Shown here: piece after piece, positions 1 to 47,895 of the stretch
Numbering within the stretch: position 1 is the stretch's first letter
Layout of the letters: the number at the start of each line of letters is the position of its first letter
Origin: Prevotella sp.
GTDB taxonomy: Bacteria; Bacteroidota; Bacteroidia; Bacteroidales; Bacteroidaceae
DNA length: 47,895 nucleotides
Assembly: GCA_017474845.1 (NCBI GenBank)
Contig: JAFVGS010000014.1
Coordinates: 1-47,895 of the forward strand
Reading direction: 5' to 3'
Translations under genes and position numbers: made by a program
Notes under the pieces: generated by a model
Told to the model about the DNA's origin: nothing
The model's input: only the letters and a program-made list of their open reading frames with translations
Database searches by the model: none

Positions 1-491
1 AAGAGTTGACGGAAGTGAAGGAGATAATCCACGACTATAACCTGTTGCGCCCGTCGGAGAAGCAGAAGGCAAGGGAGATCCTGAAAGGTCTCTTGGGACA
101 CATCGCCGACGATGAGATATTGATTATCCAGCCCTTCTACTGCGACTACGGTAAGCAGATTAGTGTGGGCAAGCGGTTCTTTGCCAACTTCAATTTTACT
201 GTGCTCGACGAAGCCCCAGTCACCATTGGTGACGACTGCTTTATCGGCCCGAATGTCAGCATATACACAGCCTGTCATAGTACTGACCCCGTAGAGCGCA
301 ACAGCCGTAGGGAGTGGGCAGAATCAGTCATCATCGGCGATAATGTGTGGATTGGCGGCAGTGTGACCATCCTGCCAGGTGTAACCATCGGTGATAACGT
401 AACCATCGGTGCTGGTAGCGTCGTGACGAAAGATATTCCTTCGAACTCTATTGCAGTAGGCAACCCCTGCAAAGTTATAAAGACTCTATGA
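1..491 (+). CDS. Sugar O-acetyltransferase (maltose/galactoside acetyltransferase type), 5' partial
   Basis: This is a left-handed beta-helix acetyltransferase that would transfer acetyl from acetyl-CoA to a sugar hydroxyl in the cytoplasm. Imperfect hexapeptide repeats run through the second half (VTIGDDCFIGPNV, VIIGDNVWIGGSV, VTIGDNVTIGAGSV), and the conserved His lies in YTACHSTDP, where maltose acetyltransferases have their catalytic His. The C-terminal SIAVGNPCKVI is the family's usual ending. The frame is open to the window edge. The first possible start is TTG at 6, giving 161 residues, whereas the family usually has 185-200 and an N-terminal helical segment missing here. I therefore treat it as truncated by the window. 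The substrate cannot be told from sequence. Confidence 0.85.
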   Translation, partial: ELTEVKEIIHDYNLLRPSEKQKAREILKGLLGHIADDEILIIQPFYCDYGKQISVGKRFFANFNFTVLDEAPVTIGDDCFIGPNVSIYTACHSTDPVERNSRREWAESVIIGDNVWIGGSVTILPGVTIGDNVTIGAGSVVTKDIPSNSIAVGNPCKVIKTL

Positions 492-509
492 CACTACGTT
501 TATGGAAGA

Positions 510-567
510 TTGTAACGACATTGTAATACCAGTCATTCTTATTTCTAAGCAATTATCACTATATTTG
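510..567 (+). promoter_or_regulatory. Pho-box-like promoter of the response regulator operon
   Basis: The -7 box TATATTTG is at 560-567. In phase every 11 bp upstream are heptamers TTGTAAC (510-516), TTGTAAT (521-527), a poor match (532-538) and TTCTAAG (543-549). The last ends exactly 10 bp before the -7 box. No TTTG -33 element is at the usual distance, as expected for an activator-dependent promoter. The same geometry recurs at 4527-4584 and 4602-4648, which suggests autoregulation by the regulator encoded just downstream. That last step is inference. Confidence 0.65.
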
Positions 568-590
568 CACCCCAAAAAGGTACTTGATTT

Positions 591-1280
591 ATGAGAATTC
601 TTGTTGTCGATGATGAACAGGACATCTGCGAGATACTGCAATACAACCTCGAAACAGAGGGGTATGAGGTAGTGACCGCCAATTCGGCAGAAGAAGCACT
701 CGGACTACCCCTACAGGAGTTTGGGCTGATTCTGCTGGATGTGATGATGGGCGAGATGTCAGGTTTCCAGATGGCTCGGCGATTGAAGGACAATACGGCG
801 ACAGCGCAGATTCCCATCATCTTCATCACGGCACTCGACAGCGAGGACAATCTGGTAAAGGGGCTGAACATTGGGGCTGATGACTACATCGCCAAGCCGT
901 TGAGTATGAAAGAGGTGAAAGCCAGAGTGAGAGCGGTGCTCAGGCGATCGTCTCAGCCGCAACTCCAGCAAACCATCATTACCACTGATAACAAAATATG
1001 CTACGAAGGCATTACACTTGACCATAATGCAAAGACGGCCACACTTGATGGCCAGAATCTTTCGCTCACCAAATTGGAATATGAACTGCTGTCACTCTTG
1101 TTACAACACCCTGGGAAGGTTTTTTCGCGCGAAGATCTGCTGAAATACTGCTGGCCGCAGGACGTGCTGGTGCTTGACCGTACGGTGGACGTGAACATCA
1201 CCCGACTGCGCAAGAAAATTGGCCGCTATGGTAAACATATTAAAACACGTGTAGGCTATGGCTACTGCTTTGAAAGATGA
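591..1280 (+). CDS. OmpR/PhoB-family response regulator
   Basis: A 229-residue two-domain regulator. The receiver domain (about 1-120) has the acidic pair in LVVDDEQD, the phosphoacceptor Asp at about residue 50 (LILLDVMMG) and the conserved Lys in DDYIAKPLS. The C-terminal winged helix (about 130-228) shows LTKLEYELLSLLLQHPGKVFS and VDVNITRLRKKIG, typical of OmpR/PhoB DNA-binding domains. It overlaps the kinase gene downstream by 23 bp, so the two are translationally coupled partners. Pho-box-like repeats in its own promoter, and before the convergent Na/Pi cotransporter, suggest it is the PhoB-type phosphate regulator of this organism. The family assignment is firm; the phosphate role is inferred from context. 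Confidence 0.93.
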   Translation: MRILVVDDEQDICEILQYNLETEGYEVVTANSAEEALGLPLQEFGLILLDVMMGEMSGFQMARRLKDNTATAQIPIIFITALDSEDNLVKGLNIGADDYIAKPLSMKEVKARVRAVLRRSSQPQLQQTIITTDNKICYEGITLDHNAKTATLDGQNLSLTKLEYELLSLLLQHPGKVFSREDLLKYCWPQDVLVLDRTVDVNITRLRKKIGRYGKHIKTRVGYGYCFER

Positions 1281-2799
1281 GATTAAGCGAGAGCAGAACC
1301 AAACTCGTTTGAGCTCTGCCGAGCGTGAGCATTTTGCGCCGGAGGCGAAAAGTAAATCGTTCCAGCGCAATCTATTGCTCAGCATTGGCGGTATTTTCCT
1401 GCTCTTCGCCGTCTGCTTCAGTGTATATCAGTATCAGCGCGAGAAGGAGTACAAGATTGACATCCTTCACTCGCGACTGCAGATGTACAACTACGAGATG
1501 GTACAGACGTTGGGCGAGGACAGCCTCACAAGCATCCGTTTGTTTCGCGACTATGTAGCGCGGCACAGCATGGAAGGCCTTCGCGTTTCTATTATAGACA
1601 AGAACGGGCGAGTTGTCCTTGACAGCTACGAGCCACAAGTGGATTCGCTAGGCAATCATCTTCAGCGAACCGAAATCCAGCAGGCCCTGCATGATGGCAA
1701 TGGTTACGACATCAAGCGTTTGTCTCAATCCACCCACGAGACCTACTTCTATTCTGCCACCCGCTTTGGCAACGTCATCGTGCGTACTGCCGTACCCTAT
1801 TCTGCTGAGTTGACGCAATCGCTGCAGGCCGATAACACCTACATTTACTTTGCCGTTGCCCTTACCCTGTTGCTTGGCATCGTCCTCTACCTGAGTACCC
1901 GTCGTATCAGCCGCCATATCGGCTATCTGCGCGAGTTTGCCGTCAAGGCCGAAGAGGGCGAAGAACTTGACCACGAACTGGAGCGACGTCTGCCCGACGA
2001 TGAGTTGGGTGACATCAGTCACACCATTATTATGCTCTACTGGAAGCTTCGTCATTCTGAAGAAGAAAAAATACGTATCAAACGCCAACTCACGCAAAAT
2101 GCCGCTCACGAACTAAAGACCCCTGCTGCCAGTATCCACGGCTACTTGGAGAGCATCCTCGACCATCCAGACATGCCAGAGGACAAGAAAAAACATTTCC
2201 TTGAGCGCTGCTATGCCCAAAGCGAACGTATGAACAAACTGCTACTCGACATGAGTGCCCTCACCAGGTTGGACGATATGGACGACAATAAATCCAGTGC
2301 CCGTCGTGAATACCGTCAGGTCAATGTGCTGGAGATTATTAAGAATGCCCTCGATGATACTGCTCTCTATCTCCAGGACAAAGGCATCATCCCGTCACTC
2401 CGTGTGCCAGAGCATATCGAGGTTCTGGGCGATCATAGTCTCATATACAGTATCTTTCGCAATCTCATCGACAATACAATAGCTTACGCCACTGGGGCAT
2501 CGCGCTTGGATATCAACTGCACTGAGGTGGAAGGCGATGGTGAGCACCAATCGACTGAAGGCCGTCATTTCTACCAGTTCACCGTCAGCGACAACGGCCC
2601 TGGGGTTGAATCAGTGCACTTGGATCATATCTTCGAACGTTTCTACCGCATCGACAAGGGCCGCTCACGCAAACTTGGCGGCACAGGTCTCGGCCTTGCC
2701 ATTGTTAAAAATGCAGTTGCTGCCCACGGCGGAACCACAACTGCACTTCTAACACCAGGCGGCGGACTCACCATCCGCTTCACCCTCGCACGTTTTTAA
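1258..2799 (+). CDS. Sensor histidine kinase, PhoR-like partner
   Basis: A 513-residue membrane kinase. TM1 lies around 38-58 (LLLSIGGIFLLFAVCF), an extracytoplasmic sensor region around 60-192, and TM2 around 193-213 (YFAVALTLLLGIVLYLS), followed by a HAMP-like linker. The HisKA box is NAAHELKTPAASI with the phosphorylated His at about 284. The ATPase domain shows the N box NLIDNTIAY, G1 DNGPGVE, the F box IFERFYRID and G2 GGTGLGLAIV. The ATG at 1258 is the only in-frame Met ahead of TM1, so it is used despite overlapping the regulator. Its stop codon directly abuts that of the opposing transporter gene. It should phosphorylate the upstream regulator; a phosphate signal is inferred from the neighbourhood. 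Confidence 0.92.
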   Translation: MATALKDEIKREQNQTRLSSAEREHFAPEAKSKSFQRNLLLSIGGIFLLFAVCFSVYQYQREKEYKIDILHSRLQMYNYEMVQTLGEDSLTSIRLFRDYVARHSMEGLRVSIIDKNGRVVLDSYEPQVDSLGNHLQRTEIQQALHDGNGYDIKRLSQSTHETYFYSATRFGNVIVRTAVPYSAELTQSLQADNTYIYFAVALTLLLGIVLYLSTRRISRHIGYLREFAVKAEEGEELDHELERRLPDDELGDISHTIIMLYWKLRHSEEEKIRIKRQLTQNAAHELKTPAASIHGYLESILDHPDMPEDKKKHFLERCYAQSERMNKLLLDMSALTRLDDMDDNKSSARREYRQVNVLEIIKNALDDTALYLQDKGIIPSLRVPEHIEVLGDHSLIYSIFRNLIDNTIAYATGASRLDINCTEVEGDGEHQSTEGRHFYQFTVSDNGPGVESVHLDHIFERFYRIDKGRSRKLGGTGLGLAIVKNAVAAHGGTTTALLTPGGGLTIRFTLARF

Positions 2800-4509
2800 C
2801 TACCCCTGCCCATTTCGCGCGCGGTCCTCGAAGTCGTTGCTCAGACCCTTTCCTGCTTGTACCACGTTCATCACGTAGTCGGCCAGGCGTTCACACTCAG
2901 AAATGAAATCGACGTAGAAAACACCGAGCTGGTAACTATAGAGACCGGCATTCACATCGTGCAGGTTCTGGTTGCGCAGCTGCTTGCGGTAGTTGTTGAT
3001 CTCATGCTCTATATTGATAGATTTTGTGATGTTGGTTCTTGGTGCGGTCAGGTCTATGCGCTTCATCATTTCATCCAGTGAGCCCTCTACGAGTTGTAGC
3101 ATCGTCTGCATGTGCTGCGTCTGCTCTGGCGTAAAGTCATCCTGACAGTGCATGCGGTGGCGGTTCAGCGTGCGACCGAGATTATATACCGAGTCGCCAA
3201 TGCTTTCCAGTTCCGTAATCTGACGCAGCATCTTCTGAATCTGCGTCTTCGAGGCATCCGACAGGCGGCCTTCGCTCACCTTGTTCAGATAGGCAGCAAT
3301 CTCCATCTCCATCGAGTCGGTGATATTCTCATACTTCCCAATGCGTGAAAAAAGTTTATTGAACTCCGTCTCGTCCTGTATCTGCATTAACTCTGGTACG
3401 AATGTAAACATCCTTTGGCAACGCTCGGCAAAATGGTGAATCTCCTTCTGGGCCTCCATGATGCTGAGTTCGGCCGTTGATAGCAGACCGCCGCTGATGA
3501 AGCGCAGACGGTAGTCCTCCTCCTGGGCCTTCATCGGCAGCACACGGCATACGAGCATCTCTATCTGGCGGACAAAACCAATGAGCAGCAGCGTGTTGAT
3601 GATGTTGAAGGCAGTATGGAAGGCCGAGAGTTTGAAGAGGTCGTTACCACCGCCCATAATGCTATCCACAAACCAACTGACAGCATCGCAGGCGGGATAG
3701 AACACTATGAGGAACGCCACGACACCAAACACATTGAAGAACATGTGGGCGAGGGCGGCACGGCGCGCCTGAGTGTTGGCCGTGAGCGAGGCCATAAATG
3801 CCGTGATAGTCGTTCCGATGTTTTGACCCATAGCCAATGCCGCTGCCTGTTCGAATCCGAAGCCGGGGATGTTCATGCCAAAGAGCATCAGCGTGATGGC
3901 CATTGTGGCTGCCGAAGCTTGAACGATCATGGTGACCAGTGCACCAACGATGACGAACAGCAGTATGGTAAGGAACGAATCCTGCGGCACATGGGACAGC
4001 ATGCTAGCTACCATATCGCCAATGTTCATCGCTGTGGCCGCTTCCTGCAGGAATGCCAGACCCATGAACAGAAAAGAGAAGCCGAATACAAACTCTCCAA
4101 TACTCTTTCTATTATCTTTATTGCTGAATATCAATGGCATTCCTATGGCCAGCAGGGGAATGGCAAATGCCGCAATATTTACTTTGAATCCTACGGCTGA
4201 GATTATCCACGCTGTCACTGTTGTACCAATGTTGGCACCCATGATGACACCAATCGACTGGCCGAGTGTCATCAGTCCGGCATTCACAAAACTAACCACC
4301 ATCACCGTCGTGGCACTCGATGACTGGATAAGTGCTGTGATGAGAATACCCGTCAACACACCCATCACGCGGTTCTTAGTCATCGCCGCCAGAATACTGC
4401 GCAGGCGGTCGCCCGCAAACTTCTCCAGACCTTCCGACATCGTCTTCATGCCAAAAAGGAACAGAGCCAGCGAACCGACGAGCGAGAAAATGTTGATGAT
4501 TAATTCCAT
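2800..4509 (-). CDS. Na/Pi cotransporter family protein with PhoU-like tail
   Basis: A 569-residue protein of the NptA/PNaS family, expected to move inorganic phosphate with sodium across the inner membrane. The N-terminal part (about 1-320) contains many hydrophobic helices and two inverted Na/Pi repeats marked by ALIQSSSATTVMVV and MIVQASAATMAITL. The C-terminal part (about 345-550) is soluble, helical and PhoU-like (QKMLRQITELESIGDSVYNLGR). Four perfect 11-bp-spaced GTAAC repeats lie immediately upstream of its promoter. It is encoded convergently to the two-component system with no spacer between stop codons. Family confidence is high; the export versus import direction cannot be decided. 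Confidence 0.93.
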   Translation of the reverse strand: MELIINIFSLVGSLALFLFGMKTMSEGLEKFAGDRLRSILAAMTKNRVMGVLTGILITALIQSSSATTVMVVSFVNAGLMTLGQSIGVIMGANIGTTVTAWIISAVGFKVNIAAFAIPLLAIGMPLIFSNKDNRKSIGEFVFGFSFLFMGLAFLQEAATAMNIGDMVASMLSHVPQDSFLTILLFVIVGALVTMIVQASAATMAITLMLFGMNIPGFGFEQAAALAMGQNIGTTITAFMASLTANTQARRAALAHMFFNVFGVVAFLIVFYPACDAVSWFVDSIMGGGNDLFKLSAFHTAFNIINTLLLIGFVRQIEMLVCRVLPMKAQEEDYRLRFISGGLLSTAELSIMEAQKEIHHFAERCQRMFTFVPELMQIQDETEFNKLFSRIGKYENITDSMEMEIAAYLNKVSEGRLSDASKTQIQKMLRQITELESIGDSVYNLGRTLNRHRMHCQDDFTPEQTQHMQTMLQLVEGSLDEMMKRIDLTAPRTNITKSINIEHEINNYRKQLRNQNLHDVNAGLYSYQLGVFYVDFISECERLADYVMNVVQAGKGLSNDFEDRARNGQG

Positions 4510-4526
4510 TTCTTTGTATTTTTGTG

Positions 4527-4584
4527 CAAAGGTAATGGAATCTTGTTACGCTCGCGTTACGCTAATGTTACAATGCTGTTACAA
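4527..4584 (-). promoter_or_regulatory. Pho-box-like promoter of the Na/Pi cotransporter
   Basis: Reading the minus strand, heptamers TTGTAAC (4584-4578), TTGTAAC (4573-4567), GCGTAAC (4560-4556 plus two preceding bases) and GCGTAAC (4549-4545 plus two preceding bases) repeat at exactly 11 bp. They are followed by 10 bp and then the -7 box TACCTTTG (4534-4527). There is no TTTG -33 box. The arrangement copies the enterobacterial pho box, which also uses 11-bp repeats set 10 bp from the -10 hexamer. Confidence 0.8.
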
Positions 4585-4601
4585 GCAACCTCGTAATTAG
4601 G

Positions 4602-4648
4602 ATGTCTTACATTTGAAACTTTTTTGTAATATCATGATAGTACCTTTG
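4602..4648 (+). promoter_or_regulatory. Divergent Pho-box-like promoter of the 35-residue microprotein
   Basis: In-phase heptamers ATGTCTT (4602-4608, weak), TTGAAAC (4613-4619) and TTGTAAT (4624-4630) are followed by exactly 10 bp and the -7 box TACCTTTG (4641-4648). The ATG of the small ORF is 22 bp further on. Spacing and orientation relative to the gene equal those at the Na/Pi cotransporter promoter. Confidence 0.6.
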
Positions 4649-4670
4649 CCTGCACAAAATTAATTTGTTT

Positions 4671-4778
4671 ATGGAAAGAGAAAAGGCTGAAAAAATCATT
4701 TGGATGATTGATTGGTTAAGATTCATCATCCTTGCATTGCTCCTCACATTAATCTTCGTGGGGCTTGGAAAGGCATAA
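4671..4778 (+). CDS. Putative 35-residue single-pass membrane microprotein
   Basis: A short frame from ATG 4671 to TAA 4776-4778 encodes 35 residues. A charged, amphipathic start (MEREKAEKIIWMIDWLR) is followed by one hydrophobic segment (FIILALLLTLIFVGLG, about 18-33) and a Lys-Ala end. It is divergent from the Na/Pi cotransporter and has its own -7 box 22 bp upstream, with in-phase TTGTAAC-type repeats. A charged head, one TM helix and a dedicated promoter argue for a real gene rather than a chance frame. I recognise no family. By context it could modulate the phosphate transporter or the PhoR-like kinase; that is inference only. Confidence 0.6.
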   Translation: MEREKAEKIIWMIDWLRFIILALLLTLIFVGLGKA

Positions 4779-4921
4779 TCAGAATAATGATGCTACCAAT
4801 GTTCACCTTCTTGAAGCATTATCACCCATCAAGTATCATTTATATGCTTTTTGTGATACGACAAATACAGAAATTAGTTTTTGGGGGTATTTTGGGGGGT
4901 AAATTTGGGAGTATCTGAGCA

Positions 4922-4964
4922 TAAAAATAACGTAACCATCTAAAAATCAGAATAGTTACGTTAT
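4922..4964 (-). terminator. Intrinsic terminator after tRNA-Ser
   Basis: A perfect 10-bp inverted repeat (4927-4936 with 4955-4964) lies just past the 3' end of the tRNA, which is read leftward. On the minus strand it is followed by TTTTA. The rest of 4779-4921 shows no convincing gene, only a G-run repeat at about 4880-4915. Confidence 0.75.
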
Positions 4965-4969
4965 CCCAG

Positions 4970-5054
4970 CGGAGAGAGAGGGATTCGAACCCCCGGTACC
5001 TCTCGGTACGGTAGTTTTCAAGACTACTGTAATCGACCACTCTACCATCTCTCC
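4970..5054 (-). tRNA. tRNA-Ser(UGA)
   Basis: The minus strand folds into an 85-nt type II tRNA. The acceptor stem GGAGAGA pairs with TCTCTCC, the discriminator is G, the anticodon loop CTTGAAA gives anticodon UGA, a long variable arm (TACCGAGAGGTA) is present, and the T loop is TTCGAAT. CCA is not encoded. It reads UCA and wobble Ser codons. The long variable arm and G73 are serine identity elements. Confidence 0.96.
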
Positions 5055-5081
5055 AGTGCTTCGTTGTCTTGAAAGCGGGTG

Positions 5082-5113
5082 CAAAGGTACAGAGTTTTTC
5101 CGAAAGAAACAAA
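5082..5113 (-). promoter_or_regulatory. Promoter of tRNA-Ser
   Basis: On the minus strand an exact TTTG (5113-5110), 20 bp, then TACCTTTG (5089-5082). This matches the Bacteroidota primary sigma factor consensus and lies 27 bp before the tRNA. Confidence 0.85.
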
Positions 5114-5138
5114 TTTTAAGGCAACTTTTTATAATTTA

Positions 5139-5170
5139 TTTGGAAAATCGCTTATTTCTTTGTACCTTTG
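5139..5170 (+). promoter_or_regulatory. Promoter of mutS2
   Basis: Exact TTTG (5139-5142), 20 bp, TACCTTTG (5163-5170). Only four bases separate the -7 box from the GTG start at 5175, so transcription should begin at or within a few bases of the start codon. Confidence 0.85.
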
Positions 5171-5174
5171 CAGC

Positions 5175-7799
5175 GTGATTTATCCGAATAACTTCGAACA
5201 TAAGCTCGGTTTCGACGAAATCCGACGGCTGTTAAAGGAGCGTTGCCTCAGCACGTTGGGAAAGGAGAAGGTAGACGAAATAGCCTTCTCCACGGATTGT
5301 CGCGAGATCAACGAATGGCTCGACCAGGTGAGGGAATTCCGGTGCCTGAAAGAGGAGAAGGACGACTTTCCGATGCAGTATTTCTTCGACGTGCGCGAGG
5401 CCGTCACCCGCATCCGGATGGAGAACACGCATCTGGAAGAGGATGAGGTGTGGGATCTGAGGCGCTCGTTGGAGACGATTGCGAACATCGTGAAGTATCT
5501 TTCGAGGAACGAGGAAGGAGAAAATACACCCTACCCTGCCCTGCAAAGGCTGACGGAGGGCGTCGTGACCTTCCCTGCGATGATCAGACGGATAGACTCG
5601 ATACTCGACAAATTCGGAAAAATCAAGGATTCGGCCTCGATGACGCTGGCGGGCATCCGGCATGAGTTGGAGAAGACGCAGGGCAGCATCTCGCGTACAT
5701 TATATACTATCTTGCACGCGGCGCAGAAGGACGGCCTTGTGGATAAGGACGCGGCTCCAGCGATGCGCGACGGGCGACTGGTGATTCCTGTGGCTCCGCA
5801 GGTGAAACGGCGCATCAACGGCATCGTACACGACGAGTCGGCCACTGGTAAGACGGTGTTTATCGAGCCTACCGAGGTGGTAGAGGCGAACAACAAAGTA
5901 CGACAGCTGGAGGCCGAGGAACGGCGTGAGATCATCCGCATCCTCACAGTGTTCACCGACGAGGTGCGTCCCCACGTGAAAGAAATACTTGACTCCTATC
6001 AGTTCTTGGCACAGATAGACCTGATTCAGGCGAAGGCGCACTGGGCTGAACTGACGAAGGCCTTCGAGCCAGCGGTGGAAGACAAGCCGCACATCGACTG
6101 GATACACGCCATACACCCGTTGCTGCAACTCTCGCTGGAGAAGCAGGGGAAGAAGGTGGTGCCGTTGGATATACGATTGGAAGGAGACAAGGAGACAGGA
6201 AGACAGGGAGACAAGACAATAGACAGACAGGGAGACAAGAATATTGGACGGCTGCTGATCATATCGGGTCCGAATGCCGGCGGAAAGTCGGTATGTCTGA
6301 AGACCGTCGGACTGCTGCAATATATGCTGCAATGCGGATTCCCCATCCCCATCGGCGACCGCTCGACGGCAGGCATCTTCGAGCACATCATGATCGACAT
6401 CGGCGACGAACAGAGCATCGAGAACGACCTCTCGACCTATTCGAGCCATCTGATGAACATGAAGCAGATGATGAAGCAGGCCAACGCGCGTACATTATTA
6501 TTAATAGATGAGTTCGGCAGCGGCACGGAGCCCACCATCGGAGGTGCCATCGCAGAGGCCATGCTGAAGCAGTTCTGGCAGCGCGAGACCTTCGGAGTGA
6601 TCACCACCCACTATCAGAACCTGAAGCAGTTTGCCGAGGGACATCCGGGCGTGGTGAACGGTGCGATGCTTTACGACCGCCATGAGATGCAGGCGCTGTT
6701 CCAACTGGCTATCGGTCAGCCCGGCTCCTCATTCGCCATCGAGATCGCCCGCAAGACAGGCATCCCCGAGGAGGTGATCAAAGACGCGAGCGACATCGTT
6801 GGTTCGGAGTATATCCAGAGCGACAAATATCTGCAGGACATCGTGCGCGACAAACGCTATTGGGAGGGCAAGCGGCAGACCATCCACCAGCACGAGAAGT
6901 CGTTGGAGAGCAAAATCAACCGCTACGAAGACGAGCTGAACGAGATAGAGCGCCAGCGCAAGGAGATCCTGCGTAAGGCGAAGGAACAAGCCGAAGAACT
7001 GCTGCGTGAGAGCAACAAGAAGATAGAGAACGCCATCCGTGAGATCCGTGAGGCGCAGGCCGAAAAGGAACGCACACGACTGGCCCGTGAGGAACTGAAC
7101 ACCTTCAAGGAAGAACTTGACACCATCGATACACGCGACAACGATGAGGCCATCGCCCGCAAGATCCGTCAGATTCAGGAGCGCAAGGAGCGTAAGGAGA
7201 AACGGAAGGCAGAGAAGCTTGCGAGGAAAGAGGAAAGTGGAAAGAGGAATGAGAATAGTTTAAGCGCAGATGGTAATCTCTCACCTCTTACCTCTCACCT
7301 CTCACCTCTAAAGCCCGGTGATACCGTGCGTATCAAGGGCCTCACCTCCGTCGGCGAGATTGAAAGCATCAATGGCAGTCAGGCTACGGTCATCTTCGGC
7401 GGCATGCGTACGAAGATGCGTGCCGACCGTCTGGAACGTGCCGAGAAACCCACCACACAGCTCTCGAAGACCGAGGAGCGCAACAACAATATCGCAGGCT
7501 CTTACGGGGTGGTATCGAAAGACACCCGCGAGGTGATAGACAACCGCAAACTGAACTTCAGGCAAGACCTTGACGTGCGCGGCATGAGAGGCGACGAGGC
7601 CATCAACGCCGTCACCTATTTCATCGACGATGCCATCCTCGTAGGCATGTCTCGCGTGAGAATCCTGCATGGCACGGGAACGGGTGTCCTGAGGCAGTTG
7701 ATACGCCAATATCTTGCCACCATTCCCAACGTCACACACTACCGCGATGAGCACGTACAATTTGGCGGCGCAGGCATCACGGTGGTCGATTTAGACTGA
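5175..7799 (+). CDS. mutS2: Endonuclease MutS2 (MutS-Smr ATPase)
   Basis: MutS2 acts on branched or stalled nucleic-acid structures (recombination control, ribosome collisions). The protein has 874 residues from GTG 5175. I prefer this start over an upstream in-frame ATG because it gives the family-like beginning [17 protein letters not shown], and because the upstream frame runs through the promoter. Walker A (SGPNAGGKS) is at about 364-372 and Walker B ([13 protein letters not shown]) at about 443-455. A long charged coiled coil follows, then a C-terminal Smr domain ([21 protein letters not shown]). Two in-frame low-complexity tracts interrupt it: GDK-rich repeats before Walker A (6183-6240) and a foldback element before the Smr domain (7223-7309). 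Confidence 0.95.
6183..6240 (+). repeat. 8-bp purine tandem repeat inside mutS2
   Basis: Seven imperfect 8-bp units (GGAGACAA, GGAGACAG, GAAGACAG, GGAGACAA, GACAATAG, ACAGACAG, GGAGACAA) encode GDK/RQGDK-type residues just ahead of Walker A. The fifth unit, GACAATAG, matches the start of the core seen in the tamL foldback element. It resembles a one-armed member of that family. It stays in frame, so the gene is intact. Confidence 0.7.
7223..7309 (+). repeat. Foldback element, 7-bp units, in frame in mutS2
   Basis: The left arm is built of 7-bp units (GAGGAAA, GAGGAAA, GTGGAAA, GAGGAAT). A core spans 7247-7273 and contains GAATAGTTTAAGCGCAGATG. The right arm has 7-bp pyrimidine units (TCTCACC, TCTTACC, TCTCACC, TCTCACC) largely complementary to the left. 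It encodes a charged Ser-rich linker between the coiled coil and the KOW-like/Smr region. Its core matches that of the element at 13711-13809. Confidence 0.75.
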
Positions 7800-7860
7800 T
7801 TTCGTGTCCTTTTGCTACTCTTGACATAAATCAGTGTACGCACACAATTTTCACAAAAAA

Positions 7861-7878
7861 AGCCAATAAAATTTGGCT
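7861..7878 (+). terminator. Weak hairpin after mutS2
   Basis: AGCCAA (7861-7866) and TTGGCT (7873-7878) form a short stem after an A-run, without a following T-run on the plus strand. It overlaps the -33 box of the next gene, so it may be incidental. Confidence 0.35.
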
Positions 7879-7903
7879 AACTCATTGATTCTCCGTACTT
7901 TTG
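7872..7903 (+). promoter_or_regulatory. Promoter of the lytic transglycosylase gene, with a long leader
   Basis: Exact TTTG (7872-7875), 20 bp, TACTTTTG (7896-7903). The predicted start near 7908 leaves a leader of about 120 nt before ATG 8028. The leader contains two hairpins: ACGACG/CGTCGT (7945-7959), and ACGGC-CTC/GAG-GCCGT (7989-8011). Confidence 0.8.
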
Positions 7904-8027
7904 CAGTCGATTTGAGAGAAATCGCCCGTATCTTCAGGCACAAGACGACGTGACGTCGTATCATTTAAGAAAAGATCTAAAGGATAACACGGCCCTCGCG
8001 ATGAGCGCCGTCTAAAGTATAGAGAAT

Positions 8028-8471
8028 ATGATTCAAATGAGTAAGAAAGTAAGTATGAGCCTGATGGCTCTCGTGCTGCTCGTGATGACTGCCTCGGCAG
8101 GAACCCACTCGGCCAAGAGCGCAAAGACATCAGGTGTCAACTGGAATCCAGTAATGGATGCGATTATTCAAGTAGAAAGCGAAGGAAATCCCAAAGCCGT
8201 GAGTGGAAACTCGGTAGGCGCCATGCAGATTACTCCGATTCTTGTGAAGGATTGCAACGAGATTCTCAAAAAGCAGAAGAGTAAGAAGCGTTACACGATG
8301 GACGACCGCTACAGCGTCGCGAAATCGAAGGAGATGTTCCTGTTAATTCAATCGTATTATAACCGCGAGAATAGCATCGAGAAGGCTATTCGCTCCTGGA
8401 ATGGAGGCGTGAAGTACAGTGTCCGCGCGACCAACAAGTACTACAAGAAGGTTATGGCGTTGATGAAGTAA
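8028..8471 (+). CDS. Small secreted lytic transglycosylase-like protein
   Basis: This 147-residue protein has an N-terminal signal sequence (KVSMSLMALVLLVMTASAG) and a goose-lysozyme/SLT-like core. IIQVESEGNPKAV carries the expected catalytic Glu, and GNSVGAMQI matches the family's GxxGxMQ motif. C-terminal SWNGG and YYKKV fit the substrate-groove end of the fold. It would cleave peptidoglycan glycan strands in the periplasm with formation of anhydromuramyl ends. It is short compared with most SLT enzymes (the domain alone). ATG 8028 or 8037 could be the start; either leaves the signal peptide intact. It is monocistronic, with its own promoter, structured leader and strong terminator. Confidence 0.8.
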   Translation: MIQMSKKVSMSLMALVLLVMTASAGTHSAKSAKTSGVNWNPVMDAIIQVESEGNPKAVSGNSVGAMQITPILVKDCNEILKKQKSKKRYTMDDRYSVAKSKEMFLLIQSYYNRENSIEKAIRSWNGGVKYSVRATNKYYKKVMALMK

Positions 8472-8494
8472 GCATTCTATTTTCAGAACTATAC

Positions 8495-8533
8495 AAATCC
8501 GGTTGTCAAGGCAAATGCCTGGCGACCGGATTT
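8495..8533 (+). terminator. Terminator after the transglycosylase gene
   Basis: AAATCCGGT (8495-8503) pairs with ACCGGATTT (8525-8533), with an inner GGC/GCC stem, giving a long hairpin followed by AATTTTG. It separates the transglycosylase from the lemA operon. Confidence 0.8.
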
Positions 8534-8581
8534 AATTTTGTAATAATTCTTAAAAAATATACGACTTTACAACTTTTGGCT

Positions 8582-8589
8582 TACCTTTG
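8582..8589 (+). promoter_or_regulatory. -7 box of the lemA operon
   Basis: TACCTTTG lies 35 bp before the lemA ATG. No exact TTTG is 19-21 bp upstream, so only the -7 element is supported. Confidence 0.6.
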
Positions 8590-8624
8590 CCGTCAAATTA
8601 TAAACAATTAAACATTATTCGATT

Positions 8625-9185
8625 ATGACACTGATTATCATCCTCGTAGTAGTGGTGCTCCTCGTAGTTTGGTGCATCAGCATCTACAACAACCTTGTGA
8701 AGTTACGCAACAACCGCGAGAACGCTTTCGCCAACATCGACGTGCAGCTGAAGCAGCGTCACGACCTCATCCCGCAGCTCGTGGCCACCGTGAAGGGTTA
8801 TGCCCAGCACGAAAAGGAACTGTTGGAGCGCGTTACTCAGGCCCGTGCCGCAGCCATGAGCGCCACAGGCATCAATGACAAGATACAGGCTGAGAACGCC
8901 CTCTCGAGCGCCCTCGCTGGTCTGAAGGTATCTGTCGAGGCCTATCCCGAGCTGAAGGCTAACCAGAACTTCCTTCAGTTGCAGGAAGAGATCTCAGACA
9001 TTGAGAACAAGATTGCCGCCACACGCCGTTACTTCAACACCGCTACCCGTGAACTGAACAACGCCGTTCAGACCTTCCCGTCGAACATCTTCGCAGGCAT
9101 GTTCGGATTCCAGAAGGAGCCGATGTTTGAGATTCCGAAGGAAGACCGTGCGACGATCGAGAAGGCACCGGAGATCAAATTCTAA
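8625..9185 (+). CDS. lemA: LemA family membrane protein
   Basis: A 186-residue protein with one N-terminal membrane helix (LIIILVVVVLLVVWCISIY) and a LemA helical bundle. The family signature NLVKLRNNRENAFANIDVQLKQ is followed by RHDLIPQLVATVKGYA and later LQEEISDIENKIAATRRYFN. The C-terminal FPSNIFAGMFGFQ is also typical. LemA proteins are anchored in the inner membrane and often neighbour M48 proteases. Here the protease gene starts six bases after the stop, so the two form an operon and probably work together in membrane-protein quality control, which is inference from the pairing. Confidence 0.93.
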   Translation: MTLIIILVVVVLLVVWCISIYNNLVKLRNNRENAFANIDVQLKQRHDLIPQLVATVKGYAQHEKELLERVTQARAAAMSATGINDKIQAENALSSALAGLKVSVEAYPELKANQNFLQLQEEISDIENKIAATRRYFNTATRELNNAVQTFPSNIFAGMFGFQKEPMFEIPKEDRATIEKAPEIKF

Positions 9186-9191
9186 ACGCGG

Positions 9192-10193
9192 ATGAGATAC
9201 GTAGGCATACAGAGCCAGATCAAGAGCAACAACATGAAGAGCATGCTGCTGCTCTTAGCCTTCCCAGTAATCCTGCTGGGAATGATCTGGATATTCCTCG
9301 CTATCCTCAACTATTTCAGCACGGGCTATTACGATCAGGCAGGTTACTTCGTCAATCAGCTGGATTCCGATTCCGTCAACTGGACCTTCACAAAGATTGC
9401 ACCCTTCGTAATCGGCGGTGTCGCCATCTGGTTTGCCATCGCCTACTTCAGCAATACGAAGATGATCCAGAAAGCCGTCGGTGCCCAACCGCTGATGCGC
9501 AGGGAGAACCCGAGGGTGTATAACATCGTGGAGAACCTCTGTATGGCCTGTGGTATGGACATGCCGAAGGTGAACGTCGTTGACGATCCGCAGTTGAACG
9601 CCTTCGCCAGCGGCATCGACAAGAATTCATATACCGTCACAGTCACAACTGGGCTCTTAGACCGTCTGAATGATGAGGAACTGGCAGGTGTGATCGGCCA
9701 TGAGCTGACGCATATCCGCAACCGCGACACCCGTCTGCTCATCACAAGCATCATCTTCGTGGGCATCATTTCTACCGTGCTGACGCTGGTGGTCAGGATG
9801 ATCTACAACCGCATGTGGTTCGGTGGTTTCAGCAGCAATCGCAATGAGAAGAGCAACGGCCTTTCCACGATGGCCATCATGGTCATCGGAGCCATCTGTG
9901 CCGGCATTGCCTATCTCTTCGTAATGCTGACGCGCTTTGCCATCTCCCGCAAGCGAGAGTATATGGCCGATGCTGGAGGCGCAGAACTCTGCGGCAACCC
10001 ATTGGCGCTGGCATCAGCCTTGCGCAAGATTTCCAACAATCCCGGTCTCGGAGATGTGGAACGCGAGGACATCGCACAGATGTACATCATCCATCCAAAG
10101 CAGATGGCCCACGGACTGATGCAATTTCTGAGCGGACTCTTCGCCACCCATCCGAGCACGGAAGAAAGAATACGCATCTTAGAGCAGTTCTGA
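9192..10193 (+). CDS. M48 family metalloprotease (HtpX-like)
   Basis: A 333-residue membrane zinc protease. Two N-terminal helices (about 17-40 and 75-95) precede the catalytic domain. The zinc motif is VIGHELTHIRNRD, with His at about 170 and 174 and catalytic Glu at 171; the third zinc ligand is probably the Glu in REYMADAGG at about 255. Two further hydrophobic stretches (about 192-210 and 228-250) lie between. The C-terminal HPSTEERIRIL is a common M48 ending. It likely degrades damaged membrane proteins, with the active site facing the cytoplasm. It is co-transcribed with lemA. Confidence 0.93.
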   Translation: MRYVGIQSQIKSNNMKSMLLLLAFPVILLGMIWIFLAILNYFSTGYYDQAGYFVNQLDSDSVNWTFTKIAPFVIGGVAIWFAIAYFSNTKMIQKAVGAQPLMRRENPRVYNIVENLCMACGMDMPKVNVVDDPQLNAFASGIDKNSYTVTVTTGLLDRLNDEELAGVIGHELTHIRNRDTRLLITSIIFVGIISTVLTLVVRMIYNRMWFGGFSSNRNEKSNGLSTMAIMVIGAICAGIAYLFVMLTRFAISRKREYMADAGGAELCGNPLALASALRKISNNPGLGDVEREDIAQMYIIHPKQMAHGLMQFLSGLFATHPSTEERIRILEQF

Positions 10194-10199
10194 TATTGA

Positions 10200-10231
10200 A
10201 AGAAGCGCAGCCCCTAGAGGTTGCGCTTCTT
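10200..10231. terminator. Hairpin between the M48 gene and tRNA-fMet
   Basis: A 13-bp stem with one G-T pair (10200-10212 with 10219-10231) around a six-base loop lies between the convergent M48 and tRNA genes. It has no clear T-run on either strand, so it may be a factor-assisted terminator or a 3'-end stabiliser. Confidence 0.55.
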
Positions 10232-10237
10232 GCTGTG

Positions 10238-10310
10238 TTGCGGAGGCAGGATTCGAACGTGCGACCTCCAGGTTATGAGCCTGGCGAGCTACCAACTGCT
10301 CCACTCCGCG
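10238..10310 (-). tRNA. Initiator tRNA-Met(CAU)
   Basis: The minus strand gives a 73-nt tRNA (CCA not encoded) with anticodon loop CTCATAA. The first base C faces A at position 72, and that unpaired C1xA72 is the hallmark of bacterial initiator tRNA. The D arm (GGAGCAG...TAGCTC) and variable loop AGGTC match E. coli tRNA-fMet. The anticodon stem is CCAGG/CCTGG, so positions 29-31 pair as AGG:CCU rather than the usual GGG:CCC. One T-stem pair is C-C. Confidence 0.93.
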
Positions 10311-10332
10311 ATGTTTTTTCGTTTTGCGGGTG

Positions 10333-10364
10333 CAAAGGTACAAAGATTTTTCGACTCTTGCAAA
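10333..10364 (-). promoter_or_regulatory. Promoter of initiator tRNA
   Basis: On the minus strand an exact TTTG (10364-10361), 20 bp, TACCTTTG (10340-10333), 22 bp before the tRNA. Confidence 0.85.
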
Positions 10365-10441
10365 TATTTATGTGTTTTTTTTGCTTTTTAGCCCCATTAT
10401 CTCCCAAATTGGGTATAAAAAGAAGATTTTTCCTCCAAAAA

Positions 10442-10473
10442 TTTGCTCATTTAATAGGAATTATGTAATTTTG
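10442..10473 (+). promoter_or_regulatory. Promoter of the tetR-fabG operon
   Basis: Exact TTTG (10442-10445), 20 bp, TAATTTTG (10466-10473). The palindrome at 10471-10496 overlaps its downstream edge. Confidence 0.85.
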
Positions 10474-10496
10474 CACACTGATAGCACAGTGTGCAA
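10471..10496. promoter_or_regulatory. Palindromic operator, probably for the adjacent TetR-type regulator
   Basis: A perfect 10+10 bp inverted repeat, TTGCACACTG / CAGTGTGCAA, with a six-base spacer. It overlaps the -7 box and the predicted transcription start 30 bp before the TetR-type gene. A bound repressor would block the promoter, so negative autoregulation of the whole operon is the simplest reading. Confidence 0.75.
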
Positions 10497-10526
10497 TTAT
10501 TTATTCAAACAAAGGAGGACTAAGAC

Positions 10527-11117
10527 ATGTCAATATCGAAGACGAGACAGAAACTTGTGGACGTGGCCAGGCAATTGTTCGCCAAGAATGGCCTGGAGAA
10601 CACGACGATGAACGACATCGCGACGCTCTCAGGCAAAGGCCGACGCACGCTCTACACCTACTTCAAGTCGAAGGAGGAGATCTACTATGCCGTCATTGAG
10701 AGCGAACTCGAGCGTCTCTCCGACAAGCTTGACGAGGTGGCAGCCCGCAGGATCCGTCCGCAGGACAAAATCATCGAACTCATCTACACCCATCTGAGCA
10801 TGATCCGTGAGACGGTGGTCAGAAACGGCAATCTGCGCGCTGAGTTCTTCCGTAACATCTGGATGGTGGAGAAGGTGCGCAAACGCTTTGACGACGCAGA
10901 GATCGAACTCTTCCGCAAGGTCTATACCGAAGGGAAAGAGGACGGTGAGTTCGACATCGACAATATCGACCTCGTGGCTGACATTACCCACTATTGTATC
11001 AAGGGCCTCGAGGTACCTTATATATACGGGCGCATCGCGCACGGCATGAAGGAGGAGGACACGAAGCCCCAGGTGGCCAAGGTCGTCTATGGCGCCCTCG
11101 GCAAACTCAGCAGGTAG
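10527..11117 (+). CDS. TetR/AcrR family transcriptional regulator
   Basis: A 196-residue regulator with an N-terminal TetR helix-turn-helix. ARQLFAKNGLENTTMNDIATLSGKGRRTLYTYFKSKEEI (about 15-53) is the classical motif, including the YTYFKSKEE end. The C-terminal ligand and dimer domain (about 60-190) is variable and gives no ligand. A 26-bp palindrome covers its promoter. Directly downstream and probably co-transcribed is fabG, so a fatty-acid or acyl-CoA related signal is plausible, but this is only a contextual guess. Confidence 0.92.
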   Translation: MSISKTRQKLVDVARQLFAKNGLENTTMNDIATLSGKGRRTLYTYFKSKEEIYYAVIESELERLSDKLDEVAARRIRPQDKIIELIYTHLSMIRETVVRNGNLRAEFFRNIWMVEKVRKRFDDAEIELFRKVYTEGKEDGEFDIDNIDLVADITHYCIKGLEVPYIYGRIAHGMKEEDTKPQVAKVVYGALGKLSR

Positions 11118-11118
11118 T

Positions 11119-11158
11119 GGTAAGGTAAAAAGGTAAAAAAGTAAATAAGTAAATAGTC
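11119..11158 (+). repeat. 8-bp GTAAAAAG-type tandem repeat between tetR and fabG
   Basis: Imperfect 8-bp units related to GGTAAAAA and AGTAAATA fill most of the 63-bp spacer. The same unit type forms the longer repeat at 21354-21412. Confidence 0.6.
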
Positions 11159-11180
11159 AATAATTTAATCGTAAATCAAC

Positions 11181-11918
11181 ATGGGATTATTAGAAGGAAA
11201 GACAGCGCTGATTACAGGTGCTGCACGCGGTATCGGAAAAGCTATCGCACTGAAGTTCGCCGCTGAAGGCGCAAACATCGCATTCACTGACCTCGCTGTC
11301 AACGAGGAGACGGAGCAGGAGATCGCTGCCCTGGGCGTAAAGGCCAAGAGCTATGCCTCCAACGCAGCCGACTTCGCTCAGACGGAAGAGGTGGTCAAGG
11401 CAGTAAAGGAAGAGTTTGGCAGCATTGACATCCTGGTGAACAATGCCGGCATCACCAAGGACGGTCTGATGCTCCGCATGACAGAACAGCAGTGGGACGC
11501 TGTGATTGCCGTGAACCTGAAGTCAGCCTTCAACTTCATCCATGCCTGCGTGCCCATCATGATGCGCCAGCGTGGCGGAAGCATCATCAACATGGCCTCT
11601 GTCGTAGGTGTTCACGGCAATGCCGGACAGGCAAACTACGCCGCCTCAAAGGCTGGTCTGATTGCCCTCGCCAAGTCGATTGGTCAGGAGATGGGTCCGA
11701 AGGGCATCCGTGCTAACGCCATCGCCCCTGGTTTCATCGATACGGCTATGACTCAGGCATTGCCCGACGACATCCGCAAGGAGTGGATCAACAAGATTCC
11801 CTTGCGTCGTGGCGGTCAGGTGGAGGATATCGCCAATGTGGCTACGTTCCTCGCCTCAGATATGTCGAGCTACGTCAGCGGCCAGGTCATTCAGGTCGAC
11901 GGCGGCATGAACATGTAA
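11181..11918 (+). CDS. fabG: 3-oxoacyl-[acyl-carrier-protein] reductase FabG
   Basis: A 245-residue short-chain dehydrogenase that reduces 3-oxoacyl-ACP to 3-hydroxyacyl-ACP with NADPH in fatty-acid elongation. The nucleotide motif TGAARGIG is at 12-19, NNAG lies in LVNNAGITKDGL, and the catalytic residues are Ser140 (NMASVVG), Tyr153 and Lys157 (YAASK). The C-terminal SSYVSGQVIQVDGGMNM is the standard FabG ending. Length matches the family. It lies 63 bp after the tetR-type gene and 21 bp before a pseudouridine synthase in the same direction. Confidence 0.94.
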   Translation: MGLLEGKTALITGAARGIGKAIALKFAAEGANIAFTDLAVNEETEQEIAALGVKAKSYASNAADFAQTEEVVKAVKEEFGSIDILVNNAGITKDGLMLRMTEQQWDAVIAVNLKSAFNFIHACVPIMMRQRGGSIINMASVVGVHGNAGQANYAASKAGLIALAKSIGQEMGPKGIRANAIAPGFIDTAMTQALPDDIRKEWINKIPLRRGGQVEDIANVATFLASDMSSYVSGQVIQVDGGMNM

Positions 11919-11939
11919 TCAATTGATAATTGACCATTT

Positions 11940-12626
11940 ATGGAGGTCATCTACGAGGACAACCATATTATCATCGTTAACAAACAGAGCGGGGAGATCG
12001 TGCAGGGCGACAAAACTGGCGATCGCCCCCTCTCTGGTATTGTGAAGGACTATATCAAGGAGAAGTACCAGAAACCCGGTGCCGTCTTCTTGGGTGTGGC
12101 CCATCGTTTGGACCGTCCTGTCTCTGGGCTGGTGGTCTTCGCACGCACGTCGAAGGCATTGACCCGGCTGAACAAGATGTTTGCCGATGGCGAGGTGCAT
12201 AAGACGTATTGGGCGATTGTGGGAAAGGGATCAGTAGCCAGGGGTCAGGAGTCAGGAGAGTGGCACACGCTGGAACACTGGCTCGTAAGGAACGAGAAGC
12301 AAAACAAAAGCTACGCCTACGACCACGAGCGTCCCAACGCCAAGAAGGCCATCCTAAAATATCGGGAGATAGGCCGTTCGGACAACTACACCCTCCTTGA
12401 GGTCAACCTGATGACTGGCCGACACCACCAGATCCGCTGCCAGTTGGCAGCGATGGGCTGTCCCATCAAGGGCGACCTGAAATACGGTGCACCACGCTCC
12501 AATCCCGACGGTTCAATCTCTCTGATGGCCCGTCGCGTGGAGTTCATCCATCCCGTCTCCAAAGCCCCCATTGTCGTCGAGGCTCCAGTCCCCAACGACA
12601 CACTTTGGCAGGCTTTGGCTAAATAA
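11940..12626 (+). CDS. RluA-family pseudouridine synthase
   Basis: A 228-residue enzyme that isomerises specific uridines in rRNA or tRNA. The catalytic motif HRLDRPVSGLVVFARTS places the nucleophilic Asp at about residue 58, and GRHHQIRCQLAAMG is the conserved second family motif. There is no N-terminal S4 domain, as in short RluA/RluC/TruC-like members. A short Gly/Gln/Glu insertion (GSVARGQESGEW) is encoded by 7-bp units GGGGTCA, GGAGTCA, GGAGAGT at about 12238-12262, the same unit type as in the tlpA-like gene. The RNA target is not predictable. Confidence 0.92.
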   Translation: MEVIYEDNHIIIVNKQSGEIVQGDKTGDRPLSGIVKDYIKEKYQKPGAVFLGVAHRLDRPVSGLVVFARTSKALTRLNKMFADGEVHKTYWAIVGKGSVARGQESGEWHTLEHWLVRNEKQNKSYAYDHERPNAKKAILKYREIGRSDNYTLLEVNLMTGRHHQIRCQLAAMGCPIKGDLKYGAPRSNPDGSISLMARRVEFIHPVSKAPIVVEAPVPNDTLWQALAK

Positions 12627-12627
12627 C

Positions 12628-12675
12628 AACTGTCACCGCTCAGCTATACCGCTTTCAAAAGAAAGAACTGTCACA
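12628..12675 (+). repeat. 48-bp flanking repeat, copy 1
   Basis: It begins AACTGTCACCGCTC, contains CCGCTTTC and GAAAGAA, and ends with TGTCACA. It is nearly the same as the 50-bp copy at 14446-14495 and in the same orientation. The two bracket three leftward genes. This copy supplies the stop codon of the 98-residue protein. Confidence 0.8.
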
Positions 12676-12967
12676 CTACTGCCCTGCGCCTGCGATACAT
12701 GTGAGCCAGATACACACAGCCGACCAACGCCAATGCGACGATACCTACGGGCAACAGCAACGAGGCCTCGCTTGAGGCGCCGCCTGCATTGTCAAGAATC
12801 AGCTGCGACTGTGCCACGCTGTCGACAAGCGAATCCTTCGCTGCTTCAATCGTGTCGCTGATGGTCTCGCGAACCTTATCTACGGTGTCAACAACCACGG
12901 GCTTGATGCGCCTAATCCGCTCAATCCGTTCTTCTGGGGTAATGGGTAAAACATCTAATAGAATCAT
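12671..12967 (-). CDS. Hypothetical 98-residue protein with C-terminal membrane anchor
   Basis: I do not recognise this protein. Residues 10-65 are charged and probably helical or coiled-coil (PEERIERIRRIKPVVVDTVD, VRETISDTIEAAKDSLVDS). A single hydrophobic helix follows at about 69-88 (LLLPVGIVALALVGCVYLA), with a basic end (RRRR), suggesting a cytoplasmic C-terminus. It is the last gene of a leftward cassette behind an MFS transporter and a four-helix membrane protein. Its stop codon lies inside the flanking repeat at 12628-12675. Confidence 0.65.
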   Translation of the reverse strand: MILLDVLPITPEERIERIRRIKPVVVDTVDKVRETISDTIEAAKDSLVDSVAQSQLILDNAGGASSEASLLLPVGIVALALVGCVYLAHMYRRRRAVV

Positions 12968-12979
12968 AACTCTTAAATT

Positions 12980-13318
12980 TTAATATGTGAATAACAAACT
13001 AATCAACACAAACAACTCACCTGTGAGGAAACTGATGGCATTGCAGAGCAGGCTGTAAATCCAGGCCTGCCGCCACTCGTCCACCAGCCATCTGTAGCAC
13101 AGCGCCTCAACCACGACCACCAGCAGCTCTCCCACGACGGCCGTAGAGAGTCCGTTGCTCACGCAGACGGCATAGAGATTCAGCGGCACATTCGTCAGCA
13201 CATTGATCACCACCGACCCATAGAGCACCTTCCTGCGTCGCTCACCCAGGAAGAGCAGCACGCCCCACTCTATCACGATCGTCGCCACCAGCGGCACCAG
13301 CAGTCTCGTCACCATCAT
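12980..13318 (-). CDS. Hypothetical 112-residue integral membrane protein
   Basis: Four hydrophobic stretches fill this small protein: about 4-25 (RLLVPLVATIVIEWGVLLFL), 33-52, 60-80 (VVGELLVVVVEALCYRWLV) and 86-110. The short polar loops leave no catalytic motif. ATG at 13318 is three bases after the MFS stop, so the two are tightly coupled. The second ATG one codon on is equally possible. No family is recognised. Confidence 0.7.
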   Translation of the reverse strand: MMVTRLLVPLVATIVIEWGVLLFLGERRRKVLYGSVVINVLTNVPLNLYAVCVSNGLSTAVVGELLVVVVEALCYRWLVDEWRQAWIYSLLCNAISFLTGELFVLISLLFTY

Positions 13319-13321
13319 TCC

Positions 13322-14377
13322 TTACCAATAGACGGCCAACAGATAACCAGGTATCAGCGCCGCAGCAAGCAGTCCGAAGGCCAAACCCTCGCGACGAGGC
13401 AGCAAGACGTTCGCCAGATAGAGCGTAACTGGCATCGTACAGTTCATCAGGAAGACTCCTGACAGCAACACCACATCATTGTAGCCGCCAAAGACAAAGC
13501 ACAGCACCACGCCAACCAATATCACCGCCAGCGACCTCCAGATGCCCATCCAACGGGCGATCCAGCCGCCGGCCATCTTGCCCAGCATCGCAAAGACAGC
13601 AATCAGCAATATCAATTCCTGAGTCTTCGTTATCCCTCCTGAGAACATCTCGCTGGCAAACGACCGACAGCATACGAAGAGCATCAGCGCCACTACTAAC
13701 AGCCAGATTTGAGGAAAGTGGAAAGTGGAAAGAGGAAAGAGATTACTTTGAAGGGAATCATCTGCCGCAAGACTATTCTCATTCCTCATTCCTCCTTCCT
13801 CATTCCTCGAAAAACCATCACTCTTCAAATAAACAATCGCCACCGCTACAATCGCCAGCAGCAGCCCATAAAGCAACGTCCACGAGCGGCAGACGAACCC
13901 CACGGCCAAGCCCAGCGCACCTGTCGACACAAACACGCCCAAGGCCCGGATGTCGTTGCCCGTCATCACCACCGTCTGCTTGCCACCCCACACATGGAAG
14001 AACGAGTTGCCAGCGCCCAACAGAACAGCCACCAGAACCATCATCCACTCTCCGAGACCGTCCCACATCAGATTCGGCGATACCCTCATCAGCGTCGGTA
14101 TCAGCGAGGCAGAGGCCACAGCCAATGTCAGCAACAGCGACGACACGATCAGCAGCCAGTGGCGCCTCTCCATACGATCGGCCATCATGCCCGTCAGCGG
14201 CTGCGACATAAACGCCAGTACATTATATTTCAGCACTGTGCCCATGCTCACACGGTCACCATATGCTCCGAAACTCTCACCATAAATCCCCGCCAACAGA
14301 AACATGCAACAGATGCACAGCCCGTCCACCAGGAAGTGCTGCACGCTGCTGAGTCCTATCAACGTCGCGTTCTGCAT
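13322..14377 (-). CDS. Major facilitator superfamily transporter
   Basis: From ATG 14377 the protein has 351 residues and about 10-12 hydrophobic helices. The MFS loop signature appears as QPLTGMMADRMERRHWL, equivalent to the GxxxDRxxRR motif between helices 2 and 3. A longer frame exists upstream, but it reads through the -7 box at 14400-14407, so 14377 is preferred. The central cytoplasmic loop between helices 6 and 7 contains an in-frame foldback element (13711-13809), encoding RNEEGGMRNENSLAADDSL. Such loops tolerate insertions, so the gene is likely functional. The substrate is unknown. Confidence 0.82.
   Translation of the reverse strand: MQNATLIGLSSVQHFLVDGLCICCMFLLAGIYGESFGAYGDRVSMGTVLKYNVLAFMSQPLTGMMADRMERRHWLLIVSSLLLTLAVASASLIPTLMRVSPNLMWDGLGEWMMVLVAVLLGAGNSFFHVWGGKQTVVMTGNDIRALGVFVSTGALGLAVGFVCRSWTLLYGLLLAIVAVAIVYLKSDGFSRNEEGGMRNENSLAADDSLQSNLFPLSTFHFPQIWLLVVALMLFVCCRSFASEMFSGGITKTQELILLIAVFAMLGKMAGGWIARWMGIWRSLAVILVGVVLCFVFGGYNDVVLLSGVFLMNCTMPVTLYLANVLLPRREGLAFGLLAAALIPGYLLAVYW
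13711..13809 (-). repeat. Foldback element, 7-bp units, in frame in the MFS gene
   Basis: On the coding strand the left arm has units GGAATGA, GGAAGGA, GGAATGA, GGAATGA. The core (13784-13759) reads GAATGAGAATAGTCTTGCGG followed by CAGATG. The right arm has units CTTTCCT, CTTTCCA, CTTTCCA, CTTTCCT, which pair with the left at about six of seven bases per unit. The core is nearly identical to that of the mutS2 element. Confidence 0.78.
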
Positions 14378-14399
14378 ATCGTCGCTTGTTTTCTCTCTG

Positions 14400-14407
14400 C
14401 AAAAGTA
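14400..14407 (-). promoter_or_regulatory. -7 box of the MFS cassette
   Basis: TACTTTTG on the minus strand, 23 bp before ATG 14377. GTTG at 14431-14428, 20 bp upstream, is a near match to the -33 TTTG. Confidence 0.65.
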
Positions 14408-14445
14408 CGAACTTATTCCCAAACTACCAACATTATTAGCTAAAA

Positions 14446-14495
14446 AACTGTCACCGCTCGGCATTTTTGCCGCTTTCAAAGAAAGAATTGTCACA
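14446..14495 (+). repeat. 50-bp flanking repeat, copy 2
   Basis: It aligns with 12628-12675 over its whole length with only a few differences. It contains the hairpins CGGCA/TGCCG and CTTTC/GAAAG, and TGTCAC at both ends. It sits between the MFS promoter and the divergent promoter at 14510-14541. Confidence 0.8.
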
Positions 14496-14509
14496 AACAC
14501 CCCCTAAAC

Positions 14510-14541
14510 CTTGCACGATTCAGAAATAATGCCTAACTTTG
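14510..14541 (+). promoter_or_regulatory. Promoter of the CotH-pair operon
   Basis: CTTG (14510-14513), 20 bp, TAACTTTG (14534-14541). This is one mismatch from the consensus and 18 bp before ATG 14560. Confidence 0.75.
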
Positions 14542-14559
14542 CACACAAATTCAACGTAT

Positions 14560-15045
14560 ATGACGAAATTAAGGCTAATAAAGAATCGATTTACAATTCT
14601 GCTGCTGACGGTACTGATGATTCCTGTCACAGCAGATGCCCAAGCCCAGATACTGGTACTCTGGCATGCCGACGGCACAACGACCGATGTGGACCTGAAC
14701 AGCGAGCCGAAGGTGACGTTCACCGACAACACGCTGCAGATCAGGTCGTACATACTCGATATGGAGTACCCCGCTGAAGAGATCGTGCGTTTCACTTTCA
14801 AGGGACACGGTACAGGCATCGACACTCCCAAGGACAATGCCGGCTACCTGCAGCAGGACGGCCGCATCGTGTTCCATCATGTGAAGGCATCAGACAACAT
14901 CACCATCTACCGCCCAGACGGCATCCGCATTCCCGTCCGCCTCACCTTTGATGGCTCCAACGCCGTACTACCACTCTCGTCGCTCCCCAAGGGGGCGTAC
15001 ATCCTCAGCGTCAATGGCCGAACCTCTAAATTCATACGCAAATGA
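14560..15045 (+). CDS. Secreted hypothetical protein coupled to the CotH gene
   Basis: A 161-residue exported protein. The signal sequence RFTILLLTVLMIPVTADAQA is followed by a beta-rich body and a C-terminal module (ITIYRPDGIRIPV ... LPKGAYILSVNGRTSKFIRK). That module resembles the short sorting or adhesion-like ends of secreted Bacteroidota proteins, in which a GxYxxxxNGxxxKxxxK pattern is common. A TTG start at 14539 is excluded because it lies in the -7 box. The stop overlaps the CotH start by four bases (ATGA), so the two are translationally coupled. I recognise no named family. Confidence 0.75.
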   Translation: MTKLRLIKNRFTILLLTVLMIPVTADAQAQILVLWHADGTTTDVDLNSEPKVTFTDNTLQIRSYILDMEYPAEEIVRFTFKGHGTGIDTPKDNAGYLQQDGRIVFHHVKASDNITIYRPDGIRIPVRLTFDGSNAVLPLSSLPKGAYILSVNGRTSKFIRK

Positions 15046-16808
15046 AAAAGCTGCTCTCAACCCTCATCCTCACCTTTTCGGCGCTGACGGGCCAGGCCCA
15101 GCAGACGCGTGAGATGATCTGCATCTATCGCAACGACGGAGAGCAAAACGCGTTCTTCCGCGACGAAGTGGAGGCCATCACCTATAGTCGCATGGATGCC
15201 GAAGGCCGGCAACAGGAAGACATCGCGGGCCAGCGCGTCGTGACGATGGACTCCACCTATTACATCCCTCTGGCAGCCATCGACAGCGTCTGCTTCGTGA
15301 CGCCCGACAAGACCGATGCCACAGACCACACAGACGTCTTGGCGTTCAGCCTGGAATCGAATACCGGCGAGAGCTTCAAGGCATTCCTGATTACCGACGA
15401 TGCCATCCACATCAAGGTTCCGCACGACCAGGACCTGACGGCGTTGACACCCAAGTTCAGGCACAACGGAATAAAAGTGCTTGTAGACGACCATGAGATC
15501 AAGTCTGGCAAAGCCGTGCTCGACTTCTCCGACTTCCTCGAGCCCCAGAAACTCGTTGTGGAAGCTTCCAATGGCGACCAGCAGCGGAGGAAAGTAATCC
15601 TGTACGACCTCCCCGTCATCCTCATCAACACCCCCGACGGCAATCCAATCGTCACGAAGATGGTTCGTACGGAAGGTTGCCAGATGCGCCTCATCGATAC
15701 AGACGGTAAGGTCCAAGACCTGGGAACAGCTGGCGTCAAGGGTCGCGGCAACGCCACATGGCGACTGCCGAAGAAGCCCTACAGCTTCAAACTCGACACT
15801 AAGCACGAGATACTGGGTATGAAGCCGAGCAAGCACTGGAACCTCCTGGCGAATGCCTACTACGACCGCACCCAGCTGCGCAACGCGATGGCCTACGAGC
15901 TGGCCCGCCTGACGGATTATCCCTGGGTACAGCAAGGCGCCTTCGTCGAACTCATCATGAACGACAAGCACGCAGGTCTCTATTACCTCTGCGAGAAGAT
16001 CAGGATCGAGAAAGACCGGATAGAGATCGAGCAGGTCACCCCTGCCGACACCACTGGAGAAGCGCTGACAGGCGGTTATCTACTGGAGTCTGACATCACC
16101 GACACCAGCGCCAACAATCCCAACTCCTTCATCACGGACTACATCAACCGCACGGGCGAGAACCTGGCATTCTATATGCACTGGGAGATGAAGCAGCCAG
16201 ACGAAGACATCCCCCCACAGCAAATGGAATACGTCAGGGAAGCCATGAACCGCGTGGAACGCCTGATAAGCGATCCAGACAGTCTGGCAGCCGGACAATA
16301 CCGTGAGCTGTTCGACATTGAGACGGCCATCAACTGGTGGCTGATACAGGAGGTGACACTGAACGAAGAGGCCTCACGCAGCAAGAACATCTATATGTAT
16401 AAGGTTCGCAATGGCAAGTTCGTGGTCGGACCGACCTGGGACTTCGACGCCTGGACGTTCGGCATGTACGGCACGCGCCATTTCTACTGCACCAAGCGCG
16501 CCTTTTATATTCGCTATCTGCTCAAGGACCCCGTATTCCTGCAAAGGACAAGGGAGAAATGGGCTGAATATAAAGCCATCTGGAAGGAGAACATGGGGTC
16601 GTTCCTGGTGTCGCAGCGTGACTGGATCATCCGCGCTGCAGAGAGGAACGAGAAGATGTGGCCAGACTACCACCCGCTGAACTTCGCCGACGAGTGGACC
16701 TATGTGCGGAGCACACAGGAGATGTATGGTGCCCTGATAGACCAGATCAACTGGATGGACCAGAAGTTGGCAGAAGGCGACTTCTCCGACTGGTGGGACA
16801 ACAAATAG
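15042..16808 (+). CDS. CotH-kinase family secreted protein
   Basis: A 588-residue protein with a signal peptide (LLSTLILTFSALTGQAQ). An N-terminal beta-rich region (about 20-195) is followed by a CotH-kinase domain (about 205-530). Supporting motifs are GVKGRGNATWRLPKKPYSFK (a conserved CotH opening), LLANAYYDRTQLRNAMAYEL, HAGLYYLCEKIRIEKDRIEI and VGPTWDFDAW, where the Asp residues fit metal binding. CotH of spore formers is an atypical protein kinase; in Bacteroidota the extracellular homologues have unclear roles, often around surface glycan or protein handling. No sporulation is implied. It is co-transcribed with the upstream secreted protein. Confidence 0.88.
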   Translation: MKKLLSTLILTFSALTGQAQQTREMICIYRNDGEQNAFFRDEVEAITYSRMDAEGRQQEDIAGQRVVTMDSTYYIPLAAIDSVCFVTPDKTDATDHTDVLAFSLESNTGESFKAFLITDDAIHIKVPHDQDLTALTPKFRHNGIKVLVDDHEIKSGKAVLDFSDFLEPQKLVVEASNGDQQRRKVILYDLPVILINTPDGNPIVTKMVRTEGCQMRLIDTDGKVQDLGTAGVKGRGNATWRLPKKPYSFKLDTKHEILGMKPSKHWNLLANAYYDRTQLRNAMAYELARLTDYPWVQQGAFVELIMNDKHAGLYYLCEKIRIEKDRIEIEQVTPADTTGEALTGGYLLESDITDTSANNPNSFITDYINRTGENLAFYMHWEMKQPDEDIPPQQMEYVREAMNRVERLISDPDSLAAGQYRELFDIETAINWWLIQEVTLNEEASRSKNIYMYKVRNGKFVVGPTWDFDAWTFGMYGTRHFYCTKRAFYIRYLLKDPVFLQRTREKWAEYKAIWKENMGSFLVSQRDWIIRAAERNEKMWPDYHPLNFADEWTYVRSTQEMYGALIDQINWMDQKLAEGDFSDWWDNK

Positions 16809-16833
16809 CAGAACGAATCATCAATCGTCAACT

Positions 16834-17439
16834 ATGCAAAAGCTCCTTCGTGAAACTTTCCCGCTGGCCATCCTCGCCGGCATCTGCATCTCCATCGGAT
16901 GCGTGGTCAACCTGCGTGTGGGCGGTGTCGCCGGTGCCGTTCTTTTCGCCTTCGGTCTCACCACTGTCGTCTATTATGGTCTAAAACTTTATACAGGCAC
17001 ATCCGGCTTCATCCGCCGTCAGGGCGACTGGACGATGCTTGTCGTCGTGCTGCTGGGTAACATCGTGGGCTGTCTGCTCTCCGCCTGGATGATCGCCTAC
17101 GCCCAGCCCGACTGCATCGAGCCTGCTTCAAAGATTCTCGCCGGACGGTTGGCGAAAGGTCCCTGGGCATGTTTCTTGCTGGCTATCGGCTGCGGATTCA
17201 TCATGACCACCGCCGTCGAGTTCGCCCGCAAGGGTAAGATGCTGCCGCTGATTCTCGGCGTGCCCGTCTTTATCCTCTGCGGCTTCGCCCACTCCATCGC
17301 CGACGCCTTCTATTTCCTCGTCTCCCCTGCCGACCAGCTCCTCCAGACCGACGTCCTCATCGTCTACGTCAGCGAGGTGCTTGGCAACTTCGTCGGCTGC
17401 AACCTCTACCGTTGGACCCTCTTCTTCAAGCCCGAATAA
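16834..17439 (+). CDS. Formate/nitrite transporter (FNT) family protein, short form
   Basis: A 201-residue channel-like membrane protein with about six hydrophobic helices. Helix-associated features include ETFPLAILAGICISIGCVVNL at the start, LLGNIVGCLLSAWM and CGFAHSIADAFYF, which matches the FNT motif GxxHSxAxMF and carries the pore His. It is shorter than typical FocA/NirC (about 250-285), lacking most of the loops and tail. It would pass formate, nitrite or a similar small monovalent anion. Its start is 25 bp after the CotH gene. I rate the family as likely and the substrate as unknown. Confidence 0.82.
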   Translation: MQKLLRETFPLAILAGICISIGCVVNLRVGGVAGAVLFAFGLTTVVYYGLKLYTGTSGFIRRQGDWTMLVVVLLGNIVGCLLSAWMIAYAQPDCIEPASKILAGRLAKGPWACFLLAIGCGFIMTTAVEFARKGKMLPLILGVPVFILCGFAHSIADAFYFLVSPADQLLQTDVLIVYVSEVLGNFVGCNLYRWTLFFKPE

Positions 17440-17462
17440 AAATTCGGACATTTGTAACCGAT

Positions 17463-18044
17463 ATGCGACAGAACCGAACCTTCATCCCAATAGTCACCGC
17501 ATGGCTGCTGATGCCCATGATGGGCATGAGTCAGGAGACAGGAGCCAAAAGCCAGGCGTTTGAGCTGCGGAAGGAGAACGACAGTTTGTATTGGCTCGGT
17601 GTGAAGGGCGGAAGCAAGAGCGACGAGTGGCGGCTGGCGCACCCGGTGTATCAGTTTCAGACGGGCGACGTAGATGGCGACGGGAGCGAGGATGCGATGG
17701 TGGGAGTTATTAAGAAGACGAGGTATTATCCAATGGGGAGGAGGCTGTTTATATTTAAGCAGATTGATGGGAGCACAAGAAAGTTAGTGAGGCCGATGTG
17801 GTTGGGATCGAAGTTGGGAGGTATTCTGGAGGACTTTCGGTTTGTGGCACCAGCAGAGGGCGACAGTATCGGTCGTATAAGAGCATTGGAATCGACCACG
17901 GACTCACTCTATGTGGTCTCGGACTATAAGTGGAGCGGTTTCGGCATGAAGTTCGAGCGCTTTATTATAAAAGGTGTGGACAAGGAGACCGCCCTCCAAT
18001 ACTTTACAGACAAAGAAGCAGCAACTAAATACTTAAACCAATGA
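17463..18044 (+). CDS. Exported FG-GAP/VCBS-like protein, 193 residues
   Basis: A signal sequence (FIPIVTAWLLMPMMGMSQ) precedes a small domain with one calcium-loop-like motif, QTGDVDGDGSEDAMVGV (D-x-D-x-D-G pattern), as in FG-GAP/VCBS repeat proteins. ATG 17463 is chosen over an upstream TTG (17412) because it gives a clean signal peptide and avoids overlapping the FNT gene. Its coding sequence just after the signal peptide has short 7-bp purine repeats (about 17525-17560). The stop overlaps the DUF3160 start by four bases, so they are co-translated. Function unknown. Confidence 0.72.
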   Translation: MRQNRTFIPIVTAWLLMPMMGMSQETGAKSQAFELRKENDSLYWLGVKGGSKSDEWRLAHPVYQFQTGDVDGDGSEDAMVGVIKKTRYYPMGRRLFIFKQIDGSTRKLVRPMWLGSKLGGILEDFRFVAPAEGDSIGRIRALESTTDSLYVVSDYKWSGFGMKFERFIIKGVDKETALQYFTDKEAATKYLNQ

Positions 18045-20479
18045 AGACAAAATCTTTCCTTATCGTCTGTCTGGTCGCACTTGTTGCGGCCTGCAGCCAG
18101 AAACAGAGTGCAGTCAATGTGCCCGTTTCGCACATCAACGTTGAGAATCTTCTTGACAGTATCGACTTCGACATGGACGTGACGGGTCTGCCGCTGAGCG
18201 ACATCACCCTCCTCACGCAAGCCCCTGCCGCCCGCAAGGGATTTCCCATCAAGGATGCCTACCTGAGAGGCATCTATTCCACAACCACATGGTATGACTC
18301 GCTGATGTGGAAATTCTCTGAAGCAAAGGATTTCAGCAACATCAACATGAAGGAGGAAGAATCCTGGCGCGACTACTACTATCGAGCCGCTATCGAGACA
18401 GAGGCTATCAAATATTCTGACGAAGAGCAAGCCTTCATCGACCGCATGAAAGCCCGTGAGGCCGAGCTGTTGAAGGAGAACTTCACGACAGAGTCAGGTC
18501 TGCGCGTGAACATGCAGAACCTCTCCAACCCCACACAGCTGAAAGACTTCGACTCGCTGCTCTGCCAGCATCTGGCCAAGGACGGCTTCGCCATCGTGCC
18601 CGCCACCCACGACCAGCTGTTCAACATCTACGAGGAGAACGACTACTCGCAGTTCCCCAACTTCGTGACCACTGATCTCTTCCTGCAACTCTACCACCTC
18701 TACATCGACTGCACGCTGCGCGAGATAGAGGAGAATCAGCTGCTGCCGATGATGATACAGTTCACGCGCAACATGCACGAACTGCTCTACAACATGGAGC
18801 GCTGGTCGGGCGCCGACGAAGAGGTGAACAAGATAGCCAAGCACAACACCACCTTCTACAACGTCGCCCACAAACTGTTCACCGGCGAGTGGATCTCCAA
18901 CCCGGAGCCTGGCAGCATCGATTTAGAGGAGTATAATAATGTGATGGCCTCCGTCAACAGCTTCAGCAGCTATATGGAGGACTATCATGACATCATGTTC
19001 GCCTACAGCCTCTTTCGCCCTCGCGGCCACTACACCCGCACGGAGAAGCTGCAACGCTATTTCCGAGGCATGATGTGGATACAGAGCGTGCCCTTCGGCC
19101 TCAACCACAAAGACGAGGTGAAGGCCGCCGTGCAACAGGCCTGTGCACTGAAAAGCGACAAGACCTCACAGCAGAACTACAACCGTCTGAACAAGCTCAT
19201 CACCTATATGATGGGACAGTCTGACAACCTCAGTCTGCCGCAGGTGATCGCTGAGGTGGAGAAGACGGGCATGCAGATGGAAGACCTCATCCACAGCGAC
19301 GAGGCCATCACCAAGATCACTGCCTCGCTCAAGGAGATCGGCGACAAGCAGACACGGATCCGTCCGAAGTTTGAGAAGACCAGCCACAACAAGATCAACG
19401 TGATGCCCCAGCGCTACCAGCCCGACGCCGAAGTGCTGCTGAATATGGTCGACTACGAGGGCAATCCCACCAGGCGCGCTGTGCCCAAGGGCCTCGATTT
19501 CTTCGCCGCAATGGGTGTCTCTGCCGCTGAGCAAATCCTGATGGAGGAAAAGACCGACTGGAAGGCCTTAGGCGACAGCCTGAAGTCGATGAAGAAGCGC
19601 ATGGGTGAGATCGACTGGCAGGAGACCACCTGCACACAGTGGATGAACGCCCTGAAGGTACTCACCGACAAGGAAGGCAAGGACAAGATGCCTTACTTCA
19701 TGGTAACGACCGAGTGGGACAAGAAAGACCTGAACGCCGTTCTCGCCTCGTGGGCAGAGCTGAAGCACGACGCCATCCTCTACGCCAAGCAGCCCGCAGG
19801 TGCTGAGTGCGGCGGTGGTGAGGATATACCCGAGCCTGTGGTGAAAGGCTATGTGGAGCCCAATGTCGGCTTCTGGAAGAAGGCCATCGAACTGCTCGAC
19901 AAAACTGAGAAACTGCTGAAACAGGAGAATATGCTCCCAGAGAAAGTGAAGGACGCCACTGAGCGTATGCGCGAGGAGGCTCAGTTCCTGCAGAGGGTCA
20001 GCGAGAAGGAGCTGGCTGGTCAGGAGCTCACCGACGAGGAGTACGACCAGATTAAGATTACGGGTTCTACCTTCGAGTACATCTCACTCGACCTCATCCG
20101 CAGCGAAGACCAGTACCTCTCGGGCTGGAGCGACGTGCAGGGCGCAGACAAGAAGGTGGCCCTCGTGGCTGACGTCTACACGGCCAACGCCGACAACAAC
20201 CCCAACAAGTCTATCCTCTTCGAGGCCGTCGGCGATGCCGATGAGATCTACGTAGTGGTCGAGATCGGCGGCTATCTGGTGCTGACACGCGGTGCTGTGT
20301 TCAGCTATCGTGAGTTCATCCAGTCCATCGACGAGCAGCGCCTGACGGACGAGGAGTGGCAGGAGCAGTTGAAGAAGAATCCCCGCAAAGGTGTGCCCGA
20401 GTGGATAAAGCCACTGTTTGTGCCGCTGAACAAATTGCCAGAAGCGAATGAGGAGTTCTTCTATAGTACTGGCTGTTAG
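18041..20479 (+). CDS. DUF3160-type lipoprotein
   Basis: An 812-residue exported lipoprotein. The SPII signal ends LVALVAACSQ, with the lipidated Cys at about residue 18. The body matches the DUF3160 family by its long helical segments and motifs such as VTTDLFLQLYHLYIDCTL, YYRAAIETEAI and the C-terminal GGYLVLTRGAVFSYREF. No catalytic site is evident, and the biochemical role of the family is not established. It is translationally coupled (ATGA) to the FG-GAP-like gene upstream and overlaps the CapA-like gene by 32 bp, so the three likely act together in the envelope. Confidence 0.8.
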   Translation: MKTKSFLIVCLVALVAACSQKQSAVNVPVSHINVENLLDSIDFDMDVTGLPLSDITLLTQAPAARKGFPIKDAYLRGIYSTTTWYDSLMWKFSEAKDFSNINMKEEESWRDYYYRAAIETEAIKYSDEEQAFIDRMKAREAELLKENFTTESGLRVNMQNLSNPTQLKDFDSLLCQHLAKDGFAIVPATHDQLFNIYEENDYSQFPNFVTTDLFLQLYHLYIDCTLREIEENQLLPMMIQFTRNMHELLYNMERWSGADEEVNKIAKHNTTFYNVAHKLFTGEWISNPEPGSIDLEEYNNVMASVNSFSSYMEDYHDIMFAYSLFRPRGHYTRTEKLQRYFRGMMWIQSVPFGLNHKDEVKAAVQQACALKSDKTSQQNYNRLNKLITYMMGQSDNLSLPQVIAEVEKTGMQMEDLIHSDEAITKITASLKEIGDKQTRIRPKFEKTSHNKINVMPQRYQPDAEVLLNMVDYEGNPTRRAVPKGLDFFAAMGVSAAEQILMEEKTDWKALGDSLKSMKKRMGEIDWQETTCTQWMNALKVLTDKEGKDKMPYFMVTTEWDKKDLNAVLASWAELKHDAILYAKQPAGAECGGGEDIPEPVVKGYVEPNVGFWKKAIELLDKTEKLLKQENMLPEKVKDATERMREEAQFLQRVSEKELAGQELTDEEYDQIKITGSTFEYISLDLIRSEDQYLSGWSDVQGADKKVALVADVYTANADNNPNKSILFEAVGDADEIYVVVEIGGYLVLTRGAVFSYREFIQSIDEQRLTDEEWQEQLKKNPRKGVPEWIKPLFVPLNKLPEANEEFFYSTGC

Positions 20480-21374
20480 CCTGCTGTTCAGTGTATCTGC
20501 GCATTGTGCAGATACGCTGAGCATCGTCCTCACTGGCGATATCCTGCTCGACCGCGGGGTGCGCCAGACAATCGAAAGACACGGAGTCGGCCATCTGTTC
20601 TCGGATGGCGTCGACTCCGTCTTTCAGTCAGCCCAGGTGGTCGTGGGTAATCTTGAGTGTCCGGCCACAAAGATCAAGTCGCCTGCGTTCAAGCGCTTCA
20701 TCTTCAGGGGCGAACCCGAATGGCTCGACACATTAAGGCAGCACGGCATCACCCACCTAAATCTCGCCAACAACCACTCCATCGACCAAGGGCGCGAGGG
20801 ACTGATGGACACACGACGGAACATCATCGCAGCAGGGATGGTACCCATCGGAGCAGGAGCGAACATGCAAGAGGCCTCAGAACCCGTACTGCTGGCCGAC
20901 CAGCCACGAAAGGTGTGGCTCGTGCCCTCCTTGCGCCTCGCCCTTGAGAACTACGCCTACCTGACGGACAAGCCCTGCGTGAGTCAGGAGTCGATGGACT
21001 CGCTGCTCTCACATGTGTTCCATCTCCGCCAGCAGGACTCCACAGCTGTCATCATCGTCAGCCTCCACTGGGGGCAGGAGCATTCGCTGCAGCCCGTTCT
21101 CCGCCAGCGACATGACGCCCACATGCTCGTGTTGGCAGGTGCCGACGTGCTCGTGTGTCACCATACCCACACTCTCCAGACCATCGAGGACTACGGTGGT
21201 CACAAGATCTATTACAGCGTGGGCAACTTCATCTTCGACCAACACAAACCCCTGAACAGCGAGGCCTGTATGGTGCGTCTGAAAGTGAGCCAGGACAGTC
21301 TCGAAGTGGAGACCATCCCAGTGGAAATACGCCATTGCGTACCTTATATACAAGGTAAAAAAGTAAAAAGGTAA
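20448..21374 (+). CDS. CapA/PgsA-family metallophosphoesterase-like protein
   Basis: A 308-residue exported protein with signal SIVLAVSLLFSVSAHCA. Calcineurin-like/CapA motifs appear in order: LTGDILLDRGV, VVGNLECP, LNLANNHSIDQG, VSLHWGQEH, DVLVCHHTHTLQ and YYSVGNFIFD, which together supply the Asp, Asn and His metal ligands of the two-metal site. CapA proteins act in capsule or poly-gamma-glutamate assembly, but many homologues have unknown roles. The start overlaps the DUF3160 gene by 32 bp. Its last codons and stop (QGKKVKR then TAA) lie inside an 8-bp tandem repeat, so the C-terminus may vary between strains. Confidence 0.88.
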   Translation: MRSSSIVLAVSLLFSVSAHCADTLSIVLTGDILLDRGVRQTIERHGVGHLFSDGVDSVFQSAQVVVGNLECPATKIKSPAFKRFIFRGEPEWLDTLRQHGITHLNLANNHSIDQGREGLMDTRRNIIAAGMVPIGAGANMQEASEPVLLADQPRKVWLVPSLRLALENYAYLTDKPCVSQESMDSLLSHVFHLRQQDSTAVIIVSLHWGQEHSLQPVLRQRHDAHMLVLAGADVLVCHHTHTLQTIEDYGGHKIYYSVGNFIFDQHKPLNSEACMVRLKVSQDSLEVETIPVEIRHCVPYIQGKKVKR

Positions 21375-21412
21375 AAGGGTAAAAAAGTAAAAAAGTAAAA
21401 AAGTAAAAAGTT
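21354..21412 (+). repeat. 8-bp (GGTAAAAA/AGTAAAAA) tandem repeat across the capA-like stop codon
   Basis: About seven 8-bp units run from the end of the capA-like coding region into the spacer before tamB. They provide the last residues (KKVKR) and the stop codon. A shorter relative is at 11119-11158. Confidence 0.8.
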
Positions 21413-21453
21413 GAAAATAATGTAAAGTTCTGCTTTTTCTCGAAAAAAGGTTG

Positions 21454-21461
21454 TACTTTTG
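21454..21461 (+). promoter_or_regulatory. -7 box of the tamB-tamL operon
   Basis: TACTTTTG, 21 bp before ATG 21483. No exact -33 TTTG is found at the usual spacing. Confidence 0.6.
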
Positions 21462-21482
21462 CAACGTCTTTCGTAAAACCGA

Positions 21483-24400
21483 ATGAGAAAAGGACTCAAG
21501 TGGATCGGGATAGCGGTACTCACACCCTTTCTGCTGTTCATCATACTCGCCGCACTGATCTATCTGCCGCCCGTTCAGAACTGGGTGGCACAGAAAGTGG
21601 TCTCCATCGCCTCTGAAAAGACGGGGATGGAGATATTGGTGGGACATGTGAACTTGGAGTTCCCGCTCGACTTGGGCATCAACGACTTCCGCGTGCTGCA
21701 TCCAAACGACTCTGTGACAGATGTGACAGATACTATCGCAGACGTAAGACACCTGACAGTCAACGTGCGCCTGCTTCCTCTGTTGAAAAAGAAGGTTGTC
21801 ATCGAGGAGCTCTCATTCCGACAGACAAAGATTAACACCAACGGCTTCATCGACGACCTGCGGATCAAAGGTCAGTTCCAGGAGTTGTGGCTCGCGTCGA
21901 AAGGCATCGACCTCGACAAGGAGACCGTCCTGGTGAACGGTGCCCGCCTCTCTGGCGCCCAGATCGACCTCAATCTCACCGACACCGCTGCCGTCGACAC
22001 CACCAAGAGGAACGTGACATGGGTGATTGATGCCGACAGCCTCAGCATCAGACACTCAGCCCTCACCCTGCACCTGCCAGGCGACACCCTCGACTTCAAT
22101 CTCGCGTTAGGTAGGGCTGTGGCTAGAGAAGTCACCGCCGACCTCGCCACATCTGTCTATAAGGTAAGAAGCCTCGACATCTCAGACGGTCAGATGGACT
22201 ACGAGCCGATAGGTCTAAGCGACGTCACTCTCGGCGTCGACTCCTTCCGCTATGCCCCCACGGGGCTGTCATTCTTCGTACGGCAGACAGAACTGACGGA
22301 AAAGAGCGGGCTGAAGATCACCGAACTGACGGGCGGCGTCAACCTCGACTCCACCTACAACCATATCCGCCTGCCCCTGATGACGCTGAAGACGCCCGAC
22401 TCCAACATCATGGTCGACGCAGACATGGACTTCAACGCCTTCGACGAGCAGAGGCCGGGCATCTTCAAGATGCGCCTATTCGCACAGTTAGGCAAGCAGG
22501 ACATCTTCACAGTGGCAGGCAAGTTGCCCCAAAAGTTCACGGAGCACTTCCCCAACAAGCCGCTCATCATCAGAGGATCGGCAGACGGCAACATGAGCCA
22601 TCTGGTTTTGACGGGTCTCGACATCGACCTCGCCACCGCCCTGCACGCCAATGTCAAGGGAACACTTGACAACGTGAGAAACCTCAGCCAGCTCAAGGCC
22701 AACCTGCAGGTAGAGGCCGAGACCAAGCAGCTGAATTTCATGACCGCCCTCATCGACCCCAAGATGAGCAACACCTACCGCATCCCCGACGGCATCACGC
22801 TCAACGGCAAACTGACAGCCGACGGCACCAAGTTCGCCACCGACCTGACGCTCAACGAGGCAGAGGGCAGCATCAAGCTGGCCGGCAACGCCAGGATTCC
22901 CCTCGACGACAAGGGATCGTTCGAATCAGACAGGATCACCTACGACGCAGACATCGACATCAGGAACCTGAACCTGCACCACTTCCTGCCCAAGGACTCC
23001 ATCCGCAGTCTGACCGCCGACATCAAGGCCTCTGGCTACGGCACCGACTTCTTCTCACCCAAGAGCCGGCTCACCGCCGACGCCAGCATCGAGAGGCTGC
23101 AATACGGCAGCTGGGACTTAGACAACCTGATGGCCTCTGTCACTTTGTCTGATGGTCGCGGAGAAGTCAACATCGTGGGGCACAACCGAATCCTCGAAGG
23201 CTGCATAGGCGCCGAACTGTTGCTAAACACCCACAAGATTGAGGGCACCGTCAGCGGCGATTTCGCGAAGGCCGACCTCTATCAGATGCGCCTTGTGGAC
23301 AGTCCTCTCACCATCGGCACAAACGGCAGTCTGAAAGTCAGTTCCGACTTGAAAGACACCCATTACGTCAGTGGGCGTCTGAACGACGTCTTCGTGAAGG
23401 ACGGCCAGAAGACCTACACACCCGGTGATGTCGGCATTCTGTTGAAGACAAATCCCGACACCACCTACGCCCGTGTACAGAGCGGCGACTTCATCCTGAA
23501 GCTCGACGCCATGGGCGGTTATCAGAAACTGATTGACCAGACCACCGCCCTCACCGACTCTGTCATCGGAAAGATTAAGGAAAAGGTCATCGACCAGTCT
23601 GCCATCATGGCCCTGCTGCCAACAATGAGCCTCCACCTGGAGAGCAAGCGCGACAATCCCATTGCCCACATGCTGAGAACCACGGGTGCCGACTTCAAGG
23701 AACTGACGCTCGACCTCACCACCTCGCCCGAGACCGGCATCAACGGACAAGGACATCTCTTCTCGCTCAACTACGACAGCATCCTGATCGACACCATCCG
23801 GCTGAGCCTGATACAGAAAGGCGAGCGGCTGACCTATCAGGGACAGGTATGCAACAACCGCAAGAACCCGCAGTTCGTCTTCAACGCCCTCGTCGACGGT
23901 CATGTCCACGAGCATGGGGCTCTGGCGGGAGTGCGCTATTTCGACGAGAAGGGGCGCATGGGTGTCCGCATCGGCGCCACAGCAGAGATGGAAGACGACG
24001 GCATGCGCTTCAGACTCCTTCCCGACCGTCCGACGGTGGGTTATAAGGAGTTCAACCTGAACAAAGACAACTACATTTTCCTTGCGAACAACAGGAAGAT
24101 ACAAGCAAAGGTAGACCTCATCGCCGACGACGAAACGGGTATGAAGATCTATACCGAGCATCAAGACTCCACCATGCTGCAGGATCTCACCGTCAGCCTC
24201 CACCGCATCGACTTGGGTGAGCTGACAGCCGTCATGCCCTACCTGCCGCGCATCACCGGCAAGCTCGACGGCGACTACCACATCCTGATGGATCAGGACG
24301 AGCATATCTCGATGGCCTCCGACATGGGCGTGACAGCTATGACCTACGAAGGCGCACCCATCGGCAACATCAGCACGGAACTCGTCTATCTGCAAAACGA

Positions 24401-26168
24401 GAACGACACTCACGCCATCGAAGCCCGTCTGCTGCTCGACGACGAGGAGTTCGGACTGCTGAGCGGCACCTACCAGAAACAGGGCGAGGGACTCATCGAC
24501 GCCACCTTCGACATGACACGCATGCCCCTCTCACTCGTCAACGGCTTCGTGCCCGACCAGATTGTGGGCCTCGACGGCTATGCCGAAGGCAGCATGACCG
24601 TCCGAGGCACCGTCCGCCGGCCCGACATCAACGGTGAGCTGTTCGTCGACTCCGCCCATCTCATCAGCATCCCCTACGGCATCCGCATGCGCTTCGACAA
24701 CGACCCCGTCCGCATCGTCGGCAGCAAGCTGCTCCTGGAGAACTTCGGACTCTACGCCTACAACGACGAGCCTCTGAACATGATGGGCAACATCGACTTC
24801 TCCGACCTCGAAAATATCCAGATGGACCTGCGCATGCGGGCCCGCAACCTGCTGCTCATCAATGCCAAGCAGGAGCCCAAGTCCATCGCCTGGGGCAAGG
24901 CCTTCGTCAACTTCTTTGCCAGGATGCAGGGACCGCTCGACATGCTGAACATGCGTGGGCGGCTCGACGTGCTCGGAACCACAGACCTCACCTATATGCT
25001 GCTCGACTCACCCCTCTCGGCCGACAACCGTCTCGACGAGCTGGTGCAGTTCACCGACTTCAATGACTCCATCCTGACCGTCGTCACGCGTCCTAAGCCC
25101 ACGGGCATCAAGGCCGACCTCACCATCGGTGTGTCAGAAGGCGCCCACTTCGTCTGCGACCTCAATCCGGAGCAGACCAACTATGTCGACCTGACGGGAG
25201 GCGGCGACCTGCGCTTGAAATACGACTATGAGGGCATCAACCTAACGGGCCGCTACACGCTCTCCAACGGTGAGATGAAATACTCACTGCCCGTCATCCC
25301 GCTGAAGACCTTCAGCATCAAGGAAGGCAGCTATGTGGAGTTCACGGGCGACCCGATGAATCCCCGCCTGAACATTACCGCCACAGAGCGCACCAAGGCC
25401 ACCGTCACCGACGGCTCCGGCATCGGCCGCAGCGTACTCTTCGACTGTGGCGTCATCATCACCAAGACACTTAACGACATGGGACTGCAATTCATCATCG
25501 AGGCCCCGGAGGACAACAACGTCAACACAGAACTCTCCGCGATGTCGACGGAAGAGCGCAGCAAGCTTGCCGTCGCAATGATCTCCACAGGCATGTATCT
25601 CGCCGACGGAAATACCGGCAGCTTCTCCATGAACAACGCGCTCAGCTCGTTCCTCCAGAGCGAGATCAACAACATCGCCGGCTCGGCCTTGAAGACTCTC
25701 GACCTGAGTGTGGGCATCGACAACTCCACCGACGCCACAGGTACCACGCATACCGACTACTCCTTCAAGTTCGCCAAGCGGTTCCTCGACAACCGCCTGC
25801 GCATCGAGATCGGCGGCCTGGTATCCTCGGGCGACAATGCGGCAATGGGACAGAAACAGTCGTTCTTCGACAATGTGTCGATGGAGTACCGTCTGAACCC
25901 GAACGCCACGCAGAACTTGAAGATGTTCTACAAGCAGAATGTCTACGACTGGCTCGAGGGTTACACTAGCGTATACGGCATCGGTTTCGTCTGGCGCCGC
26001 AAGCTCGACAACTTCTGGGACATCTTCCAGTTCTGGAAAAAGGAACAACAGCCGACGTACCCCACCCGTCGCCCATCAGAGCAACAGCCCTCAGACCGTC
26101 AACCGATGACGCAGCGCGACAGTATACAAGTTGACAGTATCAAAGTAGTAGGAAATGAAAGAAGATAA
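21483..26168 (+). CDS. tamB: TamB-like translocation/assembly module protein (AsmA-like, DUF490)
   Basis: A 1561-residue protein with one N-terminal anchor (WIGIAVLTPFLLFIILAALIYL) and a very long beta-rich body. Alternating polar/hydrophobic strands and repeated D-x-D/N patterns are typical of the bridge-like AsmA/TamB fold. The C-terminal TamB/DUF490 domain (about 1180-1500) includes RYTLSNGEMKYSLPVIPLK and VEFTGDPMNPRLNITATERT. Such proteins span the periplasm and move lipid or assist outer-membrane protein assembly. Its end overlaps the TamA-like gene by 14 bp, the conserved pairing. A Gln/Pro-rich C-terminal tail (QQPTYPTRRPSEQQPSDRQP) is unusual. Confidence 0.92.
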   Translation: MRKGLKWIGIAVLTPFLLFIILAALIYLPPVQNWVAQKVVSIASEKTGMEILVGHVNLEFPLDLGINDFRVLHPNDSVTDVTDTIADVRHLTVNVRLLPLLKKKVVIEELSFRQTKINTNGFIDDLRIKGQFQELWLASKGIDLDKETVLVNGARLSGAQIDLNLTDTAAVDTTKRNVTWVIDADSLSIRHSALTLHLPGDTLDFNLALGRAVAREVTADLATSVYKVRSLDISDGQMDYEPIGLSDVTLGVDSFRYAPTGLSFFVRQTELTEKSGLKITELTGGVNLDSTYNHIRLPLMTLKTPDSNIMVDADMDFNAFDEQRPGIFKMRLFAQLGKQDIFTVAGKLPQKFTEHFPNKPLIIRGSADGNMSHLVLTGLDIDLATALHANVKGTLDNVRNLSQLKANLQVEAETKQLNFMTALIDPKMSNTYRIPDGITLNGKLTADGTKFATDLTLNEAEGSIKLAGNARIPLDDKGSFESDRITYDADIDIRNLNLHHFLPKDSIRSLTADIKASGYGTDFFSPKSRLTADASIERLQYGSWDLDNLMASVTLSDGRGEVNIVGHNRILEGCIGAELLLNTHKIEGTVSGDFAKADLYQMRLVDSPLTIGTNGSLKVSSDLKDTHYVSGRLNDVFVKDGQKTYTPGDVGILLKTNPDTTYARVQSGDFILKLDAMGGYQKLIDQTTALTDSVIGKIKEKVIDQSAIMALLPTMSLHLESKRDNPIAHMLRTTGADFKELTLDLTTSPETGINGQGHLFSLNYDSILIDTIRLSLIQKGERLTYQGQVCNNRKNPQFVFNALVDGHVHEHGALAGVRYFDEKGRMGVRIGATAEMEDDGMRFRLLPDRPTVGYKEFNLNKDNYIFLANNRKIQAKVDLIADDETGMKIYTEHQDSTMLQDLTVSLHRIDLGELTAVMPYLPRITGKLDGDYHILMDQDEHISMASDMGVTAMTYEGAPIGNISTELVYLQNENDTHAIEARLLLDDEEFGLLSGTYQKQGEGLIDATFDMTRMPLSLVNGFVPDQIVGLDGYAEGSMTVRGTVRRPDINGELFVDSAHLISIPYGIRMRFDNDPVRIVGSKLLLENFGLYAYNDEPLNMMGNIDFSDLENIQMDLRMRARNLLLINAKQEPKSIAWGKAFVNFFARMQGPLDMLNMRGRLDVLGTTDLTYMLLDSPLSADNRLDELVQFTDFNDSILTVVTRPKPTGIKADLTIGVSEGAHFVCDLNPEQTNYVDLTGGGDLRLKYDYEGINLTGRYTLSNGEMKYSLPVIPLKTFSIKEGSYVEFTGDPMNPRLNITATERTKATVTDGSGIGRSVLFDCGVIITKTLNDMGLQFIIEAPEDNNVNTELSAMSTEERSKLAVAMISTGMYLADGNTGSFSMNNALSSFLQSEINNIAGSALKTLDLSVGIDNSTDATGTTHTDYSFKFAKRFLDNRLRIEIGGLVSSGDNAAMGQKQSFFDNVSMEYRLNPNATQNLKMFYKQNVYDWLEGYTSVYGIGFVWRRKLDNFWDIFQFWKKEQQPTYPTRRPSEQQPSDRQPMTQRDSIQVDSIKVVGNERR

Positions 26169-28668
26169 AAGAAGATATAGGGAGATAAAGGAAGATAGAA
26201 GACAAATGATCTGGGGGCTCAAACAGTCTGCAGCAAAACTATTGTCCTCTATCTCCCTCTGTCTCCTTCTATCTTCCTCTATCTTCTTCGCTTCCTGTTC
26301 CATGACCAAGAACATCCCTGAGGACGACCAGCTTTTCACGGGTCTTACCGGCATCACCTACGTGGATGAACCTAAGGACGACACCTTCGAAGACCACCTC
26401 GACGCCACCAAGGAAGAAGTGGAGGCTGCCCTGGCCACAGCCCCCAACGGCTCGCTCTTCGGCAGCAGCTATTACCACAGTCCCTGGTCCTGGCGGCTGT
26501 GGATCTATAACAAATACGCCAACAAAGACTCTAAGTTCGCCCGCTGGATGAAGAAGTCGTTCGGCCGTCCGCCGGTGCTGATGAGTAAGGTGAACCCCGC
26601 CCTGCGCGCTTCCGTCGCCCAGTCTGTGCTCAAAAATAACGGTTATTTCCGCAGTGAGGTCACCTATGAGGAGGTGCCGCAGAAGAACCCCAAGAAATGC
26701 AAGATCGGCTACACCATCCGTCTCGACACCCTCTTCACCCTCGACAGCGTGGCCTACGTCAACTTCCCCGACTCCCTCCAAGCGCTCATCGACTCCACCC
26801 GCAGCGAGTCGCTCGTCAAGTCGGAGGATGCGTTCAGCGTCTCCGCCCTCGACAAGGAGCGCAGCCGTATCACCAACCTCTTCCGCAACAACGGCTACTA
26901 TTATTACAGCAACAACTTCGCCTCCTATCTCGCCGACACCTTCCAAGTGGCCGGACGGGCACAGCTCCGTTTCCAGCTGGCCAACGAACTGCCGCCCGAG
27001 GGGCTCAGCAAATGGTATATCGGCAATATCGCCGTACAGTTCCGCAAGAGCATGCGTGAGCAGCTCACCGACAGCGTCAAGCGCCGTCACCTCACCATTC
27101 TCTATCACGGCAAGAAACCGCCTATCCGTCCCAACGTCATCCTGCAAAACCTCAGGCTACGTCCGCGACAGGAATTCAGTTACGACAACTACCTCGAGTC
27201 GGCCAGTAAGATCAATGCCACAGGCGTCTTCTCAACGACCGACTTCCAGTTCACGCCCCGGGCGGGTACCGATACGCTCGACGTCAACCTGAACTGCGTG
27301 TTCGACAAGCCCTACGACTTCTACTTCGAGGCCAACGCCATCGGTCGCACCAGCGAGCGCTTCGGTCCGGAGGCGAAGATCGGTTTCACCCGTCGCAACC
27401 TCTTCCGTGGCGGTGAGAAACTCGACATCAACCTGCACGGCTCCTACGAGTGGCAGCATGGCGGCGGTACCAACTCCAATACCTACCAGTATGGTGCCGA
27501 CGTCACCATTGAGTTCCCCCGCATCATCGCGCCGTTCTATAACAGCAATCGTGTGCGCCGCGACAAGAACGGCCGTCGCATCCCCCGCCGCCGGCCCTAT
27601 GCCGCCCCCATCACCTATGCGAAGGCATCTACCGACTTCGTACGGCGTCCCGACTATTACAATATGCATGTCGTCTCGGGCGAGTGGACCTACCGCTGGC
27701 AGCCCACCGCCACCAGCCGGCATGAGTTCTCCCCCCTGACGGTGAAGTATCAGTTCAAGAGCAACACCACGGCGAAATACGATTCCGTCACCAAAGAGAA
27801 TCCCTACATACGTATCACGATGGGCGACTACCTCATCCCCACGATGCGCTACACCTATACCTACACCAGTCCCGTCACGCTGCGCAACCCCATTCGTTGG
27901 GAGACGAGCGTCGAGGAGAGCGGTAACATTGTCTCGCTCATCGACCTCGCCCGCGGCTATGGCTACGATGAGAAAATGAAGAAGTGGTTCAAGGCCCCCT
28001 ATGCCCAGTTTATCCGCGTAGAGACCGACTACACGAAGAGCTGGTCGACGGGTATGGCCTCGAAACTTGTAGCACATCTCAACGCCGGCGTCATATACAG
28101 TTACGGCAACTGCGTGGACGCCCCCGTCACCGAACTTTTCTACGTGGGTGGCGCCAACAGCATCCGCGCCTTCTCCATGCGCGAGATCGGCCCCGGACGA
28201 CTGGAAGATTTTAAGAACAAGAACAGACAATATAACTACGCCATCCGCAACGGCGACCTCAAACTGGTGGCCAACCTCGAATACCGCACGCCCCTCTTCG
28301 GCAACCTCGAAGGCGCCATCTTCCTCGATGCAGGCAACATATGGCGACTGAATAGCGACGAGCTCATTTCCATAGATGAATATACCGGAGGCTATGATGA
28401 GGATGGTAATTACATCTCGCCGGAAGAGGAGTATGAAAGCGAAAAGATCCTCTTCGACAAGATGCAGTTCAAGTTCTCCAAATTCTTCGACGATCTGGCG
28501 TTGGGCACAGGCATCGGCCTGCGCTACAACCTCGGTTTCCTCGTCATCCGTCTCGACTGGGGTATCGCCCTCCATTTCCCCTACGACACCGGTAAGTCCG
28601 GCTACTTCAACATCCCCAGCTTCAAGAAAGCCAACACCATCCATTTCGCCATCGGCTACCCGTTCTAA
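26155..28668 (+). CDS. tamL: TamA-like outer-membrane lipoprotein (TamL, BamA/Omp85 superfamily)
   Basis: An 837-residue Omp85-family protein. A lipoprotein signal ends SIFFASC (Cys48), then POTRA-like domains (about 60-380), then a C-terminal 16-strand barrel (about 400-837) with LFYVGGANSIRAF (VRGY/F-like lid motif), LEYRTPLFG and a final aromatic (IGYPF). Lipid-anchored TamA relatives called TamL are known in Bacteroidota and work with TamB. ATG 26155 overlaps tamB. ATG 26206 (MIWGLKQSAAK) would give a more normal signal peptide and cannot be excluded. The N-terminus is encoded by a foldback repeat (26161-26289), and the hydrophobic signal segment is the repeat's pyrimidine arm. Confidence 0.92.
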   Translation: MKEDKRRYREIKEDRRQMIWGLKQSAAKLLSSISLCLLLSSSIFFASCSMTKNIPEDDQLFTGLTGITYVDEPKDDTFEDHLDATKEEVEAALATAPNGSLFGSSYYHSPWSWRLWIYNKYANKDSKFARWMKKSFGRPPVLMSKVNPALRASVAQSVLKNNGYFRSEVTYEEVPQKNPKKCKIGYTIRLDTLFTLDSVAYVNFPDSLQALIDSTRSESLVKSEDAFSVSALDKERSRITNLFRNNGYYYYSNNFASYLADTFQVAGRAQLRFQLANELPPEGLSKWYIGNIAVQFRKSMREQLTDSVKRRHLTILYHGKKPPIRPNVILQNLRLRPRQEFSYDNYLESASKINATGVFSTTDFQFTPRAGTDTLDVNLNCVFDKPYDFYFEANAIGRTSERFGPEAKIGFTRRNLFRGGEKLDINLHGSYEWQHGGGTNSNTYQYGADVTIEFPRIIAPFYNSNRVRRDKNGRRIPRRRPYAAPITYAKASTDFVRRPDYYNMHVVSGEWTYRWQPTATSRHEFSPLTVKYQFKSNTTAKYDSVTKENPYIRITMGDYLIPTMRYTYTYTSPVTLRNPIRWETSVEESGNIVSLIDLARGYGYDEKMKKWFKAPYAQFIRVETDYTKSWSTGMASKLVAHLNAGVIYSYGNCVDAPVTELFYVGGANSIRAFSMREIGPGRLEDFKNKNRQYNYAIRNGDLKLVANLEYRTPLFGNLEGAIFLDAGNIWRLNSDELISIDEYTGGYDEDGNYISPEEEYESEKILFDKMQFKFSKFFDDLALGTGIGLRYNLGFLVIRLDWGIALHFPYDTGKSGYFNIPSFKKANTIHFAIGYPF
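26161..26289 (+). repeat. Foldback element, 10-bp units, encoding the tamL N-terminus
   Basis: The left arm has 10-bp units GAAGATAAAA, GAAGATATAG, GGAGATAAAG, GAAGATAGAA. The right arm (26241-26289), read on the minus strand, gives GAAGATAGAG, GAAGATAGAA, GGAGACAGAG, GGAGATAGAG. The arms are about 80 percent complementary. The minus-strand core, about 26246-26224, reads GGACAATAGTTTTGCTGCAG, matching the mutS2 and MFS elements at ATAGTYTTGCNGCAGA. Confidence 0.78.
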
Positions 28669-28681
28669 GACATAGTATTAA

Positions 28682-28787
28682 TTTAAAGACATAGTAACAT
28701 ATTAACAGATTATTGTAGACAGAAGAACTCTATAAATAAAAAAAACTGTTAATATGTTACTATGTCTTTAAAATGTTCTTCTGTCTA
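28682..28787. repeat. Interleaved inverted repeats A-B-A'-B' between tamL and the nucleotidyltransferase gene
   Basis: A perfect 27-bp inverted repeat (28682-28708 with 28746-28772) is interleaved with a perfect 13-bp one (28716-28728 with 28775-28787). The B arm lies inside loop A and its partner outside, so an RNA could form an H-type pseudoknot rather than a simple hairpin. The A arm contains 8-bp units ACATAGTA, ACATATTA, ACAGATTA. The rest of 28669-28841 holds only the promoter at 28800-28807. Confidence 0.85.
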
Positions 28788-28799
28788 AGAAAAAAGTTG

Positions 28800-28807
28800 T
28801 ACCTTTG
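28800..28807 (+). promoter_or_regulatory. -7 box of the nucleotidyltransferase operon
   Basis: TACCTTTG, 34 bp before ATG 28842 and 12 bp after the interleaved inverted repeat. No clear -33 TTTG. Confidence 0.6.
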
Positions 28808-28841
28808 CACGCAAATTGAATATAACTCAAAAAACAGCATT

Positions 28842-29783
28842 ATGAAACCGACATTATTTCTGCTTGCAGCAGGCATGGGCAGCCGTTACGGCGGCCTGAA
28901 ACAGCTCGACGGTCTGGGCCCCAACGGCGAGACCATCATGGACTACAGTATCTACGACGCCATCCAAGCCGGATTCGGCAAGATCGTATGGGTCATCCGC
29001 AAGGACTTCGAGGAGCAGTTCCGCACTCAGATCCTCTCGAAATACGAGGGTAAGGTGCAGTGTGAGCTCTGCTTCCAGGCCCTCGACGCCCTGCCCGAGG
29101 GCTTCACCGTACCCGAAGGCCGTCAGAAGCCGTGGGGCACGAATCACGCCGTACTCATGGGTAAGGACGTAATCAAAGAGCCCTTCTGCGTCATCAACTG
29201 TGACGACTTCTACAACCGCGACGCCTTCATGGTCATCGGCAAGTATCTCGCCAACCTGCCCGAGGGTGCCCGCAACCAGTATGCGATGGTGGGCTTCCGT
29301 GTGGGCAACACCCTATCAGAGAACGGTACCGTCGCCCGTGGCATCTGCTCGAAGAACGACAAAGGCCATCTGACCACCGTCGTCGAGCGTACCGAAATCG
29401 TGCGCTGTACTGCCGACGGCTCCAACGCCGGTGCTGCCACAGAACCCATCCGCTATAAGGACGAACAAGGCCAGTGGGTTGTCGTCGATGACAACACCCC
29501 CGTCTCGATGAACATGTGGGGCTTCACACCCGACTATTTCGAGTACTCCGAGGCCTACTTCCGTGAGTTCCTCAGCGACCCGAAGAACCTCACGAACCTT
29601 AAAGCAGAGTTCTTCATCCCCCTGATGGTCAACAAGCTCATCACCGACGGCACCGCCACCGTCGAGGTGCTCGACACCACGTCGAAGTGGTTCGGCGTCA
29701 CCTATGCTGCCGACCGCGACTCTACCGTCGCCCGCATCCAGCAACTCGTCGACGAGGGTGTGTACCCCAATAAATTATTTTAA
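28842..29783 (+). CDS. Sugar-nucleotide nucleotidyltransferase (NTP_transferase family)
   Basis: A 313-residue cytoplasmic enzyme. The N-terminal pyrophosphorylase signature LFLLAAGMGSRYGGLKQLD is followed by a Rossmann-like region (PFCVINCDDFYNRDAF, metal-binding Asp pair) and a mixed C-terminal part. It should join an NTP to a sugar phosphate to make an activated sugar; the nucleotide and sugar cannot be fixed from the motif alone. ATG 28842 starts the conserved domain directly; a longer upstream frame runs through the promoter and is rejected. Its stop overlaps the DHH gene's start by one base (TAATG). Confidence 0.88.
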   Translation: MKPTLFLLAAGMGSRYGGLKQLDGLGPNGETIMDYSIYDAIQAGFGKIVWVIRKDFEEQFRTQILSKYEGKVQCELCFQALDALPEGFTVPEGRQKPWGTNHAVLMGKDVIKEPFCVINCDDFYNRDAFMVIGKYLANLPEGARNQYAMVGFRVGNTLSENGTVARGICSKNDKGHLTTVVERTEIVRCTADGSNAGAATEPIRYKDEQGQWVVVDDNTPVSMNMWGFTPDYFEYSEAYFREFLSDPKNLTNLKAEFFIPLMVNKLITDGTATVEVLDTTSKWFGVTYAADRDSTVARIQQLVDEGVYPNKLF

Positions 29784-30817
29784 TGGACATAACCATTCTG
29801 AACGAAGCGCAGCTCAGTCAGCTGGACCAGCTGATCATTTCTGCCGACACGATTCTCATCACCAGCCACAAGAGTCCCGACGGCGATGCCATCGGCTCTT
29901 GTCTCGGCTGGGCGGAATACCTGCGGACACGCGGTAAGGAGGCAACAGTCATCGTACCCGACCAGTATCCCGACTTCCTGCAGTGGCTGCCCAATACGGA
30001 GAAGATCATACGCTACGACAAACACCCGGCGAAGTGCGACATGCTCTTCAAGATTGCCGACCTCGTGTTCTGCCTCGACTACAACGCGACCAGCCGCGTC
30101 CAGGACATGGAGCAGGCCCTCGTCTCCTCCCCTGCCCCGAAGGTGCTCATCGACCACCATCTCGACCCCGACGTGCCCGCCGTGCTCACCATCTCCCGGC
30201 CGGAGGCCTGCAGCACCTGCGAGCTCGTCTTTCGCATCGTCTGGCAATTCGGTAGTTTCGACGGTCTCGACAAGCGCTTCGCCATCCCCATATACTGTGG
30301 CATGATGACCGACACGGGCGGATTCCTCTACAACAGTACCCGTCCGGAAATCTACTTCATCATCGGCGAGCTGCTCACCAAGCGCATCGACAAGGACCGC
30401 ATCTACCGCAACGTCTATCACAACTACTCCGAGAACCGTATCCGTCTGATGGGTTACGTGATGTACGAGAAGCTGGTCTATATGCCCGAGTTCCACACCG
30501 CCTTCTACACCATCACCCGCGAGGAGCAGAAACGGTTCCACTTCATCAAGGGCGATGCCGAGGGGCTGGTCAACATCCCCCAGCAGATCAAGGGCCTGAA
30601 ACTGTCCATCTCGCTGCGCGAGGACTCCGAAAAGCCCTGTATCTGGGTCTCGCTGCGTTCCGTCGACCAGTTTCCCTGCAACAAGATGGCGTCCGAATTC
30701 TTCAACGGTGGCGGACATCTCAACGCCTCCGGCGGTCACCTCGACATGACCATCGACGAGGCCGTCCAGGTGGTCCGTGAAGCCATCATCGCCTACGCCG
30801 AACAGTTAAAAAGGTGA
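29783..30817 (+). CDS. DHH/DHHA1 phosphoesterase (NrnA-like nanoRNase/pAp phosphatase)
   Basis: A 344-residue cytoplasmic phosphoesterase. The DHH domain shows TSHKSPDGDAIGSCLG, FCLDYNATSR and LIDHHLDPDVPA, and the metal site is completed by MMTDTGGFLYN. The C-terminal DHHA1 domain has the substrate motif FFNGGGHLNASGGHL. Homologues degrade 2-5 nt RNA and dephosphorylate 3'-phosphoadenosine 5'-phosphate. It directly follows the nucleotidyltransferase. Its last codons and TGA stop are part of the downstream terminator hairpin, so the C-terminal KR end is set by that structure. Confidence 0.92.
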   Translation: MDITILNEAQLSQLDQLIISADTILITSHKSPDGDAIGSCLGWAEYLRTRGKEATVIVPDQYPDFLQWLPNTEKIIRYDKHPAKCDMLFKIADLVFCLDYNATSRVQDMEQALVSSPAPKVLIDHHLDPDVPAVLTISRPEACSTCELVFRIVWQFGSFDGLDKRFAIPIYCGMMTDTGGFLYNSTRPEIYFIIGELLTKRIDKDRIYRNVYHNYSENRIRLMGYVMYEKLVYMPEFHTAFYTITREEQKRFHFIKGDAEGLVNIPQQIKGLKLSISLREDSEKPCIWVSLRSVDQFPCNKMASEFFNGGGHLNASGGHLDMTIDEAVQVVREAIIAYAEQLKR

Positions 30818-30844
30818 AAAGCTGCATGCTTTTCACCTTTTTTT
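30808..30844 (+). terminator. Terminator containing the DHH gene's stop codon
   Basis: A perfect 15-bp stem (30808-30822 with 30828-30842), five-base loop, and T-run. The TGA at 30815-30817 lies in the left arm. Three bases after the T-run the next -7 box begins, so the hairpin also occupies the -33 region of the following gene. Confidence 0.88.
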
Positions 30845-30846
30845 CT

Positions 30847-30854
30847 TAACTTTG
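30847..30854 (+). promoter_or_regulatory. -7 box of the DUF4827-glmM operon
   Basis: TAACTTTG, eight bases before ATG 30863, giving a very short leader. Confidence 0.6.
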
Positions 30855-30862
30855 CACCCGAT

Positions 30863-31489
30863 ATGAAGAAATTGGCATACATACTGATACTCCTGGCCGT
30901 TGTGCTCACCAGCTGCAACGACTATGAGACTTATGGCGACAAGAAGGAGAAAGAGCGTAACGCCATCGCGAAATTCATCGCCGACTCTTCCTTCACCGTC
31001 ATCTCCGAAGAAGAGTTCGTGAAGAACGGCTACAAGACCGACCTTGGTCGCCGCGAGTTTGTCAAGCTTGACAAGAGCGGCGTCTACATGCAGATCGTCC
31101 GTCAGGGCTGTGGCAACAACGTCAAGCAGAATGAGACGCTCACCATTGACTGCCGCTACACGGAGTACGACATCATCAACGACTCGACGCAGACGCAGAA
31201 CGTGACGGTGGATTTCGCCGCGTTGCCTGACCGCATGACGGTTACGAACTCGTCTGGTACCTTCACCGCTACTTTCATCAGCGGCTGTATGGCCAGTGTC
31301 TACGGCTCCACCACAGTCCCCGGAGGTTGGATTGTACCCCTCTCGTATATTAAGGTGGGACGCCCGCAGAGTGCGGACGAAACGTGTTCCAAGGTGCGCC
31401 TTATCGTGCCTCATACCCAGGGACACGTCTACGCCTCGTCTAATGTGATGCCCTATTTCTATACCATCACGTACCAACGCGAAATTTAA
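30863..31489 (+). CDS. DUF4827-type lipoprotein
   Basis: A 208-residue protein with an SPII signal (LAYILILLAVVLTSCND, Cys at about 17). The remaining body alternates strands and short helices; GWIVPLSYIKVGRP and KVRLIVPHTQG near the end resemble the FKBP-like fold of DUF4827 proteins. No isomerase active site can be confirmed. It probably faces the periplasm, attached to a membrane. Its gene has its own -7 box and lies 20 bp before glmM, likely co-transcribed. The family assignment is from memory of such Bacteroidales proteins, and the function is unknown. Confidence 0.75.
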   Translation: MKKLAYILILLAVVLTSCNDYETYGDKKEKERNAIAKFIADSSFTVISEEEFVKNGYKTDLGRREFVKLDKSGVYMQIVRQGCGNNVKQNETLTIDCRYTEYDIINDSTQTQNVTVDFAALPDRMTVTNSSGTFTATFISGCMASVYGSTTVPGGWIVPLSYIKVGRPQSADETCSKVRLIVPHTQGHVYASSNVMPYFYTITYQREI

Positions 31490-31509
31490 ATTGTTAATAA
31501 CATATCCTT

Positions 31510-32883
31510 ATGACATTGATTAAATCCATCTCCGGTATCCGCGGTACTATCGGCGGACAGACCGGCGACACGCTCAATCCACTTGACATCGTGAAGTTCA
31601 CCACCGCCTATGCACAGTTCATAGGTGGTCATAAGATTGTCGTAGGCCGCGACGGCCGTCTCTCCGGCCTTATGGTCCGCAATGTCGTCGTCGGCACTCT
31701 CATGGGAATGGGCTACGACGTCATCGACATCGGCTACGCCACCACGCCAACGACAGAACTCGCTGTACGCATGGCCCAGGCCGACGGCGGCATCATCATC
31801 ACCGCCTCGCACAACCCCCGTCAGTGGAATGCCCTGAAGCTGCTCAACAGCGAGGGTGAGTTCCTCACCGCTGCCGACGGCGCCGAAGTGCTCCGCATCG
31901 CAGAGGCTGAAGATTTCCACTACGCCGAAGTAGACCAACTCGGTTCATTGACCGTCGACGACACCTACAACCGTCGCCATATCGACTCCGTACTCCAGCT
32001 GAAGCTCGTCGATGTCGAAGCCATCCGCCAGCGCAAGTTCCGCGTCTGTGCCGACACTATCAACTCCGTGGGCGGCATCATCCTCCCCGAGTTCTTCCAG
32101 GCCCTCGGTCTCAACTACGAGATACTGAACGGCGAGTGCACGGGCGACTTCGCCCATAACCCCGAACCGCTGGAGAAAAACCTCCACGGCATCATGGACC
32201 GCATGAAGAGCGGCGAGTTTGACCTTGGCATCGTCGTCGACCCCGACGTGGACCGTCTTGCCTTCATCTGCGAAGACGGCACGATGTTCGGCGAGGAATA
32301 CACCCTCGTCAGCGTCGCCGACTACGTACTGACCCACACCGTGGGTAATACGGTCTCGAACTTGAGCAGTACGCGGGCATTAAGGGATGTCACTGAGAAG
32401 CACGGAGGCCAGTACACGGCTGCAGCCGTCGGCGAGGTTAACGTCACCACGAAGATGAAAGAGGTGGGAGCCGTCATCGGCGGTGAAGGCAACGGCGGTG
32501 TTATCTATCCCGAGAGCCACTACGGCCGCGACGCCCTCGTAGGCATCGCCCTGTTCCTCTCCAGCCTTGCCCAAAAGGGCTGCACCGTCAGCGAGCTGCG
32601 CAAGACCTTCCCCGACTATCAGATTGCCAAGAACCGCATCGACCTCACGCCAGGCACCGATGTCGACGCCATCCTCGTGAAGGTAAAGCAGATGTTCGCC
32701 AACGATAGCAGTGCCAAGGTCAACGACATCGACGGTGTGAAGATCGACTTCCCCGACCGTTGGGTGCATCTACGCAAGTCGAACACCGAACCGATCATCC
32801 GCGTCTACAGCGAGGCTCAGACGATGGAGCAGGCCGACGAACTTGGCAAGCGCCTCATGCAGGTCGTCTACGACATGCAATAA
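31510..32883 (+). CDS. glmM: Phosphoglucosamine/phosphohexomutase (GlmM type)
   Basis: A 457-residue alpha-D-phosphohexomutase. The N-terminal start SISGIRGTIGGQTGDTLNP is GlmM-like, the catalytic phosphoserine loop is TASHNPRQWNALK (Ser100), the metal loop VVDPDVDRLAFI includes Asp 244, 246 and 248, the sugar loop is GEGNGGVIYPE, and the phosphate-binding end is RKSNTEPIIRVYSEA. It would convert glucosamine-6-phosphate to glucosamine-1-phosphate on the route to UDP-GlcNAc. A GlmM versus phosphomannomutase distinction relies on the N-terminus and GEGNGGV and is not absolute. It ends at a strong bidirectional terminator. Confidence 0.88.
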   Translation: MTLIKSISGIRGTIGGQTGDTLNPLDIVKFTTAYAQFIGGHKIVVGRDGRLSGLMVRNVVVGTLMGMGYDVIDIGYATTPTTELAVRMAQADGGIIITASHNPRQWNALKLLNSEGEFLTAADGAEVLRIAEAEDFHYAEVDQLGSLTVDDTYNRRHIDSVLQLKLVDVEAIRQRKFRVCADTINSVGGIILPEFFQALGLNYEILNGECTGDFAHNPEPLEKNLHGIMDRMKSGEFDLGIVVDPDVDRLAFICEDGTMFGEEYTLVSVADYVLTHTVGNTVSNLSSTRALRDVTEKHGGQYTAAAVGEVNVTTKMKEVGAVIGGEGNGGVIYPESHYGRDALVGIALFLSSLAQKGCTVSELRKTFPDYQIAKNRIDLTPGTDVDAILVKVKQMFANDSSAKVNDIDGVKIDFPDRWVHLRKSNTEPIIRVYSEAQTMEQADELGKRLMQVVYDMQ

Positions 32884-32900
32884 AATAACAAGGATCAAAT

Positions 32901-32945
32901 AAAAAGTAAAGAATCACGGGGAGTCCCGTGATTCTTTGCTTTTTA
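32901..32945. terminator. Bidirectional terminator between glmM and the SulP gene
   Basis: A stem of AAAGAATCACGGG and CCCGTGATTCTTT around GAGT, extended by flanking A and T runs on both sides. It suits both converging genes. Confidence 0.9.
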
Positions 32946-34649
32946 TGCTGTTATTTGTCGGGCTCGTTCGAGGGCCTCGTTGATGTGGGAACAGATGTTC
33001 TCCTCGCCGAGCATCGCGTCGAAGCCGGCCTTGTGGAGCACGGACTGCACTTTCTCGTTCACACCGGAGAGCACTACTTGTATGCCCTCACCCTGCGACA
33101 TGAGACAGAGGTTGGTGAGGTTGTGGATACCCGTGGAATCGACGAACGGCACCTTACGCATTCGGATGATGCGGACTCGGGGCTTCTGCCGCTGATGGCG
33201 CAGCACACCCATGATCTCCTCGAAACGGTTACCTGCGCCGAAGAAGTAGGGACCGTTGATCTCATACACTTCCACGCCCTCAGGAATGGTGAGGTGCTCA
33301 AGGTTGCCCATCTGGAAGTCGCTGTCTTCCTCCTCGGGGTTAATCTCGTCGCTGATGACCTTGACGTCGGTGGTCTCAGCCATACGGCGCATGAAGAGCA
33401 GACAGGCGCAGATCAAACCCACCTCGATGGCGATGGTGAGGTCGAAGATGACCGTCAGCAGGAAGGTGACCCAAAGCACGATGACATCGCTCTTCGGGTT
33501 CTTCAGGATGGAAATGAAGCTTCGCCAGCCGCTCATGTTATAGCTTACGATGACGAGCACACCGGCCAGACAGGCCATGGGGATATACTGCGCCAGCGGC
33601 ATGAGGAAGAGGAAGATGAGCAGCAGCACGGCGGCATGGACGATACCGGCAACGGGCGTGCGGCCGCCGTTGTTGATGTTTGTCATCGTACGGGCGATGG
33701 CTCCAGTGGCCGGTATGCCGCCGAAAATGGGCGACGCCAGGTTGGCCAGTCCCTGGGCGATAAGTTCTGTGTTGGAGCAATGGCGGTCGCCGATGACACC
33801 GTCGGCCACAGTAGCCGAGAGCAACGACTCGATGGCACCAAGGATGGCGATGGTGATGGCGGGCGAGACGAGACCCTTGATGACGTCCCACGTCAGGTCG
33901 GGCACCTGTGCCTGCGGCAGTGTGGCAGAGATGGAGAAACGGTCGCCGATGGTCTCGATGGTAGTGACACCGGCATACTGTTTCAGCAAGGCGGCGGTGA
34001 CGGTCATCAGCACGATGGCAATCAGCGAGCCGGGCAGCTTACCCAGCGCCGTGCCCTTCGTCACTTTTGGCCAAAGGGCGATGACGGCGACGGAGCCCAA
34101 GCCAACAAGGGCACTCCAACGCTCGATGGTAGGCACGCAGTCGATGTATGCTATCCACTTCTCGATAAAGTCGGAAGGGACAATGGCCATCGACAGGCCG
34201 AGCAGATCTTTGATCTGCGTGGTGAAGATGGTCAGGGCGATACCGCTGGTGAAACCCACGACGATGGGGTACGGGATGTACTTGATGATCGTGCCCAGAT
34301 GCAGTACGCCGAACATGATGAGGAAGACGCCCGCCATAAGCGTGGCAATGGTCAGACCCTCGAAGCCGTACTGCTGGATGATGCCATATATAATAATAAT
34401 GAACGCGCCCGTAGGTCCACCGATCTGTACCTTCGAGCCTCCGAAGACGGAGATGATGAGACCGGCTACGATGGCGGTGATGATACCCTTCTCGGGCGTC
34501 ACGCCAGAGGCGATACCGAAGGCGATGGCCAATGGGAGTGCGACGATGCCCACGATGATGCCGGCCAGCAGGTCGGTCGTCAGCTGCTGGCGGTTGTAAT
34601 GCTTAAGTGCCGAGAACAGTTTCGGCTTAAATGTCAATGAACTTGTCAT
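32943..34649 (-). CDS. SulP/SLC26 family anion transporter with STAS domain
   Basis: A 568-residue inner-membrane transporter for sulfate, bicarbonate or another anion. About 10-14 helices fill residues 20-440. Family features include DLLAGIIVGIVALPLAIAFG near the start and FGGSKVQIGGPTGAFIIIIY. The C-terminal cytoplasmic STAS domain (about 440-560) contains VPFVDSTGIHNLTNLC, with the conserved Asp-Ser. I choose ATG 34649 over an upstream one (34682) because the -7 box at 34687-34680 places transcription start between them. The anion is not deducible. Confidence 0.92.
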   Translation of the reverse strand: MTSSLTFKPKLFSALKHYNRQQLTTDLLAGIIVGIVALPLAIAFGIASGVTPEKGIITAIVAGLIISVFGGSKVQIGGPTGAFIIIIYGIIQQYGFEGLTIATLMAGVFLIMFGVLHLGTIIKYIPYPIVVGFTSGIALTIFTTQIKDLLGLSMAIVPSDFIEKWIAYIDCVPTIERWSALVGLGSVAVIALWPKVTKGTALGKLPGSLIAIVLMTVTAALLKQYAGVTTIETIGDRFSISATLPQAQVPDLTWDVIKGLVSPAITIAILGAIESLLSATVADGVIGDRHCSNTELIAQGLANLASPIFGGIPATGAIARTMTNINNGGRTPVAGIVHAAVLLLIFLFLMPLAQYIPMACLAGVLVIVSYNMSGWRSFISILKNPKSDVIVLWVTFLLTVIFDLTIAIEVGLICACLLFMRRMAETTDVKVISDEINPEEEDSDFQMGNLEHLTIPEGVEVYEINGPYFFGAGNRFEEIMGVLRHQRQKPRVRIIRMRKVPFVDSTGIHNLTNLCLMSQGEGIQVVLSGVNEKVQSVLHKAGFDAMLGEENICSHINEALERARQITA

Positions 34650-34679
34650 ATTTCTCTTGTTATCTCTGAAAACGGAGTG

Positions 34680-34687
34680 CAAAATTA
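34680..34687 (-). promoter_or_regulatory. -7 box of the SulP gene
   Basis: TAATTTTG on the minus strand, 30 bp before ATG 34649. It shares the 168-bp divergent spacer with the promoter at 34741-34748. Confidence 0.6.
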
Positions 34688-34740
34688 CTAAATAAGTGTA
34701 AAAAATACCATTATATGCATCAACTTATTCGAAAAAGGTG

Positions 34741-34748
34741 TAATTTTG
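34741..34748 (+). promoter_or_regulatory. -7 box of the helical lipoprotein gene
   Basis: TAATTTTG, 69 bp before ATG 34818, giving a leader of about 65 nt. No exact -33. Confidence 0.55.
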
Positions 34749-34817
34749 TTGCCGAAAATCAAGCAAAGTGTGTCTGTCGCACTAAAGATTATCGTATAAT
34801 TTAAAATAGAAAGCATT

Positions 34818-35357
34818 ATGAAAAAAGTATTATTTGCTGTGATGGCCATGATTGCCATCGGCTTCACTTCATGTGGAAACAAGGCCCAGCAGGCTGCTGA
34901 CGCTACCGAGGCTGCCGCCTTCGACGTGGAGGCTGCTGTCAGTGAGATGACTTCTCAACTCTCTGAGCAGATCGAGGCTCAGGATGCCGGCAAGTTCGCT
35001 GAGCTGCTCGCCACCGTTCAGGAGAAGATCAAGGAGATTATCGGCAACAATCCCGAGGTTGCCAAAGAGTATGTGGCTAAGATTCAGGACTTCCTGAAGG
35101 AGAACGCAGACAAGATCAAGGCTTTCGCCGGTGAGAACGAGACTGTCAACAATGCCATCAATGCCCTGACTGCCGCTCCTGCCGACGCTATCGTCAGCGG
35201 TCTGTCGTCAGCTCTCAATGCTGCCGGTGACGCTGTCGAGGATGCTGCTCAGGATGCTGCCGACAAGGCAGAAGAAATGAAGGATGCTGCCAAGGACGCT
35301 GCCGGTGAGGCCGTCGACGCTGCTGCAGACAAGGCTAAGGAGGCTATGGGTCTTTAA
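34818..35357 (+). CDS. Ala-rich helical lipoprotein (LEA/apolipoprotein-like tail)
   Basis: A 179-residue protein with an SPII signal (FAVMAMIAIGFTSCG, Cys at about 19). A helical middle (about 35-125) is followed by an Ala/Asp/Lys-rich tail (about 130-178: AAGDAVEDAAQDAADKAEEM, KDAAKDAAGEAVDAAADKAK) with 11-residue-like periodicity. Such amphipathic repeats occur in LEA-type and apolipoprotein-like helices that lie on membranes or fill the periplasm. No enzyme motif is present. Codon choice is strongly biased (GCT, AAG, GAG), as in abundant proteins. Family not recognised; role unknown. Confidence 0.8.
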   Translation: MKKVLFAVMAMIAIGFTSCGNKAQQAADATEAAAFDVEAAVSEMTSQLSEQIEAQDAGKFAELLATVQEKIKEIIGNNPEVAKEYVAKIQDFLKENADKIKAFAGENETVNNAINALTAAPADAIVSGLSSALNAAGDAVEDAAQDAADKAEEMKDAAKDAAGEAVDAAADKAKEAMGL

Positions 35358-35392
35358 TGTTATTGAAATTGAACATTGATCATTCATCCTTA

Positions 35393-36376
35393 ATGAAGAA
35401 GATTCTTTATACACTGGCAGCCTTGCTTTTCTGTACGGCTGCCAATGCTGCGGATATTATTGTGAAGGTGGAGTACAACGGCAATTCGGCCGCTGTCACC
35501 ATCCCTGCCGAAGCCAGTGGCTACGTGAGTAACCTCAACGGCGAGTCGTCGCACGTCAAGCTTCTACAGACATCGACCACCGCGAAGAACCCCGGGGAGA
35601 TTGTCTACTTGCTGAGCGGCGAGAGTGAGAACGGCGAGTTCTACCTCACTGGCGAATACAAGGCCACACTACAACTAAACGGACTGACACTGACCAACCC
35701 CGACAGCACAGCCATCCACATCAAGGACGGCAAGCGCATCAAGGTAAACATGAACCCTAATACGGTGAACACCCTGAAGGACGGTGTGACAGACACCACA
35801 TCCAAGGGCTGCTTCCACTGCAAGGGCCATACGGAATTCGGCGGAAAAGGCACACTGAACGTGAGCAGCAATTATGCCCATGCCATTTACAGTAAGGAAT
35901 ACGTGACGGTGAAGAATTGCACCATCAACGTGACTGGCGCAAAGAAAGACGGCATCCATTGTCAGGAGTATTGCCTGATCGCCAGCGGAGAAGTGAACAT
36001 CAAAAATGTGGAGGACGACGGCATCCAGGTGGAACTGAAAGACTCCGTCGCGACCGGACAGACCCTCAACCATGAGGACGAGAACAGCGGCAACTTCTAC
36101 ATGACCGGCGGTACACTGGCCATCAATGACATCGGCAGCTACTGCATCAAGACCTACGGCAGTATCGCCTTCTCTGGCGGTAAACAGAACTTTGACACGA
36201 ACAACATCAAGGATTACGACACGACCGCCATCAACGGCGTCGTCAACAGTAAATCCGGCAATCGCCAATATTATTACGATCTCGGTGGCCGTCGCTTGCC
36301 GAATGACGCCATGCTGCCACGTGGCATCTACATCGTAAAGGAAGGCGACAAGACCAGGAAGATTGTGGTGAAGTGA
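35393..36376 (+). CDS. Secreted carbohydrate-binding beta-helix protein (Cthe_2159-like)
   Basis: A 327-residue exported protein. The signal peptide (ILYTLAALLFCTAANA) is followed by a right-handed beta-helix-like body with recurrent GxLxI/GxIxV turns (LQLNGLTLTNPDSTAIHIKD, KGTLNVSSNYAHAIYSKEYV, KNCTINVTGAKKDGIHCQ, GEVNIKNVEDDGIQV). This resembles the carbohydrate-binding Cthe_2159 family. The C-terminal YYYDLGGRRLPNDAMLPRG and IYIVKEGDKTRKIVVK look like the sorting-type end of secreted Prevotella proteins. ATG 35393 is used because it begins the signal peptide. It starts 36 bp after the helical lipoprotein gene. Confidence 0.8.
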   Translation: MKKILYTLAALLFCTAANAADIIVKVEYNGNSAAVTIPAEASGYVSNLNGESSHVKLLQTSTTAKNPGEIVYLLSGESENGEFYLTGEYKATLQLNGLTLTNPDSTAIHIKDGKRIKVNMNPNTVNTLKDGVTDTTSKGCFHCKGHTEFGGKGTLNVSSNYAHAIYSKEYVTVKNCTINVTGAKKDGIHCQEYCLIASGEVNIKNVEDDGIQVELKDSVATGQTLNHEDENSGNFYMTGGTLAINDIGSYCIKTYGSIAFSGGKQNFDTNNIKDYDTTAINGVVNSKSGNRQYYYDLGGRRLPNDAMLPRGIYIVKEGDKTRKIVVK

Positions 36377-36402
36377 AAATGTGAAAAGGTGAAACAAACG
36401 TT

Positions 36403-36939
36403 ATGAAGAAATATATCCTAAGCATCATGCTGGCCGTAGTTGCCTTGAGCAGCTGCGCGGGTAACAAGGAACAGGAGTCAGCAGACAGGAGTCAGGAGAA
36501 CACTCCTGCCACAGACATTTCTACTGACTCCTCCTCTGATCTTGCCCCCGACTTCACGCTGAACGACCTCAGCGGCAAGCCCCTCACCCTGTCGAGCCTG
36601 CGCGGCAAATACGTCATACTCGACTTCTGGGGATCATGGTGCGTCTGGTGCATCAAGGGCATCCCGCAGATGAAGGAGTACTATCAGAAGTACGCCGGCA
36701 AGTTCGAGATTCTCGGCATCGACTGCAACGACACGGAAGAGAAATGGAAAGCTGCTGTGGAGAAGCACGAACTGCCCTGGCTGCACGTGTATAACCCACG
36801 CGACTCGAAAGTGCTCGAACAGTACGAGATTCAGGGCTTCCCCACGAAGATCATCGTCGGTCCCGACGGGAAGATCGTGAAGACCATCATCGGCGAAGAT
36901 CCTGCCTTCTACAGATTCCTCGACGAACTATTCAAATAA
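36403..36939 (+). CDS. TlpA-like thioredoxin-fold lipoprotein
   Basis: A 178-residue periplasmic thiol-disulfide protein. The SPII signal ends VVALSSC (Cys18). A low-complexity linker follows (about 22-46), then a thioredoxin domain with APDFTLNDLSGKPLTLSSL, the active site WGSWCVWCIKG (CxxC), and the cis-Pro region IQGFPTKIIVGPDGK. It would reduce or resolve disulfides, or pass electrons, at the cell envelope. The linker is encoded by a foldback repeat (36468-36539) that lies between the lipid anchor and the folded domain, where extra length does no harm. Confidence 0.9.
   Translation: MKKYILSIMLAVVALSSCAGNKEQESADRSQENTPATDISTDSSSDLAPDFTLNDLSGKPLTLSSLRGKYVILDFWGSWCVWCIKGIPQMKEYYQKYAGKFEILGIDCNDTEEKWKAAVEKHELPWLHVYNPRDSKVLEQYEIQGFPTKIIVGPDGKIVKTIIGEDPAFYRFLDELFK
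36468..36539 (+). repeat. Foldback element, 7-bp units, in frame in the tlpA-like gene
   Basis: Units GGAGTCA, GCAGACA, GGAGTCA, GGAGAAC form the left arm. The core reads GAACACTCCTGCCACAGAC, a diverged match to the GAATAGTYTTGC-GCAGA core. The right arm (TACTGAC, TCCTCCT) contains CTGACTCCT, complementary to AGGAGTCAG on the left. Confidence 0.6.
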
Positions 36940-36944
36940 AAATG

Positions 36945-36970
36945 AAGCCCCGCTCAGTTGAACGGGGCTT
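36945..36970. terminator. Bidirectional terminator after the tlpA-like gene
   Basis: AAGCCCCG (36945-36952) and CGGGGCTT (36963-36970), with T-rich flanks in both directions, lie between converging genes. Confidence 0.88.
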
Positions 36971-36974
36971 TATT

Positions 36975-37754
36975 TTAGAACTTGAACTTATATCCCAAAC
37001 CTATCATGTGGCGGTTGGGCTCGAGGTCGTCCTCATCGTCACGCACCGTCTGGTAGCGGTAGAAGAAACCGAGGGTGTGCTGTTTGGACACCTTCCAGTC
37101 GAGGCCCGTCTGGAAACGGGTCTTTTGCAGACTCCAGGCATTGAAGAACTCGACACTGGCATAAGGCGTCACGGCGAGCCCCTTCTTGTCGTACTCCACC
37201 TGCAGACGGCTACGGAGCACGTGAGCGTTCTTGCTTTCATAGATCTTCCGCTTGCCGTCGTAGGCATTGTCGAGATAGCTCCAGCGCTCGTCGACGATGT
37301 ACTCAGGACGGTAAGTGTACTGCCAGCGTTCACGCAGAGAGAACCTGAAATCGCCGAAGAGCTTCTTGTCGAAGGTTGCCGAGACATTGAAACGGTGGCG
37401 CGTGGCCCAGTACTTGGCGCACTTCTTGGGATCGCCGGCTTCAGCATCACCGTCGAGCACCTCATCGTCGAGGGCATCGAAATAAGAGATCCGCTCGTTG
37501 TTGTCATAGAGGAGCGTGTATCCGGCAGAGAGCTTCAGCCATTTGGTGGCCTTATAGTCGATACCCAGGCCCGCACTCCAACGGTCTACGGTCTTGGTAT
37601 TGTCGCGGGTACGGAGTTCACCCTCGAAACTGAGGTTCACGACCTTGGAGAGCTTCTTCTGCGCCTCAAGCGTGAAATCGAGTCCGAAGTCATCCGACTG
37701 GGCCATTGCTGCCATCGGCAGCGAAACCATGAATAATAATAATAGTCTTTTCAC
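36975..37754 (-). CDS. DUF2490-type outer-membrane beta-barrel protein
   Basis: From GTG 37754 this has 259 residues with a signal peptide (LLLLFMVSLPMAAMAQ). The body is a run of amphipathic strands (LSFEGELRTRDN, WLKLSAGYTLLYDN, RFNVSATFDKKLFG, HTLGFFYRYQTV) ending HMIGLGYKFKF with a terminal aromatic, the usual outer-membrane barrel end. GTG is favoured because it begins the signal peptide and lies four bases after the DUF4956 stop. Upstream Met codons would overlap that gene. The pairing with VTC and DUF4956 suggests a role around polyphosphate or its ions, but no function is known. Confidence 0.8.
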   Translation of the reverse strand: MKRLLLLFMVSLPMAAMAQSDDFGLDFTLEAQKKLSKVVNLSFEGELRTRDNTKTVDRWSAGLGIDYKATKWLKLSAGYTLLYDNNERISYFDALDDEVLDGDAEAGDPKKCAKYWATRHRFNVSATFDKKLFGDFRFSLRERWQYTYRPEYIVDERWSYLDNAYDGKRKIYESKNAHVLRSRLQVEYDKKGLAVTPYASVEFFNAWSLQKTRFQTGLDWKVSKQHTLGFFYRYQTVRDDEDDLEPNRHMIGLGYKFKF

Positions 37755-37758
37755 CTTT

Positions 37759-38424
37759 TCACTTATTAAATGTCTTAAGTTGGTCTTTGGAGAGCTTGAG
37801 GTTATCAGCCACGTCACCATCGCTGCGCTTGCCGCGATAGCGGATCTTCACCATCGCCATGTCGCGGATGAAGTCGACAGCGCCCACCTCCACCTGGACG
37901 ATATCCAGGCCAAGGCGCTGCTCAAGGTCGGCGATGAGTTCTTTCTTACACTCAGGCTTGATAAGGTCAATCTTGTCGTACTGGATGATTTTCGAGGGCA
38001 GCACCTTCAGGCGCCACTCGCAGAACCAGACAGCCAGGAAGAAGATGAGGTTGGTGAGGGCGAGCTCAAACATGGGCACACCTTCGGATATGGCATTGAC
38101 CAGCGACAGGGCGATGATGACGAAGAGATAGGTCATCTCACGCACCGGCATGGCATCCGTACGGTAGCGCATAATGGAGAAGATGCCGAAGAGTCCGATA
38201 CCAATACCCAACGAGGTCTTGCCCTTCATCTCCTCAAGCACGAAGATCATGAAGAAGACGATGAAGAAGATGGCGATGGAGATAAGTACAAACGTGAAGT
38301 AGAAGTCACGACGCTTGCTCTTCGGATAATACAGACGGTCGATGATGAGCAACGTGACGACCAGATTGATGGCCAGTCGGACGAGCATCATCGAGAATGA
38401 GGGGGATAAGAATGAATCTAACAT
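37759..38424 (-). CDS. DUF4956 integral membrane protein
   Basis: A 221-residue protein with four hydrophobic helices in the first 130 residues (about 10-30, 43-65 FTFVLISIAIFFIVFFMIFVL, 77-95, 105-130) and a soluble C-terminal part (about 135-221). The latter includes VEVGAVDFIRDMAMVKIRYR, a ferredoxin-like segment seen in DUF4956. It sits 14 bp downstream of the VTC gene; DUF4956 and VTC genes are frequently adjacent in bacteria, so it is probably the membrane partner of the polyphosphate polymerase. That partnership is inference from genomic association. Confidence 0.85.
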   Translation of the reverse strand: MLDSFLSPSFSMMLVRLAINLVVTLLIIDRLYYPKSKRRDFYFTFVLISIAIFFIVFFMIFVLEEMKGKTSLGIGIGLFGIFSIMRYRTDAMPVREMTYLFVIIALSLVNAISEGVPMFELALTNLIFFLAVWFCEWRLKVLPSKIIQYDKIDLIKPECKKELIADLEQRLGLDIVQVEVGAVDFIRDMAMVKIRYRGKRSDGDVADNLKLSKDQLKTFNK

Positions 38425-38438
38425 ATTTTATTAATTTT

Positions 38439-39224
38439 CTATTTTCCTAAAATTTTCTGTATGCTGCGCAGACGGGGCTTGATGCGGTTGCGGCGCAGGC
38501 TGTCGTTGGTGAGGGCCGAGCCGATGCAGTACTTCGAGAAGCCATGAGGATGGATGTGCAGGTCGCAGAGCTTGCCCAGGATGGGCGAAGGCTGGTTACC
38601 GTCGCGTTTGAGCTCGATGATGACGAGGTCGCCCATCGCGCGTTGCTCGCCTGTAGCGATGTTGTTGAAACGCAGGTGGGTGTCGATGGTGAGACGCTCG
38701 GTCTTGGCCTTGTTCACCAGCGTGATGCGGTCGAAGCGGTTCTCAATCTGTTCGGTGAGACGCTCGGGGTCATAATTCAGGTAGGTACGCAGGAACTCGT
38801 CGTAGTTGACGAAGTTCTCATCCTGACGATGAAACTCAATGTCGTGCTGCGGGTGGAGGGCGTCGAACTGTTCCATAGCGACACGCTTCTTCTTCGTGCG
38901 GCCGTGGTTGTTCTTCGTCTTAACCTCAAGGAAACTCAGCCCGGCACTGACGTATGAACGGATACGGATCTTCTGACGGCTCAAGTGCCCCACCTGGTGA
39001 CGGTTGTACATCGCACAGTCGGGGGTGTCGAAGTAGAGCGTATAGTATGGCGAGATACGCAGGCCGTCGGTCTCCTGCACGAAGTAGTCGTCGCGAGCCA
39101 TGTCCAAGAGTCGCCGGAGCACAGGCTCCGTCGTCACGAACTTGGTGTCGATGCGGTTCATCAGCCGGATGTCCTTCATCTGGTCCAAGGTGATGGGCTC
39201 AAAATGGTTCAGAATCTCAGTCAT
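38439..39224 (-). CDS. VTC-domain polyphosphate polymerase-like protein
   Basis: A 261-residue cytoplasmic protein made of one VTC tunnel domain. Basic motifs that would line the tunnel and hold the phosphate chain are visible: MNRIDTKFVT, RQKIRIRSY, FLEVKTKNNHGRTKKKRV and VIIELKRDG, with Glu residues for metal. The end GFSKYCIGSALTN is also family-like. In eukaryotes the domain makes polyphosphate from ATP; bacterial homologues are less studied. It is first of a leftward operon with DUF4956 and DUF2490. The promoter lacks the TTGTAAC repeats seen at 4527-4584. Confidence 0.9.
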   Translation of the reverse strand: MTEILNHFEPITLDQMKDIRLMNRIDTKFVTTEPVLRRLLDMARDDYFVQETDGLRISPYYTLYFDTPDCAMYNRHQVGHLSRQKIRIRSYVSAGLSFLEVKTKNNHGRTKKKRVAMEQFDALHPQHDIEFHRQDENFVNYDEFLRTYLNYDPERLTEQIENRFDRITLVNKAKTERLTIDTHLRFNNIATGEQRAMGDLVIIELKRDGNQPSPILGKLCDLHIHPHGFSKYCIGSALTNDSLRRNRIKPRLRSIQKILGK

Positions 39225-39243
39225 ATTCGTTCTTTTGTCGGTG

Positions 39244-39251
39244 CAAAATTA
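39244..39251 (-). promoter_or_regulatory. -7 box of the VTC operon
   Basis: TAATTTTG on the minus strand, 19 bp before ATG 39224. The 77-bp gap after exonuclease III contains no other feature. Confidence 0.6.
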
Positions 39252-39301
39252 AAGTGTTATCCTGTGCCTGCAAAATCTTTTCAGCGAATCGGGCGATTTG
39301 T

Positions 39302-40051
39302 TCAACGAAGGTCCAGTTCGATGGGACAATGGTCGCTGCCGAGGATGTCGCTGTGGATCTTGGCGTCGTCGAGGCGCTCACGCAGACGGTCGGAGATGAC
39401 GAAGTAGTCGATGCGCCAGCCCACGTTCTTCTGACGGGCCAGGAAACGGTACGACCACCACGAATACTTCACCTCCTCAGGGTACTTGTAACGGAAGCTG
39501 TCCGTAAAGCCGCAGGCCAGCAGGTTGCTGAACTTCTCACGCTCCTCATCCGTAAAGCCGGCATTCATGTGGTTCGTCTTTGGATTCTTGAGGTCGATCT
39601 CCTCGTGGGCCACGTTCAAGTCACCGCAGAGGATGACGGGCTTCTGCTGGTCGAGGCGCTTGAGATACTTGCGGAAGGCATCCTCCCACGACATGCGGTA
39701 CTCCAGTCGCTTCAGGCCGTCCTGGGAGTTCGGCGTGTAACAGCAGACGAGGAAGAAGTCAGCCATCTCGAGGGTGACGACACGCCCCTCATGGTCGTGC
39801 AGGTCGATCCCGATGCCATAGGTCACGCTCAGGGGATGATGCTTCGTGAAGACGGCAGTACCGGAATAGCCTTTCTTCTCGGCATAGTTCCAATAACTCT
39901 CGTAACCCTCGAACTGCAGATCGAGCTGTCCTGCCTGCATCTTCGTCTCCTGAAGACAGAAGAAATCGGCATCCAACTGACGGAACACCTCACTGAAGCC
40001 CTTACCCTCACAGGCGCGCAGACCGTTCACATTCCAACTGACAAACTTCAT
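39302..40051 (-). CDS. xth: Exodeoxyribonuclease III / AP endonuclease
   Basis: A 249-residue base-excision repair nuclease of the ExoIII family. Motifs in order are MKFVSWNVNGLRA (start), FFCLQETKMQ (metal Glu), LCGDLNVAHEEIDL (Asp/Asn), WRIDYFVIS and LGSDHCPIEL (catalytic His). Length matches the family. The ATG at 40051 coincides with the conserved beginning; the longer frame up to 40144 crosses the promoter (40079-40072) and is rejected. It would cut abasic sites and resect 3' ends. It is divergent from the SpoIIE phosphatase gene. Confidence 0.95.
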   Translation of the reverse strand: MKFVSWNVNGLRACEGKGFSEVFRQLDADFFCLQETKMQAGQLDLQFEGYESYWNYAEKKGYSGTAVFTKHHPLSVTYGIGIDLHDHEGRVVTLEMADFFLVCCYTPNSQDGLKRLEYRMSWEDAFRKYLKRLDQQKPVILCGDLNVAHEEIDLKNPKTNHMNAGFTDEEREKFSNLLACGFTDSFRYKYPEEVKYSWWSYRFLARQKNVGWRIDYFVISDRLRERLDDAKIHSDILGSDHCPIELDLR

Positions 40052-40071
40052 CGTTAATCTAATTTTGGCTG

Positions 40072-40079
40072 CAAAGGTA
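40072..40079 (-). promoter_or_regulatory. -7 box of the exonuclease III gene
   Basis: TACCTTTG on the minus strand, 20 bp before ATG 40051. Confidence 0.65.
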
Positions 40080-40088
40080 CAAAAAAAA

Positions 40089-40155
40089 TCACAGATTACA
40101 CATATTATAAATAAATAATTGTATTTTTTCTGCAGAATCTGCACAATCTGCAGTT
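40089..40155. repeat. Imperfect foldback with 9-bp units between xth and the SpoIIE gene
   Basis: The right part has three 9-bp units TCTGCAGAA, TCTGCACAA, TCTGCAGTT (40129-40155). The left part reads CACAGATTA, CACATATTA, resembling the reverse complement units (GCAGATTNN). It ends nine bases before the SpoIIE -7 box. The arrangement resembles the other foldback elements, with a fourth unit length. Confidence 0.55.
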
Positions 40156-40163
40156 ATTTTTCG

Positions 40164-40171
40164 TATCTTTG
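40164..40171 (+). promoter_or_regulatory. -7 box of the SpoIIE phosphatase gene
   Basis: TATCTTTG, 46 bp before ATG 40218. The 9-bp direct repeats occupy the -33 region. Confidence 0.6.
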
Positions 40172-40217
40172 CACACAGGAACCTAAGAATTTCAAATACA
40201 ATAAAAAGATGTTTAAT

Positions 40218-42284
40218 ATGAAATCCAGGAATTGGGTGCTCGCCACCATCATAGCCGTATTACCCGTTTTCAGCGGGTGCAGGAAGCAGCAGACGCCTCA
40301 GGAGTATCAGTCGCATGGAGCAAAGCATGTGAAGGGGAACGAGATGGAATCGTTCCTCGATTTTCAGGATTCACGTGCCGACTCACTGGTACTGGCCACT
40401 TACAGAGAGGGGGATCACAAACGGGTGTTGGCGGTTATCGACAGTCTGTCTGCAGCCGGGGAATTGAATGAGTTCAGGACAGAAGGCTATCGCGCCACTA
40501 TCTATAAGGAAATGAATGACACGAAGAACGCTATCGCCAGTCTGCGTCGCGCCATAGAAGTCAAGAAGCCTTCCGGTAAAGACTACTTCCTGATGGTTTA
40601 TCTGAAGACCCTCTATGCCGAGCAGCAACAGATGCAGGGAAACAGCGAGGGGGCGCTGCGCACTGCCCTTCCACTGGTAGAGCAAATGCAGAAAGACGGG
40701 TATGAAGACCATGAGGTCTGCCAAAGGCTTTATTCGGTCTTAGGCGAGTTGCAGCTGAATCTGGACCATCCTGACGAGGCCTCAAAGTACTTCGGGCGGC
40801 TGTACGATATCCTCAAGAAAAGCATCCGCAACGATTCTACGGGTAATCATCTAATGGAAGCCGTAGAGACCCTGAATAATGTCACCTCCACATACCTCGG
40901 CGGACGCCAGTGGGATGAGGCCGAGCTGTGGCTGAACCGCCTGGACTCTGTCTTCACCCTTTACAAAGCCACACCCTATGCCGCCGACTATCCATCTTAT
41001 ATTGACTGGTATCGCGCCTATGTCGACATGTCACATGCGATGATTGCAGAAGTGCGTGGGATGAAGGATGAGGCTCAACAATACTACGAAGACTATCAGG
41101 CCACCGATTATTCGAAGACCGGAGAAGGACGCCTGATCGGTTGTAACTACCTGATGCTCAGTCAACGGTATGCTGAGGCGGCAGACAACTTCACCCTGAC
41201 AGACCAGTATCTGCACGCCCACGAATATGAGCCCAACCTGCAGGTTATCGGCAACGTCCTGATGCCCAAGCTGCGCGCCAACTACTATGCGGGCCGGAAG
41301 GACTCGGCACTGCGCGTGGCGATGCAGATAGCCGAGGAGTATGATACGGCTCTCGTCAAGCAGAGGCGCGACGCGACGGCCGAGATGGCTACCATCTATG
41401 ACGTGGAGGGCAAGGAGCGAATGATCGCTGAGCGGGAGGCCAAGATATCACAGCAGCGCCTCATCGGTGTGACGATACTGCTCGTGGCGCTGGTCATCTT
41501 CTTTGCCATCTATACATGGGTGCGCAACCGGATGGCCAAGATGAAGGCCAAACAGGAGCGTATCGAGGGAGAACTGGGTGTCGCCCGTGATATCCAGATG
41601 TCGATGATTCCCTCCGCATTCCCCCAGCACGAGGGACTGGACATGTATGCCAAGATGACCCCTGCCAAGGAGGTGGGAGGTGACCTCTACGGCTACCAGC
41701 TTCAGGGCGACAGGCTCTACTTCTGCTTGGGCGACGTGAGCGGCAAGGGTGTGCCCGCCTCTCTCTTCATGGCGCAGGTCACGAGACTCTTCCGGACCCT
41801 GGCCACCCAGAACCTGATGCCTGCAGACATCTGTTCTCGCATCAACGATGCCATGTCAGAGGATAATGACTTGTGTATGTTCGTGACCTTCTTCATCGGA
41901 TTGTTAGACCTTCATACTGGCCATCTCGCCTATTGCAATGCCGGACACAACCCACCCGTCATCGATGTCGGCAACAGCCGTTGTGACTTCCTCAAGGTGA
42001 AACACAACGTGCCTATCGGGCCGATGCCCGGCATGGCTTTCAAAGGTGAGGAGATCGACAGCATCAAGGGCAGACCCCTGTTCATCTATACCGACGGACT
42101 GAATGAGGCCGAGAACAATCATCGCCAACAGTTTGGCGACGACCGGATGCTTGCCATCCTCCAGAAGACGGAGTCCAAGGATGCCCGGCAGCTGATTGAG
42201 TCCATGACCGCCGAGGTGGAGAGACACCGTGACGGCGCCGAACCCAACGACGACCTGACGATGATGGCCATCTATTTGATGTAG
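40218..42284 (+). CDS. TPR-SpoIIE PP2C-type serine/threonine phosphatase
   Basis: A 688-residue sensor-phosphatase. The N-terminus (VLATIIAVLPVFSGC) is a signal with a possible lipid Cys at 21. Helical TPR-like repeats fill about 40-400. One membrane helix is at about 414-435 (GVTILLVALVIFFAIYTWV), then a coiled linker, then a SpoIIE domain (about 460-688) with AKEVGGDLYGY, LGDVSGKGVPA, CNAGHNPP, YTDGLNEAE and PNDDLTMMAIY. These provide the PP2C metal Asp residues. Such RsbU-like proteins reverse partner-switch phosphorylation of anti-sigma antagonists. ATG 40209 is an alternative start. An external TPR sensor coupled to a cytoplasmic phosphatase is inferred. Confidence 0.9.
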   Translation: MKSRNWVLATIIAVLPVFSGCRKQQTPQEYQSHGAKHVKGNEMESFLDFQDSRADSLVLATYREGDHKRVLAVIDSLSAAGELNEFRTEGYRATIYKEMNDTKNAIASLRRAIEVKKPSGKDYFLMVYLKTLYAEQQQMQGNSEGALRTALPLVEQMQKDGYEDHEVCQRLYSVLGELQLNLDHPDEASKYFGRLYDILKKSIRNDSTGNHLMEAVETLNNVTSTYLGGRQWDEAELWLNRLDSVFTLYKATPYAADYPSYIDWYRAYVDMSHAMIAEVRGMKDEAQQYYEDYQATDYSKTGEGRLIGCNYLMLSQRYAEAADNFTLTDQYLHAHEYEPNLQVIGNVLMPKLRANYYAGRKDSALRVAMQIAEEYDTALVKQRRDATAEMATIYDVEGKERMIAEREAKISQQRLIGVTILLVALVIFFAIYTWVRNRMAKMKAKQERIEGELGVARDIQMSMIPSAFPQHEGLDMYAKMTPAKEVGGDLYGYQLQGDRLYFCLGDVSGKGVPASLFMAQVTRLFRTLATQNLMPADICSRINDAMSEDNDLCMFVTFFIGLLDLHTGHLAYCNAGHNPPVIDVGNSRCDFLKVKHNVPIGPMPGMAFKGEEIDSIKGRPLFIYTDGLNEAENNHRQQFGDDRMLAILQKTESKDARQLIESMTAEVERHRDGAEPNDDLTMMAIYLM

Positions 42285-42322
42285 AATTATCGTGAATGGA
42301 TGTTTAATTTCCGTGAGGCGAC

Positions 42323-42361
42323 TTTCAAAATATGCAAAAAAGTGTTTCAAAATATGCAAAA
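42323..42361 (+). promoter_or_regulatory. Two direct repeats of TTTCAAAATATGCAAAA upstream of the efflux operon
   Basis: The 17-bp sequence occurs at 42323-42339 and 42345-42361, exactly 22 bp (two helical turns) apart, 48 bp before the -7 box at 42409. Spacing on one helix face suggests a tandem activator site. Confidence 0.6.
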
Positions 42362-42408
42362 TACATTTTTTTCTTGCATCAAATGATAGTGATTTGGGGA
42401 AATATGCC

Positions 42409-42416
42409 TATCTTTG
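42409..42416 (+). promoter_or_regulatory. -7 box of the RND efflux operon
   Basis: TATCTTTG, 36 bp before ATG 42453. No -33 TTTG at the normal spacing, consistent with activator use. Confidence 0.6.
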
Positions 42417-42452
42417 CAAAAGAAACTTATACATCAATTAACAATTAGCAAG

Positions 42453-43568
42453 ATGAACAGAAAGCATTTAGAGTGGATCTTCATGATCTGTCTCGTGGCC
42501 GGATTAGGTTCTTGTAACCTGAACATGCCCAAAGAAAAGAACACCTCGTTCGAGACACTAACCGTCGAGAAGCAGGACATCACCGTGCCTGTGAAGTACA
42601 GCGCCAGGATGAAAGGCCGTACCGACGTCATTATCAGTCCTCAGGTGAGCGGACAGTTGACACGGATCGCTGTCACCGAAGGCCAGCGGGTGACGAAAGG
42701 AACGGTGCTCTTCGTGATCGATCCCCGCAACGCCCAGTTGGACCTGGAGGCCGCCGAGGCCAGTCTAGAGGCAGCCTTAGCTGCTGAGAGCTCGGCCAAG
42801 CTGGAGTATGAATCGACGAAGAACCTGTTTGAGAAGAACATCGTGAGCCAATATATGCTTACCGACGCAGAGAACTCGTACAAGCACGCTGTGGCATCGG
42901 TGAAACAGGCCCGTGCGACGGCGAACCGTGCGAGGGTGACCCTCGGATTCTGTACCATCACGGCTCCTGTGACCGGCAGCATCGGTGAGATTCCCGTCCG
43001 CACAGGTGATCAGGTGTCGCCGGGTATGCAGCTGACTATCCTGAGCGGCAATTCCAATATGGACGCAGAGTTCTCGGTGACAGAAGGACTGGTTGAGCAA
43101 ATGGTACAGTATGGCATGTCAACAGCCGACGTGGACAAATACATAGCCAGTCTGCCTGATGTGACGTTTGTGATGAAGAACGGCACGGAGTATCCCCACA
43201 AGGGCCGTATCACCAGCATGACGGGTGTGGTGAATGCGACGACGGGGTCGCTGTCTTGTAAGGCATCGTTCCCCAACCCGGAAGGCCATCTGTACTCAGG
43301 TATACAGGGCACCATCGTACTACCCTATTCTGAGAAGGACGTGATCGTGGTTCCCCTGAACGCCGTGGTGCGCCTGCAGGACAAGTCGCTGGTATATAAG
43401 GTGCAAGCCGACAGCACAGCTACGGCTGTTGACGTGACGGTCGAGGAAGTTGGCAATGGCAAGGACTGCATCGTGAAGAGCGGCCTGAGCGTCGGCGACC
43501 AGATTGTGACTACTGGTGCCAATAATGTCAAGGAAGGCCAACAAGTATTATTTAATGAAGACAACTAA
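42453..43568 (+). CDS. RND efflux periplasmic adaptor (membrane-fusion lipoprotein)
   Basis: A 371-residue lipoprotein (signal ends VAGLGSC) that bridges pump and outer-membrane factor. Typical MFP parts are the barrel-sandwich/lipoyl halves (ISPQVSGQLTRIAVTEGQRV and ITAPVTGSIGEIPVRTGDQV) around an alpha hairpin rich in Ala and Glu (about 90-155), then the beta-barrel and membrane-proximal domains (GIQGTIVLPYSEKDVIVVPL). ATG 42453 starts the signal; an upstream in-frame start overlaps the -7 box. It is first of a three-gene operon with pump and outer-membrane factor. Confidence 0.94.
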   Translation: MNRKHLEWIFMICLVAGLGSCNLNMPKEKNTSFETLTVEKQDITVPVKYSARMKGRTDVIISPQVSGQLTRIAVTEGQRVTKGTVLFVIDPRNAQLDLEAAEASLEAALAAESSAKLEYESTKNLFEKNIVSQYMLTDAENSYKHAVASVKQARATANRARVTLGFCTITAPVTGSIGEIPVRTGDQVSPGMQLTILSGNSNMDAEFSVTEGLVEQMVQYGMSTADVDKYIASLPDVTFVMKNGTEYPHKGRITSMTGVVNATTGSLSCKASFPNPEGHLYSGIQGTIVLPYSEKDVIVVPLNAVVRLQDKSLVYKVQADSTATAVDVTVEEVGNGKDCIVKSGLSVGDQIVTTGANNVKEGQQVLFNEDN

Positions 43569-43597
43569 TTAGTGTAATTCGTGGTCGAAACAATATT

Positions 43598-46500
43598 ATG
43601 AAGAATAATATTTTCATCAACAAGACGGTGATGGCATGTGCCATCTCGATAGTCATTGCGCTGGTGGGCTACATCTGTATGAGCACGCTGGCAGTTGAGC
43701 AATATCCGGACATTGCACCACCTACGGTGCTTGTCACCACCAGCTATGACGGTGCTGACGAGAATACCGTGATGAAGTCGGTCATCCAGCCCCTTGAGGA
43801 GGCTATCAACGGTGTGAACGACATGACCTATATGACGTCGAAGGCTGCATCGAACGGTATGGTGAGTATCAATGTCTATTTCAAGCAAGGTGTTGATCCC
43901 GACATGGCGGCGGTGAACGTGCAGAACCGTGTGACCCGTGCCCAAGCCTTGTTGCCTGCCGAAGTCAACAAGATTGGTGTGACGGTGCAGAAACAGCAGA
44001 GTAACATCCTGCAGATCTTCGCAGTCAAGAGTGCAGACGGCAAATACGACGAGGACTTCATCTCGAACTACGTGGATATCAATATCAAGCCGCGTCTGAT
44101 GCGTATCACCGGTGTGGGTAACGTGCAGAGCCTTGGTAAGACCTACGCCTTGCGCATCTGGATGAAGCCCGACGTGATGGCGCAATACAATCTGGAGCCG
44201 AATGACATCTTTGCGGCTATCAACAAACAGAGTTTCGTGGCAGGTACGGGTTCCTTGGGTGAACAATCTGAGAACTCCTACCAATACTCCATGCGCTACA
44301 AGGGTACGTTGAAGAGTGTCGAGGAGTTTGAGAACATCGTGCTCAAGACCAGCGATGGCGGACACGTGCTCAGGTTGGGTGACGTGGCAGAGGTGAAGAT
44401 CGGTGCCATGAGCTACAACTACACGTCGAACATCAACGACTCGCCTGGTGCACTCTTCATGGTGTTCCAGGCACCTGGTGCCAACGCCACCGAGGTAAAT
44501 GCCCGTATCAACAAGACGTTTGAGGATATGAAACCGTCGATGCCCGCCGGACTGGAGTTCGTGACGATGATGACCAGCGATGACTTCCTGTTTGCAGCCA
44601 TCCACAATGTGGTGGAGACGTTGATCATCGCTATCATCCTCGTGGTGCTCGTGGTGTTCTTCTTCCTGCAGAATTTCAAGGCAACGATTATTCCGAGTAT
44701 CTCGATCATCGTATCGCTATTGGGTACGTTCGCCGTGGTTTCATTGGCAGGTTTCTCACTCAACATCCTGACGCTGTTTGCCCTGGTGCTCGCCATCGGT
44801 ACGGTGGTGGATGACGCCATTGTTGTGGTCGAGGCTGTGATGGCCAAGATGGAGGGTGGTATCAGCGATGCCCGCGAGGCCACGCGACAAGCCATGAGCG
44901 AGGTGTCGGTGGCCGTCGTGTCCTGTACATTGGTATTCATGGCGGTGTTTATTCCCGTGACGTTCATGCCAGGCACGTCAGGCACCTTCTTTACCCAGTT
45001 CGGTGTGACAATTGCCTCTTCCGTTGGTCTGTCGTGCGTCTCAGCCCTGACGCTCTGCCCTGCTCTCTGTGCCATCATGATGAAAATTAAGGAGGGAAGG
45101 AGGGAAGGAGAGAAGGAAAAGAAGAGCCTGACCTATTACACCAAGAAAGCCTATGAAGTAAGCTATAATGCCATCTACAATAAATACAGCAAGAGCGTTC
45201 AGAAGTTCATCAAGCGCCCCATCATGGCCTGGAGCCTGTTGGTCATTGCTGGTGTGTTGCTGGCATTCTTTATGAAGAGTCTGCCGTCGGGTCTTGTACC
45301 TCAGGAAGACCAGGGCGTGTTCCTGGCTGACATCAGTGCACCGGAAGGTACGACGCTGCAGCAGACACGTGAAATGGTGAAAAAAGTGGAGGAGAAGGTG
45401 AAGCAGATTCCCGAACTGGAGAGCTTCGCCGTGGCCGTGGGCTATGGCATGCTCAATGGTGAGGGTTCTAACTTTGCCACACTCGTCGTGCGTCTGAAGA
45501 ACTGGGATGACCGTCCGGGCATGAACCACTTGATCGACCTTGTCATGGGTCGGTTCTACTACGACTGTATGGACATCAAGGAATTGCAGGTGATTCCCTT
45601 CCAGATGCCGCAGATTCCAGGCTATGGCAGCAACAACAGTGTATGTCTGGTGGTGGAGGACCCCAGCGACGGCAACTTGTCGGAGTTTGCCAAGCAGACA
45701 GAGAAGTTCCTGAGCAAGCTGTCACAACGCCCTGAAATCGGTTCTGCCACGTCAACCTACTCTGAGCGCTATCCGAAATACGAAGTTGAAGTCGATGCTG
45801 CCCATTGCGATCGTGCCGGCGTGTCACCGGCAGATGTGCTCGGCACACTTGGTTCTTTCTGCGGCGGCGCTTATGTAGGCAACTTCAACCAGTTCGGTAA
45901 GGTCTATCGTATCATGGCAAGTGCTGCTCCGGAGTATCGTCTCGACCCCTCGTCGCTGAACAACATCTTCGTGAAGGTGGGTGACGGCAAGATGGCTCCT
46001 ATCTCAGAGTTTGTCAGTCTGAAGCGCGTGGTCGGTCCGTCGAGCATTGAGCACTTCAACCTCTTCCAGAGTATCTCCTGCTACGTGACGCCAGCTGGCG
46101 GCTGCAGCGAGGGCGAGGTGCACAAGGTAATCGCCGAGGTGTTCAAGGAGGAGATGCCCAACACGGCGACCTTTGAATATAGCGGTATGTCGCGTGAGTT
46201 AGAGGAGGCAGCGGGCTCGAACACCACCGGTCTTATCTATGTGATCTGTGTGATTCTGATCTACCTCATCCTGGGTTCTCTCTACAACTCTTGGTTTACG
46301 CCGCTGGCAGTGCTCTTCAGCGTACCTTTCGGACTGATGGGAGCTTTCGTATTCGCCTATTTCGGCAATCTGCTGCAACTGCCCGGCATGGACAACAACA
46401 TCTATCTACAGACGGGTGTGATCATGCTGATCGGACTGCTCGCCAAGACGGCCATCCTCATCACGGAGTTCGCCACAGAACGCCGTGCCCAGGGTATGAC

Positions 46501-46774
46501 CATCGTTGATGCAGCCTTCGAGGCTTGTAAGGAGCGTCTGCGCCCGATTCTGATGACTGTGGCCACGATGATTATCGGTATGATACCGCTCGTCATCGAG
46601 GGTGGTGCAGGTGCCAACGGTAACCGTGCCCTCGCCCTCGGCGTCATCGGTGGCATGAGCATCGGTACACTGGCACTCCTGTTCGTTGTCCCCGCCTTCT
46701 TCATCGTGTTCCAAAACCTGCATGAGAAGTTCATGGGCAAGAAAACTGTTGAAGTGACAAACAACCAAGATTGA
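43598..46774 (+). CDS. RND multidrug efflux pump (HAE1/AcrB type)
   Basis: A 1058-residue inner-membrane proton-driven pump with 12 helices and two large periplasmic loops. The start MKNNIFINKTVMACAISIVI, the porter entry EQYPDIAPPTVLV, the TM4 motif GTVVDDAIVVVEAVMAKM with the proton-relay Asp pair, and the second-half LLAKTAILITEFA are diagnostic of HAE1. The cytoplasmic loop after helix 6 has an in-frame 8-bp purine repeat (about 45091-45120, encoding EGRREGEKEKK). It starts 29 bp after the adaptor gene. Drug-like substrates are expected but not predictable. Confidence 0.95.
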   Translation: MKNNIFINKTVMACAISIVIALVGYICMSTLAVEQYPDIAPPTVLVTTSYDGADENTVMKSVIQPLEEAINGVNDMTYMTSKAASNGMVSINVYFKQGVDPDMAAVNVQNRVTRAQALLPAEVNKIGVTVQKQQSNILQIFAVKSADGKYDEDFISNYVDINIKPRLMRITGVGNVQSLGKTYALRIWMKPDVMAQYNLEPNDIFAAINKQSFVAGTGSLGEQSENSYQYSMRYKGTLKSVEEFENIVLKTSDGGHVLRLGDVAEVKIGAMSYNYTSNINDSPGALFMVFQAPGANATEVNARINKTFEDMKPSMPAGLEFVTMMTSDDFLFAAIHNVVETLIIAIILVVLVVFFFLQNFKATIIPSISIIVSLLGTFAVVSLAGFSLNILTLFALVLAIGTVVDDAIVVVEAVMAKMEGGISDAREATRQAMSEVSVAVVSCTLVFMAVFIPVTFMPGTSGTFFTQFGVTIASSVGLSCVSALTLCPALCAIMMKIKEGRREGEKEKKSLTYYTKKAYEVSYNAIYNKYSKSVQKFIKRPIMAWSLLVIAGVLLAFFMKSLPSGLVPQEDQGVFLADISAPEGTTLQQTREMVKKVEEKVKQIPELESFAVAVGYGMLNGEGSNFATLVVRLKNWDDRPGMNHLIDLVMGRFYYDCMDIKELQVIPFQMPQIPGYGSNNSVCLVVEDPSDGNLSEFAKQTEKFLSKLSQRPEIGSATSTYSERYPKYEVEVDAAHCDRAGVSPADVLGTLGSFCGGAYVGNFNQFGKVYRIMASAAPEYRLDPSSLNNIFVKVGDGKMAPISEFVSLKRVVGPSSIEHFNLFQSISCYVTPAGGCSEGEVHKVIAEVFKEEMPNTATFEYSGMSRELEEAAGSNTTGLIYVICVILIYLILGSLYNSWFTPLAVLFSVPFGLMGAFVFAYFGNLLQLPGMDNNIYLQTGVIMLIGLLAKTAILITEFATERRAQGMTIVDAAFEACKERLRPILMTVATMIIGMIPLVIEGGAGANGNRALALGVIGGMSIGTLALLFVVPAFFIVFQNLHEKFMGKKTVEVTNNQD
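45091..45120 (+). repeat. 8-bp purine tandem repeat in the RND pump gene
   Basis: Units GGAGGGAA, GGAGGGAA, GGAGAGAA, GGAAAA encode a charged insert in the cytoplasmic loop between helices 6 and 7. This is the same kind of place as the foldback element in the MFS gene. Confidence 0.6.
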
Positions 46775-46839
46775 TAAAAAAAATATAAACAACGAATTAA
46801 AATGAACTGTTATTTTTCGCGATATTCGATAATAGTATA

Positions 46840-47895
46840 ATGATGAAAAAAGTAGTTTTAATGTTTGCCGTCGGTTTCCTGTTCACGGGCTGCGGCTTAT
46901 ATAACAAATATGAGAAGACTGTAGAGGAGCCTGCCGATCCGTTCGGTACCACACAGGACATCACGTCGGCAACGAGTGAGACATCCATCGCCGAGATGTC
47001 GTGGCGTGAGTTCTTCATCGACCCCCTGCTGCAGCAGTTGATCGAGCAGGCCCTGGCCAACAACACCGACCTGAACACCGCCCGCATCAATGTCGAGAAG
47101 AGTCAGATCTCACTGAGAACCAAGAAGCTGGCATTCCTGCCGTCGCTCTACTTCTCCCCGCAGGGCTCGTTCAGCAAGTTCGGCAGCGAGTCATGGACGA
47201 GGAGCTACACCATCCCGCTGGATGTGTCCTGGGATGTCGACTTGTTCGGTTCCCTGAGGAATAAGAAGCGTGCTGCCCAGGCCGCCCTGCTGCAGGCACA
47301 GATGGCTGAGGAGTCCACACGCTCCAACCTCATCAGCAGCGTCGCACAGGAGTACTTCTATCTCCAGCTACTCGACCGCGAGCTGGACATCCTGATCGCG
47401 ACCGACAGTCTGTGGAAAGCCTCACTGGATACGCAGCAGGCACTCTACGAGAACGGACAGGCCTATTCGACGGCCGTCAACCAGCAGGAGTCATCTTGGC
47501 TCGACGTGAAGCTGCAGATCGTCGCCATCAAGCGCAGTATCCGTTCCACCGAGAACGAGATCTGCAGCCTGCTCTGCATCACCCCGCAGCATATCGAGCG
47601 TTCGAAATGGTATGCTGATGAGTATCACTCCTCTGCAGACAAGCGCCTGTTCGAGGAGCGGTATATGAAGATCGGCGTGCCCGCCATGATGCTGGAGCGC
47701 CGTCCCGACATCCGCCTGGCCAACTTCTACATAGAAGAAGCCTTCTACAACGTACAGGCCGCCCGTGCTGCCTTCTATCCCAGCATCACGCTGACGGGAG
47801 AACTCGGATGGTCGAATAATGGCGGTTTCGTCAATCCCGGCAAGCTGCTGCTGCAGCTCGTCGGCCAGCTCTCGCAGCCCATCTTCGCCCGTGGC
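46840..47895 (+). CDS. RND outer-membrane factor (TolC/OprM-type lipoprotein), 3' partial
   Basis: The frame from ATG 46840 is open to the window end (352 codons). The SPII signal ends VGFLFTGC. The OEP helical repeat is seen as DPLLQQLIEQALANNTDLNT, followed by FLPSLYFSPQGSF and YTIPLDVSWDVDLFGSLRNK, the standard barrel/helix motifs, and RRPDIRLANFYIEEAFYNVQ, which begins the second repeat. This is the third member of the efflux operon, 65 bp after the pump gene. ATG 46843 one codon on is equally possible. Complete family members have about 450-480 residues, so roughly 100 are missing here. Confidence 0.93.
   Translation, partial: MMKKVVLMFAVGFLFTGCGLYNKYEKTVEEPADPFGTTQDITSATSETSIAEMSWREFFIDPLLQQLIEQALANNTDLNTARINVEKSQISLRTKKLAFLPSLYFSPQGSFSKFGSESWTRSYTIPLDVSWDVDLFGSLRNKKRAAQAALLQAQMAEESTRSNLISSVAQEYFYLQLLDRELDILIATDSLWKASLDTQQALYENGQAYSTAVNQQESSWLDVKLQIVAIKRSIRSTENEICSLLCITPQHIERSKWYADEYHSSADKRLFEERYMKIGVPAMMLERRPDIRLANFYIEEAFYNVQAARAAFYPSITLTGELGWSNNGGFVNPGKLLLQLVGQLSQPIFARG

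Follow-up and report, generated by a model that had tools for sequence, protein, structure and literature searches.

Prevotella-type gut bacteria carry small hairpin mobile elements with a conserved centre. The words in their arms are swapped from copy to copy and from species to species, and some elements have become protein linkers or even a signal peptide. In a stretch of 47,895 nucleotides from a Prevotella sp. (the window) we regard several tracts as members of a family of foldback insertion elements that are small, non-autonomous and MITE-like, some of the members having decayed, and put the probability of this reading at roughly three in four. In two relatives the elements are dispersed, their ends match and the target is duplicated; a nested insertion, arms that differ although the ends are the same, and orthologous sites without an element were also observed. 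The foldback family described in the initial annotation of the window is real and mobile in relatives, its members sharing a core while the tandem units are specific to a copy or subfamily; the interpretation given there is partly supported.

Four coding copies, each inside a single open frame as had been stated, were analyzed in the window. In MutS2 a purine arm of 7-bp GAGGAAA words (7223–7253, forward strand) is followed by the core AATAGTTTAAGCGCAGA (7254–7270, three mismatches in the core scan) and a pyrimidine arm of 7-bp CTCACCT words (7278–7309), both arms being found by tandem-array detection. The copy in an MFS transporter gene (13322–14500) lies on the reverse strand, with a purine arm of 7-bp GAGGAAT words (13778–13808), the core AATAGTCTTGCGGCAGA from the core scan (13761–13777) and a pyrimidine arm of 7-bp CTTTCCT words from tandem-array detection (13711–13741). 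The copy in the gene of an Omp85-type protein, also on the reverse strand, consists of a purine arm of 10-bp words AAGATAGAGG (26246–26289), the core AATAGTTTTGCTGCAGA from the core scan (26227–26243) and a pyrimidine arm formed by a 10-bp array (26158–26202); read on the forward strand, the first of these arms encodes the hydrophobic stretch of the protein's signal peptide and the second its charged N terminus. The fourth copy occupies a linker of a thioredoxin-like protein on the forward strand and has a purine arm of 7-bp CAGGAGT words (36471–36498), a weak core AACACTCCTGCCACAGA (36499–36515) and a short pyrimidine arm (36519–36532). The thioredoxin-like protein itself has a lipoprotein-like start.

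That these tracts are foldbacks is confirmed by their tandem arrays and by their folding as single DNA strands, which is better than that of dinucleotide shuffles (z −2.46, −2.64, −3.98 and −2.85 for the copies at 7223, 13711, 26161 and 36468, with 2, 0, 0 and 2 out of 200 shuffles each folding equally well). Array detection agrees with the word lengths of 7, 7, 10 and 7 bp noted for the individual copies; it places the second 10-bp array of the 26161 copy at 26246–26284 and the 7-bp array of the 36468 copy at 36472–36498. The inverted-repeat finder used here did not report the copies at 7223 and 36468, the arms of which are imperfect. If up to three mismatches are allowed, the core AATAGTTTTGCNGCAGA occurs three times in the window compared to 0.13 expected matches, and three matches were reached in 0 of 100 shuffles. 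The similarity to the common core AATAGTYYTGCNGCAGA exceeds that of shuffled sequence, and the core of the 36468 copy is the weakest, as had been noticed, since it is absent from the core-scan matches and by eye shows three mismatches to AATAGTCCTGCCGCAGA. The main observation of four coding foldbacks with a common core holds; the initial observation as a whole is partly confirmed.

Five further tracts had been listed as relatives or single arms, and these assignments were not upheld. The tract at 28682–28787 folds back very strongly (z −7.80 against dinucleotide shuffles), but its core match is not significant (p = 0.45), and it was rejected as a member of the core family; its words (ACATAGTAACATATTAACAG and similar) recur in other foldbacks lacking a significant core match. 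The tract at 40089–40155 was rejected as a core relative on its weak fold (z −1.75) and on the words found in the relative G328, despite a significant similarity to the core consensus (p < 0.005) that counts against this exclusion. In our view the similarity is due to a CTGCAGAATC stretch that comes from the AATCTGTG/CACAGATT word family, as words of this family appear in related tracts of G328 (L399, L400). Both tracts are members of other repeat families. The supposed arm at 45091–45120 is coding sequence carrying a 12-nt expansion; 3 of 3 orthologues have ordinary Lys/Gly-rich coding sequence there, shorter by 12 nt. The supposed arms at 6183–6240 and 12238–12262 belong to word arrays without a core on the forward strand, one of GGAGACA-type words in loop 1 of MutS2 (6183–6240) and one of AGGAGTC words in a pseudouridine synthase gene (12226–12262). 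In relatives these sites are occupied by different words, by an array of greater length or by sequence that is unrelated: loop 1 is 18 nt long in 8 of 30 loci compared, and the pseudouridine synthase site holds a longer array of AGGAGTC-type words in G411 and a GTGAAAA-type core remnant in G340.

The search of related genomes by core and arm complementarity, which had been suggested as a check, separates members from chance by score. Among 40 listed matches 18 scored 15–29 and the remainder at most 13. In a scan of 301 family genomes 50 matches were examined (30 loci supplied by the scan and 20 regions picked by us from the list), six of which scored 16–42 and 44 at most 11. The core motif by itself was rejected as a sufficient criterion, as it yields mainly single matches both among the matches listed from a scan of genome contigs and in the 301 family genomes, 44 of the 50 having no complementarity above 11. 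The score in turn overlooks copies with a replaced arm: L044:4363, an orthologue of site E2 whose right arm is replaced, is a true member and scored only 9. The right arms are misaligned in the MAFFT alignment A1.

The family recurs elsewhere in the window's genome and in other Prevotella-type genomes. The core starts with AATAGTYYTG and reads AATAGTYYTGCNGCAGA..GTAWT in most genomes seen; the arms are long, inverted and built of short tandem units, the words being purine-rich and 7 to 11 bp long. A terminal inverted repeat TTCAASTTTCGCAWG bounds copies in two genomes, G428 (a MAG) and G354 (a single contig, in which the core has diverged further), and ends of this kind were also found in G092. 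The elements end in TTCAASTTTCGC.. and ..GCGAAASTT.., the distance between the ends is about 160–280 bp, and G354 alone has 26 ends. About 7–9 bp of the target are duplicated. Direct repeats of at least 7 bp were present at 19 of 24 elements tested (7/7 in G428, 12/16 in G354, 0/1 in G092), compared to 1.0% of 7200 random sites of the window's genome, a null that should truly be somewhat higher because this genome is richer in G+C than the insertion flanks. L411 sits inside an older copy with TATATCTA duplicated, which represents a nested insertion. The ends are also combined with different interiors: G428 has two arm types with identical ends and similar cores, and in G354 the same ends surround either word arms or unrelated hairpin arms. 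Terminal repeats, target duplications, nesting and identical ends on unrelated arms together argue for a foldback insertion element of MITE-like character whose arms are modular. It is mainly G428 that connects these elements to the copies in the window: there the core of the TIR-bounded copies with 10-bp words matches that of the 26161 copy at 17 of 17 positions, since the core of G354 is diverged (GACAAYAGTCTT is kept, TGCNGCAGA absent). Exact ends occur in one of seven same-genus genomes searched, and a further genome (G382, L248) has one end at one mismatch.

Neither ends nor target duplications were found at the window copies. None of the copies in the window, or in the third of its genome that was sampled, carries the left-type terminal repeat with up to one mismatch allowed, and nowhere in the whole genome is the right-end 13-mer matched exactly. 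Target duplications were rejected for this genome, as 0 of 97 sampled foldbacks, drawn from every word family and including up to five runs of N, have direct repeats of at least 7 bp at the arm ends; mobility is therefore seen in relatives only. An origin in place without any transposition would agree with these absences; here replication slippage expands words at tolerant sites, the complementary arm is gained by template switching across a hairpin, and the core arises repeatedly as a by-product or goes back to an old seed. It would also agree with the many word arrays and foldbacks that have no core, and with one loop carrying different words across species. However, a 17-nt core common to dispersed loci and to other species is unexpected from slippage, near-identical copies occur at separate loci of one genome (L028/L041/L068 and L030/L031), and fine-scale arm variants are unshared within copies. 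We consider an origin in place unlikely.

The last point bears on the proposal that one arm is copied from the other by foldback synthesis. Across all 15 copies, with word classes mixed, arm complementarity is 0.893 within and 0.836 between copies (p = 0.001), so the word class is matched between the arms. Within the GAGGAAA word class (11 copies) the values are 0.910 within and 0.912 between copies (p = 0.58), or 0.832 and 0.864 without register shifts. Copying of arm from arm as a routine process was rejected on this fine-scale result. Unlike words on the two arms occur in the MutS2 of G328, in L277 and in L283. At site E2 the words of both arms differ in concert between two species which have a site-specific core variant in common, and in L431 the interior lies in the opposite orientation to the ends (26 forward against 185 reverse, compared to 65–226 against 23–29 in the other 11 elements). 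The concerted difference and the inversion show that the arms change together or interact. It is possible, if rather doubtful, that a new word replaces the old one in both arms of a resident element and leaves its core untouched, for example by hairpin-templated conversion from other elements or by word-by-word synthesis; ends and core would then be inherited, and the arms would be a fast-changing, exchangeable payload that writes new linkers and signal peptides.

A complete copy, as observed in relatives, comprises the terminal repeat TTCAASTTTCGCAWG, a purine word arm, the core, a complementary word arm and a second terminal repeat, flanked by the duplicated target. A transposase acting in trans may recognise the terminal repeats, the arms being tolerated filler. 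The arms could change by slippage in unit number, by recombination with each other (one inverted copy) and by conversion to another word type. Insertions within genes would survive if the frame is kept and the site is a linker or a signal peptide, and such copies may outlast their ends as protein sequence; decay of the ends in the window copies is suggested by the common core and words.

The only transposase gene seen with the ends is of the Y1 class, and no DDE transposase was seen beside the ends inspected. The elements might have been moved as single-stranded hairpins by such a RAYT-type enzyme, as proposed for REP/REPIN and TIRtron. Two G354 copies, one with both ends recognisable, carry a hairpin-flanked PF01797 gene, PF01797 matches occur in 10 of 10 genomes searched, and the RAYT of the window's genome (L461) is flanked by 70-bp GGGACGGTTC palindromes that are dispersed there. 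Yet among the element copies only these two longer ones of G354 contain a RAYT gene; they have hairpin arms instead of word arms, and the two-ended one lacks a target duplication. Among 11 PF01797 loci examined (24 matches) the ends were present only at the G354 locus and the core, at up to two mismatches, at none. Direct repeats of 7–9 bp are not the outcome known for Y1 transposases, a class not known to duplicate its target. This route appears improbable to us.

A literature search for a named element of this kind led nowhere. FB is a foldback-type transposon of Drosophila, and the cyanobacterial heptanucleotide STRRs are dispersed arrays of 7-bp words which are not known to form foldbacks that have a core or terminal repeats. 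The triplex-repeat account, as far as outlined in PMC4666352, led nowhere as an explanation. According to the sections cited, the BrickBuilt MITE of Porphyromonas gingivalis (PMC4596501) is likewise a Bacteroidales MITE, in which inverted-repeat ends enclose a short tandem repeat; the paper regards it as a MITE that trapped a direct repeat. It differs by one 23-bp repeat type in a single orientation, by not being a foldback, by a reportedly always intergenic position and by duplications of varying length; here, several word types share the ends and many copies lie in genes, and instead of a 23-bp direct repeat with leader and tail we found 7–11 bp words in inverted arms. The foldback-type Galileo of Drosophila, in the part of its description cited (PMC3573991), has long inverted repeats, which in certain subfamilies contain tandem repeats of varying number, and 7-bp target duplications in most copies, but it is eukaryotic, of kilobase scale and has a P-superfamily transposase, and word-type exchange around a fixed core is not described in that part. 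Rickettsia palindromic elements are small palindromes in frame in many protein genes; the excerpts cited (PMC10969869, PMC3733652) do not include tandem-word arms, and the CGTC tag at one end (PMC3733652) is absent from the ends found here. The REP/REPIN and TIRtron (RAYT/TIRYT) systems resemble the present family, within the account cited (PMC3733652), in dispersed palindromes and moderately abundant TIR families; RAYT genes with long flanking TIRs are described there, and two copies here, both in G354 and with hairpin arms, carry a RAYT. They differ in the GTAG tag at the palindrome foot, absent here, where 7–9 bp duplications, word arms and a core are found.

In orthologues the tracts are not ordinary conserved protein sequence. 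Site E3 is empty in G411, G340, G398 and G396. The view that the tracts are low-complexity linkers or signal peptides selected for amino-acid composition agrees with the in-frame coding copies in linkers or a signal peptide and with the 45091 tract, which is of this kind, but is very improbable given a family defined at the nucleotide level, word lengths of 7, 10 and 11 bp that are not multiples of three, empty sites in relatives, and the same words and core outside genes (12 of 15 core elements of the window's genome lie inside an open frame of at least 150 aa, 3 in none). If the insertion-element reading is true, a common group of gut bacteria has a foldback family whose mobility signals (the ends), core and arms each evolve as a module of their own, and orthologous copies with a common core but different words provide a natural test of how long inverted arms stay paired while changing. 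One and the same loop of a conserved protein (MutS2, the Omp85-type signal peptide, a DHFR-like protein) contains different elements in different species, so that their contribution to new protein sequence can be measured. At the 7223 site the MutS2 of G328 (L193) has kept the purine arm in diverged form, the other arm consisting of CTCAACT words, and at the 36468 site the orthologue in the same genome shows a AGACAGTAG tract that is degenerate and about as long.

The copies in the window are best explained as members of a MITE-like foldback insertion family with modular arms, a reading to which we assign a probability of roughly 0.77. Tandem Repeats Finder and an inverted-repeat scan upheld the four coding copies described in the initial annotation, with unit lengths of 7, 7, 10 and 7 bp at 7223 (MutS2 gene), 13711 (MFS transporter gene, minus strand), 26161 (Omp85-type protein gene) and 36468 (thioredoxin-like protein gene). 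As single DNA strands all four outfold dinucleotide shuffles (z −2.46, −2.64, −3.98 and −2.85). The claim that the core is recognisable across copies also stands, as its pattern has three matches in the window at up to 3 mismatches compared to 0.13 expected, the fourth copy being recognised by eye only (36499-36515, 3 mismatches to another form of the core). In the Omp85-type protein the element itself (26155) makes up the signal peptide: its charged N terminus comes from one arm, and the hydrophobic stretch that runs to the lipobox from the other.

Elements with defined ends were found in related genomes. In the metagenome-assembled genome (MAG) G428, which holds loci L030 and L031, the element starts with TTCAACTTTCGCAAG and ends with CATGCGAAACTTG, and its ends are bordered by the direct repeats ATACTTTA, TTAACATAA, TTATTTAA, TTAGTTTTA, ATCATATCA and ATTACATTA. 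One copy is nested in a second, inside its right end, and TATATCTA is duplicated there. Two arm types share the same ends in this genome, namely 10-bp GAAGATAGAAGG words with the core AATAGTTTTGCTGCAGA and GGGAGTTAAT words with the core AATAGACCTGCTGTAAC. The single-contig genome G354, from the genus of the window, contains 26 exact end matches (reversed control: 0) and elements of approximately 160-280 bp; its word-arm elements are built of AGGAGTTAA or GAAGTTAA words, and their diverged core has GACAAYAGTCTT but lacks TGCNGCAGA. Because of this more diverged core, the link between elements bounded by terminal inverted repeats and the window copies is made mainly via G428. A direct repeat of at least 7 bp flanks 19 of 24 distinct elements (26 rows, two duplicates read from the other end being left out) compared to 1.0% of 7200 random own-genome sites; per genome these are 7/7 in G428, 12/16 in G354 and 0/1 in G092. 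Three additional G354 copies inspected by eye have a repeat of 7 bp, of 6 bp and none, respectively. The exact ends were missing from six of the seven same-genus genomes searched and were not found in the genome containing the window (own genome).

The own genome was sampled over 701,159 bases (about one third, 11,002 bases masked). Tandem arrays of period 5-13 number 174, most often with period 7 (n=49); two dinucleotide shuffles gave 12 and 3. Foldbacks with arms of at least 18 number 80 compared to 5 in each shuffle; five of the 80 and the five per shuffle are most likely artefacts of five fully masked contigs. In foldback density the own genome is not special (11.4 per 100 kb; G354 12.0; G178, of another genus, 9.5), and its array density of 24.8 per 100 kb is higher than in G354 (15.5) and G178 (6.5). 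At p ≤0.015, 11 of 74 looped foldbacks resemble the core consensus with about one expected by chance, a partly circular test in that the consensus was built from members, some among the 11. Core elements have words of 7 bp (GAGGAAA), 9 bp (GGAGTTCAA), 10 bp (AAGATAGAGG) or 11 bp (GAAGTTAAAGG), and a GTGAAAA-word subfamily has the related core ATTTGCTRCYGCC. Open frames of 150 aa or longer contain 12 of the 15 listed core elements, including all eight 7-bp ones; the three with 11-bp words lie outside any such frame. Foldbacks of CACGAATTA, CACAGATTT and GTGAATAAT words (L258:14618-14693, L268:14627-14719, L281:17457-17581) are scattered through the own genome, and their core match is not significant.

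Among the matches listed, core-family members occur in the isolate Hoylesella loescheii as well as in MAGs from Prevotella, Prevotellaceae and, in one case, Bacteroidaceae; judging by these relatives, the own genome is probably Prevotella-type. Genome G274 holds the same core GATAGTTTTGCTGCAGA within wholly different G+C-rich arms in three copies and a similar fourth; these arms (L175-L178) are REP-like and take the place of purine words. No description of this family was found in the open-licence PMC papers searched.

Among 30 orthologous loci, MutS2 loop 1 is 18 nt long in 8; the remaining ones have 7-bp words of differing kinds, a palindrome or some other sequence there, and both loops have a length divisible by three in all 30. 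The Omp85 signal peptide is a 10-bp foldback in the window genome and G340. In its place G398 and G411 have an 8-bp foldback and G407 a 7-bp array, G375, G409 and G360 have a signal peptide that is partly a G+C-rich palindrome, and others have ordinary sequence. Site E3, in a gene labelled DHFR-like from sequence reading, has the element in the own genome and MAG L044, another word type in G328 and no insertion in G411, G340, G398 and G396. At site E2 the own genome has a foldback with GAGGAAA words whose right arm is replaced by another palindrome. G328 and G411 have foldbacks there with GAGGAGT/GTGGAGT and GAGGTGA/GAGGTAA words, respectively, on both arms; G398 has another palindrome and G396 no such tract. 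The core variant AAATGATNTGCNACAGA is common to G328 and G411 at E2, and of its 14 pattern matches (at most one mismatch, eight genomes) only three are foldbacks, namely those of G328 and G411 together with own site E1, one mismatch away. The G328/G411 pair is the best evidence for words having changed on both arms while the site stayed the same.

Between identical ends, word arms or unrelated hairpin arms occur. The proposal that one arm is copied from the other by foldback synthesis is not supported as a routine process: in the GAGGAAA class (11 copies) arm complementarity is 0.910 within and 0.912 between copies (p = 0.58). Across the full set of 15 copies, which covers several classes, the values are 0.893 within and 0.836 between copies (p = 0.001); the words thus agree in class rather than in fine variants. 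In L431 the interior is inverted relative to its own ends, the outcome expected of recombination between inverted arms, and G354 loci L435 and L423 differ in one arm by one whole unit, as expected of slippage.

Regarding a transposase, a Y1 gene (PF01797; E 3.3e-20 in the one copy tested) lies inside two G354 copies, flanked by GCCCTGAAAGGGC hairpins. Both ends are recognisable in one of the two, and that copy has no target duplication; PF01797 matches occur in all 10 genomes searched. Target duplications of 7-9 bp would fit better with a DDE-type enzyme, and no such transposase was seen beside the element ends inspected. Separately, dispersed 70-bp palindromes GGGACGGTTCTTTTGT lie within a protein gene (L254:1091-1160) in the own genome and G328, and the flanks of the own-genome Y1 gene L461 are GGGACGGTTCTTTTGT palindrome sequence.

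Two intergenic repeats had been proposed as relatives of the core family. Foldbacks outside this family carry other words, and the tract at 28682 falls among them. It forms a long interleaved foldback (28663-28791) of ACATAGTAACATATTAACAG / AGACAGAAGAAC words with a promoter-like TACCTTTGC immediately downstream; such words also occur in foldbacks of G328 and G340 (L394, L396, L398). The tract at 40089 (40070) is among the 11 at p ≤0.015, yet was rejected as belonging to the core family, since related tracts carry AATCTGTG-family words. Its AATCTGTG/CACAGATT words (40070-40173) are flanked by two outward-facing TACnTTTGCA-like promoter boxes, and G328 tracts L399 and L400 resemble it. An 8-bp GTAAAAAG array (21355-21409) ahead of a large gene has many short matches in sister genomes, and the 8-bp foldbacks forming the Omp85 signal peptide in G398 and G411 are related to it. 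Directly after one ORF, a 22-bp near-perfect inverted repeat with a 4-nt loop (32899-32946) is probably a transcription terminator.
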